64,000 bases of DNA from Helianthus annuus (lineage: Eukaryota; Streptophyta; Magnoliopsida; Asterales; Asteraceae), in NCBI RefSeq assembly GCF_002127325.2, contig NC_035436.2, forward strand, positions 114,020,088-114,084,087, read 5' to 3'. Shown here piece by piece: positions 1-64,000 of this stretch (position 1 is the stretch's first letter; every line of letters starts with the position of its first letter). The position numbers and the translations under genes are program-made. The notes beneath the pieces were generated by a model that saw nothing but the letters and a program-made list of their open reading frames with translations, had not been told where the DNA came from and made no database searches.

Positions 1-676
1 AACGTTCTCGTAAACACGTATCGTTACTCAAAGTAAGTCTAAAGTTCAAGTTGTCACATTCATGTGACTAAAAAAAAATATATATATGAAGTTAGAAACA
101 AACAAACAAAGCTCTTAAAATAAAAACTTGTTTGAAGAAATACTTCATTAAGAATAAAAAGTCACTAAAACAAAATGTTTTACGAAAATCGACGCTTTTT
201 ACGATTTTCGCCCTTTCTACTAACCACTAACCGAACTACCCACCTTTAGCCCAAGCCTTTACCCAAAAAGTCCTCTTGATATTTACAAAGGTAAAAAGTT
301 AAAAAGGAGGAGGATTTATTGCTTAGCAAGCCTATGGTAGGAATAAGTTCCATGCCGCTCTCGAGTGATTCACTAAAAATACACCTTCGGCCGAGTGTGA
401 GTGATTTCTCCCGTGAGGTATGTGAACTTGTATATAAATGGAAATTTAGAAAGGCATATTATGCCCAAATAAGTAATTACTCTTATGAAACATTCCAAAT
501 AAATCATAACGAATAGGATTGTAAATAAATAAAAATAAAAGCCAATAAAGATCTTGGATTCCCGACACTCTATGACAAGCCAAAACCTTCTCTTCTGCCC
601 ATTCCATTTGGGAGTGTAAGCCACATATTAAAGAGTTTTGCTTGAGGACAAGAAAAAATTCAAGTGTGGGGGTATT
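1..676 (+). other. A1 3' internal non-coding region with polypurine tract
   Basis: AT-rich DNA with no convincing coding. It ends in a 'ttgcttgaggacaag' stretch followed by the G-rich polypurine tract AAGTGTGGGGGTATT (662-676), immediately before the LTR's TGATG. The same PPT in reverse complement abuts the LTR of A2 at 11498-11513. The PPT primes plus-strand DNA synthesis in reverse transcription. The 65-residue ORF at 319-516 has no family features and is not called as a gene. Confidence 0.75.
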
Positions 677-925
677 TGATGTGTGTAAAATGCAACATAT
701 AAATTACATCAAATGAGGCATAAAACTAACCCTTTTTAAGTACTAATGTTGGAAAAAGAGTGTTTTTGTCTTTCTTTTGTATTTTCAGGATTAAATGAGC
801 TCAAATTAACAAAAGAAGCAAAAAGACAGCTAAATCTAACATAAATACAAGAAAAGGAACATAAGTGGATTGCCCGACCCTCGACAGCATCCTCCCAAGC
901 AAAATAGAGAAGGCAGAAGACTGAA

Positions 926-1146
926 CACGCCCCGTGCTCAGCCAGCACGGGGCCGTGCCCAAGAAGCAGCAGAAAAGACAAACCAGTAGAAGCTTCTATT
1001 GCCCACCACGGGGCCGTGCCCAGTGAACACGGGGGCGTGGCGAAAGTACTGCAGGCGCATTAATTGTAATTCCGAATTACAATTAATGAAGAGAGAGATT
1101 GTCAGACTGGCACGGGGTCGTGTGCAGTGGACACGGGGCCGTGCCC
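926..1146 (+). promoter_or_regulatory. Paired CACGGGGCCGTG-type palindromes in A1 U3
   Basis: Three pairs of a 11-12 bp near-palindrome (consensus CACGG, 1-2 central bases, CCGTG) start at 926/946, 1007/1028 and 1111/1132. The start-to-start distance is 20 or 21 bp. Between the second and third pair lies a separate perfect palindrome (1058-1088). The block lies just upstream of the TATA box at 1162. A role in transcription or silencing is inferred from position only. Confidence 0.7.
1058..1088. repeat. 31-bp perfect AT-rich palindrome in A1 U3
   Basis: Two 15-bp arms (CATTAATTGTAATTC and its reverse complement) flank a single base. The palindrome is conserved in the A2 5' LTR near 19253-19284 and, with one or two changes, in the A2 3' LTR near 11087-11117. 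It sits ~75 bp upstream of the TATA box between two GC palindrome pairs. Confidence 0.8.
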
Positions 1147-1161
1147 AGCCTTCTGTTCAGC

Positions 1162-1171
1162 CTATAAATAG
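1162..1171 (+). promoter_or_regulatory. TATA box of A1 LTR promoter
   Basis: CTATAAATAG is a near-consensus plant TATA box, conserved in all copies of the family: 4292-4301 on the + strand, and 11004-11013 and 19171-19180 on the - strand. Transcription would start about 30 bp downstream. Confidence 0.7.
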
Positions 1172-2377
1172 GAGTGCTTCGTTTCATTGCAACTCATCCC
1201 TTGGCACACCACCTCTCTCACACGTCATCCACCACCCACCACTATCACAACACCATCATCCACCACCATCATCCATTGTCCATCATAGAGTGTGTGAGTC
1301 ATCTCGGGATCCAAGATTGATCGTAAGAGTTCTTGACAATCAAGGCCATGTTTGCCTAAGTCTCTTACATCACTTGGTGAAGACAAGTGTTTAGTATAAC
1401 ACTTTTTATTTTTAATCTTTTACACTTTTTATTTGGTTTTGTATTAATGACTTTAATAACTAGTTACTTATGTTGAAGGTGATTCTTCCTTATCGTTTGT
1501 CTGTGGTGTCTTGGCATTATTTTACTGTCTATATAAAATAAAACATTTTCACCATTCATATCTCCACGGTCTATATGGAGGTATCTTGGCTACCTAGTCG
1601 GGGGGTTAAGGGAACGGTTTGGTAAGGGTCTTGCCCTTGTTCAGCGTTTAGAGGTCCTGCAAGGGACCTGGGTCAAATTTAATAGGATCTCCTTCATTGC
1701 CCATAGGTATTGGATGGTGGGGATCCAAACTCTTTGACCCCCTCATAAGTTAACTACTATTAATACTATAACCCGGCTATTTAGGACTGTATCCCTGCTG
1801 ACTCAGACTACTTAGTTGAGGGTAACGTCACCTCCAAAAGAGGGGCCTACCATAATTTGCATTAATAACTTAATTCATTATCTTTCAATAATCCGACCCT
1901 TTAGGATTGTATCCTTGCTGACTCAAACTACTGGGTTGAGGGTAACGTCGCCTTCAAAAGAGGGGCCTACTACAATAACTAAGATAATCTCTTAAACAAG
2001 TGCAAAAGTGCGAAAATAATCAAAGGTTATACTAATACACGAGTCGGATCCAAGTGATTCATCTTGTCTATGTGTTTTTTATTTTTATTTTACTTTTCAG
2101 CATTTAGTTAGTTTTTATTTTCTTAGTTTAAAAGTCTTTTCTAACATTTTGATTTGATTAGACGTTGAGGATAAACCGGTACTAAAAGCTCTTGTGTCCT
2201 TGGATGACCTCGGTATCTTACCAACACTATACTACGTTCACGATGGGTGCACTTACCCATATGTGTGTTTAGTGTTAGTGAATATCGTGTTTTATAAATT
2301 TAAAACTTGGCTAAAAGTGTAAAAAGGGCTTAAAATATACATCTAAAATATATATACACTGACACGCATCAAGTTTT

Positions 2378-2394
2378 TGGCACCGTTGCCGGGG
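2378..2394 (+). other. A1 primer-binding site, tRNA-Asp type
   Basis: Six bases after the LTR end lies TGGCACCGTTGCCGGGG. It is complementary to the 3' end of plant tRNA-Asp with one mismatch (A for G at the fifth base). A2 has the perfect version at 17978-17994. Use of tRNA-Asp is typical of Athila/Tat elements. Confidence 0.85.
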
Positions 2395-2772
2395 ACACAA
2401 GGATTTTAAGAAAGTTAGGAATCAACGGCCTAATCATATTTTTATTTTTCTTTTTTATTTTGTAGGATTTTCTTAGTTTTTCAGCTTCTGCAGAGCTCAG
2501 CACGGGCCGTGCCTGGTCGGACACGGGCCATGCCCAGCATTGTTACTAGCAGTTTTTAGTTTTCCAAGTTACAGAAGGTTGAGCACGGGGCCGTGTCGGT
2601 GCAACACGGGGCCGTGTCCAACTCTCCAGTAACTGGGTTCTAGAAAACAATCACTGTAACTTCGACCACGGGCCGTGTTCACTGTGCACGGGGCCGTGGT
2701 GAACCTTCTGACCAGCATTCTTTTCTGTTTTTATTGCAGGACTTGGAACCAGACGCCACCCCTACGTAGTGT
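2395..2772 (+). other. A1 untranslated leader with palindrome pairs
   Basis: This is non-coding sequence between PBS and gag. It carries three further pairs of the CACGG-CCGTG palindrome, starting at 2501/2522, 2584/2605 and 2667/2687. The motif is therefore in transcribed leader RNA as well as in U3. Confidence 0.7.
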
Positions 2773-4218
2773 ATGAGCTCCAGTTCTCATAAGGACATAA
2801 AAGAACCTCTAGAAGAACCCGAACGCTTTCTCAGAGAAAGACTAAAAGCCAAAAACCAAGAGAAGGTTTCGGGAAATCCACTTCCAATGGCGGACCAACG
2901 TACCCTCATGGATTATCTACGACCCACCGTAGGTAACCTCGGGCCGCTATCAATGCACCGAATGTTGAAGCCAATAACTTCGAACTTCGGCCACATTTGA
3001 TACAAATGCTCCAAAACTCTTCAACCTTCCATGGGCTTGCAGACGAGGATCCCCATCTACATATTACTAACTTCTTAGAAATATGTGATAATTTTCGGAT
3101 CAATGGAGCATCAAATGACGCCATCCGCCTTCGAATGTTTCCTTTCTCACTAAAAGACCGAGCAAAAGCTTGGCTTAATGCCCTCCCAACTGGATCGGTA
3201 AACACCTGGGATGAGCTAGCCCAAAAATTTCTATATAAGTATTTCCCTCCCGCTAAAACGGCTAAATTAATGACTGAAATTAATACATATTCACAAGAGG
3301 ACGGGGAATCCTTATATGAAACTTGGGAAAGGTTCAAGGAGCTATTGCGAAAGTTTCCACATCACGGCCTTGCGATATGGCAACAAGTATCCACTTTCTA
3401 TAATGGGTTGTTGCCACACACAAGGCAGACACTTGACTCTAGCTCCGGGGGACTTTTAGGTAATCGCCGCCCGCATGAAATATATAATCAAATTGAGGAA
3501 ATTGCTCAAACCAATTTTCAGTGGCACACTCCCCGAGGCAATAAATCTATTGCCCCGGGCACCCATAAGGTTGATGAAAGTACTTCTTTACAAGCCCAAA
3601 TCGAGGCCCTTTCTTCAAAAATAAAAAAAATAGAAATGACAAAAACAGTCTCGGTTTTGGCTTGTGAAGGGTGTGGTGGACCACATGAAAATTGGAGTTG
3701 TATGAAAGAAACAGACGATCAACAAGAGTCGGTAAACTACATTGATAATAGACCTAGGCCGTCGGGTCCTCCAACGGGCACCTACAACCAAGGATGGCGA
3801 AATCACCCTAACCTTGGTTGGAGAGAACCCGGCAATAGTAGTAACCAACAAAACCAACGAACAAACTTTCAACAACCAAGAAGTGAGTCGCAAAATTTCC
3901 CTCAACAAACAAGGTGGACGAGAAAGGCTTGAAGATACTATATCTCGCCTCATCTCCGACACTAAAAAGAAAAACTCGGAAAGGTTTCTACAATTAGAAT
4001 CAAATTTTAGAAATCAACAAGCTAGTATTCAAAACGTAGAAAAACAATTAAGTCAACTAGCCCAAAATTTTTCCGAGAGACCACAAGGCGCATTACCAAG
4101 CAATACCAAAACGAACCCAAAGGCGCAAGTTCATCTCATCACATTACGAAGCCGCATCGTGGGGCCTAAGGAAGTGCCACCGCCTACAGAGGAGACTATA
4201 CCGCCACCTTTACAAGAA
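2773..4218 (+). pseudogene. gag: A1 gag (Athila/Tat type), frameshifted and truncated
   Basis: Gag forms the virus-like particle and packages element RNA. An N-terminal segment begins at 2773. A one-base frameshift near 2945 moves the frame to the main gag domain (from ~2949, continuing to 3932) with the usual W/L-rich core and a compact zinc-knuckle-like motif, C-x2-C-x3-H-x4-C, at 3663-3701. A second frameshift near 3905 returns to the first frame, which holds a coiled tail ending in the conserved ERPQGALPSNT segment typical of Athila/Tat gag. At ~4218 the frame runs straight into LTR sequence, so the C-terminal end and all of pol are missing. Confidence 0.8.
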
Positions 4219-5500
4219 AAGAGAGAGATTGTCAGACTGGCACGGGGCCGTGTGCGGCGGACACGGGGTCGTGCCCAGCCTTCTGTTCAGCCTATAAATA
4301 GGAGTGCTTGGTTTCATTGCAACTCATCCCTTGGCACACCACCTCTCTCACACTTCATCCACCACCCACCACCATCACAACACCATCATCCACCACCATC
4401 ATCCATTGTCCATCATAGAGTGTGTGAGTCGTCTCGGGATCCAAGATTAATCGTAAAAGTTCTTGACAATCAAGGCCATGTTTGCCTAAGTCTCTTACAT
4501 CACTTGGTGAAGACAAGTGTTTAGTATAATACTTTTTATTTTTAATCTTTTGCACTTTTTATTTGGTTTTGTATTAATGACTTTAATAACTAGTTACTTA
4601 TGTTGAAGGTGATTCTTCCTTATCGTTTGTCCGTGGTGTCTTGGCATTATTTTATTGTCTATATAAAATAAAAGATTTTCACCATTCATATCTCCACGGT
4701 CTATATGGAGGTATGTTGGCTACCTGGTCGAGGGTTAAGGGAACGGTTTGGTAAGGGTCTTGCCCTTGTTCAGCGTTTAGAGGTCCTGCATGGGACCTGG
4801 GTCAAATTTAGTAGGATCTCCTTCAATGCCCATAGGTATTGGATGGCGGGGATCCAAACTCTTTGACCCCCTCATAAGTTAACTACTATTAATACTATAA
4901 CCCGGCTATTTAGGACTGTATCCCTACTGACTCAGACTACTTAGTCGAGGGTAACGTCACCTCCAAAAGAGGGGCCTACCATAATTTGCATTAATAACTT
5001 AATTCATTATTTTTCAATAATCCGACCCTTTAGGATTGTATCCTTGCTGACTCAAACTACTGGGTTGAGGGTAACGTCGCCTTCAAAAGAGGGGCCTACT
5101 ACAATAACTAAGATAATCTCTTAAACAAGTGCAAAAGTGCGAAAATAATCAAAGGTTATACTAATACACGAGTCGGATCCAAGTGATTCATCTTGTCTAT
5201 CTGTTTTTTATTTTTATTTCACTTTTCAGCATTTAGTTAGTTTTTGTTTTCTTAGTTTAAAAATCTTTTCTAACATTTTGATTTGATTAGACGTTGAGGA
5301 TAAACCGGTACTAAAAGCTCTTGTGTCCTTGGACGACCTCGGTATCTTACCAACACTATACTACGTTCACGATGGGTGCACTTGCCCATATGTGTGTTTA
5401 GTGTTAGTGAATATCGTGTTTTATAAATTTAAAACTTGGCTAAAAGTGTAAAAAGGGCTTAAAATATACATCTAAAATATATATACACTGACACGCATCA
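4219..5500 (+). repeat. A1 truncated LTR fused to gag
   Basis: This stretch matches 1089-2371 of the complete LTR, including TATA box, downstream region and terminal CATCA. The first ~412 bp (most of U3, two palindrome pairs and the AT palindrome) are gone. The junction lies in a short shared purine run (AAGAGAGAGATT in both parents), which suggests illegitimate recombination. Confidence 0.85.
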
Positions 5501-7518
5501 GGCGTTCTGCATTTTCTACCATATAATGCCTCAAAAGGCGCAACCTGAATGCTAGTATGATAGCTATTGTTATAGGAGAACTCGATTAAGGGTAGGTGGT
5601 CATCCCAACTACATCCCAAATCAATAACACATGCACAAAGCATGTCTTCCAACGTTTGAATCGTACGCTCACTCTGACCATCTGTCTGAGGGTGGTAAGC
5701 AGTACTAAAATTCAAACGAGTGCCTAAAGATTGTTGGAAACTTTTCCAAAAGTGAGAGGTGTATCTAGTATCTCTATCAGAGATAATAGACACCGGCACT
5801 CCGTGGAGAGATACAATCTTATCCACGTATAACTGGGCTAACTTGTCAGAGCTATGGGTCTCCTTGATGGGTAAGAAATGCGCTGACTTAGTCAGTCTAT
5901 CAACTATAACCCATATGGTATCATTTCCATGCCTTGTCTTAGGTAACTTGGTTATAAAATCCATGGTTACCATCTCCCACTTCCATGTGGGAAGTTCTGG
6001 CTGTTGTAGCAGAACTGATGGCTTGTGATGCTTGGCTTTAATCGGAGCACAAGTCAGGCACTTAGCTACATGTGTGGCAATAGATTTCTTCAAACCTATC
6101 CACCAATAATTAGCTTTCAAATCCTGATACATTTTATCACCTCCAGGGTGAACTGAGTATTTGGAGTTGTGGGCTTCTTGGAGGATTACATCTCGAAGCC
6201 CTCCATGAATAGGAACCCAAATTCTTCCATTCATTCTGAGGATTCCATCCTTGCAAGGTGCTAACTGTTCAACAGTTACACCTAACTTTTCATTCGGAAG
6301 ATTAACTTCCGAAATAGCTGCTTTCTGTGCAGCTAATAACATTTCATTCAGGCTATTCTTCAACTCAATGCTCTTGGCATTGATCCTGATTGGTTTGACT
6401 CTTTCCTTTCGGCTTAGAGCATCAGCGACCACGTTCGCTTTACCTTGATGATAGCGAATTTCGCAATCATAATCATTTAGAGTTTCCATCCAGCGGCGTT
6501 GTCTCACATTGAGCTCTTTTTGGTTGAAAAAGTGTTGGAGACTTTTGTGATCCGAATAGATCACACATTTAGTTCCATACAAATAATGTCTCCACAACTT
6601 TAATGCGAATACAACGGCACCCAATTCTAAATCGTGGGTGGTGTAATTATTTTCATGCACTTTTAGTTGTCGTGATGCATAGGCAATCACCTTGCCTCGC
6701 TGCATAAGTACACAACCCATACCGGTATGTGAAGCATCACAATATACAACAAATTCTTCAACTCCTTCGGGTAAGGATAATACCGGAGCATTGCTCAATT
6801 TCTGTTTAAGAATCTCAAAAGATTCTTGTTGTTTTGGACCCCAATCAAATTTCACATTCTTACGGGTCAAAGAAGTTAATGGTGCAGCTATCGTTGAGAA
6901 GTTCTCAATGAATCTTCTATAATATCCGGCTAAACCCAGAAAGCTGCGAATTTCCGTAGGCGTCTTCGGTTCTTCCCAATTCATAATTTCTTCTATCTTA
7001 GCGGGATCAACTTGGATGCCACGCTCACTAACAACATGCCCAAGAAATTGGACTTCGCGAAGCCAGAACTCGCACTTGGAGAACTTTGCATACAACTTCT
7101 CCTGTTGAAGCAATCCTAAGATACATCGAAGGTGCTTCTCATGGTCAACTTGGCTACGAGAATAGATAAGTATGTCGTCTATAAAGACAATAACAAACTT
7201 ATCTAAGTATGGCTTACAGACTCTATTCATGAGATCAATGAATGCTGCTGGCGCATTAGTGAGCCCGAAAGTCATCACTAAAAACTCAAAATGTCCATAC
7301 CTTGTTCTGAAAGCTGTCTTGGGCACATCTTCAGTTCTAACTTTTAGTTGATGATACCCAGATCTCAAATCAATCTTCAAAAAATAGCTCGCCCCTTGGA
7401 GCTGATCAAATAAGTCGTCGATCCTGGGTAAAGGATAACGATTCTTGATTGTCACTTTATTTAATTCGCGATAATCAATGCATAAGCGCATTGATCCGTC
7501 CTTCTTTTTCACAAACAA
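5501..7518 (-). pseudogene. pol: B pol: reverse transcriptase, RNase H, integrase (truncated)
   Basis: This encodes the enzymes for cDNA synthesis and integration. The frame opens at LFVKKKDG in the RT. The RT catalytic FIDD motif is at residues 112-115, followed by the RNase H start (VYCDAS), the integrase HHCC zinc-binding region ([10 protein letters not shown]...CLTC) and the catalytic core ([16 protein letters not shown]). The frame ends at [10 protein letters not shown], where A1's LTR end replaces the C-terminal integrase and chromodomain. The last ~20 codons of the open frame (5440-5500) are LTR sequence. A lost G near 7560 separates this frame from the upstream protease frame. Confidence 0.9.
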
Positions 7519-8267
7519 TATTGGAGCTCCCCAAGGCGAAGAGCTGGGTTGAATGAAACCTTTTCCAGTAAGTCGTCCAGTTGAGTCCTGAGCTCTTTCA
7601 TTTTAGTAGGCGCTAGACGATAAGGAGCTCGTGCAATAGGTGCAGACCCTGGTAGAATGTCTATCCTGAGTTCTACTTGCCTCTCAGGAGGTAATCTAGG
7701 TAACTTGTTAGGAAAAACATCAGGATACTCAGAGATGATTGGAATGTCTTCAATCTTGGGCTTCGGATCATTCACAGTCACTTGTGCCATGTAAATGACA
7801 CATCCGCTTTTCAAACACTGCGATACCTTGAGAATAGACATATTGCTGGGCAATCCATATTGTGTATCTCCTTGAATAGTGACTGATTCACCAGAAGGGG
7901 TTTTGATAATAACTTGCTTTTTATCACATGCAATTTGCGCTTGGTTATGCGACAACCAATCCATGCCTAAAACTATATCAAACCCAGCCAATTTCATTGG
8001 CAAGAGGGATAGCAGGATAGAATGATTCTTAATGGATATAAAACATCCATCAAGAAGAGTTGAAGCTGTTTCTAAGGTACCATCGGCAAGCTCTACCTCA
8101 TACTTTATGTCTAGAGTCTTAATAGGCAAATTCAGTGACTTACAAAACTTATGGTCTACAAAAGACTTATCGGCACCTGAATCAAATAAGACTCTAGCAT
8201 AATTATTATTAATGAGGAAGGTACCTATTATGACGTTCTCGTCGTTCACCGCTTCCCTAGCATTCAT
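7509..8267 (-). pseudogene. B aspartic protease and RT N-terminus
   Basis: This is a retropepsin-like protease that would cut the Gag-Pol polyprotein. The active-site motif DSGA is at residues 29-32 (LFDSGADKSF), with a second conserved segment [11 protein letters not shown]. The C-terminal part is the linker and start of RT (PPERQVELRID...). A single-base loss shifts the frame just before the RT fingers. It lies in the same frame as the gag remnant upstream. Confidence 0.85.
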
Positions 8268-9112
8268 TTGAAAAACTCTGGCATTGTTTTTCTTCGCCTC
8301 CTCGGGCTTCTTAGCATTCTTGGGGCAATTGGTCTTGATGTGCCCCTTTTCATTGCAACCATAGCAGGTTGCATCTTTGATATTTCGGCACTCAACAGAC
8401 TTATGCCCTTTCTTTTTGCAAATCCCACATGGTTTAGCTTGTGGGTCCTAATTGCACTTCCCAAAGTGCCTTTTGTTGCAGGTTTTGCACCTTGGCTTGT
8501 CATTTGACTGCCCCTTCTTGAAATTAAAGCTCCCTTTATTCTTCTTGTTTGACTGAGGAGACTTGTCTTCCTCCCTCTTCCTCTTCCCATCATCGGTAGC
8601 TTTATTTGCTCTACTCCTAACAACATCAAGAGTGAGGGACAAAGATAGATCCACAGTCGATCTATAAGTTGCTGGCTTATAAGCCATAACATTCCCTTTT
8701 ACTTCAGGGGCCAAGCCACCGATGAAACGCGCAATACGTTTGGGTTCAGGGGTGACCAAGTATGGTACAAGCCTTGACATCGAGTTGAAGCTAGTCACAT
8801 AGGATCTACAATCCAGATCCTTCATTACCAAAGTGAGGAAGTCAGTCTCTATCCTCTCGACTTCATGTTGAGGAGAATAAGTGTCCTTCACCAGATCAAC
8901 AAACTTGTTCCATGAAAGGTTATACAAAGGGACCTTTCCAGTGGCTTGCACTAATGCTTTCCACCAAGTGAGGGCTTCGCCCTTGAAAGATTGAGACACA
9001 AACTTCACTATATCTTCCTTAGCACATCCACTGATATCTATCACGGTCTTCATTTCATCTAACCACTTCATACAGTCTATCGCTCCCTTGTCTCCTGTAA
9101 AATCCCTCAACC
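8268..9112 (-). pseudogene. gag: B gag (Tekay-like), with in-frame stop and missing N-terminus
   Basis: The gag core includes LTWWKALV and the C-terminal RIARFIGGLAPEVKG segment, followed by a basic linker. A TAG stop at about 8446-8448 interrupts the zinc-knuckle region. The same frame continues through a second and third CCHC-like knuckle (CGICKKKGHKSVEC, CYGCNEKGHIKTNC) into the protease. Upstream, gag starts abruptly at the LTR end. Its present start codon and first codons (to 9134) come from LTR sequence, so the native N-terminus, 5' leader and PBS are deleted. Confidence 0.85.
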
Positions 9113-9866
9113 TGTTACACCCCGATATTTCCACATATTACCGGTGGGCCCGGTGGGGAGCATCATGACGTAGTTGATATCATCATTGTCAATATACACA
9201 ATATAATAGCACAGCGGAAGGCTTGGTGAATAAACTATTACAAACCATAATGGCTGAGTGACCACGAAAGAATATACAGACTAGGTTGTAATAAGATCCA
9301 CATGCGGATCATAAATAAGGTACAAAGAAACAAAATAACAGACTTCAGGTATCTCTGGATTTGCAAGATCCTCTTATGACACCTAATAGCTCCAGCCTAT
9401 TACGAGAGGTACCTGTCAATCAGTCTTTAAGAAAATACGTCAGTTTACACTAGTAAATACAATTAACTGACTCTTTTGAAAACATTTATGAAAATTGATT
9501 TAAGTGCACGTAGCACAAACCATTTATAACTTGGGACAATTATTTAAAGATAATCTTGTATACAGATTTACATGTTTGTCTTACAATTGGGGCCGGTTGG
9601 AAGCCGGTCATGATTAACCGACTCACCACTTATAGAACCCACAAAGGAATTATCCCCAACATGTGGGTTTATATTTTAGCATTTGCATCTGTCAGGTGTA
9701 TGCCTACACCCCGTGCATAGGTCGTGGCCATTTTCAAATGAAATGAGCCGAGGATATCCAGGACATGGTCGATTTAACCCCAAATGCTTATGTTATCAAA
9801 CAAAACAGATTAAAACAGGTTATGTAAATTTATTAATCACAATCAGATTAAATGATTTCATACCCG
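9113..9866 (-). repeat. B 5' LTR, 3' part
   Basis: This is the LTR terminus reading GGGGTGTAACA on the - strand. It pairs with the opposite end TGTAACACC at 22465. Together with 19667-22465 it makes an LTR of about 3.55 kb, long for this lineage. No ORF of note. A2 interrupts it at 9867. The host sequence ends in CCCG on the left and resumes with CCCGT at 19667, which fits a target-site duplication eroded on the left. Confidence 0.75.
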
Positions 9867-9867
9867 A

Positions 9868-11497
9868 CCAAGTTTTAAATTTATAAAACATGATATTCAC
9901 TAACACTAAACACACATATGGGCAAGTGCACCCATTGTGAACGTAGTATAGTGTTGGTAAGATACCGAGGTCGTCCAAGGACACAAGAGCTTTTAGTACC
10001 GGTTTATCCTCAACGTCTAATCAAATCAAAATGTTAGAAAAGATTTTTAATCTAAGAAAATAAAAACTAACTAAATGCTGAAAAGTAAAATAAAAATAAA
10101 AAACAGATAGACAAGATGAATCACTTGGATCCGACTCGTGTATTAGTATAACCTTTGATTATTTCGCACTTTTGCACTTGTTTAAGAGATTATCTTAGTT
10201 ATTGTAGTAGGCCCCTCTTTTGAAGGCGACGTTACCCTCAACCCAGTAGTTTGAGTCAGCAGGGATACAATCCTAAAGAGTCGGATTATTGAAAGATAAT
10301 GAATTAAGTTATTAATGCAAATTATGGTAGGCCCCTCTTTTGGAGGTAACGTTACCGTCGACTAAGTAGTCTGAGTCAGCAGGGATACAGTCCTAAATAG
10401 CCGGGTTATAGTATTAATAGTAGTTAACTTATGAGGGGGTCAAAGAGTTTGGATCCCCGCCATCCAATACCTATGGGCATTGAAGGAGATCCTACTAAAT
10501 TTGACCCAGGTCCCTTGCAGGACCTCTAAACGCTGAACAAGGGCAAGACCCTTACCAAACCGTTCCCTTAACCCCCGACCAGGTAGCCAACATACCTCCA
10601 TATAGACCGTGGAGATATGAATGGTGAAAATCTTTTATTTTATATAGACAGTAAAATAATGCCAAGACACCACGGACAAACGATAAGGAAGAATCACCTT
10701 CAACATAAGTAACTAGTTATTAAAGTCATTAATACAAAACCAAATAAAAGTGCAAAAGATTAAAAATAAAAAGTATTATACTAAACACTTGTCTTCACCA
10801 AGTGATGTAAGAGACTTAGGCAAACATGGCCTTGATTGTCAAGAACTCTTACGATCAATATTGGATCCCGAGATGACTCACACACTCTATGATGGACAAT
10901 GGATGATGGTGGTGGATGATGTTGTTATGATGGTGGTGGGTGGTGGATGAAGTGTGAGAGAGGTGGTGTGCCAAGGGATGAGTTGCAAGAAAACCAAGCA
11001 CTCCTATTTATAGGCTGAACAGAAGGCTGGGCACGGCCCCGTGTCCGCTGCACACGGCCCCGTGCCAGTCTGACAATCTCTCTCTTCGTTAATTGTAATC
11101 CGGAATTACAATTAATGCGCCCGCAGTACTTTCGCCACGCCCCCGTGTTCACTGGGCACGACCCCGTGGTAGGTAATAGAAGCTTCTACTGGTTTGTCTT
11201 TTTTGCTGCTTCTTGGGCACGGCCCCGTGCTGGCTGAGCACGGGGCGTGTTCAGTCTTCTGCCTTCTCTATTTTGCTTGGAGGATGCTGTCGAGGGGTCA
11301 GGCAATCCACTTATGTTCCTTTTCTTGTATTTATGTTAGATTTAGCTGTCTTTTTGCTTCTTTTGTTAGTTTGAGCTCATTTAATCCTGAAAATACAAAA
11401 GAAAGACAAAAACACTCTTTTCCAACATTAGTACTTAAAAAGGGTTAGTTTTATGCCTCATTTGATGTAATTTATATGTTGCATTTTACACACATCA
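9868..11497 (-). repeat. A2 3' LTR, missing its terminal ~60 bp
   Basis: The 1630 bp match the A1 LTR in reverse. The CATCA that is the reverse complement of the 5' TGATG lies at 11493-11497. The outer end, compared with 18001-18066, lacks about 65 bp including the CATCA terminus. The TATA box is at 11004-11013 on the - strand, with palindrome pairs and the AT palindrome upstream of it. Confidence 0.85.
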
Positions 11498-11513
11498 AAT
11501 ACCCCCACACTTG
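11498..11513 (-). other. A2 polypurine tract
   Basis: On the - strand the sequence reads CAAGTGTGGGGGTATT directly before the LTR start, the same as A1's PPT at 662-676. Beyond 11513 the sequence stops matching A1's 3' internal region. Foreign DNA therefore begins here. Confidence 0.8.
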
Positions 11514-11589
11514 ATTATCGGTGACAACATAAAAATTCAAATTGACGGATTTTTTTATAGATCTGCACGCATCAAAAGTCTATTAATTA

Positions 11590-14160
11590 GGGTTCCAGCC
11601 AAATAACTCTCCTCCAAAATTTTAATCCCTGCTTCTCACCCGCTCCCCTGCGTCAAGCCATTCAAAGAACCCTGCTTCCATACATTTGCTCTGATCGATT
11701 TGGTGGTCTTCCATGGTAGATTCGTAAACATCTCCATATATTCAAGTAAGAATCTCTCATCTTAACCCTGATTTTTCTTTTTACGGTGTTGTCTGATTTC
11801 GATTTTAGGTTTTGAAAACATAGGGAATGAAGTCCCATTACTAGCGTGATTCTCGATTTAGGGCTTCGTTTTTATTCGAGATTCTTCATTTTGTGTTTCT
11901 GATATTAGGGTTCCAATTTGAGGATTTTGAAACTAGATGAAATACTGTTATACTTCCGGTGTTTGTTTATGGATATTGTTTATCGGATCAGTATCGCTGG
12001 ACTTAGGCACATCCTCTTTGAATTCTGTTGTTTGATTCTTTTTATGGCATAATTTCAAGTGATTCTGTGTAGCTGACACGGTTGACACACTTGTATTAAT
12101 AGGTAAAATTTTCTTGAAATTTTATGAAAAAGGAAATGCTACCATTTTTATCGGACAACCGAAGATTTGTTTTGGTATTTCTCATATAGATGACACTTGG
12201 CGTGTGCATATTCCAATGAAGTTTGGTTTCATAGTTTGTTATTTTCGGTAACATATTTACTAATGGTTGTGATATACCGTGTTCTGAAGGTGCAGAGCTG
12301 CGCTATGTTGTGCGATATGTACTATGGCTTATGAGACAAATGAGGAAGGGGATAATCTCAAGGCATCAGCATATTCCTCACTTGTATGAAGCTCTATTTT
12401 TGTTTTTTATATCTTTTTTGTGCTCTTGTTGTGATATTTTGTTGGATTAGAAGAGATTGCAGTAGCAGGCAATGTAAATAAAGTCTGACAACTGACATAA
12501 ATAAAGTCTGACAACGAACCTTATACTGGAGGTGCGCAATTCGCTTCTAAGCCTGAATCGGTTCGGGTTGGGTCAACGTAGTCAGAACCGGGTCAGGTTG
12601 GAGTCGTTTTTCGAGAAGAAAGGGTTGGGTCTGATTGGGTTGAAAACCGGGTTGACTGGTTTCGGCCAGGTTTGACTGTGTTCAAACTGGTTTCAGAGTA
12701 TATGGTTAGAACCCGAATTTAACCCTAGGCGCGCACCTTTTGCACTTTTGACAACTATGGTTTGAACTGAAACATAAAAACACTTTAGCAAAAATAACAG
12801 GTTCTGAGTTGTCACCTCTAAACCTTTGGTTATGCAGGCTGTGGCTCGATGACCTTTTTAATTAAACATGTTGACCACATGACCCATCAATCAGGTCATA
12901 TAAGCAGGTTGACAGGTCGACATGTTTTATATGAACATATCGACCTGTTAATCCATTTTAACCCATTTATTACAAACCGCCAACCCGCTTATGACTCGTG
13001 TAAAACCCATCAACTGGTTTGACTCATTTAAAATGAATGGGTTTGTCCGGACTACACGGTTTTATAAATGTGTCGAGGTTAGGGTTGATGTGTTCGGAAT
13101 AAATATATGGGTCGTGTTAGGGTTCAATGATTCAACCTGCCAACCTGATAAGATTGGCATCTCCAGTATATTCATTATTTCATAAATTTTTATTGTTTAG
13201 CAGCTCATATAGAGATTTGTTTTTTGCAGTATTATGAATCTTTACTCCAGAAACTTGAATAACAAAATGAGATGGATATTTCATATGTTGTGAACAAATC
13301 TCCAAAGAAAAATAAAAAAATTTAAAAAGATGCAAGCCAAGCTGGATAAAAGTCTCAAAGAAAAGGAGTTGGTGGATGATGTAAGTGTTTACCTCCGTAT
13401 AACCGATGAAAGGATGTTTTCTTATTGATATTGTTCTTTTTTGGTTGTAGTTTAATGAAAGTCTTTTGAGAAACAAGGAGATATGAGAAAAGATCATTGT
13501 GAAAACTGAATAAAGGTGTGTTCTGATTTAAGGTATTTCTGTATAAAGCTTTTACGAATTATAAAAATACTCCGCGCCTATTGCCAACGACTAGCAAAAA
13601 TAATTTTGGAAGCAAAATAAGTAATAGAAAAACATATTTTACCGGTTAACTATATTAGTAACAAAATTATTTTTTTTAATAATAAGTAATGTTAGCTATG
13701 TAGTAGTGGGTTAACACGACCCATTTTGACCCTGTTTTGAAGTGGCCCATACCGACCTAAACCCGTTTTGATATGTTACTTGACCCGATAACCGACCCAC
13801 TTGTTTAGCCGCCTCTACACATAGATACTTGCTATTTAACTCATTATACAAACTAGAAGTGTATAACTAAGATTGGATTTTGTTCTTCCTCAACCAACTT
13901 GACCCGTTATTAGTTTTCTTTAATTCTGACTCTTGGATTTTCTTTATTGGTTGTTTCGTAAATTGAAAAGGTAAACTTGGTTATCAAGGAGCTTGTTGAT
14001 GAAAAGGATGAAGAAGAAGAAAAGTTGAATAGAATTATTGCGGGGCCGTCGGCTGAAAAAGAAAAAAGATAAGGTGGATAAAGATACTATGCTCGATAGG
14101 ATATCACAAGTTGAAGCTACGTTAACAGCTATTGTTCTAAGATATGTTATAAACACTTAG
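11590..14160 (+). pseudogene. Exon-like fragments of an unidentified host gene
   Basis: On the + strand this resembles a gene: pyrimidine-rich 5'UTR-like DNA (11590-11750) with a donor-like CAAGTAAG; an acceptor TTTTTTGCAG ending at 13229; an exon-like 13230-13380 closed by donor GTAAGT; and a lysine/glutamate-rich segment 13971-14160 after an AAAAG acceptor. These encode short charged coiled-coil-like peptides (KSLKEKELVDD, IKELVDEKDEEEEK), but stops and a frameshift prevent one reading frame. I do not recognise the gene. It could be a fragment captured by the CACTA-like element. Confidence 0.35.
12530..13165. repeat. Degenerate GGGTTG/ACCCG-rich repeat stretch
   Basis: Non-coding DNA dense in GGGTTG, GGTTTGAC, ACCCG and GACCTG words, continued at 13700-13800. 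Such word-rich stretches are common in plant introns and transposon interiors. Nothing else is supported here. Confidence 0.4.
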
Positions 14161-14822
14161 TTTTGAATGTTTCGATGTTTATCATATTAGGATAATTCCA
14201 GTTATTTAACATTTTAGTTGGTATTTATTATTAAATTGTTTTATATGATTTTGTAACATGAAAAACTATAATAGAATTGTTTTATATAATTTTGTGGTTT
14301 CGTAATTTTATTGGAGTATTTATATAATTTTGCAATTTTATTGAAATGTAATTGTTATGAAAACAACAGGAAAAAAATGGGAAATGTGCAAATAGGGAAA
14401 CAGATGTGGTAGCATATATTCAATGTGGTTGCTAAATGGTAGCAAATATTCAATGCAAGAGGTGGCTAATTGGTAGTAAATGTTCAATACTACAACTAAA
14501 TAGTAGCAAATTGGTGGCTAAATAGTGGCAATATTGGTGGCTAAATCGTATTAAAACCATGGCAAAACAACCGTAGCAACTTGGTAGTAAAAAGTCCTGG
14601 TCATGTGGCAAACAAGGAGCGGTCGCAAATTATTTTGACCGTTTTTGTGGTGGCAAAAATCCGGTAGCAAAATATAAAAGTGGTAGCTATTTGGTGGCAA
14701 CAGGGCAATTGACACGAGTGTTTTTGCCACCGCACTTTCGGTTGCTAAACGGTGGCAACATGGTAATTGTGACCATTTTGTTACCGAAAAAGTGGTGGCA
14801 AAAGCTCTATTTTCTAGTAGTG

Positions 14823-15470
14823 TAGGGGGAGTTTTTGGGTAGGTGAAAAGAAAAATAAAAATAATGGTTTTGAAAGAAAAAGGGGTTAGTCCTAATGCCT
14901 CCATCATTTACTTACTTGGGTTTAAGTTGGTAAGGACCGGGAATGAATTGTCGTGGCAAGTTCTAGAGTCGTAAGAACCAAGCGGCTATTCACACAAGAA
15001 ACGAAAAATGAGCATTTAGCGTAAAGATGTATATTTGTATGCTCAATAAAGGCTCAAAACTCACTTTTTGTGGGAATGGTTTTTTATATGTGATCGAGTA
15101 TATATAATCGAATTTTAACTAAGCTTGTCATGCCGTTTCATAATTTTCTTATGTTGGTTCTTTTTATCACGACGCTATCGGTTGTAAATTTGTAAAAATA
15201 TAACCTTGTTAGTCTTAGAATTCACAACTTAAACTTTAGACAAGTAAAAAAATGAAATTTTTGAAAAAAAAAAATTTGGGGTGATTAGCGGTTCCAATAG
15301 AGTTTTGTGTAAGGCTTGTTATTAGGACTTGCAAAATTCAAGGTTTTAGCATCCCCCCCCCCCACACACACTTAAATTACACATTGTCCTCAATGTGTCC
15401 CAAAAATAAATTTTTAGGTTGATTAGATGTGTAACATGGTGTTAAAAGCAAAAATTTGTGTTACTGGCAG
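14823..15470 (-). other. A2 3' internal non-coding region with G-rich tract
   Basis: On the - strand this runs from a 'gaggacaatgtgtaattt' stretch and a TGTGTGGGGGGGGGGG tract (15353-15370) through AT-rich DNA to the CACTA insertion. It resembles the 3' untranslated region of Athila-type elements, with a PPT-like sequence internal to the true PPT. No coding potential is supported. Confidence 0.6.
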
Positions 15471-15670
15471 GCTGGACACGGCCCCGTGGGGACCGAGCAC
15501 GGCCCCGTGTTCAAGTGCCAGTAACGAAAATTAAAGAAAAGAAACAGAAGCCTGGACACGGGGGCGTGTCTGGTGAACACGGCCCGTGTCCAGTTACCTG
15601 AACTGGGCATTTTTCTGCAGGGGGTTCAGCACGGGGCCGTGTGGGCTGGGCACGGCCCGTGCTGAGCCTA
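15471..15670 (-). promoter_or_regulatory. Three palindrome pairs downstream of A2 ORFs
   Basis: CACGG-CCGTG palindromes start at 15477/15498, 15557/15578 and 15630/15651. Each pair is exactly 21 bp apart although the spacer sequence differs. This block lies 3' of the A2 ORFs, so the motif is not confined to promoters. Function unknown. Confidence 0.65.
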
Positions 15671-15987
15671 TTGTAATGGAGAAATTGTTGACGGTTGGCC
15701 TTGTTCTTGTGCATGGGGCCATGTTTCTCGTTTCCCTTTTCATCCTTTACCACCATGAGTGTGTTTTATTTATTATGGACCATTCAAGCCTTAAACCATC
15801 ATTCCATTAAACCATAGAGAGATCTTACATAGTCCTAAATTTATATTAAGCTAGATAAGGAAACAAAGAAGCATTAAACCATGGAGTTCTAGCCTATACG
15901 TTATTTTAATTAGCAAAATTTCCAAGAAGCTAGTAGTCTTGGTTAGATGTGGCTTTATAAAACTCCTTCTTCCGGGTGTGGCTTTCC

Positions 15988-16419
15988 TCATATGTCGGTG
16001 AGCCACTCCTCCACCTCCCTTGGAAGGAGGAAAGAAGGCTCATTAGCGTTAGTTTGAGGAGTTGCGATTTCCACCGGGATCTCTTGTTGGTGCTCCATGG
16101 GAGGTTCCACCGGAAAGTCGTCCCACCCGGTAGTGTTGTTAACTTCGACTGCCAGGTTCCAATCCTGTTGAGGGAGGACTGGTTCCATTGGAGGTGCTAC
16201 AAGAATATTTAACCTCTGGTGCAAGAGGTTAATCTCTTGAAAGCTATTCTCGAGTCCCACCGTAAGATCGTTAATACGGTCGATTAGGACCTCCTCTACT
16301 GACGTCATTTCGTCGAGAGCCTCCCTTAATGCTATTACATAGTTTTGAATGGAGGGCCTTCTTCCTCTTCGGTTGTCTGATGAATGCACGGAAGATGTTT
16401 CGCTGTTTTCACTTGACAT
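15988..16419 (-). CDS. A2 ORF: small acidic coiled-coil protein, unknown
   Basis: About 143 residues from the ATG at 16419 (MSSENSE). The open frame extends upstream to 16494, but those codons overlap a palindrome pair, so the later start is preferred. It has a serine-rich N-terminus, a basic RRGRRPS patch, a predicted helical heptad region (ALREALDEM...LENSFQEINLLHQRLNIL), then a proline/glutamate-rich tail ending EVEEWLTDI. It matches no gag, pol or env motif I know. It lies between the gag-like ORF and the 3' end of the non-autonomous element, and could help in capsid assembly or be decaying. Not recognised. Confidence 0.5.
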   Translation of the reverse strand: MSSENSETSSVHSSDNRRGRRPSIQNYVIALREALDEMTSVEEVLIDRINDLTVGLENSFQEINLLHQRLNILVAPPMEPVLPQQDWNLAVEVNNTTGWDDFPVEPPMEHQQEIPVEIATPQTNANEPSFLLPREVEEWLTDI

Positions 16420-17166
16420 TCTACGGAAAATAAACTGAAAATAGTTTATTTGTTGAAACAATAAACCGGACACGGCCCCGTGCTCATTGAGCACGGCCCC
16501 GTGTTCATCTTTCTACAGAGTTTTGAAGCAAGGAAACTTGAGGTTTTAAGTTATTTTCTGAACTTGTGGGGTCTTTTTAAACATTAATAACTTAAAACCA
16601 TGTTATACAACATATTTTTACTAAGATTCCTTGAACAAAACTCATCAATCCCTACCACAAAGCTTGAAAAGTTCAAACTTTAATGGAGGTGCTTGGAGAA
16701 AGATGAAGAAGAAGGTAATGGCTAAAAGAGGAAAGGACAAGATGGGTTGTTGGAACCTTCTTTTAGAACTTACCTAGGATAGTTGAGAGAAGATTCCTTC
16801 AAATCTCTGTCCCAAGTTGGTCCAAGTGTGCAGAATTCTTGGCTGCATTTATAGAAAACGACAGCATTCTGGACACGGCCCCGTGTTCAGTGGGCACGGT
16901 CCCGTGTGCAGATGGAATTCTGACACAGTTTGTCCGTATTCTGACGTGAGGGTCAGAAGGGAATCTTTTGGTGGGCACGGGGGCGTGTTGGCTGTACACG
17001 GCCCCGTGTCGAGAGACTGTTTTATGAAGTTTGTCTAATTTTTAAGGAACTTACTAGTATCGGGTGGCTCCTGACTGGTTGGAACAACCCCAAAGTGCCT
17101 AAGATACCTTAATTGTCCTAGACTAAGTCGAGAACGCAAGAGGTTGTCGGTGAGGGTGATTCCTAT
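16420..17166 (-). other. A2 spacer between its two ORFs
   Basis: Non-coding DNA with three palindrome pairs starting at 16471/16492, 16874/16895 and 16976/16997, each 21 bp apart. A short ORF on either strand here owes its length to the GC-rich motifs and is not called. Confidence 0.55.
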
Positions 17167-17712
17167 TTACATTCTAGGTGGACAAGTCCAACCCTTTCCC
17201 GGGCTCTCGTTAAAGAAGGTATATGCCGAATCGCTCAGGTCTATGTATACACCGAACGAAGTCGATGGAGAGTCCTTCACGGCACAATCGACACAGGGAC
17301 GACTATTGTCTAAGTCTTTGCTAGGTATGAAGGTATTTTTGGAAGCAACGAGGTTGTTGGAATGCGATCCCAACATTTTTTCATGGTCTTCGTCTTGGGG
17401 AGGATCAATGAAATCCTTCCTAAGTTCTTTTGACCAATTTAAAATTAGCTCTTCTAGTTGAAATAACTCGTCAAGGAGCATTTCTCCTAGAATATCTGGC
17501 TGGGCGCATTCGAGGGAGAGATAGTGATTATTTTTACTTTCGCCCCTCTTAAGGTTATAAGGAGTCGGTGGGTCTATGTAGTGGGGCCTATAATTTAGAA
17601 AGTAACATTCTAATTCTTTATGTTTGCCTCCACATAATTGACACCACGTACCATAAGAGTGCCGAAAGTAATAAGAATTACCATCACTCATGTTTGTGTC
17701 AGAAATTACCAA
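17167..17712 (-). CDS. A2 gag-like ORF with zinc-knuckle motif
   Basis: 181 residues from 17712. A second candidate start (MSDGNSYY) is at 17691. Near the N-terminus it has CQLCGGKHKELEC, the same C-x2-C-x3-H-x4-C spacing and CGG-H core as the knuckle in A1's gag at 3663-3701. This suggests descent from the nucleic-acid-binding end of gag. The rest is acidic and leucine-rich (LDELFQLEELILNW) with no known domain, and the main gag core is absent. It lies ~270 bp downstream of the PBS, where gag should start. Either a minimal RNA-binding protein of a non-autonomous element or a relic. Confidence 0.55.
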   Translation of the reverse strand: MVISDTNMSDGNSYYFRHSYGTWCQLCGGKHKELECYFLNYRPHYIDPPTPYNLKRGESKNNHYLSLECAQPDILGEMLLDELFQLEELILNWSKELRKDFIDPPQDEDHEKMLGSHSNNLVASKNTFIPSKDLDNSRPCVDCAVKDSPSTSFGVYIDLSDSAYTFFNESPGKGWTCPPRM

Positions 17713-17977
17713 CCGTCGGGATCTAACGGTTCTGTTTTCAGTAAGTGAAACTTGGGCACGAGGGCGTGTTGGGTGAGCACGGCCCCTTGTTCAGCTTACT
17801 GTCTTACTTAAAACAAGATTGCCAGTTCCAATGATTGGGCACGGGGGCGTGTTCAGCAGGCACGGCCCGTGTTGAGCTCTGCAGAAGCTGAAAAACTAAG
17901 AAAATCCTAAAAAATAAAAAAGAAAAATAAAAATATGATTAGGCCGTTGATTCCTAACTTTCTTAAAATCCTCGTGT
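17713..17977 (-). other. A2 untranslated leader
   Basis: Leader between PBS and first ORF on the - strand. It holds two palindrome pairs starting at 17757/17778 and 17840/17861, again 21 bp apart. Its PBS-proximal end (17880-17977) matches A1's leader. Confidence 0.7.
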
Positions 17978-17994
17978 CCCCGGCAACGGCGCCA
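17978..17994 (-). other. A2 primer-binding site, perfect tRNA-Asp match
   Basis: On the - strand it reads TGGCGCCGTTGCCGGGG, complementary to the 3' end of plant tRNA-Asp including CCA, six bases after the LTR end. Confidence 0.9.
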
Positions 17995-18000
17995 AAAACT

Positions 18001-19666
18001 TGATGCGTGTCAGTGTATATATATTTTAGATGTATATTTTAAGCCCTTTTTACACTTTTAGCCAAGTTTTAAATTTATAAAACACGATATTCACTAACAC
18101 TAAACACACATATGGGCAAGTGCACCCATCGTGAACGTAGTATAGTGTTGGTAAGATACCGATGTCGTCCAAGGACACAAGAGCTTTTAGTACCGGTTTA
18201 TCCTCAACGTCTAATCAAATCAAAATGTTAGAAAAGATTTTTAAACTAAGAAAATAAAAACTAACTAAATGCTGAAAAGTAAAATAAAAATAAAAAAACA
18301 GATAGACAAGATGAATCACTTGGATCCGACTCGTGTATTAGTATAACCTTTGATTATTTTCGCACTTTTGCACTTGTTTAAGAGATTATCTTAGTTATTG
18401 TAGTTGGCCCCTCTTTTGAAGGCGACGTTACCCTCAACCCAGTAGTTTGAGTCAGCAAGGATACAATCCTAAAGGGTCGGATTATTGAAAGATAATGAAT
18501 TAAGTTATTAATGCAAATTATGGTAGGCTCCTCTTTTGGAGGTGACGTTACCCTCGACTAAGTGGTCTGAGTCAGCAGGGATACAGTCCTAAATAGCCGG
18601 GTTATAGTATTAATAGTAGTTAACTTATGAGGGGGTCAAAGAGTTTGGATCCCCGCCATCGAATACCTATGGGCATTGAAGGAGATCCTACTAAATTTGA
18701 CCCAGGTCCCTTGCAGGACCTCTAAACGCTGAACAAGGGCAAGACCAGGTAGCCAACATACCTCCATATAGACCGTGGAGATATGAATGGTGAAAATCTT
18801 TTATTTTATATAGACAGTAAAATAATGCCAAGACACCACAGACAAACGATAAGGAAGAATCACCTTCAACATAAGTAACTAGTTATTAAAGTCATTAATA
18901 CAAAACCAAATAAAAAGTGCAAAAGATTAAAAATAAAAAGTATTATACTAAACACTTGTCTTCACCAAGTGATGTAAGAGACTTACGCAAACATGGCCAT
19001 GATTGTCAAGAACTCTTACGATCAATCTTCAATCCCGAGACGACTCACACACTCTATGATGGACAATGGATGATGGTGGTGGATGATGGTGTTGTGATGG
19101 TGGTGGGTGGTGGATGAAGTGTGAGAGAGGTGGTGTGCCAAGGGATGAGTTGCAATGAAACCAAGCACTCCTATTTATAGGCTGAAAAGAAGGCTAGGCA
19201 CGGCCCCGTGTCCGCTGCACACGGCCCCGTGCCAGTCTGACAATCTCTCTCTTCATTAATTGTAATTCGGAATTACAATTAATGCGCCTGCAGTACTTTC
19301 GCCATGCCCCCGTGTTCACTGGGCACGGCCCCGTGGTGGGCAATAGAAGCTTCTACTGGTTTGTCTTTTCTGCTGCTTCTTGGGCACGGCCCCGTGCTGG
19401 CTGAGCACGGGGCGTGTTCAGTCTTCTGCCTTCTCTATTTTGCTTGGGAGGATGCTGTCGAGGGGTCAGGCAATCCACTTATGTTCCTTTTCTTGTATTT
19501 ATGTTAGATTTAGCTGTCTTTTTGCTTCTTTTGTTAATTTGAGCTCATTTAATTCTGAAAATACAAAAGAAAGACAAAAACACTCTTTTTCCAACATTAG
19601 TACTTAAAAAGGGTTAGTTTTATGCCTCATTTGATGTAATTTATATGTTGCATTTTATACACATCA
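18001..19666 (-). repeat. A2 5' LTR
   Basis: The 1666 bp run from TGATGCGTG at 18001 to CATCA at 19666, matching the A1 LTR in reverse. The TATA box is at 19171-19180. Palindrome pairs include one starting 19199/19220. The AT palindrome is near 19253-19284. CCCGT follows at 19667-19671. Confidence 0.9.
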
Positions 19667-21656
19667 CCCGTATAAGGGAAAATAAGTTAAAAGTATTTAC
19701 CTGAGCTAATGTGAAAGGTAACTTAGCAGTATAATCCTAAAACTTTATGACAGTACCTTCTACTGGATGCTACTAATCTTTATAGAAGGTTTAATAACCT
19801 ATTAGGATGCTAACGGGTCTTTACTTAAGTCAAAGACTTAGACCGGCTAGCTAGGAAGAAACCTTACGGTCCTAAACGCTAGATTAAGTGGAGATCGGAA
19901 TAGAATGTGGTTTAGACTCGACAAGCTTGGATACTTGTATAATATGGGTAAACTAATCACATTCTGGAATTGAGGCTTTAATGATAAGGTTAAACCCGTT
20001 TCGGTTATTTTACGTAAACTAGTCACAAAAACCGATCCGAACAGATAAATGCGTAACAGGTAACCAAATGAATTACATACGGGTCCTATTTGTTATTATG
20101 CTTAAGATATGTTAATACATCAGTAGGATCTTAACATATATGCCCAAAAAGTACTTAAAATCAATTTAAGTCCCGTAAGGCATTTTGGTCATTTTAATAA
20201 TTATAAAGGAGATTTTATAATAAACTGAAGTTCTGGTCCTTTGACATCAGTAAAAATATTTAATTTATCTCATTATATTAGTAAGATATGATACATATGT
20301 GAAATTTACTATTTATGACCAAACTATGTCCCGAAAGGGCATTTTGGTCATTTCACATAGGCTTTTAAGGGCATTTTTGGAAACCTGAGTTCATAACTTA
20401 TACCTACTGTAATAATAATTAAATTTGTTTAAAAAATCAGTAGGTAACAAGTCTTAGATGTTAAATATGGTTTTAAACCATACTGTGCACCTAATTAGTG
20501 TGAAACTCGCTAATTGGCGATAATCAAGATATTTATGTAAATCTGAGATTTTGATCAGTTTTAGATGCTCAAAATAATTTATTTAATGTATTAAATTAGT
20601 AGGAAAAAGTTTGGCATTCAAATCCTTTGTTAATCTCATTTTATGTCCATAAAGGGTATTATGGTCATTAACCGAATTACACAAGAACTCTATGTTTTAA
20701 ACAGATAATAATCTGACCAAAAATCTTAAAATTCCTTAAAAATAATATCTTAACAGTAGGTAATGAGTTTTGGTTCAAAATCCAAGCTTAAACATGTATT
20801 ATGCATGATATCACAATTTAATTAATAAAAAGCTTCTAATTACGATATCGGGCATAACTCCTATTTGGGACCAAGAACTGATGTCAAATTTTCGGGATAA
20901 GTTTAAATATCAATAGCAAAGGTTTTAGTCTACTCATATTTCTAAAAATCTCATTTATGTGTCAAAAGGGCATTTACGACATTTATAAGCATATTAACAA
21001 ACAAGTGCATATAATTCAAACTACTAAGGACCATGCGATATAACTTCATAGGGTTATACTACTGAGTAATGTGGTCCTAATGGAAGCTTAAAACATGGGA
21101 GAATTAAGCTTGAATGGGTCAGAACTAAAAGTCAAAGCAAAAGTCATGATTTTGCGACTTTCGGTTATAAACTGACCTTAGACTGATAATTGCCGGGTAA
21201 GAACTTTTAAAACATGTTCTAATATTAATTACCAAGTTATTAGAATGTTAAAAATAATTTAGAACCTCTGTTTTATAAATTTAATTCATTTTTAAACTTT
21301 CTGCCCAATTTGACTTTTTGTCAAACTAGTTTGACCCGACAATTAACTAATCAAACGAAATAATTAGGAGGTGCCCTTTTAAGGTTAATCACCTACCTTA
21401 ATATGGTTCCATAACCCCTTTCGTTTTGATCAGTGGTTGGACCATTTGTGATTAAACCGAAAGTCAAAGCTTAATTACGATAAGTTTGACTTTTCGGTTT
21501 TTAAACTAATTAAAAGGACTAAGCAGGGATTAAAACTCTTGTGGTCCTTGCTATCTTTTCTACACTTCTAAGTCTTCTCCTTTTGCTTGCAAGCTCCAGA
21601 GGTGAGTGTACTTGGATGATGTTGCAAATGTGAGTATGAGAACTCAACACTCAAGT

Positions 21657-21668
21657 CCCTTATATACT
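21657..21668 (-). promoter_or_regulatory. TATA box of B LTR promoter
   Basis: On the - strand GTATATAAGGG lies downstream of the palindrome array and just upstream of a probable start site. Position within the LTR and orientation match element B. Confidence 0.6.
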
Positions 21669-21840
21669 AAATTCCAATCTCTTGGATCATTAGCAGTTGT
21701 CATGGTACCTCCTAGGATCACCCCAGGTGTCCTAGTAGTAAAATAAATCTGTCCAACAGCCCAAGGTATTGAAAAGAATGAGTTTAAGTCGGTTATGCAG
21801 CTGAAACATACATCTGTCCAATTCTTCTGCCCAACGACCA

Positions 21841-21990
21841 GCTTACGGACCGTAAGCAAAATCTCTTGCGGTCCGTATCCACCCCTTGCGAACCGTAAGA
21901 ACAATTGGATGCGGTCCGTATCCAACTCTGAACTGAAACACCCAGTTAAGTCCTTGCGAACCGTAAGCTTAGGACCATACGGTCCGCATC
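21841..21990 (-). promoter_or_regulatory. Array of CTTACGGACCGTAAG-type palindromes in B U3
   Basis: The clearest copy is the perfect odd palindrome CTTACGG-A-CCGTAAG at 21842-21856. Six copies, full or half-decayed, centre at 21849, 21872, 21892, 21915, 21960 and 21983. Spacings are 23, 20, 23, 45 and 23 bp. The array lies 170-330 bp upstream of the TATA box. Confidence 0.7.
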
Positions 21991-22465
21991 CGATGACCAG
22001 AAGACAAAAATTCTTGAGAATTTTATATTTGATCATGTAACTTTTTAAACTCGAATATTCAGACATTTTCAGTAGGAATAGTCCACATGATTAGGTCTGC
22101 ATTGCTCATTTTACCATGCCATGCACTAGTGTTCCCTTGGATTCTTTAGAAATGGCCATTGCATGAAGATTTGTCGGTTTTTGCATATTTAACTCTGTTT
22201 CTTGAAAGTTGAAAAAATTATCACAATTTCAACCGAAAGCTCATGAATTCTTTATCAGATAATCATGAGGGTGAATTTATATTTTATGAAGCTTTGGAAA
22301 TATTAAAAGGTCACTCAGAGGTAGAATTAACATGTTGACACTTTTAATCCCTTTGCATTCATATTTTCACGTTTAACAACTTGAGTCCTACAAACTCAAT
22401 TTTGCACATAATCAGAGTTCAGGACACGTGTCTTTACATAATTGGACACGTTTTTACGTGGTGTT

Positions 22466-23756
22466 ACATATTCTGTTTTTGTCTAATTTGGCAGCGGAAT
22501 TTACATCAGGACCGTAGTTAGGAAATATTTTATCAGAGTAAAATACCACACTTTCATAATATTAAACACCTGGGATAAAACCCAAGTTTTCAGTATATAC
22601 ATTTTCATAGGAATAAATCCTATTTTTATTTAGTAAAAATATCTATTTCTTTTAGGTAACTTTATTGCCACTTTTTCAAGCCTTCAGTGTTGTCCAGCTG
22701 GCTTCTAGTTGGCGTTCACATTTTGTTACCTGAAACGCGTTTAAAAACATTTTGTTAGTGGGAAATACTGGTGAGTGAATCCCAGTTCAATCAAGTTTTA
22801 ATAAAAACCATTGTACAGTATTGAGGGCGGTCTCGTAATTACATTTATTTCCAAGTCATACCAATTACTACCCACGGTACTGTCGTTCCGACTTATGGTC
22901 ATGTTACTCCTCCTCGCAAGACAGTAACAAATTTTGTATACAAAACCCCAAATTTACCGACTGTAATTGTATCCTTACAAATACTCAATAACTGTTTAAT
23001 ATATAATTAATTAAGTGAGGTTTTGTAAAAACAGTTTAAAAAGGAGATTACTCACATTGATGTCTTAGGTTTTCAGTAAGGTTTTCCTAGGAATAATCTA
23101 TACAAATGCACACGTGTTAGTATAATAACCCATTTTAACATTAGTAATACCCTCCCCGAAACGGCATTCCAACGACTACGTCAGGCAGAACCACGACAGC
23201 CGTTACGGAACCCTAGATCAATCGGGCAGAGTATCTAATACGTATCCAGGGGTTATGATACTTACAATGGAGTAGAACCTCGTTATTTATGGGGGTATTA
23301 TGCCCGAGTATAGTGCCTACTATAAGAAAATTGAGAGAGAAAGTCGAAATTTGAGCGACGTAAACTGAAGGCCCGATGCCCTCTTATATAGGGCCTGATT
23401 TTAAGCTCTACGCGGCCCGCGTAAAACAAGACCAGGGACTACGCGGCCCGCGTCAAAGGGAGTCAACGGCATAGCTGATCCGGGTCAGCATATAGGGTCG
23501 ATGGGTGTTGGGCCACGTGGCGGCCTGGGGTCGTGCCAGCCGTCACCTTCTCGCGGCCCGCGTAAGCTTAAGGGTTGGCTTACGCGGCCCGCCTCAAACC
23601 CAAAATTCCATTTTTAATTAATTTTAATAATAATTAAGGTATTCGGTGCCCGTTTTCACGTATGGGGTGTATTTTTGGACATATTTGGATATTTTAAATA
23701 TTTTTAGGGTGTCGGAAAATATTACGAGGGTGTCGGTTTACTTTAGGATTGTTATA
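22466..23756 (-). repeat. C 3' LTR, truncated by B insertion
   Basis: It matches 40210-41463 of the 5' LTR but lacks the terminal ~65-70 bp that include the GTTGCGACA end, because B inserted there. It carries a TATA box at 23381-23393 (- strand) and four copies of the ACGCGGCCCGCGT palindrome. The LTR start on the - strand is TATAACAA in both copies rather than the usual TG. Confidence 0.85.
23410..23594 (-). promoter_or_regulatory. ACGCGGCCCGCGT palindromes in C U3
   Basis: Four 13-bp odd palindromes start at 23410, 23441, 23551 and 23582, upstream of the TATA box at 23381-23393. They form two pairs with exactly 31 bp start to start. The 5' LTR has only three copies (41151, 41259, 41290); the last two are again 31 bp apart. 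Confidence 0.7.
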
Positions 23757-24558
23757 TCCTCTCCACCTTGTTTTAGAGCTCGTCCTCGAGGTCTACTGGA
23801 ACAGGTGTGGATATTTCCTTTGCATTTCTGATTCAAGCTCCCATGTATACTCTAGTCCTCTTTTGAAATCCCATTTTACTTTGACTAGAACTAATCTCTT
23901 GTGCTTGAGGTTCTTGACTTTCCTGTCTTCAATCTGTAGAGGCTTCTCTACAAACTTAAGTTGTTCATTTACCTCTATATCCTTAAGAGGTACCACTAAT
24001 GATTCATCAGCTAAGCATTTCTTGAGATTAGATACATGAAATACATCATGTATTCCTGGCATTTCCTCTGGCAGTTGTAGCTGATAGGCTACAGGTCCTA
24101 TTCTTCTAATAATCTCAAAAAGGTCCAACATACCTGGGACTTAGCTTCCCTCGTTTGATGAATCTTACCACTCCTTTCCAGGGAGAGACTTTTAACAATA
24201 CCTTGTCACCTACCTGGAATTCTAACGGCTTACGTCTGTTATCAGCGTAGCTCTTCTGTCGATCACGTGCTGCTTTCAGTCGTTCATTGACTTGAATGAT
24301 CTTGTCGGCTGTTTCCTACACTATTTCAGGTCCAGATAGTTGCTTTTCCCCAATTTCTGCCCAATAGACTGGGGTTCGGCATTTTCGTCCTTAAAGTGCT
24401 TCGAGTGGTGCAGCATTGATACTTGTGTGATAACTATTATTATAAGAAAATTCTATTAACGGTAAGTGATCGTCCCAATTACCTCCGAAATCAATTACAC
24501 AAGCTCTAAGCATATCTTCCATGGTCTGAATTGTTCTTTCGCTTTGTCCGTCCGTTTA
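23757..24558 (-). pseudogene. pol: C integrase C-terminus and chromodomain
   Basis: On the - strand this continues C's integrase after D. It reads [16 protein letters not shown] at 24558-24510, then frameshifted GPF/Y-region sequence, then an open frame (24131-23793) with [13 protein letters not shown] and a C-terminal chromodomain (VEKPLQIEDRK...YTWELE). Chromodomains target integration to modified histones in chromoviruses. The PPT-like GGTGGAGAGGA lies at 23757-23767 next to the LTR. Confidence 0.8.
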
Positions 24559-25398
24559 TGTGACATCTGTGTCACTTCAGCCATCAACCAAATACCAAAC
24601 CAATGAAATATTGTATTTCATACTTGGGATTTGTATAAATATGTGTATCGTTTGCACATATTGATTCTTGTTCGATTTCGGGCTCTAAATCACTTTCTGG
24701 AAGGTTATACGCAAACTGGTGCTTAAACGCAATCAGTTTAACGCGACGTACATTCCGGAACTGTGACGTAAGCCAAACATACCCTAAATATCCTTTACAT
24801 AACTTAGAAATAAGTTTTGAAGGATTCGGTATGGCAAAAACATGACTATTTGAATTAAAGAACTATTTACGACAAAACTAAGAAACGAACGTTGGTGCCC
24901 GCCCGGATAATATTTAAATCCAGAAGATATTCAGTTACGATTGAAATTTTATTTTTAATCAGGTTCATTTTGAAAAAAAAAATAAATTAAAACGCTTAAG
25001 AACGTTCTTTTCAAGTTTAAGCGCGTACCGCGTGTTTCTGCGCAACACAGTGCTTATACTGCAAAACGCGGACAACACAGCCAGCCTCAGCAACTGAAAT
25101 TTATTTCAGTAATATTTTGGCGAGTTTATTTTTATAGAAAAATAAAAATAATTTAGAACTCCATGAACCGAGATTTAAACGCTAGAAAAAAAAATACTCG
25201 GTACCCAGTTAAATACCTGTTTTTATTTAATTTACCAAACAAAATTTACATTTAACCCCTCCCATATGAATTTCGGTCACAAGGACCCACCAAGATCCCC
25301 AAAATATTTTGCCAAGATCTCTTAAGATTTGATTTGATATTCCTTGATTTCTTTTGATTTTCTTTAGATTTTACAAGATTTTATCTAGATTTTTTTTT

Positions 25399-25409
25399 CC
25401 TATAAGTAC
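25399..25409 (+). promoter_or_regulatory. Candidate TATA box of D LTR
   Basis: CCTATAAGTAC follows a T-rich run. It is preserved in the second LTR at 32119-32129. A GC-rich CGCGTACCGCG-like stretch lies ~370 bp upstream (25021-25075). Confidence 0.5.
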
Positions 25410-26999
25410 ACCCCTTATCTTCACAACCTCATTTGATCACTCCATCTTCCACTCTCTCTCCCTCTCCCAACCGTAAACACCACCATCACCTCCATCTCCA
25501 TTTTTGCAACTTTGTTCTTAAAGATTAAACCCCATTCCAAGCTAGTTTCAAGTTGGTATGAAAATCCAAAGGAGTTTCCAAGGTGATTTCCAGTGATTTC
25601 AAGCTCCATCTCATCAAAAACTCACTTGAATCTTGAAGGTATAAAGTTTATGTTTAAATCATATACTTTGTTCTTGATGGTTGGAAGTTTCTCTTGAATC
25701 TTGGAATTTTTCACTAAACTTGAAATCTAAAAGAAATGGGTCTTGAAACAAATAAAAATGGTGGTGATATATATGTATGTATAACCGTACATATATATAT
25801 ATGTGTGTGTGTGTGTGTATGTGTCTTGAAGTTCGATTTCTTGTTAAATACTTGTTTATGTTGTTACATGTTCTTGAATAATAGTTTAAATGCAAGTGAT
25901 TGTTGATCTATGTATGATATGTTAAATGCTTAAATACATCAGCAAATAAACCTGAATATATCATATATTTGATGCATTTAGATTAACAGAAAATGTTGAT
26001 GTTATGATAGTATGCTTTAGATACTTGTACATGTGAATATATGTTGATTTAAAGCTTAAAAAAAGTGATAAAAAATGGCTATATGAAAAAAATGTTTTAG
26101 ATCAGGTTACAAGCACTAAAAATGACCTTATTTGGTATATTATAAGGGCATGAAACTTTGACGTAGGTTTGGTAGCATTGCATGTTGTACATATAGCTTA
26201 AAAAGTGGTAAAATATGCGAAAGTTGCATGATTTATATGCTCTATTTAAGACCTGCACTTTTGTGAGTATAACCATTATTTTGTTCAGTAAATAACATGG
26301 GCTGTGTCAAAATTTCAAGTCATTTCGATTTGGGATGGTTCGGGCAACGTTTGATGCAAAACAATGTGGTGAAACGGTTAAAAATCGCCTTTTCGGAGGA
26401 TTTTTATTAAACTGTTTTTGATCAGTAACCAAACTGATATTTTTGATATAAAAACAAGTATTTTAACTTATACTAAGTTTACTTGGTGTTCGGTTAGTCA
26501 TACGTGACTTCCGACGCTCAAAAATGTTACCGAAACGCTAAAATAAGTGTTTTTCGACATAACCAAAATGGGTTATTCATGAGTAAATTTTATGTGTTAC
26601 AATGTGCTATGTGTTTTATAATATGTGTATGATGAGATGATGATACTTGACAATATTATTTGTTTTACGCTAGAGTACATATATGCGAATATACCAAAAT
26701 AATCAAAAATAATAACTTTTCGACGAATCTCAAAGTTATGTGAAAATTCTAAGTAATCGGAGAAACTTCGTCATTTTTATGAATTTTGTTTATTAAATCA
26801 TTCTTGTTTAATTTAGGACAAATAAATAATTTGAGGGATTGTGTTAGCATATAGAAACGCACCCAAAGGTGAGTACATAGACCCCTCTTTTACTGTTTTT
26901 TTAAACATTTTGGGGTGAAACACATGTGCCTACTTGTTACTTTCATGATTTCATGCTTTTATATCATATACTTGCTATGTTCATTAATACATTGTTTTA

Positions 27000-27350
27000 C
27001 ATGACATATTCATGCTATGTATGTTCATCATACTTAGTACATTGTTTTACATGACATCTTCATGCTATGTATGTTCATCATACTTAGTGCATTTATTTTA
27101 CATGACATCTTCATGCTATGTATGTTCATCATACTTAGTGCATTTATTTTACATGACATTTTCACGCTATGTATGTTCATCATACTTAGTGCATTTATTT
27201 TACATGACATTTTCACGCTATGTATGTTCATCATACTTAGTGCATTTATTTTACATGACATTTTCACGCTATGTATGTTCATCATACTTCGTGCGTTTAT
27301 TTTACATGACATTTTCACGCTATGTATGTTCATCATACTTAGTGCATTGT
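27000..27350 (+). repeat. 51-bp tandem repeat, seven copies, in D 5' LTR
   Basis: The GCTATGTATGTTCAT core begins at 27014, 27064, 27115, 27166, 27217, 27268 and 27319. Two subtypes differ by TTCATGC versus TTCACGC. The matching array in the 3' LTR (33720-33960) has five core copies, one unit being shortened. Confidence 0.9.
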
Positions 27351-29182
27351 TTTCACATGCTTACATATTGGGTATGACATTTGGTTTGTTTAAGTGGGAC
27401 CATATACATTCATTAACTTTGATCACGCCGCTTGTTAGTAGGTAATGGTACCATAGGAATTGACAACTCCCGTTCCTGACATCCTGTGTATGTTTGGATG
27501 GAAGGAATGAGCGAATTCGATTAAAAACATTTAGACAGATAGACCTTTAATTTGTTTAAAGGTTTATCACCACAGTCGCAAGGCTTGGATGTATGCATTT
27601 TCACAATACCGCATAAATGTTCGTATTCAGTATAGCATGCATTTCCACAAAACATAACATTGATTTAAACCACGTTTTACTTCAATACATTGTTTTGTGC
27701 ATTTTTACCTATGGTTTAGTTATTACATATATCACTTGCCATACATGACATTTTGTTTACACATTACATGACTGACATTTGACATATACATTTCATAAAC
27801 ACTCTGACATAAACATTTTGACATGGTTTTCACAAAGACATTTGACAAATGGTTTAGACATGGGCAATTTACATTGGTGGTTTGTTTGGGTAAGTGATTT
27901 GAGTAACGAGACGTGTGTAATGTGATACAAGCATGGTGGATACGCCGCTGGTACTTCCTATATATAAGTGCTTGTATTATATTACATGTCGTAGCGTTAT
28001 TTAAATCATTTAATTTGGACCTATACATTTTATACAAATAACATATTTTTCACAAGACATTGTTTTACAAAACAGTTTGTTTTATACAAATTCATTTTAC
28101 TTGGTTATTCATTTAACCTTACATTATTCTTTTAAATATACATATCTATCATCGCTTTCAAATGATTTATAAAACAAAACATTTTACAAGGATCATGACT
28201 AACTTTTTGTTAAACAACTGTTTCTAAACCTATAAGTCATGAATCCTAAATCAATAAAACCTACGTACTCGCCGGCATTTTATGCTGACGTACCTATTTT
28301 CACATGTGTTTCAGGAGATGATGCATAGGATTGATCAAGATACACATAGGCGGACTTGGGCCTTAGTGACAATAAAAGATGCAAGACTAGTTAATTATGT
28401 TATACTTATTTGTTTGTTAAGACATTGTAACTCGTTTAATCAATAAAACAATATTTCAATTTTCCATGTGTTATGAAACAATGATTCTGTTACAACACTC
28501 CCCGACGATTCCGCCACGTTTTGTTGTTTTACGTGGTCGGGGTGTGACAGAAAAGTTGGTATCAGAGCTCATGGTTATAGGGAATTAGGTTATTAGTAAT
28601 GCTTTGACCTAGACTATAACCTTCCTAGGACCCTAACGCGAGTTTACTTGCGTTTAGTCATAAAACAATACCGTCACTTATCCTTAGGTGACAACCACAA
28701 CAAGAACATAAATTTGATCCGCTTTGAAAACTAATCATCTTTTCTAGGATGATTGATTACTAGGTTTTGAACCCTTTGTTATAAGGTTTTGAACCCTTCC
28801 AGTTTAACTCATATTTGGCTTAGTGCCTTTCTAGTTTTCAAAATCCCGTCAAAGTTTGGGTCTAAATGATGTGAACACGTGCAAACTGGAAGAGTGAATG
28901 CCTGTACTCTGAGTTTTCTGTCTAAGGCTAGAGTGTTCGTACAAATCCGCAGTATCGGACCAGTCACTCTTACCTGGGAACTCTTGGGGTGAGTGTTCAC
29001 TTATAGGCGAGCATGTCATCAGCGATACATTATTATGACCCGCTTACTTTGATTCTTCACCATCTCATTTGTTTGCCTTAGGTAACAAACAAATGATCGC
29101 AATTTCTATGCGTTGTCATTTTGTTTTGGTCACCCGATAACCTTTCACTTGTTTCTTCCTATGTCTTTCATTTTCTTCTAGA

Positions 29183-29368
29183 ATGTCTCTTTATCTCAGC
29201 AACGTTCAGATGTCCGAGCAAACAGCAAGAGTTTGCCCAGCTGCAGCAACACCAAATCAAGCTGGCAACAATCCTACACAAGCTCGTTCTTGCTACAACT
29301 GTGGCGAGATGGGCCATTTCCGAAGGGATTGCCCAAAGCATGCTAATGCAAATCTGACCCTTGGATGA
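29183..29368 (+). pseudogene. D relic gag: CCHC zinc-knuckle ORF
   Basis: A 61-residue ORF with a textbook retroviral zinc knuckle CYNCGEMGHFRRDC (C-x2-C-x4-H-x4-C) near the C-terminus. It matches the nucleocapsid end of Tekay gag. The gag core upstream is gone. It may be a remnant, or a kept RNA-binding peptide; nothing else in the element codes. Confidence 0.7.
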
Positions 29369-29754
29369 GCATTTGGCTGAGTAAAAGATGTTGTTGTCTT
29401 ATGCCTTTGTTTCTTTTGTTTTCTTGTACTGTGAAACAATCTGCCTTGTTCATAAATAAAAGTTGTTATTTGCAATTCTGATGTACAAATGTAGTTACAT
29501 GTGTGTATGGCATTTTCCTATGATACCTACATCAAGGAACTATGTTCCTTACAAACTACTCTTGTGATTCTCCCTTTCAAGTGATCGCTCATGATTTCCT
29601 CAAAATTTTAAGTACTCGTTTCATTCTAGGAGACAAAGTACAAGAAATAAAGCAAAATTATGAGTAATCGTGCTTCTGCACATTTGTGCCTTTGAATCCT
29701 TGGTTAGATAACTAAGGGTATTTTCAAATCTCATACTCGTTACGTTCTGATTTT

Positions 29755-30080
29755 TCAACATGCATAACATAAGTTTTCAAAAACAACCTCCATGATTTCA
29801 AAAACAATGTCTATCTTTTCAAAAACGACCTTCATGATTTCAAAATATTATTAATACAGTATAATTACTTATATCAAGTGCATGATTTCAAAAGCATCAT
29901 TCATGTTTTCAAAAACCTTATACATAATTTCAAAATTCATCCCGCATGATTTTTAAACATTTTTATAAATATACCTACCTAATGCACCTACTTTATGATT
30001 TCAAAAGTATTATATATAAGGTTTCAAAAACATTGAACACATTTTTTTAGAACCCCATGCATAGTTTTCAAAAATATTTT
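29755..30080 (+). repeat. Degenerate ATGATTTCAAAA repeat in D
   Basis: The word ATGATTTCAAAA and variants (TTTTCAAAAAC, GGTTTCAAAAAC) recur about a dozen times with irregular spacing of roughly 25-35 bp. Non-coding. Confidence 0.6.
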
Positions 30081-31241
30081 CTTCATTCATTGACTTAACC
30101 TTCAAATTCTGCTTCATATGTCGCCTTGACATATCCAGCATCTCAACTTCATAAGCATTTTTACTTCATGTTTTGACTTAAAGCACATCCAGTGCAAGGT
30201 TTCAAAACATATTCAACTTCTAAAATCCATATGGGATCTTTTATCTTTACAATAAGACCCTTGTGGTTAATTATCATTCAAATCAGAGTCCTTAATTGGA
30301 TTCCTTGTGTATCTTAATTCGAACATTTCGGTTCCTTACAATCGAAATCGAATTTTCTCTTTAAGATCTCTCTATCTTCATAGTTAGATTCTTGATAATG
30401 TTTAAAGTACCAAATGAAATCCACGGAATGGATTCCTAGTGTGCTTTAAATACTTGTGCGCAATTAACAAAATGATAACAAATATTAAAATCATTATGTG
30501 ATTATGTGTTTATGCAATTTATGTTCTCTTTTATGCATTTTTGTGTTTTGGAATACTCTGGATATTCGTTGGATAATACTCTGGATATTCGTTATCCAAA
30601 TCCTCATAGAACCTTCCATATCTTCATATGAGGGATTCGTAGTAGGATATTCAAAAAGGTACTACCTTAAATCCTTATTGGGCTTCTACGTGATAGTCAA
30701 GACCCTTGGAGTATATAGTACCATTCCATGATTCAAAAAGAGACCCTTTGAGTGGTCTAGTCAAAGGTTTGATTCAGAATCTGGTTGAGAATGACATGTG
30801 ATGATATAAGCTGAAAAGACTTCTTGGCGGTCTGGAGATCATTTATTGACTCAATTAAAAAGGACCCCAGTGTGGTCAAATCACAATCATCACAGGCTCG
30901 TTCATTGTTTTCCTCCCCTACACACTCTAAGATGCACTACGTGACTATGCAAGGAATTACGTAATTATGGATGCATACATAATTACGAAGTTCAGTGCAC
31001 GAGGAACCGTGGTAAGACTTATTATGTGTAAGAACCGATAGTGACAACCATAACGAAATGTGAACAATGTAATAGAGGTACGGTGGACGCACCAATAACG
31101 CTTTATATACTTGTATATAAGTGACCCTCTCACATTGCAAGCATGATGTTAATTAAAGTTACTAGAAGTTCAGGACTCTAACCAGTGATTGTTCGATCTT
31201 TTCAACTTCATGTTTCAAGCTCTCACAAGTTTCCTCTAAAT

Positions 31242-31260
31242 AAATTTCGGGACGAAATTT
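31242..31260 (+). other. Hairpin upstream of D polypurine tract
   Basis: Arms AAATTTCG and CGAAATTT flank the 3-base loop GGA. It ends ~4 bases before CCTGAAGTAGGGGAGAC (PPT). Element F has the same hairpin twice with compensating arm changes (56765-56783 and 56857-56875). Confidence 0.7.
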
Positions 31261-31277
31261 CCTGAAGTAGGGGAGAC

Positions 31278-32510
31278 TGTGACATCTGTGTCACTTCAGC
31301 CATCAACCAAATACCAAACCAATGAAATATTGTATTTCATACTTGGGATTTGTATAAATATGTGTATCGTTTGCACATATTGATTCTTGTTCGATTTCGG
31401 GCTCTAAATCACTTTCTGGAAGGTTATACGCAAACTGGTGCTTAAACGCAATCAGTTTAACGCGACGTACATTCCGGAACTGTGACGTAAGCCAAACATA
31501 CCCTAAATATCCTTTACATAACTTAGAAATAAGTTTTGAAGGATTCAGTATGGCAAAAACATGACTATTTGAATTAAAGAACTATTTACGACAAAACTGC
31601 GAAACGAACGTTGGTGACCGCCCGGATAATATTTAAATCCAAAAGATATTCTGTTACGATTGAAATTTTATTTTTAATCAGGTTCATTTTGAAAAAAAAA
31701 ATTAAATTAAAACGCTTAAGAATGTTCTTTTCAAGTTTAAGCGCGTACCGCGTGTTTCTGCGCAACACAGTGTTTATACTGCAAAACGCGGACAACGCAG
31801 CCAGCCTCAGCAACTGAAATTTATTTCAGTAATATTTTGGCGAGTTTATTTTTATAGAAAAATAAAAATAATTTAGAACTCCATGAACCGAGATTTAAAC
31901 GCTAGAAAAAAAAATACTCGGTACCCAGTTAAATACCTGTTTTTATTTAATTTACCAAACAAAATTTACATTTAACCCCTCCCATATGAATTTCGGTCAC
32001 AAGGACCCACCAAGATCCCCAAAATATTTTGCCAAGATCTCTTAAGATTTGATTTGATATTCCTTGATTTCTTTTGAATTTCTTTAGATTTTACAAGATT
32101 TTATCTAGATTTTTTTTTCCTATAAGTACACCCCTTATCTTCACAACTTCATTTGATCACTCCATCTTCCACTCTCTCTCCCTCTCCCAACCGTAAACAC
32201 CACCATCACCTCCATCTCCATTTTTGCAACTTTGTTCTTAAAGATTAAACCCCATTCCAAGCTAGTTTCAAGTTGGTGTGAAAATCCAAAGGAGTTTCCA
32301 AGGTGATTTCCAGTGATTTCAAGCTCCATCTCATCAAAAACTCACTTGAATCTTGAAGGTATAAAGTTTATGTTTAAATCATATACTTTGTTCTTGATGG
32401 TTGGAAGTTTCTCTTGAATCTTGGAATTTTTCACTAAACTTGAAATCTAAAAGAAATGGGTCTTGAAACAAATAAAAATGGTGGTGATATATATGTATGT
32501 ATAACCGTAC

Positions 32511-32542
<32 letters not shown>

Positions 32543-35158
32543 ATGTGTCTTGAAGTTCGATTTCTTGTTAAATACTTGTTTATGTTGTTACATGTTCTTG
32601 AATAATAGTTTAAATGCAAGTGATTGTTGATCTATGTATGATATGTTAAATGCTTAAATACATCAGCAAATAAACCTGAATATATCATATATTTGATGCA
32701 TTTAGATTAACATAAAATGTTGATGTTATGATAGTATGCTTTAGATACTTGTACATGTGAATATATGTTGATTTAAAGCTCAAAAAAAGTGATAAAAAAT
32801 GGCTATATGACAAAAATGTTTTAGATCAGGTTACAAGCACTAAAAATGACCTTATTTGGTATATTATAAGGGCATGAAACTTTGACGTAGGTTTGGTAGC
32901 ATTGCATGTTGTACATATAGCTTAAAAAGTGGTAAAATATGCGAAAGTTGCATGATTTATATGCTCTATTTAAGACCTGCACTATTGTGAGTATAACCAT
33001 TATTTTGTTCAGTAAATAACATGGGTTGTGTCAAAATTTCAAGTCATTTCGATTTGGGATGGTTCGGGTAACGTTTGATGAAAAACAATGCGGTGAAACG
33101 GTTAAAAATCGCCTTTTCGGAGGATTTTTATTAAACTGTTTTTGATCAGTAACCAAACTGATATTTTTGATATAAAAACAAGTATTTTAACTTATACTAA
33201 GTTTACTTGGTGTTCGGATAGTCATGCGTGACTTCCGACGCTCAAAAATGTTACCGAAACGCTAAAATAAGTGTTTTTCGACATAACCAAAATGGGTTAT
33301 TCATGAGTAAATTTTATGTGTTACAATGTGCTATGTGTTTTATAATATGTGTATGATGAGATGATGATACTTGACAATATTATTTGTTTTACGCTAGAGT
33401 ACATATATGCGAATATACCAAAATAATCAAAAATAATAACTTTTCGACGAATCTCAAAGTTATGTGAAAATTCTAAGTAATCGGAGAAACTTCGTCATTT
33501 TTATGAATTTTGTTTATTAAATCATTCTTGTTTAATTTAGGACAAATAAATAATTTGAGGGATTGTGTTAGCATATAGAAACGCACCCAAAGGTGAGTAC
33601 ATAGACCCCTCTTTTACTGTTTTTTTAAACATTTTGGGGTGAAACACATGTGCCTACTTGTTACTTTCATGATTTCATGCTTTTATATCATATACTTGCT
33701 ATGTTCATTAATACATTGTTTTACATGACATATTCATGCTATGTATGTTCATCATACTTAGTACATTGTTTTACATGACATCTTCATGCTATGTATGTTC
33801 ATTTATTTTACATGACATTTTCACGCTATGTATGTTCATCATACTTAGTGCATTTATTTTACATGACATTTTCACGCTATGTATGTTCATCATACTTAGT
33901 GCATTTATTTTACATGACATTTTCACGCTATGTATGTTCATCATACTTAGTGCATTGTTTTCACATGCTTACATATTGGGTATGACATTTGGTTTGTTTA
34001 AGTGGGACCATATACATTCATTAACTTTGATCACGCCGCTCGTTAGTAGGTAATGGTACCATAGGAATTGACAACTCCCGTTCCTGACATCCTGGGTATG
34101 TTTGGATGGAAGGAATGACCGAATTCGATTAAAAACATTTAGACAGATAGACCTTTAATTTGTTTAAAGGTTTATCACCACAGTCGCAAGGCTTGGATGT
34201 ATGCATTTTCACAATACCGCATAAATGTCCGTATTCAGTATAGCATGCATTTCCACAAAACATAACATTGATTTAAACCACGTTTTACTTCAATACATTG
34301 TTTTGTGCATTTTTACCTATGGTTTAGTTAATACATATATCACTTGCCATACATGACATTTTGTTTACACATTACATGACTGACATTTGACATATACATT
34401 TCATAAACACTCTGACATAAACATTTTGACATGGTTTTCACAAAGACATTTGACAAATGGTTTAGACATGGGCAATTTACATTGGTGGTTTGTTTGGGTA
34501 AGTGATTTGAGTAACGAGACGTGTGTAATGTGATACAAGCATGGTGGATACGCCGCTGGTACTTCCTATATATAATTGCTTGTATTATATTACATGTCGT
34601 AGCGTTATTTAAATCATTCAATTTGGACCTATACATTTTATACAAATAACATATTTTTCACAAGACATTGTTTTACAAAACAGTTTGTTTTATACAAATT
34701 CATTTTACTTGGTTATTCATTTAACCTTACATTATTCTTTTAAATATACATATCTATCATCGCTTTTCAAATGATTTATAAAACAAAACATTTTACAAGG
34801 ATCATGACTAACTTTTTGTTAAACAACTGTTTCTAAACCTATAAGTCATGAATCATAAATCAATAAAACCTATGTACTCGCCGGCATTTTATGCTGACGT
34901 ACCTATTTTCACATGTGTTTCAGGAGATGATGCATAGGATTGATCAAGATACACATAGGCGGACTTGGGCCTTAGTGACAATAAAAGATGCAAGACTAGT
35001 TAATTATGTTATACTTATTTGTTTTTTAAGACATTGTAACTCTTTTAATCAATAAAACAATATTTCAATTTTCCATGTGTTATGAAACAATGATTCTGTT
35101 ACAACACTCCCCGACGATTCCGCCACGTTTTGTTGTTTTACGTGGTCGGGGTGTGACA
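31278..35158 (+). repeat. D 3' LTR
   Basis: The 3881 bp are nearly identical to the 5' LTR over the stretches compared. It is 110 bp shorter, mostly because the 51-bp array at 33720-33960 has fewer units. Near-identity implies a recent insertion. Confidence 0.9.
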
Positions 35159-37309
35159 ATTTAAGGTTGGTAAGCTGTGCTTAGATTCAACTTAGTCCCA
35201 ATTGCTTTTTGGAAACTTGCCCAAAAATGAGAGGTAAAACGGCTATCCCTATCAGTAACAATTGATAAAGGAATTCCATGTAATGAAACTATTTCATTTA
35301 CATACAATTTAGCTAGATGTTCCATGCTGAAAGTTTCCTTCATTGGTAGAAAATAGGCTGACTTAGTTAGCCTATCTACAATCACCCAGATTGTATCATT
35401 ACCTTTTCTTGTTTTGGGTAATTTGGTAACAAAATCCATTGTTATCAATTCCCATTTCCAAACTGGCATCTCTAGTTGTTGCAGCAATCCTGAGGGTTTC
35501 TGATGTTCAGCTTTAACTTGGGAACAAGTTAAACATTTAGAAACATAAGTTGCTATATCCTTCTTCATTCCTATCCACCAGAAATTTTTCCTTAAATCCT
35601 GGTACATCTTATCATTTCCTGGATGTATTGTATACTTAGACTTATGGGCTTCTTCTAATATACGATGACGTAGGTTTCCTAATTTAGGTATCCACATTCT
35701 CTTTTTATGGAATCTCCAAATTCCATCTGTTCCTTGTTCTAATTCCTTAATCATTCCTTTTAATTTTTCAGTATCTTCCTTGATTACTGATTCTTGTGCT
35801 TTTCTAATTTGATCATTTAAATCTACTTGTACATTTAATTTAAGAGAACGTACCCTTTTTGGCTTCTCATGATACTTTCGACTTAAAGAATCAGCCACTA
35901 CATTGGCTTTTCCTGCATGATATTGAATATTACAATCATAATCACTAAGAATTTCCATCCAGCATCTTTATCTCATATTTAACTCTTTTTGCCTGAAAAC
36001 ATACCTTAAACTATTATGATCAGTGAATATGGTAAACTTACTACCATAACGGTAATGTCTCCAAATCTTAAGGGCAAAAATTATGGCTCCTAATTCCAAA
36101 TCATGGGTTGAATAATTTCTTCATGATTCTTAAGTTGTATGGAGGCGTAAGCTATAACCTTTTGACGTTGCATCAACACACATCCATAACCTAACATAGA
36201 AGCGTCGCAATAGACTACAAAGTCTTCAGTTCCGTTCCTTCTGGTAACGCTAGTATGGGTGCGTTGGTTAATCTTTGCTTAAGAGTTCTAAAGGCTTCTT
36301 CTTATTTAGGTCCCCATTCAAACTTGATGGATTTACAGGTTAGCTTGGTTAAGGGAATGGCTATTCTAGAAAAATCTCGAATAAATCTTCTATAATAACC
36401 GGCCAATCCTAAGAAACTTCTAACCTCGGTTGGTGATTCAGGGGTTTTCCATTTGGTAATCGCCTCGATCTTTGTTGGATCCACATGAATTCCTTCATGG
36501 TTAACTAAGTGTCCAAGAAACTGTACCTGTTCTAACCAAAACTCGCACTTTGAAAACTTAGCATAAAGCTTTTCCTTTCTTAATAAACTTAGAAGTGCGT
36601 GCAAATGCTTTGCATGATCCTCTTTACTTTTTGAATAGATGAGAATATCATCAATAAAAACAATTATGAATTTATCCAAATATGGCTTACATATTCAATT
36701 CATCATGTCCATAAATGCGGCTGGGGCATTGGTTAAACCAAATGGCATGAAAGTAAATTCATAATGGCCATACCTTGTTCTGAATGCGGTTTTAGGAATG
36801 TCCTCTTCCTGTACCTTTAGTTGATGATATCCTAATCTTAGATCGATTTTAGAGAAAAATCGAGCTCCTTGAAGTTGATCGAACAGATCATCGATCCTTG
36901 GTAATGGGTACCGATTCTTAATCGTGAGCTTGTTCAATTCACGGTAGTCAATGCACATACGCATTGATCCATCCTTCTTTTTGACGAATAAAATCGGTGC
37001 TCCCCACGGCGATGAGCTTGGCTGTGTGAATCCTTTCTCCAATAATTCGTCTAATTGTTTCTTCAGTTCCTGCATTTCAGCTGGTGCCAAGCGGTAAGGT
37101 GCTTTGGCAATTGGTGCCGTTCCTGGTAGCAGATGGATTCTGAATTCAACTTCTCTGTCTGGTGGTAGCCCTGGCAATTCTTCTGGAAATATATCTGAAA
37201 ACTGAGACACTACTAGAATGTCTTTTAGTTCTTTTCCTTTAGTGTTAGTGATTATAGAAATCAAATACACTATAGATCCTTTTCTTATATAACTTGCAGT
37301 TTTCATCAC
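35159..37309 (-). pseudogene. pol: C pol: RT, RNase H and integrase, heavily broken
   Basis: On the - strand: the RT fingers (37309-36695, [18 protein letters not shown]), RT palm with [11 protein letters not shown] (36679-36302), a degraded RNase H stretch (36301-35959) with frameshifts, then RNase H end and integrase (35958-35161) with the HHCC region (HPGNDKMYQD...CLTC) and core MDFVTKLP and VTDRDSRF. The frame stops at TAYQP: a TAA sits where the next codon would be, then D begins. It carries at least one stop and several shifts, so it is inactive. Confidence 0.85.
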
Positions 37310-37425
37310 AGAGATGAATTTTGTGGATCTAGATAGCTTATCTCCTTTAATTGTAATCTTTTCACCTTTTGGTGAATTTACTTGGATTGACTTTTGATCA
37401 CGTAAAATACTGGCCTTATTGGCTA

Positions 37426-37719
37426 TTAACCAATCATTCCTAATACAATGTCAAATCCTGCCAGATTCATTGGGTAAAGGTTTGTAATAAACTTTTGATT
37501 TAAAATTTCTATTCTTGCCCCCTGCAAGATTTCAGAAATCCTAATGGTTTCTCCATTCGCTGTCTCGACTAGACATTCTTGTGAGAGTTTAGTTAATGAT
37601 TGATTTAGAAGTTTGCAAAACGAAGTATTGATAAAACTTTGGTTTGCACCAGAGTCGAATAATACTTTAGCAAAAACATCATTAACTAAAAACGTACCGG
37701 CTATCACGTCCGGAATCAT
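37426..37719 (-). pseudogene. C aspartic protease
   Basis: LFDSGANQSF gives the DSG active site and GFDIVLGM the second conserved stretch. The frame breaks soon after, at a shift before DWL. It sits between the zinc-knuckle region and RT as expected for gypsy Gag-Pol. Confidence 0.8.
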
Positions 37720-37758
37720 CTTAGCTTCATCTGTAGTTAAAAAAATGCTCTAGCATTT

Positions 37759-38640
37759 TTAGTGTTCTTGTTGTTTGCAGGTGGAGCTAATTTCGGACAG
37801 CTTGGCTTGATGACCTTTTTCTCCACAGTTGAAGCACAGTCCATTAGTAGGTTTCCTTCTGCAGTCTTCTTCCTTGTGCCCTGGTACTTTGCAGAAATTG
37901 CAGTAAGTGGAGCATCTTCCTGAATGCTTCTTCTTGCAGGCCTTACAGTATGGTGCAAAGGTAGAACCTACATTCCTACGATTGGAATTCCCAGAACGGA
38001 ATTCTTGAGTAAGCCTTTGAGTTAAGTTTCTCCTTTGGTCTTCTTCTCTAGTACGGATTAATTCATCTGTCAAGGCATTTGCTAGTTCTACAGCTTCTTC
38101 TATTGTTTGGGGTCTAGCTGCCTTGACTACATGTCTAATTTCTCCAATTAATCCCTAGATGTATCGGGAGATTAATACCGGTTCAGGTGATGCAAGGGTT
38201 GGCACTATTCTAGCATATTCAAAAAATGTAGTAGTATAACCCTTACTATCTACCCCGGTCATTCTAAGGTTCAGAAATTTATTTGCTATCTGTTCCTTTT
38301 CATTGGGAGGGCAGAATTTCCTTTCTACCATATTTTTAAATTCCTCCCATTCCATGTTGTAAACCCTATCACTTCCTCTTGACTGGAGGATAGTGTTCCA
38401 CCATTCTAAGGCTGAGTTCTTAAACAGATTAGAAGCAAACATTATCTTGTCTTCTTCAGCACACTTGCTTATTTTTAAAACAGCCTCGGTCTTTTCTATC
38501 CAGCGTAGAGCTGCAATGGGTCGTTCATTGCCCGAGAATTCTATTGGTTTGCAGGACCAGAATTCTTTATAAGAACAACCATATGACATGGTTCTTCTTC
38601 TTTTGGGAATGGGCACTTGAAGTACGGGTCCATTGTTCAC
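37759..38640 (-). pseudogene. gag: C gag core and zinc knuckles
   Basis: The gag core (38640-38155) includes WIEKTEAVLKISKC and ALEWWNTILQS. A stop near 38156 interrupts it. The downstream frame (38073-37759) carries knuckles CKACKKKHSGRC, CNFCKVPGHKEEDC and CFNCGEKGHQ. Three knuckles in a row is the arrangement also seen in B and F. Confidence 0.8.
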
Positions 38641-38652
38641 GCTGTGTTCAGG

Positions 38653-38874
38653 TTAAGTTGGTCGCTTACTGCTATGTTTACTTTTATTATCAGCTTCTCT
38701 AACAGTTTGGATATTAAATGGCATTGCATCTATGATTCCTTGTGCCACTATGTGTTGGATGGCACTATTATCCACTTGGTTTCCATTGTTATTCTTGTTC
38801 GGATTCTCATTATTCAGATTATCGTTATTTGGGTGGTTATCACTCTGGTTTTCCTGGTTCACTTCGTTGTCCAT
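38653..38874 (-). pseudogene. C gag N-terminal region
   Basis: A 73-residue asparagine-rich segment (MDNEVNQENQSDNHPNNDN...) immediately upstream of the gag core on the same strand. It is a plausible native gag start, broken from the core by a frameshift near 38650. Confidence 0.6.
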
Positions 38875-39155
38875 CTGAAATTTAAAAATTTACCACACAT
38901 TAATATCACAAATAATATTTAATATAGCCAATCACATGACATGCATTTTGGTTAAAAGCGTTGATCATTGCGACTTTACTTTATTCATATAGTATGCATC
39001 TATTACACCAGTACTGAAATTAAAATTACAATACCGAATGAAATTTAAAGTTACACTACTAGTAATAGGCATCCGTAGTTTCTTTTATACACATACACAC
39101 ATATTTTTATTATTATATTATATTATTATTATTATAACCTTCTCCACCATCACTT
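38875..39155 (-). other. Spacer between C extra ORF and gag
   Basis: AT-rich DNA with ATT/TTA microsatellite character near 39105-39135. It could carry the leader for gag translation. Nothing else seen. Confidence 0.5.
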
Positions 39156-40007
39156 CTATGGATATGGATTCATCCAGAAATCTATATTGCGCTCGTCGTA
39201 CTTCCAGACGAGTCGCTCTCCCACCTGTCTCATCCTTTCACTATTCTCTAAAATTTCCTCACCAAATGTCCTAAGTTCTTGTACGTTTTTTGCACTCATT
39301 GGGGGTGCAGGTTCTAGGACTGGGTTCGAAATCTGGGGTGCGGGTTCCTGGTATGGGGCCTGGTATGGGTAAGGATTTTCCAGAATCTCCCTAATGAATA
39401 CATCATTATCGTAATAGAGATCTAGAGGATCTAACCCTGGGTAGGCTCCTAGGTTCGGCATGGGCATGTCTTCGTGTATCGGGTAACGTTGCACATAGTC
39501 CCTATTGTCGTCCCACCATGGGTCGTTATTTGGATCTAAGGGATTTGGTGCGGGTACCCTAGGTATTTCCTCTGGATTGAAATCATGCATTTCTACTTGA
39601 TTTTCAGGGTTTTCTATCTCCATCGTTTGGTCAGGAATTGGTGGCTGTGGTTGGGGTGCTAACATTTGCTTCAGGTTCAGGTCAGCTGCAGTGGTTGCTA
39701 AGATATGGATGTTGGTTATACCCCTATTAAGCATATCCTGGGCATAAGCATCGGTTTCTCTTTTGGCTCTGGCTAGTGCTCTCTGGTCTTGTAACTTTTT
39801 CATACGCTTTCTACGCTCATGTGCTCCCCTACTGAACCATCCCCTCTTTTTCTGAGGAAATGGCTCTTCAGATTGAGCCTTAAATACGAATATTCCTTCT
39901 TCCGTATCAGCAGAGTACCCTGAGAGGGCATGCTGAGAAGAGGCACCTTCGCTTCTAGGCGAACCAGACAATTGACAGTACGCGTCAGATGGTCCTTGGT
40001 CGCTCAT
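39156..40007 (-). CDS. C extra ORF between PBS and gag, unknown function
   Basis: A 283-residue intact sense-strand ORF from the ATG at 40007 (MSDQGPSDAYCQ). The frame opens slightly further up, at 40037. It has a serine-rich N-terminus; a basic nuclear-localisation-like cluster (KKRGWFSRGAHERRKRMKKL) at about residues 50-70; an alanine-rich helix (LARAKRETDAYAQDMLNRG); a long proline- and acid-rich middle (ENPENQVEMHDFNPEEIP, NPLDPNNDPWWDD, LYYDNDV); and a C-terminal helix (VQELRTFGEEILENSERM). It matches no gag, pol, env or host domain I know. It is the longest unbroken frame in C even though C's gag and pol are riddled with breaks. No gag core, knuckle or membrane segment is visible. Confidence 0.65.
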   Translation of the reverse strand: MSDQGPSDAYCQLSGSPRSEGASSQHALSGYSADTEEGIFVFKAQSEEPFPQKKRGWFSRGAHERRKRMKKLQDQRALARAKRETDAYAQDMLNRGITNIHILATTAADLNLKQMLAPQPQPPIPDQTMEIENPENQVEMHDFNPEEIPRVPAPNPLDPNNDPWWDDNRDYVQRYPIHEDMPMPNLGAYPGLDPLDLYYDNDVFIREILENPYPYQAPYQEPAPQISNPVLEPAPPMSAKNVQELRTFGEEILENSERMRQVGERLVWKYDERNIDFWMNPYP

Positions 40008-40125
40008 ACTTAAAACTAACAAATAGTCAAATAACACATAACAATAATATGCATGTAGTTCCGTAATTTATTTCCTAACAGATTGAATTTTGGTGTCAGC
40101 AGAACACTTCTGTGGCTGAATCAGT

Positions 40126-40143
40126 GGCTTAGCTCTGATACCA
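40126..40143 (-). other. C primer-binding site, initiator tRNA-Met
   Basis: On the - strand it reads TGGTATCAGAGCTAAGCC, five bases after the LTR end. The first 12 bases match the tRNA-Met 3' end used by Tekay and copia elements. Confidence 0.85.
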
Positions 40144-40148
40144 CCTTC

Positions 40149-41463
40149 TGTCGCAACCCCCGTCCCCCTATACAAGTACAAGAACGGGCGGCCGCGGCCA
40201 GTTTCGGTGGTATTCTATTTTTGTCTAATTTGGCAACAGAATTTACATCAGGACTGTAGTTAGGAAATATTTTATCAGAGTAAAATACCACACTTTCAAA
40301 ATATTTAACACATGGGATAAAACCCAAGTTTTCAGTACACACATTTTCATAGGAATAAATCCTATTTTTATTTAGTAAAAACATCTATTTGTTTTAGGTA
40401 ACTTTACTGCCACTTTTTCAAGCCTTCAGTGTTGTCCAGCTGGCTTCTAGTTGGCTTTCACATTTTGTTACCTGAAACGCGTTTAAAAACATTTTGTAAG
40501 TGGGAAATACTGGTGAGTGAATCCCAGTTCAATCAAGTTTTAATAAAAACCATTGTACAGTATTGAGGGCGGTCTCGCAATTACATTTGTTTCCAAGTCA
40601 TACCAATCACCACCCACGGTACTATCGTTCCGACTTATGGTCATGTTACTCCTCGCAAGGCAGTAACAAATTTTGTATACAAAACCCCAAATTTACCGAC
40701 TGTAATTGTATCCTTACAAATACTCAATAACTGTTTAATATATAATTAATTAAGTGAGGTTTTGTAAAAAACAGTTTAAAAAGGAGATTACTCACATTGC
40801 TGTCCTAGGTTTTCAGTAAGGATTTCCTAGGAATAATCTATACAAATGCACACGTGTTAGTATAATAACCCATTTTAACATTAGTAATACCCTCCCCGAG
40901 ACGGCATTCCAACGACTACGTCGGGCAGAACCACGACAGCTGATACGGAACCCTAGATCAATCGGGCAGAGTATCTAATACTTATCCAGGGGTTATGATA
41001 CTTACAACGGAGCAGAACCTCGTTATTTAGGGGGGGTATTATGCCTGAGTATAGTGCCTACTATAAGAAAATTGAGAGAGAAAGTCAAAATTTGAGCGAC
41101 GTAAATTGAAGGCCCGATGCCCTCTTATATAGGGCCTGATTTTGGGCTCTACGCGGCCCGCGTCAAAGGGGGTCAACGGCATAGCTGATCCGGGTCAGCA
41201 TAGGGTCGACGGGTGTTGGGCCACATGGCGGCCTGGGGTCGTGCCAGCCATCACCTTCTCGCGGCCCGCGTAAGCTTAAGGGGTGGCTTACGCGGCCCGC
41301 CTCAAACCCAAAATTCCATTTTTAATTAATTTTAATAATAATTAAGGTATTCGGTGCCCGTTTTCACGTATGGGTGTATTTTTGGACATATTAGGATATT
41401 TTAAATAATTTTAGGGTGTCAGAAAATATTACGAGGGTGTCGGTTTACTTTAGGGTTGTTATA
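40149..41463 (-). repeat. C 5' LTR
   Basis: 1315 bp; on the - strand TATAACAACC...GGTTGCGACA. TATA box at 41121-41133, three ACGCGGCCCGCGT-type palindromes upstream of it (41151, 41259, 41290). It has a full outer end that the 3' LTR has lost, but lacks one ~31 bp palindrome unit present in the 3' LTR. Confidence 0.85.
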
Positions 41464-42588
41464 ATATATACATAAACGTACACATAAACTAAATATCATA
41501 ACACACGAAATCTCGTTAAATTATTTATTTTATCATTTTTAAAGCATGCATACATAAAAATCTAATATGTATCAATTTTCATGCTCGACAAACAAGTTAC
41601 ACATTTAACGCGATTTTACCGATGCTAGCGCTTTAAGCGTACAAGAGTACATGCATAGTCTAAACTCCCGCTATCATGTCAACACTTAACATATTATCAT
41701 ACACACATATCTAAATCACATAACACACTTTAACACATAAGGTTCACCCATAAATAACCCATGCTAGTGTATATTGTAAAACACGTATTTTAGTGATTCG
41801 GTAATGTTTTCGAGCGTCGGAAGTCACGTATGACTAACGAAACACCAAGTAAACTTAATATTAGTTAAAAAACTTATATTTAAACTAAAAATATCAGTTT
41901 ACTTACTGATTTAAAACAGTTTTATATAAAGCCTTCGAAAAGCCGATTTTTAACCGTTTTACCGCATAGTTTGGCGTTAAACGTTACCATAACCATCCCA
42001 ACTCATAATGACTTGATATTTTAACATAATACATGTTATTTACTAATTAAAACGATGGTTATAATCAGATTACTGCAGTTTTTGTGTAAGTCACACAAAT
42101 CATGCGATTTCATGTATTTTACAACACATAAAGCACCAAGTACAACATGCAAAGCTAGTAAACTTTATGACAAAGTTTTATACCATTTTAACACTTAAAA
42201 TATTCATATTTTTAGTGTTTAGAATCTGATTCAAATTTATTTTTATCAAATCATACTAAAATCATCATTTCAAGTTCATCTTTCATCATGTATGTTCAAG
42301 TAAGTGCATCTAATGCACCCATATCATATCATCATCATTCCACATGAACTTAAATGCATCCAAGAACATATTTCTTTCATGTTCATATAAAACAAAACAT
42401 GTTCATCACATTATCATCTAATCATGTTTACATAAATGCAAACATTCTTACATTTATGAACATGTGACAAAACCTACATGCATGCATACATACATATATA
42501 TACACGGCATATATACATACATATATGAATTTCCAAAAATTCACTTTTATGTCATCTTTTCAAATCAAAGAACCTTATTGTATGACAA
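41464..42588 (-). repeat. Old LTR remnant G (D family), left part
   Basis: In reverse it resembles D's LTR: the TTCGAGCGTCGGAAGTCACGT segment near 41811-41831 mirrors D's 26500-26520 region, and the AAACCGTTTTACC-like region mirrors D's 26370 region. It is more diverged than D's two LTRs are from each other, so it is an older insertion of the same family. The left end is cut by C, the right by E. No coding. Confidence 0.7.
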
Positions 42589-43359
42589 TGTTGGTCCGAG
42601 TTTGGACTTAAAAACTTCTTTTCACATAATATGGCAAGTGATTTAAACAAATGTGAAAATAGTGTGCGGATATAGAAATCAGACTTTCAAGAAACAAGAC
42701 CTACAGAATTTTCAAGTTTATATCACTTTGAAACAAAATGGTTTACAAGGTGATTGTAAGATTATTATCTATTACAAATGAAGACTTGTGAATTCTGAGG
42801 TGAAAGGACAATGGAGTTTGTAGTATATATTGAATGCTAAGCTTAACTCATTTTCCTCTACTTGATGAGCCTTCTATTTATAGACGGTTTGGATACATGA
42901 ATAAACATTTGTTTGTTCATGTATATTCCCTGCAAAAAGTAGCTTCTTGACATATTCATTGAATCCAATAATCAAGTTGCCTTTGTCATCATGATATCCA
43001 ATAATGTCAAGTTGCTTTGGTTATTGTAGCAGGATAGAACTGATTTTTAGACAAGTGGGGTTTTATCAGAATTTCTGATAACCACTTCATCAGAAATTTT
43101 GGTGAACAAATCAATAGAAAATCTGATGATCAGAATTGTCAGAAACTGATGATATTTCAAATATCATCAAATCCATCAGAAAGACCTTCTCTGATAATCT
43201 TTTTCAGTTCTTGATCAACTTGTGATTCTTTGAAGTAGAATTTGTTCTTTTCAGTTGTCCTATCCGATCTTCTTCTTGTTGTATTGATCTTCAGGACTTT
43301 CTTCATAGATCATGCTGATTCTGATTTTCTTCAATACTTACAAATAAAGTTTCCTAACA
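42589..43359 (-). repeat. E 3' LTR
   Basis: 771 bp, TGTTGG...CCTAACA, highly similar to 51807-52570 with scattered substitutions and small indels. TATA box CTATTTATAG (- strand) at 42874-42883. U3 carries ATCAGAATTTCTGAT (43065-43079) and TCTGATGATCAGA (43122-43134) palindromes. The PPT (AAGGGGAAAC on the - strand) is at 43360-43370. Confidence 0.9.
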
Positions 43360-43394
43360 GTTTCCCCTTAAGTATTGTAAGAAAATGAACTATC

Positions 43395-46300
43395 TCAATT
43401 TTTTCTGTAAGAAATGTACTTGTTGCTGATGTCATACATGTCTTTGTACCAGCTTCTTTCTTGAATCCAATCTTCAATCATTTGTTCAATTTCCTGCCTT
43501 TGATTCTCTTTATTCATTCCTGTATTCTGAAGTTGTTCTTGTCTCTTGTTCATACTTTTCATAATAAACTTCAGAGTCTGATTTGAGTATTTGCAGATAT
43601 CAACACTTCTGAACAGAGCCTTGTTCTTCTCAAAATCTCTATAGACTACACCATAGTTATGTCTGTCTTTTATCATTGGCAATTCAACGATGTCTCCATA
43701 TCTTGCATCTTCTACCAGCTCTGAGGGAATGCTTGTTTTTAGTGCACTGAGATAGACCTTTTTATTGTGTACATAATCATAGTTGATGCATAGATCAAAG
43801 TTAGAAAAAGCCATTCTTTCAAATAGCTTTATTCCAGCATTTGGTATGCTCTTCAATGCTCTTCTGATTTCTTTTATGTTTTTCTTTTCTTTTTCATAAT
43901 GATCCATCATGAACAAAATGTCTAAAGGATGTAATCTATCAGTAATTTCTTCATTAGTCACTTTTTCTTCTTCCCCATTTTCTCTGAGAAGTGTGTATCT
44001 GTTCTGCAGATAAGTTCCTCCAACACCATCAGTTCCAATTTTTACTTCATCCACTTTCATGATTCTTGTTACTGGATTCTCATTGATGTAGTGAATGCTC
44101 CTTGGACCTCTTTCTAATCTCTCTACCCTTATAGCCAATTTGTAAGGAGTTGGTGGATTTTCTGGTACATCTTCCTTTGACCAATAGTATTTCACCAGAT
44201 TGTATTTAGGGAATATGATTATATCCCTGTCAATCTCTCTAACCATGACAGATTGAGTTTCAGAGATTTTTCTTTTGACAATCTGTGGTTTTCTTGAATC
44301 AGCTTCTTGTTCCCATTCATTCATTGTTTGCAGATTCATCAATTTTCTTATGGCAGTGTCATCAGAAGAAGTTGGTTTTGGAACAGTTTGAGAAGTTATA
44401 AGTTTCAAATTTGTGATAACTTGAGGTTTGGAAGTTGCTAACCTTTTCAGCATTTCATCTTTTGAAACATTTGGAGGTGGACCCATTACAGTGGTTCCAG
44501 CTTCAGTGATTGGTGTAGCAGATGATTGTTGTGGGGTTGACTTTGGAATTTCTTGGTGAGATCCTTCAACAGGAATTGCCTTCATGATTTCTTTGGGATC
44601 CACTTTAGCCAATCTGGCAATGTTGAAGTGCATTCTCTTCATTAGGTGGTACACTTCTCCTACCAGATTTGAGTTGCTGGCTATGCTTTTCTGAACTTCT
44701 GTAAATTCAGTTTGATTTTTCTCCTGCATGGAAGCCCATTCTTTTATCAGCTTTTCAAGGGCATCTGTGATACTGTTGTTGCTTGCCCTAAGAATGGTGA
44801 CTTCCTCCAAGACCTTGTTTGCACTGCTTGATTGTCTTGACTCCACAGCATTTGTAAGTTGTGTCTTGATCTTTTCTATTTATGTGAAAATCTTCTGAAT
44901 TTCTGATGTAGAGATGCTAGTTTCTGGTGCCTTTTCCAGTGTTTCTTTCAGTTTGTGCCTTTATAACCTCCACTGATTCTGATAAAGTTTTCATATATGC
45001 CCTTTGACCTTGTATCTCTGTCAGCAACAAATCAAGCTTTTTCTTCCACTGGACTCTTTTTGCAGGCTTTGACAACATTTTCTAGGACAGTTTCCAAATT
45101 TTATTGTGTCATGGGTGTTTCAAGGATATTTGGAACAACAGATGTTCCTTCTAACATTCCAGCTATAAACACATTTGCTGCTGTTTTGGAAATGATAGGG
45201 TCAGTTTTGGCTTTACCAGATTTTGGTGCAACCTTAAGTGTACCAGAATCATCTCCACCAGAGGTGAAAAACACATTTTCATCCTGGATTTCCTTATGTC
45301 CTTGAATCATATCAATTAATGATTCTCTATAAGTTGTTGAGGCAAATAAATTACCTTTTACCAGATTTCCTTGATCAGTTTCCTGATCTCTATCTGTTGA
45401 GATCTCAACCTCTTCCTCATTTTCTAATTCAGAGTTTAGATAAATGGAACTAGTAAAATCCTCATTAACATCAGTGTTTCTATATTCTAACTTTTAATAA
45501 ACATTAATTGAATCTTCTGAGTTTGTTCTTTTTAAAGAAGTATCAATTAAAACTGTGTTTTAAAGAGATGTACCAGCAACCCGAGACTCATCATGATGTA
45601 TAACTTCAGTAGCTTCATTTGTTGTTCCAGCAAAGTGAGTTTCTTCATAATGTTGATCTTCAGCCTCTTCATGAGTCCCTCCTGCAACATGAGATTCTTC
45701 ATAGTGTTGATGTTCTGTTTCTTTATGAATTTCAAACTCTAAATGAGTTCCAGCTTCAGGAATTTGATGGCTTTCAGCATGTTTAGTTTCTTTCTTATTT
45801 CTGGTGAGTTGGTTATCATCAAAATTCCTTCTCCTCATGCGGGCTCAGTTTCTGATATCCAGGACTTCTCAACTTCTTCTTCTTCTTCTTCTGGTGATGA
45901 AGAGCAGTTAAAAACTTCTTTGCTAGGTTCTTTTGTTGGAGTATCTGATTTGGCAAGAAGTTCTTCATGTTGTAGTCTGTATTGTGAGTCTGTTGCAATG
46001 AGGCACAGCATGCTTTCTGGTAACTCAGGAACATCTTTGTCTGTTCCCATCCATGAGTGGTATTCCAGGCTTGCATGGTGTTTGAACTCCATATATCTTC
46101 CAAAATTGGAATTTCTATGTTTCTTTCAGCAAATGTTTCAGAAATGAAAATTGAAATGAACCTTAGATATGGCAGATGTGAGGTTACCCTTCCATTTCTG
46201 GTAAGGAATGATCTTTTGAGTAGGTTGAAGATTTATGTCCCATAATCAAGCTTGAACCCTGTTATGAGTCCATACATGATTGAAAAAATAGCTTGACTGA

Positions 46301-46814
46301 CTTCAGCTCCTCCTATCTTTGATGTGAGGCATTTGTTCAATACTTCCATCATCACTTGCCAGAAGGCTGGCATTTCATTTCTTCTGACTGCTCTAATTTT
46401 GTTAACTTTCTCTTGTAACCAAGCTCAATGATAAAGCTTATCAAGTCTTCTCTTTTTGGTGCTTTAATGTAGTTATCAAAAACTGGAAGTTCAAGCCATT
46501 CTCTTACCCTTGCAGGAGTTAATGTTACTGAAACATTTCCCCATATATGAGCAGAGACCTGATTTTCTCCATCTTCAGTGAAAGTGTGAACAAATTGTTG
46601 TATTAACTTTTCTGGTATTTCTCTTCCTTTTGTTAATGCACTTGAGATTGGACACTTTATGAGATATTCTATCAAAAGTTGATATCTCTCATCATATTCC
46701 GAATGCTCTGTGTTCATCAGCAGGTTATTTTCTTTCATAGGCAAGAATTATGTGTCTTCAACAAAAGGTACATCATGTTGAACAATTGGGATGTTGAGGT
46801 TTACTTCTGCCATC
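43395..46814 (-). pseudogene. E accessory ORF X2: long unknown protein, degraded
   Basis: A probable start at 46814 is followed at once by a frameshift. The N-terminal domain (46744-46352: HIWGNVSVTLTPARVREWL..., IIELGYKRK) continues in shifted frames (46350-46080, NKCLTSKIGGAEVSQAIFS, PYLRFISIFISETF) with a stop near 46233. Then come an acidic run of glutamates, a threefold repeat of HYEESHVAG-type units (45838-45560), and a 483-residue open frame (44846-43395). That last part has an N-terminal coiled coil, a TP-rich linker and a C-terminal region with RDIIIFPKYNLVKYYW. The N-terminal domain is related to ORF X1. No catalytic motif seen; not recognised. Confidence 0.6.
45560..45838 (-). repeat. 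Short peptide repeat region inside X2
   Basis: Three consecutive ~20-residue units share the pattern EH-x-HYEE-S/T-H-x-AG (variants ...HHDESRVAG). The DNA encoding them is a diverged tandem repeat. It is acidic and histidine-rich; function unknown. Confidence 0.6.
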
Positions 46815-47957
46815 GCTGGATTTTATGAGTTAGGGTTTGAGATTTAGGAATTTTGAATTTTGAGTGAAAACAGGGGATATTGAGGTTTGAAGTTTTGTGA
46901 AGAAGGTGAGTGATCTGTGAATTTCTGCTAAGTCTTAGTTATATAGTGAGGGTTTTAGCAGAGATTTGTGGGTTTATGGAGTTGAGGGGACATGGAACGT
47001 GTCTTGTAATGGCGCTTAAAAGATCATTAATTACCTTTATTACCGTTAGATCATGTGATGTGAACTACGGTTCAGAATGTAACGGTTGGATCGTGGGTAT
47101 CAAGACATTTAATGACGGTTGATCATGTAATCGTGGTTATGCCTTCTCAACTTGTATTTTCTTCAGTCATACCAGAAAAAAAAACTTTTAAACTGAATTT
47201 TGATTGGAGAATTCTATCGGTCACATGACACCCTTTCATTTTTGTGGACCCCTCAAAGGTCCAATCGGTTTCTTCTTAAAATTCCTCCTTTTTCAAAGTC
47301 AAAATTCCATTCTAATGATATCGTCAGAAATTCAATCATAAATTCTGTTAAGAATTTATATTTTCTTCTGATTTGAATTCTGTGGTCAACATCAACAGAA
47401 GTCAATAATTTTCAACAGAATTTCTTAATTGAAATTCCCCCTTGACTTGTGAGCTTTTACAACAGATTTCTGAAGTTTCTCTTTTGATTAGATGAAAGAT
47501 ATTCTAGTATCTGGTTTTTTTTATTTTTTTTTGAGATGAGAGGGAATGAGATGAGGTTGGTAGACTTACATATGATTTTCTGGTGGCATCTAAGTCTCTT
47601 GTGCTTTCTTCAAAGTAAAAAATCTTTTGGAAAACTTTGAAATTGATAATTAACTTTTTCTGATATTTTCTAAAACTATTTATCATTTTGAAGTTTTATC
47701 AGAAAAAAATTCAGAGAAAGAAATTTTATATTACCGGATTTCAGTCTTATGTCATCAGAAACTCAGAGTTTGTGGCAAATGATTTGTTTTCTAATGATCA
47801 TACGTTGATTTTATGAATATTTGACTTCTCATATATCTTTACCCTTTTTTGTTTTTGCTTCCCCCCAATCCATGAACCAAAGCAACTTTAGAAACATTCT
47901 ATATTAACATGTTAACAAGGAAAATATCTACACACACGAAGTTAAACAAAAAATGAC
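46815..47957 (-). other. E spacer between ORFs X1 and X2
   Basis: AT-rich, with T runs (47515-47535) and scattered TCTGAT/ATCAGA words. No supported gene; short ORFs on both strands lack features. Confidence 0.5.
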
Positions 47958-48680
47958 CTAATAAAGGTCCATTCCTTCTCCATGAATCATTTCAAAGAGA
48001 AACCATAGTTCAGTCACTAAACTAGAATTCTGATCAGTAGGTATGAGCATGTAAAGATTCATGTTTTGTTGAAGTCTCATCTCAGCTCTCGAAAAACCTG
48101 CAGGAACACCTCCAAACCCTAGCTGACTTGTGATTATCCTCATCAGAAAATGAGGATAAACCAAGAATGGCTTGCCAGACCACAAATTGCTTGCAATATC
48201 TTTTATTATATAATAAGAGAAATTGTATGGTGTGTCTAGTATGAGTGCTCGTACAGGCTCCATCAACCTATAGGAGGCTTCGTGATGCTTGATAATCTTC
48301 TTTGAGAAGCATGCTCCCATTTGTGTGATCAGATATTACCATGGCTTGATGAAGTCATTTTTGGTGATTGCCCCTAGTGGGTTTGCAGGATTGTAACCCA
48401 TCTGCTCCAAGGTTTCATTTATCTGTGCTTTTGTGAACATCACAACTTCATTATCATCAATGAGTTGCAGAACCGTCCTAATGATATCTTCAGTTACCAG
48501 TATTCTTTGGTTAAGCACCACACTTTCAATAGAAATTTGTCCTCTACCCTCATATTTCAACAATGTTGCATTTTTCCAAACATTTGAAGAATGTCTGGGT
48601 AGACCATTATGTGGGCTGTGAGGGGATATTTCAAACGACTTCCCATGATCAGGTTCAGTATGGTTTGACATCCTTCCCAT
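47958..48680 (-). pseudogene. E accessory ORF X1: unknown protein related to X2 N-terminus
   Basis: About 240 codons. The first half is 48680-48336. A single TAA after KPW (near 48333-48335) interrupts it, and the same frame goes on through YLITQMGACFSKK to 47958. The N-terminal half has an IL-VTEDIIRTVLQL segment and the second half a helical CFSKKI...YRLMEPVRALI...FLMRIITSQL segment. These align with corresponding parts of X2 (VSVTLTPARVREWLEL; CLTSKIG...YLRFISIFISETF). It resembles uncharacterised proteins that I associate with plant non-autonomous elements, but I cannot name a family from sequence alone. Read-through of one stop would give the whole protein. Confidence 0.6.
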
Positions 48681-49499
48681 TAAGGACCCTCAAGGTTGGT
48701 CCTCAGTCTAATATTGTGATAAGGATGGTGAGGAAGTGGGTATCGATCAGCATTGATGGTAAGCATGTTTGTGAGTATGAAGAAGAAGATGAAGTTGAAT
48801 TTTCTAGGGTTTCCTTAGGTGATAGTGACAGTCTTTGCTCAAGGTGATGATCATTTATAGTAAACTTGAAGTTTGCCATAAATGATATCTACCTACTTAT
48901 AGATTTTGTGTCATCACAATCTTTGTTATTTAATTTTCTATCAGATGGCATAAGGAATAACTGAGATAAACTCTCTTGCATTTAATGACTTAGGCGGCCA
49001 TTTTCTGATAATTCATGCTGATTACCTACCAATATGTCACTTCTATCTCCTTAATATTGATGAGGAGTAATGAATGAAGGAGAGAAAAGTTTAACTCCAT
49101 TAACGAGTTCCCAGAAAATTTTCTATCTATGACGTTATCAGCCCATAGAAAAAATGCAATATAAACTAACAAATAGGAATTAAAAAAAAAACGAAGAGGA
49201 AAAAAAAAACATCTACAATTATGATTATGTAAATGTGAGATATGAATAAAGATGGTGACATTCATGAATTTGTTCTGATAATCAATGATGATACTGATGT
49301 TTTAACAAGCTTTCTGATGTTTTATCAGAATTTCTAATGATTCATCAGATATTCTGATGATTTATCAAATTTTCTGATAATTCATCAGATTTTCTGATAA
49401 TTCATCAGATTTTCTGATGTTTCATAAGATTGATGATTTTCTTTATCGGAAAACTGTTGTTTCAGTTTTTGATTATCAGAATTCTTTGTTCCTTGATTA
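48681..49499 (-). other. E non-coding stretch with 20-bp palindromic repeat
   Basis: Includes poly-A tracts (49176-49210) and, at 49310-49420, a 20-bp tandem repeat whose unit pairs TCTGAT with ATCAGA. Confidence 0.6.
49310..49420. repeat. 20-bp tandem repeat of TCTGAT/ATCAGA
   Basis: TCTGAT (or TCTAAT) begins at 49313, 49333, 49353, 49373, 49393 and 49413, exactly 20 bp apart, each followed by ATCAGA-type sequence. The same palindrome words occur in E's U3. Confidence 0.85.
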
Positions 49500-49855
49500 T
49501 CATCAAAAACCAAATTTTTTAAGCATTTTTCTGGTAAAAGGTTACCTGTAAATCTTTATCTCAGAATTGACCACAACTTAGTAGATTGTACTTTAAGCCT
49601 TCTACATAGGCTACTTTTTCTATGGTCAAACATCCATACCTTATGCATCCATATCCCAAAATCCTCCCTTTTACTCCATTCCCAAAATTAACCATTTTAC
49701 CTAGTTTTGAAACAAAGTTATGTGTAAGCTCCTGTCCCCAGTCATGTGCTTGGAGCTTCCAGAATCGCAGTACCAGATCTACTGCACATGATGGTCCTCA
49801 AATGGAAAAATTAGAGGGTTTTCAGTACCCAGACTTGCTTGGGTACTCTTTCTGA
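49500..49855 (-). pseudogene. E aspartic protease and pre-integrase start, truncated
   Basis: On the - strand the copia protease active-site region reads CDSGSSKHMTGDRSL (about 49790-49735), followed by VNFGNGVKGRILGYG and a pre-integrase-like VAYVEGLKYNLLSCGQF with a stop after it. After ~49500 all pol similarity ends. The breakpoint marks where integrase, RT and RNase H were lost or never present. Confidence 0.7.
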
Positions 49856-50093
49856 TGAGATTTTAATCAGATTGTTTTCTTTTGATGGTCTTTCATCAGA
49901 ATATCTGTTACATGCTGAGCCATGAACAGATTTTTCACTTTTCTTTTGGAGATGGTGTTGAACCAGCTTCAGTATGTCAACACACATACAAGATTCAGAA
50001 TTTTCTGATTTCTTTTCTTGTGATGGAATGAATGGATAATTTTGAAACATTGAGTGAACTTCTTCTGAAATGTTTAAAGATTTTTGTTTGTAT

Positions 50094-51738
50094 TCACTCC
50101 TTTTTGGCTTTTAAGTTGGGTTTTGAGATTTCAAGAGAGTACTCAGAACTGGTTGATCTGCATGATTCAGAATCAGATTCTGATGTGACTTTATAAAAAA
50201 TCTGATGTGTTGCTTTCACAAAGATGGTGGATTTAATTTCACTTGTTTTTACATACCCTAAACCCTCTCCTTTGTTCTTTGGTGTGGATTCAATAAAGTT
50301 AATGAATTCCTTAGCTTGTTGAAAACATCTTACATTAATTTCCTTGTCATGAATTTTCTTGTAAAGATCTTTTCTTTCCTTTTCATAAAGTTCAATTTTA
50401 GCTCTGTGATCTAAGCATTCTTCTATCAGTAATTGGTTTTCAAGTATAACTTTATTCATGGTCCTTTGCAACTCATCAGGTTTTTTACTATCTGATTTCT
50501 ATTTATCTTGCAGATTTAGAAAATCTGACATGAGCTTGTTTAACTTGTGTTCAAGATCAAGATTATCTAAATTTACCTTCTGTTTTGAAGTTTCTGGTAG
50601 TTCATCAGAAAGTGCCATAAGGCAGAAATTTGCCATCTCTTCTTCTTCTTCATCAGAAGAATCATCAGACAGCCATGCCTCTGTCCCTGCAATCAAACTG
50701 ACTTGTTGTTGCTTCTTGGTTTTGCATTCTGATGCATAGTGACCCTTTTGTTTGCAGTTGTAACACACAACTTCAGCCTTTCCCTTATCCTTTGATCTAC
50801 CATCTTCCCTAAATCTTCCTTCCATCCTCCCTCTGTCACTTTTCTTGTATCTTTGGCCTCCTCCCCTCAACCTCTGCTCAAAGGTTTTAGTGAGTAGTGT
50901 AATAGCTTCAGCAAAAGCTAAAAAAATATGATGATGTATCAGAAATTTCAAGATTTTGACTGTTTGAATATTGTGGATCATTGGTAGGTGTTCTTTGTGA
51001 GTTTGAGATTAAAGCTAAAGATCCCACTCTTTGAATGGATTCTTCAAATATTTCTTCTTCTCTAGGGACCAGAATGCTATATAAGTCATGAAGACTCATA
51101 TTACCTAGTTCTAAGGTGGAGGAAAAAGTCATGATTAGACTTCTCCATTCTCTAAGTAAAGCATCCAGAAATTTTATATTTCTTTCATCATTTGATTTTG
51201 TTATCCCAAATTTCTTTAGCTCATTCAAAAGTTTTGTAAATCTTTGATATGTTTCATTTAGTTTTTTCATTTGGTAAGCTTTTGAATCTCTCATATGAGG
51301 AAACATTGTTTGTTCTTTTGTTTCTTTTCATCCTTTCTCCTCCTTCACAAAGATTTTCCAACGGATCCCATATTTCCTTGGCCGATGCGGATGCATCAAC
51401 TTGAGAAAATATGTAATTAGGGATAGCCATTATTAAAAGTGACTTTGCCCTTTCATCTGCAGCCACCAGATCCTTGTCTTCTGGGCTCCAATGGTTTTCA
51501 CTTTTGGAACCCGGGAGGCAGGGATTTCTGGTGATTGATCAGTTGCTGGAATAGCTGGTATTATAGTCATTGGTACAGGTGGACCCCTTTCAATGGATTG
51601 AAACAGAGCTCAGTCATGTCCATTAAGGAAATGAACCATCCTGATTTTCCATTGTGGGTATTCCTCTCTGAACAGAGTCGGAGGTTTAGACATTGAACCA
51701 ATGTTAAAAGCATTATTCCATGTTTGAAAGTTTGCCAT
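50094..51738 (-). pseudogene. gag: E gag (copia), with stop and frameshifts
   Basis: Starts at ATG 51738 (MANFQTWNNAF). A TGA at 51614-51616 and frameshifts near 51325 and 50980 break it. It has the UBN2/Retrotran gag core (AIPNYIFSQVDASASAKEIWD; LNELKKFGI...LHDLYSIL), a single zinc knuckle CYNCKQKGHYASEC near 50720-50765, an acidic segment, and a coiled-coil C-terminus (50471-50094, ENQLLIEECLDHRAKIELYE). The coiled tail is typical of SIRE-type gag proteins. Confidence 0.8.
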
Positions 51739-51790
51739 GTTTAGAGAAAAGAAGATGAGCGATTGATCGTTTGAGAATGATTTATTCAAT

Positions 51791-51805
51791 CTGCTCTGAT
51801 ACCAA
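51791..51805 (-). other. E primer-binding site, initiator tRNA-Met
   Basis: TTGGTATCAGAGCAG on the - strand, one base after the LTR end. Confidence 0.85.
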
Positions 51806-51806
51806 T

Positions 51807-52570
51807 TGTTGGTCCTAGTTTGGACTTAAAAACTTCTTTTCACGTAATATGGCAAGTGATTTTCAACAAATGTGAAAATAGTGTGCGGAAATAGAAATCA
51901 GACTTTCAAGAAACAAGACCTATAGAATTTTCAAGTTTATATCACTTTGAAACAAAATGGTTTACAAGGTGATTGTAAGATTATTATCTATTACAAATGA
52001 ATACTTGTGAATTCTGAGGTGAAAGGACAATGGAGTTTGTAGTATGTATTGAATGCTAAGCTTAACTAATTTTCCTCTGCTTGATGAGCCTTCTATTTAT
52101 AGACGGCTTGGATACATGAATAAACAAATGTTTATTCATGTATATTCCCTGCAAAAAGTAGCTTCTTGACATATTCATTGAATCCAATAATCAAGTTGCC
52201 TTTGTCATCATGATATCCAATAATGCTAAGTTGCTTCGGTTATTGTAGCAGGATAGAACTGATTTTTAGACTAGGGGGGTTTTATCAGAATTTCTGATAA
52301 CCACTTCATCAGAAATTCTGGTGAACAAATCATCAGAAAATCTGATGATCAGAATTGTTAGAAACTGATGATCAGATCCATCAGAAAGACCTTCTCTGAT
52401 AATCTTCTTCAGTTCTTGATCAACTTATAATTCTTTAAAGTAGATTTTGTTCTTTTCAGTTGTCCTATCCGATCTTCTTCTTGTTGTATTGTTCTTCAGG
52501 ACTTTTATCTTCTTCATATATCATGCTGAATCTGATTTTCTTCAATACTTACAAATAAAGTTTCCTAACA
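51807..52570 (-). repeat. E 5' LTR
   Basis: 764 bp with TGTTGG...CCTAACA ends and a TATA box at 52093-52102 (- strand). U3 palindromes of the ATCAGAA-TTCTGAT type lie at about 52285-52360. The similarity to the 3' LTR with several indels points to moderate age. Confidence 0.9.
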
Positions 52571-53013
52571 GACACCTTTTTGATTCATGCATGAAACTAT
52601 CTTTCAAAATTCTCATCAATCAAGAATCAAATAAAATGAAAACACAAATATACACCTATATACATACATCCTACGGCTATACATACATATGTACACACTT
52701 CCATTTCACTTTGTTTAAAAACTCATTCATTATTAGTTTCAAGTTTGTTATTAATTCCAAGTTCAAGAGAAACCTTCCAACATCACTATCATCACCAAGA
52801 ATTAAGAACATGATTTTTGAAAATAAGTTTATACCTTTCAAGATTTTGGTGGGTTTTGACAAGATTTTTGATGTTTGGAGCTTGTTTCACCTTGAAAACA
52901 CCTTTGGATCTTCAAAACACCTTGAAACCTTCTTGAAATGAACTTAGATCTTCAAGCACATGATTGAAAAATGAAAATGGATGTTGTAAAGGGGGTGTTC
53001 GGCCATTGCTTTT

Positions 53014-53044
<31 letters not shown>

Positions 53045-53744
53045 GTTTTTTATTTTTGATCTTGGAATTGTGAAGATATGGAGTGTTAGAGAAAGCTTAA
53101 TCATCAGTTTAATCTTCCAAGAACAACCAAGTGTAGGAGAGAGAGAGAGAGAGATATGTCCCCCTCTAGCCGCCACTTGTCTATACACACTCATCCATCA
53201 TATATATTTCGTATATATATACATATATATGTAATCTTGGCCAAAAACTGATATTTTGCTGGATACCGGGTATTTTCTCTAGCATTTTAATCCCGTTTTA
53301 GTGCGTTTTAAATTACTTTTATTATTCTATAAAAATAATCTCACTAAAATATTACTGAAATAATTACCAGTTGCCTGCCTCGACTGGCTTTTGTCAGATA
53401 TGCGCAGTATCGCGCGGTACGCGCTCAAACTCGAAAAATAGAGACTCTTAGCGCTTTAATTTATTTTTCCTTCCAGACATGATTAAAATTACCATTCTAA
53501 TCATAACAGATCATTTTTAGGATTTTAACATTGATCGGGTGGTCACCGACGTTCGTTTCGCATTTTGTTCGTTACGCAATAAGCGTTTATGTTATTGTTG
53601 CCAACATAATTTTTATCAAGGTTTGGATTTACCAAGACATCAAATATCACATATAAACATTAATATCAGTCAAATACAGCCTTTTTATTTATTCATGACA
53701 CGTGTTACACTTGTATGGTACAACCTAAATAGCCGAGTGTCACA
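52571..53744 (-). repeat. Old LTR remnant G, right part with LTR end
   Basis: Continues the G LTR after E. Its reversed CGCGGTACGCGC region (53410-53425) mirrors D's 25021-25045 region, and it ends (5' end on the - strand) with TGTGACACTCGG at 53744. It contains GA microsatellites at 53014-53041 and 53137-53153. Beyond 53744 the sequence is non-LTR. Confidence 0.7.
53014..53041. repeat. (GA)n microsatellite
   Basis: About 14 GA units, with a second shorter run at 53137-53153, in the transcribed part of LTR G. Confidence 0.9.
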
Positions 53745-53990
53745 ACACACGCCTTTAACAAAACAGGAAAGATCGAGAATAAATTGTGCTAATGGATGAA
53801 AGGTGAGCAAACAATCCTTTTGCAGTTTAAGGTCTGAAGCAACTGTTTGCCAGTCGTCAATCATGATTGGCACTGAATTTACTCGTTTGAGCCTTACTAC
53901 CCATTTTTTCCCATTGGCATGAAATATATGCAGCTTCTTATCTTCCCAAGTCTCTCCATACACTTGCTTAACAAAGGACGTAGGTACATC
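53745..53990 (-). pseudogene. B3 DNA-binding domain gene fragment
   Basis: On the - strand an open frame reads VPTSFVKQVYG, then KKWVVRLKRVNSVPIMIDDW and LKLQKDCLLTFHPL. This is the pattern of the plant B3 domain (REM-like): basic patch, WxVxL strand, W at the end of the recognition region, 'L-x-GD'-like 'LQKDCLLTF'. B3 proteins bind DNA and act as transcription factors. The frame runs into LTR G at 53744, so the gene is cut there. Only one exon-sized piece is seen, so it is broken or part of a gene split by G. Confidence 0.6.
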
Positions 53991-54285
53991 ATGTATATAT
54001 ATTATTATTTAGTATTATCAATTTTAACCAAAAAAATTGTAAATACTAATATTACTAAAAAAGGAATTATACATAACATAAACAATGCTTACTATACTAA
54101 ATGATCCAGGGTTGTGAAGATACTTCACAAACGAACAATACATTATCAAACCTGCAACAATAAATATGCTAACTACCGTCTCTTCAAAAAAATATAATTC
54201 ACATAATCATATTTTATTGAATACTAATCTTTACAATATACAAAAAAAAACTTATAACAAAGAATATTGATTACCCTGCACATAC
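53991..54285 (-). other. AT-rich DNA next to the B3 fragment
   Basis: Probably intron or flanking DNA of the B3 fragment. A short - strand stretch near 54100-54160 could be a second exon piece, but the support is weak. F's LTR starts at 54286, preceded by CATAC (its left target-site copy). Confidence 0.4.
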
Positions 54286-54892
54286 TGTCACACCCCCAAA
54301 ATCCACCTGTGGAACACCACCGCTTGGGGGCGTGACTGACCAGGATCCAGCCACCAATTATACTGAGCAATTTAATTAATTACATAAGTAATACTCACCA
54401 ACCACAAGGTTGGCAAATATCATAATCAAAGTTCAAAAGTGTTTAAGTTTAAGTAATAGTTCAAATAAGTAGCGGAAGCATAGACAAAATAGTTTAGAAC
54501 AAGATTCTTAGTTCAAGTTTGTTTAGAACCCAACACACGGGTTAGACGACCACTACACATCTGCAAGCTGCAAGCTCCTGAATCACCGGGTACCTTCAAA
54601 GCATGCAATAAGGTGTCAACATAAAGTTGAGCGAGTTCACTAGTTGTCCAGTTTTAGTTTTCGAAAACATAAGTTGTTTAGATAAAGCATTTATAATCAC
54701 GTTGTGGGGAGCTACCCCATCTGTAAGCTCAATAAACTGTAGATACCGAAACTGTTGACGGAAAGTTATTGTGCCCCGAGTCAATGTCTATCGTCATTGA
54801 CCAAGATGCAAGGTCTACTAGTTCACGCCCGATCTCCCCCGGTCACGGTGTGAGGTTGTCAAACCTAATAGCGCTATCAACTAATAACCCGT

Positions 54893-55037
54893 TCGCCCCC
54901 GGCGATTAATCGGTACTGTAAGCAGGGACTTAAGGTGATAGAGTCTCGTTTAGCTTGGCTAGTTGTGATTTATAAATAATATCCAAACGTATCTCCCCCG
55001 GAGATAGTAAATACCCATTCGGATTTCCCCCGGAAAT
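54893..55037. repeat. Three mini-hairpins with CCC loops in F LTR
   Basis: TCGCC-CCC-GGCGA (54893-54905), TATCTCC-CCC-GGAGATA (54990-55006) and ATTTCC-CCC-GGAAAT (55023-55037). All share CCCCCGG, but the arms differ while staying complementary. A weaker fourth lies at 54831-54845. They are repeated in the 5' LTR at about 62350-62495, where one copy has a changed arm base. Confidence 0.7.
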
Positions 55038-55390
55038 AATAGTTCAAAATTATTTTTCCCAAAGTTGGCAGTTTGTCCGTGTCCCTCCTTGAGACGCATG
55101 CTTTTAGTGTGTGAACTCACCTTGGGTTGCTCGGCAGATTAGGTTACTTGTCAAACACGCTGGTCACCATGTCCTAACATGGTTACCAGTATAGGTCAGG
55201 TTTGGGTACAGAGAATGTCACGTATATTTTACACATAATCTAACACATAGCATGCATACCGTTACATGTAGAGTTATTGGGCCTGTTCTACTATTGGATC
55301 AGTCAACAGTATCAACTAACACATAGTTCAGTTAAACAGGCAGCCCAAACAAATCACGTTATGGCCCAACAACTAAAGTAAACAGCCCAG

Positions 55391-55672
55391 TCGAGACAAG
55401 GTGGTCTCGACTCGAGAACATGCGGTCTCGAGTCGCAACCAGGAGGTCTCGACTTGTAATGGTTGGTCTCGAGTGGTGCAGGCATGACTCGTAACCCCGG
55501 AGATCTCGAGTCCCGTCTCGAGTTGTCACGATGTGGTCTCGAGTCGAGACCTTGATGGTCTCGAGTCCCTGAAGTCCGTTTTGAAGTTGCTTGGCCCAGG
55601 TCTCGAGTCGCAACCGTTGCGCTCTCGAGTTGCAGCTTCATGGTCTCGAGTCGCAACCGTTGGTCTCGAGTC
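55391..55672. promoter_or_regulatory. CTCGAGTCG palindrome array in F LTR
   Basis: TCTCGA starts at 55405, 55426, 55447, 55467, 55504, 55516, 55537, 55559, 55601, 55623, 55644 and 55664. Most steps are 20-22 bp or double that. The longest is the odd palindrome GTCTCGA-G-TCGAGAC near 55538. The array lies downstream of the candidate TATA box, so it would be transcribed; two more copies lie upstream. Confidence 0.75.
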
Positions 55673-56746
55673 GTTTACCTGCTGATTCTGATGCATCTGC
55701 CCGAATTGTACTATGCAACAGATTTCTGATTTCCTAAGGTTATGTACTATCCAATGATATCACACAAACATGTTCCCTTGTCTAACACTTAACCAAAATG
55801 GATCAAACAACAAGTTTTTCAAATATTTGCAACAACATTCAAACACATTCAACACATATTCATCATATGTTCATCATTTTAGGGTTTTCATAACTTGATT
55901 GTTCAACCAACACATTCGCTATGATTCACCGATTTATTCATGTGGACTTAGAAGCAAATCAATAAACCTTCAACACACCCAAACATGCATTTCACAAGCA
56001 ACAATCATGTAGCATTTGTTCTAAACACTATGACCCATAATATCAACATAAATAGGATGGTCCTAGACACTCTTTAAACTATCATTCTTTTGTCATTTTG
56101 AACATCTTAGCAAACATCATCATAGAATAGTTCACACACAATATCAAACTCACTAATCAAACAAACATCATACAAAGACCTCTAGACTAGACACGTTTCT
56201 TATTCATTAACACACCAAAGCCCTTAACACACATTAACACTAACCGGTTAATGAAAAGGCACCGAGTCAAGAAAGATGGTGAGAAGATGAAGTATCCGGG
56301 TGATGATGATGAGCTTGACCGATATTCCTTGTTGTTGCCGGTTGAATCCGAGAGAAAGGAGAGGAGAATGCTTGATTGTTTGGGTTCAAGGTTTTCTAGA
56401 GAGAGAGAGGGAGTGAGGATGAAGTGAGAGAGAGTGTAGAGGAGAGTGTGAGGGTTTTCGGGTATATGTATAAGGTGGTGCACCCTACGTGGGTTTCGAG
56501 TGGGCTAAGGGTGGTTGCGGCCCAACTGGCCCAACCGTTTACTGTTTACTCGAGACCGAGAATGGCCTCGAGTCGGGTTCGTGGTCTCGGTTCACTAGTA
56601 TTTATACATTTATATATATATTACATATACATACATAGCAAAAGGATCACATAGAACATCAAGGTAACACGCACTTTCATTTAATAACGTATATACACAC
56701 AATGTTAATACAAAAAGGGTTATTCGGGAAAACCTAGAGTGTCACA

Positions 56747-56838
56747 TTATCCCCATGTTTTAAGAACTTTCGTCCCGAAAGTTAAGGCAGCCACTGTCAA
56801 GCTAGTACGTGTGAGAGTGTTTGAACAGGGTGTCACAT
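56747..56838 (-). other. Duplicated hairpin-PPT module at F's 3' end
   Basis: Two successive modules, each a hairpin around TTTCG-GGA-CGAAA, then a G-run (GGGGATAA or GGGGGGATGA), then TGTGACAC, at 56783-56739 and 56875-56830. Only one can be the working PPT/LTR border. Confidence 0.65.
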
Positions 56839-57961
56839 CATCCCCCCGTTAGTTTGGAATTTCGTCCCGAAATTCGGTTGTAGCTTCAGTGCTGGGGGTT
56901 TCATTTGGGAACAACTGGGGATACTTGCACTTCATTTGGTCTTCCCGCTCCCAAGTAAACTCTGGGCGTCGCGAGTTCCAACGAACTCGCACGAGAGGTA
57001 TCTGGCTACGTTTGAGGGTTTTGATCTCGCGATCCGTGATCTCAATCGGTTCCTCAGTAAAGTGTAGTTGTTCATCAATAGTGAGTTCCTTGAAAGGGAT
57101 TATGAGTGTTTCATCTGACAAACACTTCTTCAGATTAGACACGTGAAAAACATTGTGCACCGCACTCAGCTCTTCAGGCAGATTCAATCTATACGCAACC
57201 TTACCGATTTTCTGGGTAATTTCGAATGGTCCAACATATCGCGGATTCAGCTTGCCCCGTTTACCAAAACGAACCACACCCTTCCAGGGTGAGACTTTAA
57301 GTAGAACCCGGTCCCCGACCTGGAATTCTAGCGGTTTCCTACGCTTATCGGCGTAGCTTTTCTGACGGTCACGAGCTGCCGCCATGCGTTGTCTGATCTG
57401 GGCAATCTTCTCCGTTGTGTTTACCACCAGTTCGGGGCCTGTGACCTGGCTGTCACCAACTTCTTCCCAGCAAAGAGGTGATCGGCATTTACGACCGTAC
57501 AATGCCTCGAAGGGTGCTGCCTGAATGCTGGTGTGGTAGCTGTTATTATAGGAGAATTCTACTAGCGGTAGATGCTTTTCCCAATTCTTGCCAAAATCGA
57601 TCACACATGCTCTAAGCATGTCTTCCAGGGTTTGGATGGTGCGTTCAGACTGTCCATCCGTTTGTGGGTGATAAGCGGTGCTCATGTCCAAACGTGAGCC
57701 AAAGGATTTGTGCATAGCTTGCCACAACTCCGAAGTAAAACGAGCGTCTCGGTCGGAAATAATGGAAGTTGGCACCCCGTGCCTCGAAACCACTTCCTTT
57801 AAGTAAACCTCCGCCAGGGTAGAAAACTTGTCTGTTTCCTTAATGGCCAAAAAGTGTGCGGACTTGGTCAATCGATCTACTATTACCCAAATAGTATCAT
57901 TCCCGCGTTGGGATCTAGGTAGGCCAGTGACGAAATCCATGGAAATTTTTCCCATTTCCAT
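56839..57961 (-). pseudogene. pol: F integrase C-terminal half with chromodomain
   Basis: An open frame (57961-56849) with integrase core ([17 protein letters not shown]), [10 protein letters not shown], the GPF/Y region (RYVGPFEI) and a C-terminal chromodomain ([21 protein letters not shown]...FTWERE). A one-base shift near 57950 separates it from the upstream frame. The chromodomain suggests targeting to heterochromatin, as in other chromoviruses. Confidence 0.85.
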
Positions 57962-59457
57962 TTCGAGATTACTGGTTGTTGGAGTAGGCCCGCTGGTTTC
58001 TGATACTCAGTCTTGACTCTTGCGCAGGTCAAACATTTGCTGACATATGTTGCTATGTGGGCTTTCATGCCAGGCCACCAATATGTAGTCCTTAAGTCGT
58101 GGTACATCTTATCCGAACCAGGATGTACTGAGTAACGGGACTTATGGGCTTCGTCCATCACAAGTTCACGTAGGTCTCCATAGAGTGGAACCCAAATGCG
58201 CCCTGTCACATAGTAAGTACCATCTTCTTTTTGTTCTAATCGCTGCCTCGATCCTCGCAGGGACTCAGCCCTGATGTTTTCCGGTTTCAGAGCTTCAACC
58301 TGAGCATTTCGAATTTGAGTAGGGAGGTTAGACTGGATGGTAAGTTGTAGCGCTCGCACGCGCTTGGGTGTAGTGTCTTTTCGGCTGAGGGCGTCTGCCA
58401 CGACATTGGCCTTGCCCGGATGGTACTTGATTGCGCATTCATAATCATTCAAGAGTTCGACCAATCGGCGTTGTCGCATGTTTAATTCCTTTTGCTTGAA
58501 GATATGCTCGAGACTCCTGTGATCGGTGTAAATGGTGCACTTGGTACCGTACAGGTAATGTCTCCATATCTTAAGCGCAAAAACCACTGCTCCCAGTTCC
58601 AAGTCGTGTGTAGTGTAGTTCCTTTCGTGAGTCTTAAGTTGTCGAGAAGCGTAAGCAATAACTTTCTCGCGTTGCATCAGCACGCAACCGAGCCCATGGA
58701 TAGACGCATCGCAGTAAACCACAAAATCGTCGGTACCTTCAGGTAACGAGAGGATAGGAGCACTACAGAGGTTATCCTTTAGCTTCTGAAATGCGGATTC
58801 CTGGGCTTCATTCCATTGGTAAGCAATACCCTTCTGAGTGAGAGCCGTGAGAGGCTGAGCGATCTTTGAGAACCCCTTTATAAATCTACGATAGTACCCT
58901 GCCAATCCCAAGAATTGACAAACTTCGGTCGGAGTCTTAGGGGTAGGCCAATTCTTTATAGAGTCGATCTTAGTTGGGTCGACGTGAATCCCGTCCTTAT
59001 TGACCACGTGCCCAAGGAAATGGACTTCTCGAAGCCAGAAGTCACATTTCGAGAACTTGGCGTACAGTTGCTCATTGCGAAGGAGTTCGAGGATAAGGTG
59101 TAGGTGCTGTTCATGCTCTTCTTGACTTTTCGAGTAGATTAGGATGTCGTCGATAAACATAATCACGAATATGTCGAGGTAAGGCTTGCACACTCGGTTC
59201 ATGAGGTCCATGAAAACCGCAGGCGCGTTAGTCATTCCAAAGGGCATGATCAGGAATTCGTAATGACCATAACGAGTTCTGAATGCAGTTTTGGAGATGT
59301 CTTCATTACGGACTCTTAGCTGATGATAGCCCAATCGTAGGTCAATCTTAGAGTAGTAGCTCGATCCCTGCAACTGATCGAATAGGTCGTCGATACGCGG
59401 GAGAGGGTAGCGATTCTTGATGGTAACCTTGTTCACCTCACGATAGTCAATGCACAT
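57883..59457 (-). pseudogene. pol: F reverse transcriptase, RNase H and integrase N-terminus
   Basis: RT palm with [10 protein letters not shown] at residues 101-104 of the frame, RNase H with VVYCDAS and YTDHRSL, and the integrase HHCC zinc region ([10 protein letters not shown]...CLTC). It is separated from the protease frame by a TGA at 59458-59460, one C-to-T change from an arginine codon (CGA), and from the integrase core by the shift near 57950. Confidence 0.9.
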
Positions 59458-61242
59458 TCAGAATGTGCCATCCTTCTTCTTAACAAAGAGTACTGGCGCT
59501 CCCCAGGGAGATGAACTAGGACGGATAAATCCTTTATCCAATAGTTCCTGCAGTTGCGTAGAGAGTTCCTTTAGTTCCGCGGGGGCTAGTTGATAAGGCG
59601 CACGAGCTATAGGCGCTGCTCCGGGAGATAGCTCGATTTGGAATTCGACCTGACGGTGGGGAGGGAGTCTAGGTATTTCTTCAGGGAATACCTCGGGGTA
59701 GTCGCGTACCACTGGAAAATCTCCAATCCTATTTTCCTTTTCCTTTGTGTTGGTGACAAGTGCTAAGAGAGCGGTGTGCCCCTTTCGTAAACATTTCTGG
59801 GCTTTCAAGAACGAGATGATGCCTGTGACTTCTCCGCCTTTGTCACCTTGCATGATGAGGGGTTTGCCAGAACGGCGGGGAATGCGAACCATTTTCTCTT
59901 GACAAGGGATTTCCGCGCGATGTTTGGATAACCAATCCATACCGATAACGACGTCGAAGCTTCCAAGAACGATAAAGAAACGATCGATGCTATAGGTCTG
60001 ACCAGACAGTACTAGTTTGCAGTCGTTGATAACATGTGAGGCCTCGATGTTTCTACCGTTAGCTAGCTCGACGATATGTTTAGAACTTAGTAACGAAGGT
60101 GGGTGCTTAAGCTTCTTACTAATACGTAGGGACACATAACTAGCATCGGCTCCAGAATCAAATAATACAGAAACATAACGGTCATCGAGTAGGAACTTAC
60201 CCGCCACGACGTTGGGGTCATTCCTTGCTTCTCCAGCTCCAATCACAAAAGCCCTTCCCCTTGCACCATTCCCAGCATTGTGGTTTTGATCGTTGTTTCC
60301 AGCTCCCTGATTGTTGTTGCGGTTCTGGTTCAGTTCAGGGCAATTCTTCTTAAAGTGCCCCTCAGCTCCACACTGGAAACAACCCTTGACATTCCCATGA
60401 TGCTGCTGCTGTTGCTGGTTCTGCCCCGCGGGACGTGGACTCCTACAGTCCTTGGCCTCATGCCCCATCTTGTTACATCGCTGACACTGACTTTTCCCAC
60501 AAGGCCCACTATGATGTTGATTGCACCTGTTGCACTTGGGGTGGTTCCCGCGATAGCCACCCTGTTGTTGAGGGCCCTTGTTGTTGTCAGTTTTCCTTTG
60601 CTGGGTTGGGGCCTGAGTGGGGTTAGCATCCTTGCTTTGGTTTCCTTCCCACTTACGCTTATTGTCATTAGAGGTTCCAACAATAGCACTGATCCTTTTG
60701 GGCAGCTTGCCCTGTTCCACGACCTGATCAGTGAGTTTGTGAGCAAGGCGAACGACCGGCTGAATGGTATTGAGGTTGGCTGCAGTCACATGGCTTCGAA
60801 TTTCTGGGGCCAAACCCTTGATGTACAATTCGATTCTTCGGTACATGGGTCGAGACATGTTTGGGCAAAGAGCAGCATAGTCGTTGGACTGTTTGGTGTA
60901 TGCCTCGATCTCTGACCCAACCATCTTGAGCTCGTAGTACTCATTTTCGAGCTTGTGGATGTCATCCATGTGGCAATACTCCTCCTTAATCATGTCCTTG
61001 AAATCCTCCCACGCAGTAGCATTAGCAGTTTCCAATCCAAACATCTGAATTTGCGCCTTCCACCAGGAAAGCGCGTTTCCTTCAAGCGTACCAGTAGCAA
61101 ATTTCACCCAGTTTGCAGGGGGACACTCACAGACAGCAAAGACAGCTTCGACTTTCTCAATCCAGTGCAGAAGACCTATGGCACCCTCAGTACCATTGAA
61201 TGGGAGAGGTTTACAATCCATGAAAGTTTTGAAAGTACACAC
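59458..61242 (-). pseudogene. gag: F gag and protease
   Basis: Gag core (WWKAQIQMFG, RRIELYIKGLAPEIRSHV), a linker rich in Q and N, three CCHC-type knuckles (CNRCNQHHSGPC, CQRCNKMGHEAKDC, CFQCGAEGHFKKNC), and retropepsin protease with DSGADASY and GSFDVVIGMDWL. The frame runs to KKKDGTF, where a TGA stops it just inside RT. Upstream, the first part of gag lies in another frame. Confidence 0.9.
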
Positions 61243-61450
61243 GTGTGGTTGCGCAGGTGCATGCTGACCTGTGGTGAGAAGCGAAGCGAATAGATTTAGG
61301 GGTAAGAGACGATGCGGCGGTAGGATCTAAACATCCTAGGATAACGAGTTTACCTCCAGGGTGAGCTGCGAAAGCTGCAGCCACCGTGTTAAGCAGGTTA
61401 GTGAATTGAGCCTGAGTCATGTTAATGTTTCCTCTTCCACATCCACTCAT
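61211..61450 (-). pseudogene. F gag N-terminus
   Basis: Starts at ATG 61450 (MSGCGRGNINMTQAQFTNLL). It runs ~80 codons in a frame different from the gag core, with a frameshift near 61235. The first residues look like a native start. Confidence 0.65.
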
Positions 61451-61744
61451 TGTCTTCATAATCAGAAAACATAGTATGAGTGTGATGTCGTAATGTAGCA
61501 AGAATGAGATAGAAGAGGGAGGTGTATCTATCTAACTAGGCGCACTAGTACGTATTGCAAAACAGAAGACATAAAGCAAGCAAGCAAGTAAACACTAGTC
61601 CGAGCTATGAGGTCTAATGTGTTGAGTCTTGCACTTGGAGTGTAGTGTCGTCACGAGTCACGGGCTATAGTCTGGTTTTTCTCAAAAAGATTTTTCCACT
61701 TTTTAAAACCAAATTCACTATAACCAATGGCTCTGATACCAATC
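61451..61744 (-). other. F leader and primer-binding site
   Basis: Leader upstream of gag. The PBS TTGGTATCAGAGCC (- strand) is at 61729-61742, two bases after the LTR end. Initiator tRNA-Met type. Confidence 0.85.
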
Positions 61745-64000
61745 TGTCACACCCACAAAATCCACCTGCGGAACACCACCGCTTGGGGGCGTGACTGACC
61801 AGGATCCAGCCACCAATTATACTGAGCAATTTAATTAATTACATAAGTAATACTCACCAACCACAAGGTTGGAAAATATCATAATCAAAGTTCAAAAGTG
61901 TTTAAGTTTAAGTAATAGTTCAAATAAGTAGCGGAAGCATAGACAAAATAGTTTAGAACAATATTCTTAGTTCAAGTTTGTTTAGAACCCAACACACGGG
62001 TTAGACGACCACTACACATCCGCAAGCTGCAAGCTCCTGAATCACCGGGTACCTGCAAAGCATGCAGTAAGGTGTCAACGTAAAGTTGAGCGAGTTCACT
62101 AGTTGTCCAGTTTTAGTTTTCGAAAACATAAGTTGTTTAGATAAAGCATTTATAATCACGTTGTGGGGAGCTACCCCATCCGTAAGCTCACTAAATTGTA
62201 GATACCGAAACTGTTGACGGAAAGTTATTGTGCCCCGAGTCAATGTCTATCGTCATTGACCAAGATGCAAGGTCTACTAGTTCACACCCGATCTCCCCCG
62301 GTCACGGTGTGAGGTTGTCAAACCTAATAGCGCTATCAACTAGTAACACGTTCGCCCCCGGCGATTAATCGGTACTGTAAGCAGGGACTTAAGGTGATAG
62401 AGTTTCGTTTAGCTTGGCTAGTTGTGATTTATATATAATATCCAAACGTATCTCCCCCGGAGATAGTAAATACCCATTCGGATTTCCCCCAGAAATAATA
62501 GTTCAAAAGTATTTTTCCCAAAGTTGGCAGTTTGTCCGTGTCCCTCCTTGGGACGCATGCTTTTAGTGTGTGAACTCACCTTGGGTTGCTCGACAGATTA
62601 GGTTACTTGTCAAACACGCTGGTCACCACGTCCTAACATGGTTACCAGTATAGGTCAGGTTTGGGTACAGAGAATGTCATGTATATTTTACACATAATCT
62701 ATCACATAGCATGCATACCGTTACATGTAGAGTTATTGGGACTGTTCTACTATTGGATCAGTCAACAGTATCAACTAACACATAGTTCAGTTAAACAGGC
62801 AGCCCAAACAAATCACGTTATGGCCCAACAACTAAAGTGAACAGCCCAGTCGAGACAAGGTGGTCTCGACTCGAGAACATGCGGTCTCGAGTCGCAACCA
62901 GGAGGTCTCGACTTGTAATGGTTGGTCTCGAGTGGTGCAGGCATGACTCGTAACCCCGGAGATCTCGAGTCCCGTCTCGAGTTGTCACGATGTGGTCTCG
63001 AGTCGAGACCTTGATGTTCTCGAGTCGAGACCTTGATGGTCTCGAGTCCCTGAAGTCCGTTTTGAAGTTGCTTGGCCCAGGTCTCGAGTCGCAACCGTTG
63101 CGGTCTCGAGTTGCAGCTTCATGGTCTTGAGTCGCAACCGTTGGTGTCGAGTCGTTTACCTGCTGATTCTGATGCATCTGCCTGAATTGTACTATGCAAC
63201 AGATTTCTGATTTCCTGAGGTTATGTACTATCCAATGATATCACACAAACATGTTCCCTTGTCTAACACTTAACCAAAATGGATCAAACAACAAGTTTTT
63301 CAAATATTTGCAACAACATTCAAACACATTCAACACATATTCATCATATGTTCATCATTTTAGGGTTTTCATAACTTGATTGTTCAACCAACACATTCGC
63401 TATGATTCACCGATTTATTCATGTGGACTTAGAAGCAAATCAATAAACCTTCAACACACCCAAACATGCATTTCACAAGCAACAATCATGTAGCATTTGT
63501 TCTAAACACTATGACCCATAATATCAACATATATCGGATGATCCTAGACACTCTTTAAACTATCATTCTTTTGTCATTTTGAACATCTTAGCAAACATCA
63601 TCATAGAATAGTTCACACACAATATCAAACTCACTAATCAAACAAACATCATACAAAGACCTCTAGACTAGACATGTTTCTTATTCATTAACACACCAAA
63701 GCCCTTAACACACATTAACACTAACTGGTTGATGAAAAGGCACCGAGTCAAGGAAGATAGTGAGAAGATGAAGTATCCGGGTGATGATGATGAGCTTGAC
63801 CGAGATTCCTTGTTGTTGCCGGTTGAATCCGAGAGAAAGAAGAGGAGAATGCTTGATTGTTTGGGTTTAAGGTTTTCTAGAGAGAGAGGGAGTGAGGATG
63901 AAGTGAGAGAGAGTGTAGAGGAGAGTGTGAGGGTTTTCGGGTATATGTATAAGGTGGTGCACCCTAAATGGGTTTCAAGTGGGCTAAGGGAGGTTGCGGC
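61745..64000 (-). repeat. F 5' LTR, cut by window end
   Basis: Matches 54286-56530 closely. The CTCGAG array (62848-63155) has one extra ~22-bp unit compared with the 3' LTR. Confidence 0.85.

Follow-up and report, generated by a model that had tools for sequence, protein, structure and literature searches.

Box I and BII of the Tnt1 LTR are repeated activator sites that form enhancer repeats in U3. The symmetry of Tnt1 box I is mentioned in a study of the Ty1/copia Sireviruses (Bousios et al. 2010, PMC2829016), which describes palindromic repeats (RMs) with a CGG-CCG core that precede both the TATA box of the LTR and the ENV gene. The core is present in 12 of the 13 published RMs, the repeats number at least eight copies per element, and their clusters form CpG islands; the RM is called Sirevirus specific among Ty1/copia elements (PMC2829016). 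For these repeats the same authors proposed several nuclear factors, and also an internal promoter whose TATA box was not conclusively identified. In maize, the palindromes of Sirevirus LTRs are hot spots of small RNAs (Bousios et al. 2016, cited via PMC10760457 and PMC5311732), and a title in the reference list of PMC11963269 describes an accessory gene of Grande with its own promoter. A literature search for palindromes upstream of the TATA box in plant LTR retrotransposons found none besides PMC2829016. Among 5.39 million papers, nine contain one of the motif words, and none of the seven listed concerns retrotransposons by title. The initial annotation of the locus presented here knew of no description of such arrays as a general feature, which is wrong in view of the 2010 study.

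The locus is a 64-kb stretch of Helianthus annuus DNA (the window), in which five unrelated LTR families, A, B, C, E and F, with palindromes of different sequence had been recognized. Neither the families nor the motifs are all unrelated. The B LTR is related to that of a further family, D (64.6% and 66.9% identity over about 1 kb), the piece of B that bears the array having no match in the D LTR, and the interiors of C and F share pol similarity. A CGG-N(1-2)-CCG core occurs in 27 of 39 A sites, four of six B sites and all seven C sites, so these are not five unrelated motifs; the E and F motifs lack the core. The A gag matches Retrotrans_gag/Ty3_capsid, and within the C interior pol carries reverse transcriptase followed by integrase, which is the Ty3 order; A and C look Ty3-type, C by the nesting of its pol. 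Judged by its gag type and by a PBS sequence that we take to be Athila-like, A resembles Athila elements. The E gag is of the Ty1/copia type, and no reverse transcriptase was found in 14 scanned E open frames of at least 90 codons.

The plus-strand A LTR (677..2371; TGATG...CATCA, 1695 bp, delimited by self-BLAST and LTR ends) has a U3 array (926..1143) of three palindrome pairs at 926-957, 1007-1039 and 1111-1143, each with 9 bp between the facing arms. In the LTR promoter (1132..1168, plus strand), TATAAA at 1163 lies 25.5 bp downstream of the centre of the palindrome at 1132-1143. Three more pairs, one with a 10-bp gap, follow the PBS (2501..2698, plus strand), and similarity between the plus-strand and minus-strand A elements ends at the first palindrome of this array. 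On the minus strand, pairs are found at 11032, 11136 and 11218 in the 3' LTR (9868..11497, with a truncated end) and at 19199, 19303 and 19385 in the 5' LTR (18001..19666), and three further pairs lie near a PPT-like tract (15477..15661). All 39 A sites with exact arms sit in 21 pairs, which include three partners with one mismatch. Facing arms are 9 bp apart in 20 of these pairs and 10 bp apart in the other, a gap that is kept while site width varies between 11 and 12 bp; the spacing within pairs, annotated as about 21 bp, measures 20.5-21 bp. Thirteen of the N9 linkers have a mean identity of 46%. Long hairpins across the two members of a pair were considered and rejected, as inspection by eye from the site centres revealed no consistent complementarity. 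In viral contigs the A-pair pattern has one match, on a contig (L001) of 58% GC whose source collection and composition suggest a prokaryotic virus.

Within the minus-strand A element, a candidate internal promoter (16848..17008) has pairs at 16976-17008 and 16874-16906, and 26.5 bp separate the centre of the last palindrome from the TATAAA that follows it at 16853. Another pair, from the site search, lies in a putative intron of the internal gene (16471..16503, minus strand), and a 143-aa ORF (15991..16419, minus strand) follows a putative splice acceptor downstream of this candidate TATA. The ORF has 39 homologues, was aligned with eight of them, and is conserved in Helianthus. In a 207-codon open frame (17170..17790, minus strand) the first Met is at 17691, and pairs lie upstream of it at 17757-17789 and 17840-17871; the homologue query for this frame began one residue after this Met. 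Named homologues of both ORFs come from Helianthus only, and a Pfam search of both gave no match. The internal promoter was also considered as a copy of the LTR promoter, but downstream of the palindrome the two have no alignable similarity (a score of 16 against 16.3 for the shuffle mean), and it is thus not obviously derived by copying.

The C 3' LTR (22469..23756, minus strand) has four ACGCGGGCCGCGT-like sites (23410, 23441, 23551 and 23582), two exact and two with one mismatch, in two pairs with the annotated spacing of 31 bp; in element direction, the centre of the last palindrome precedes TATATA at 23390 by 26.0 bp. The C 5' LTR (40211..41463, minus strand) has three sites and lacks one 31-bp palindrome-to-palindrome unit; the remaining palindrome is still 26.0 bp from TATA at 41131. 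The B array (21843..21989, minus strand), known from a fragment, has six visible TTRCGGWCCGTAA-like sites with 0-3 mismatches to TTACGG-N-CCGTAA, forming three pairs 23 bp apart at the annotated steps of 23, 20, 23, 45 and 23 bp, with TATA at 21666, 183 bp downstream. The D 5' LTR (24559..28550, plus strand; second copy 31278-35158) has fewer palindromes than the shuffle mean and none at -26, and is a counter-example both to the arrays and to a palindrome at that position.

In the E 5' LTR (51807..52571, minus strand), the annotated ATCAGAA-T-TTCTGAT is present at 52285, with one-mismatch sites at 52309 and 52333 in steps of 24 bp, and the same motif class makes up the internal 20-bp tandem array that had also been described (49294..49431, minus strand). 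A 32-bp palindrome (52112..52143, minus strand; 15-bp arms, spacer 2) has its centre 26.5 bp before the TATAAA at 52101; in the E 3' LTR (42589..43360, minus strand) the palindrome at -26.5 is reduced to 5-bp arms. For the F array (55395..55675, minus strand), the described spacing of 20-22 bp is indeed common, but the sites are mostly direct copies of ACTCGAGACC-like decamers, with some inverted copies, rather than palindromes: one copy of the LTR contains the full 13-bp palindrome two times and the second copy three times. Towards its upstream end the F LTR has three F-type sites with 2, 1 and 0 mismatches (56548..56592, minus strand) and a fourth, with one mismatch, at 56501; a search of this LTR for TATA found none that is clear.

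The palindromes of the U3 arrays are real. Palindromes with arms of at least 5 and a spacer of 0-2 were compared with 300 dinucleotide shuffles in 16 regions, with p values uncorrected for multiple tests. A density above that of shuffled U3 is seen in A (5 versus 1.2, p 0.013), C (6 versus 1.3, p 0.007) and E (6 versus 2.1, p 0.023), but not in B (5 versus 2.5, p 0.116) or F (array, 3 versus 1.2, p 0.126; upstream part of the LTR, 1 versus 0.8, p 0.54), and the D U3 has 10 versus 16.4 (p 0.97). Among the controls, a coding region of element G is as enriched as the U3 regions (18 versus 10.9, p 0.023), the remainder of the F LTR gives p 0.050, and seven further regions give p 0.08 to 1.0. In word counts restricted to one strand to avoid favouring symmetry (30 shuffles each), the most repeated word lies within the named motif in the U3 of A, B and C (the 10-mer count in B equals the shuffle maximum), in the U3 of E as a 12-mer (the top 10-mer is another word), and in F within 55380-56000, a stretch chosen around the array. 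An odd centre, proposed as general, does not hold: 31 of the 39 exact A sites are 12-mers with an even centre, and among window-wide inverted repeats with arms of at least 6, spacer 1 (49 versus 25 expected) is less enriched than spacers 5 (60 versus 19) and 6 (55 versus 19). The inverted repeats with spacers 5 and 6 are scattered across the window. Helical phasing, with a period near 10.5 bp, stands out in A and F but is weak at best in B, C and E. CpG observed/expected is 0.77-1.25 in the A, B, C and F arrays versus 0.68 for the window, 0.95 in the remainder of the C LTR, and 0.00 in E. Slower CpG decay within motifs was considered and dropped (losses 2/37 versus 38/233 outside, with D counted outside and a mask that favours intact sites; p 0.13). 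Rfam gave no RNA family at the gathering threshold at the arrays; its sole match, snoR71, is antisense in gag.

As annotated, A, B, C and E have palindromes ahead of their TATA boxes, and the distances from palindrome centre to the first T are 25.5 bp (A LTR), 26.5 bp (A internal), 26.0 bp (C) and 26.5 bp (E). Four of six promoters fall within a 1-bp window (circular-shift p 0.0002, and 0.0005 with another seed), a regularity found post hoc in one 64-kb window, and the distance agrees across LTRs that have no detectable similarity to one another. The named B and E arrays stand 183 and 190 bp from TATA, and a palindrome at -26 was looked for in the B and D promoters and is absent. Across the window, the 246 TATAWA sites have 11 palindrome centres 25-27 bp upstream of them (bin mean 4.0, rank 4 of 186 bins), three of the 11 being in AT-rich D/B antisense stretches rather than promoters; for 42 stricter TATA sites the count is eight versus 0.9 expected, with LTR copies counted apart and the stricter patterns picked after the promoters had been seen. 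A common rule would have plant LTR promoters of both superfamilies carry a dyad-symmetric site of any sequence centred 26 bp (±1) upstream of TATA, with symmetry and distance selected and sequence and host protein freely exchanged among lineages. With the internal A promoter left out, the distance holds in three of five (p about 0.01), which lowers the probability of such a rule, and its generality is doubtful.

The arrays are probably activator sites, predicted to bind dimers and held at a fixed distance from TATA. The sites, their pairing and distances, and the tests against chance are observations; protein binding, activation and splicing are inferred. Each array would comprise sites recognized by a plant nuclear protein, dimeric and sequence-specific, that activates the element promoter. 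In A, two dimers would bind next to each other with about two helical turns between them, and the same sites may also serve an internal promoter driving a small spliced gene. The promoter-proximal palindrome of A, C and E would be kept about 26 bp upstream of TATA so that the bound factor meets the initiation complex, and lineages may have exchanged one site sequence for another while retaining symmetry and distance. The initial annotation had proposed either sites for DNA-binding proteins of differing specificity or targets recognized by their symmetry. The fixed gap, the variable linkers, the TATA distance and the reuse of the A motif favour the former; recognition by symmetry alone is not needed. 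CAMTA, NAC, TCP, ARF and MYB proteins were weighed as the host factor by their consensus sites only, and none is claimed.

Alternatively, the palindromes could act as RNA, with U3 and internal transcripts folding into hairpins that feed small RNAs and silencing, as proposed for maize Sireviruses. A small-RNA excess over Sirevirus palindrome clusters is cited in PMC10760457, where maize Ty3 elements are described as generally without an obvious peak of such structures. Folding of the arrays against shuffles gives z-scores of -3.8 (A), -3.2 (C), -3.3 (B), -3.7 (E) and -5.2 (F), but any palindrome-rich array folds well, so these scores do not discriminate between the models. Silencing leaves unexplained the fixed TATA distance, the 9-bp gap and the retention of the arrays; it is unlikely to be the main explanation, and a hairpin or small-RNA role may accompany the promoter role as a side effect.

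It is less likely still that the arrays are by-products of copying, in which slippage or template switching multiplied one chance palindrome and the spacing is the unit length. Inside E the array is a genuine tandem repeat of 20 bp, one palindrome-to-palindrome unit is missing from the C 5' LTR, and the similarity between the two A copies ends at a palindrome, so the sites take part in rearrangement; yet the A flanks and linkers are mutually unlike while the gap is fixed, and the TATA distance agrees across dissimilar LTRs. VANC of VANDAL elements is an element-encoded anti-silencing protein. Sites for a protein of this kind would fit the recurrence of the A motif at several separate places within one element and the two minus-strand ORFs with their Helianthus-only homologues, but neither ORF matches Pfam and the constant distance to TATA suggests a role at the promoter, which makes this reading very improbable.

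A feature described as Sirevirus specific among Ty1/copia elements is extended here to Ty3-type elements, and a loose pattern gains an exact, testable geometry, with 9 bp between the members of a pair and 26 bp to TATA. Should this distance prove general across genomes, it would provide a simple finder for LTR and internal promoters and help to understand how retrotransposons switch to another host activator while the promoter itself is kept. The likeness to the Sirevirus RM lies in the CGG-CCG palindromes of A, B and C and in the LTR clusters upstream of TATA (found also in E). A also has extra clusters upstream of two ORFs, a possible counterpart of the cluster before ENV, and E has its internal array; A has six sites per complete U3 plus internal pairs, beside the Sirevirus figure of at least eight copies per element. 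In contrast to the Ty1/copia Sireviruses, A and C carry Ty3-type proteins (the A gag and, by nesting, the C-interior pol), and E and F lack CGG-CCG. The fixed pair gap and the 26-bp TATA distance are seen here and not in the statements on the RM cited here from PMC2829016, and A has a candidate for the internal TATA that was not conclusively identified there. The arrays resemble the maize Sirevirus small-RNA hot spots as palindrome-rich cis-regulatory LTR regions able to form hairpins, although those belong to Sireviruses and the families here are Ty3. Like Tnt1 box I and BII, they are symmetric, repeated and predicted activator sites in U3. Like Grande, A is a Ty3 element with an extra gene under a candidate internal promoter; unlike Grande, it is Athila-like, and the palindrome pairs at its internal promoter are the new point.

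The window consists of AT-rich plant DNA made up of nested LTR retrotransposons. Family A is represented by a plus-strand LTR (677-2371), a truncated LTR copy (4219-5500), and a minus-strand element with LTRs at 19666-18001 and 11497-9868; the A LTR is followed by a PBS that we take to be typical of Athila elements. The A gag matches both Retrotrans_gag and Ty3_capsid, and among the best 120 of its 619 protein-search matches, which come from many plants, a Helianthus annuus protein (92% identity, 97% query coverage) lies well ahead of the rest. Antisense within the A gag frame is an Rfam match to snoR71 (RF00097; 3264-3370, minus strand; 41.1 bits, cut-off 40), which points either to a snoRNA-like stretch carried by a retrotransposon or to a family model that takes in transposon sequence. 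At a nested or rearranged junction (5500-5501), the A LTR end adjoins a Ty3 pol fragment (5440-9137, minus strand) that belongs to another element. The remaining array-bearing families are on the minus strand. Family C has LTRs at 41463-40211 and 23756-22469, and the pol in its interior, which from the nesting probably belongs to C, has the Ty3 order (i.e., RT at 36698-37450 before integrase at 35161-35967). The E LTRs (52571-51807 and 43360-42589) enclose a copia-type gag with a zinc knuckle, and none of the 14 open frames of 90 codons or more that lie between the two LTRs contains RT. Upstream of the E 3' LTR lies an open frame of 494 aa (43398-44879, minus strand), which has no Pfam match. 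Family F carries a Ty3 pol, its 3' LTR ending at about 54286 and its 5' LTR continuing beyond the window. B is an LTR fragment; two pieces of it, lying beyond the E and C insertions, align with the D LTR at 64.6% and 66.9%, and the array-bearing B piece has no match to D. The D LTRs (24559-28550 and 31278-35158) are without an array and contain a 51-bp tandem repeat (26995-27359 and 33708-33967) that differs in copy number between them. In self-BLAST (E 1e-5, at least 60 nt) the LTRs of A, C, E, and F show no similarity to one another.

The palindromes are a real feature, beyond chance. The positions and steps described in the initial annotation for A, B, C, and E are reproduced with up to three mismatches allowed in B and up to one in C and E. 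In a word count on a single strand, where symmetry gains no advantage, the top repeated word falls within the named motif in the U3 of A, B, and C and in an F stretch chosen to span the array; in the E U3 this holds for the top 12-mer, but the top 10-mer is another word, and the top 10-mer count in B equals the shuffle maximum. Enrichment of U3 palindromes over dinucleotide shuffles holds for A (p 0.013), C (0.007), and E (0.023) and fails for B (0.116) and F (0.126, 0.54), p values being uncorrected over 16 regions; D has a palindrome density below its own shuffles, and two of nine control regions stand out as well, a coding stretch (element G) at p 0.023 and the remainder of the F LTR at p 0.050. 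The proposal that the motifs share an odd centre and all differ in sequence fails on both counts: of the 39 exact A sites, 31 have a width of 12 bp, and CGG-N(1-2)-CCG recurs in 27 of those 39, in four of six B sites, and in all seven C sites. The palindromic description of F fails as well: its array contains mainly direct ACTCGAGACC copies, commonly in steps of 20-22 bp, with some inverted copies. Among the inverted repeats of the whole window, spacers of 5 and 6 are more enriched than a spacer of 1. Repeats of these two spacer classes are scattered and occur roughly three times as often as in shuffles (60 vs 19 and 55 vs 19, respectively).

The family A sites lie in pairs. A scan that tolerates a single mismatch in the CACG/CGTG arms gives 60 rows, 42 of which fall into 21 pairs, the other 18 being scattered one-mismatch matches; every one of the 39 exact-arm sites is paired. 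The facing arms are separated by 9 bp in 20 pairs and by 10 bp in one, for site widths of both 11 and 12 bp. Excluding seven LTR duplicates leaves 14 pairs, two of them possibly positional homologues of two others. The N9 linkers of 13 pairs have a mean identity of 0.46 and the flanks also differ; together with the fixed gap, this is as expected of a geometric constraint rather than of simple tandem-unit copying. Distances between pairs within A arrays (52.5 to 83 bp) are modestly phased (Rayleigh p about 0.011, with steps partly non-independent). Elsewhere the spacing is 23 bp for B pairs, 31 bp for C pairs, and 24 bp for E sites. At a period of 10.5 bp, Rayleigh R is 0.99 for A, 0.72 for F (p 0.003), 0.73 for B (p 0.07), and 0.34 for C (p 0.71), E having two steps only; pooled steps excluding those within A pairs give 0.47 (p 0.0014). 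The A U3 also contains a 31-bp palindrome with 15-bp arms (1058-1088 and 19254-19284) that lies between two CACG pairs, its centre 90 bp upstream of TATA. A viral contig, L001, has two 12-bp palindromes CACGGCGCCGTG 21 bp apart (4305-4337) with the same 9-bp gap as in A; these are operator-like and presumably unrelated to plants.

The most interesting part, absent from the initial annotation, is a fixed distance to the TATA box, together with a putative internal promoter in A. Measured to the first T of TATA, the nearest upstream palindrome is centred at 25.5 bp in the A LTR, 26.5 bp in the A internal promoter, and 26.0 bp in both C LTRs. Among all palindromes within 120 bp of TATA, the E 5' LTR has one of 32 bp (52112-52143; arms of 15 bp) with its centre at 26.5 bp, distinct from the ATCAGAA array 190 bp from TATA, and B and D have none at about 26 bp. 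The counterpart of this E palindrome in the E 3' LTR has arms reduced to 5 bp, and no clear TATA was found in F. In the fourth copy of the A LTR (4219) the distance is unchanged, but one pair of the palindromic site is broken. When the palindromes of the A LTR, A internal, B, C, D, and E promoters are all given random circular shifts, four of the six promoters within a 1-bp window has a p of 0.0002 (0.0005 with another seed), for a rule noticed post hoc; dropping the A internal promoter, which has the same motif as the A LTR, leaves three of five (p about 0.01). Over 246 TATAWA sites window-wide, 11 palindrome centres lie 25-27 bp upstream, where the mean over all bins is 4.0 (fourth in rank among 186 bins), with three of the 11 in AT-rich antisense stretches and LTR copies counted separately.

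The A internal promoter comprises minus-strand pairs at 16976-17008 and 16874-16906, then TATAAATG at 16853, followed by a splice-donor-like CTAG/GTAAGT, an acceptor-like CCGTAG, and the ATG of a 143-aa ORF, an arrangement that suggests transcription and splicing. Downstream of the palindrome the internal promoter cannot be aligned with the LTR promoter (local score 16, shuffle mean 16.3). This ORF and a second small ORF of the same element have 39 and 19 homologues, the named organisms among them being Helianthus annuus and H. anomalus only, and neither has a Pfam match. With the gag match, these homologues point to sunflower or a near relative as the host. The start and central region of the 143-aa ORF are kept across nine aligned sequences (the window's and eight of the 39 homologues).

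We favor paired sites for dimeric activators, in which such proteins would occupy the paired palindromes and the promoter-proximal site would be held at a constant distance from TATA. The main rival, small-RNA hairpins formed from the palindromes, can draw on the five array stretches, which fold better than shuffles (z -3.2 to -5.2), but good folding is expected of any palindrome array. CpG loss is lower inside motifs (2 of 37) than outside (38 of 233), a difference that leans toward protection in direction only (p 0.13, not significant; the mask is biased to intact sites). Copying plays a part in array turnover, as indicated by a unit missing from the C 5' LTR and by the point where the match between A copies ends. 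The unit missing from the C 5' LTR (41151-41302, compared with 23410-23594) is 31 bp long with a palindrome at either end; one fused site is left in its place, and the -26 site is retained. Similarity between two A elements (2501 vs 17861) falls off sharply at the palindrome that first follows the PBS; past this point the palindromes persist and the rest differs, suggesting template switching at palindromes.

The initial annotation knew of no description of this architecture as a general feature; it is already known from PMC2829016 (Bousios et al. 2010) and from PMC10760457, which cites Bousios et al. for small RNAs being in excess at clusters of Sirevirus palindromes. In PMC2829016, palindromic repeated motifs lie upstream of the LTR TATA box in 13 Sireviruses, 12 of them with a CGG-CCG core, and ENV-bearing elements carry further copies in the linker, almost all of them upstream of ENV. 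Compared with other Ty1/copia elements, its authors considered the motif to be Sirevirus specific; they could name no single binding factor and were unable to identify an internal promoter conclusively. Within the mostly open-access literature searched, judged largely by title and abstract, no earlier account was recognised of the extension to Ty3 elements, the fixed pair gap, or the 26-bp rule, and these appear to be what the window adds to the known feature.
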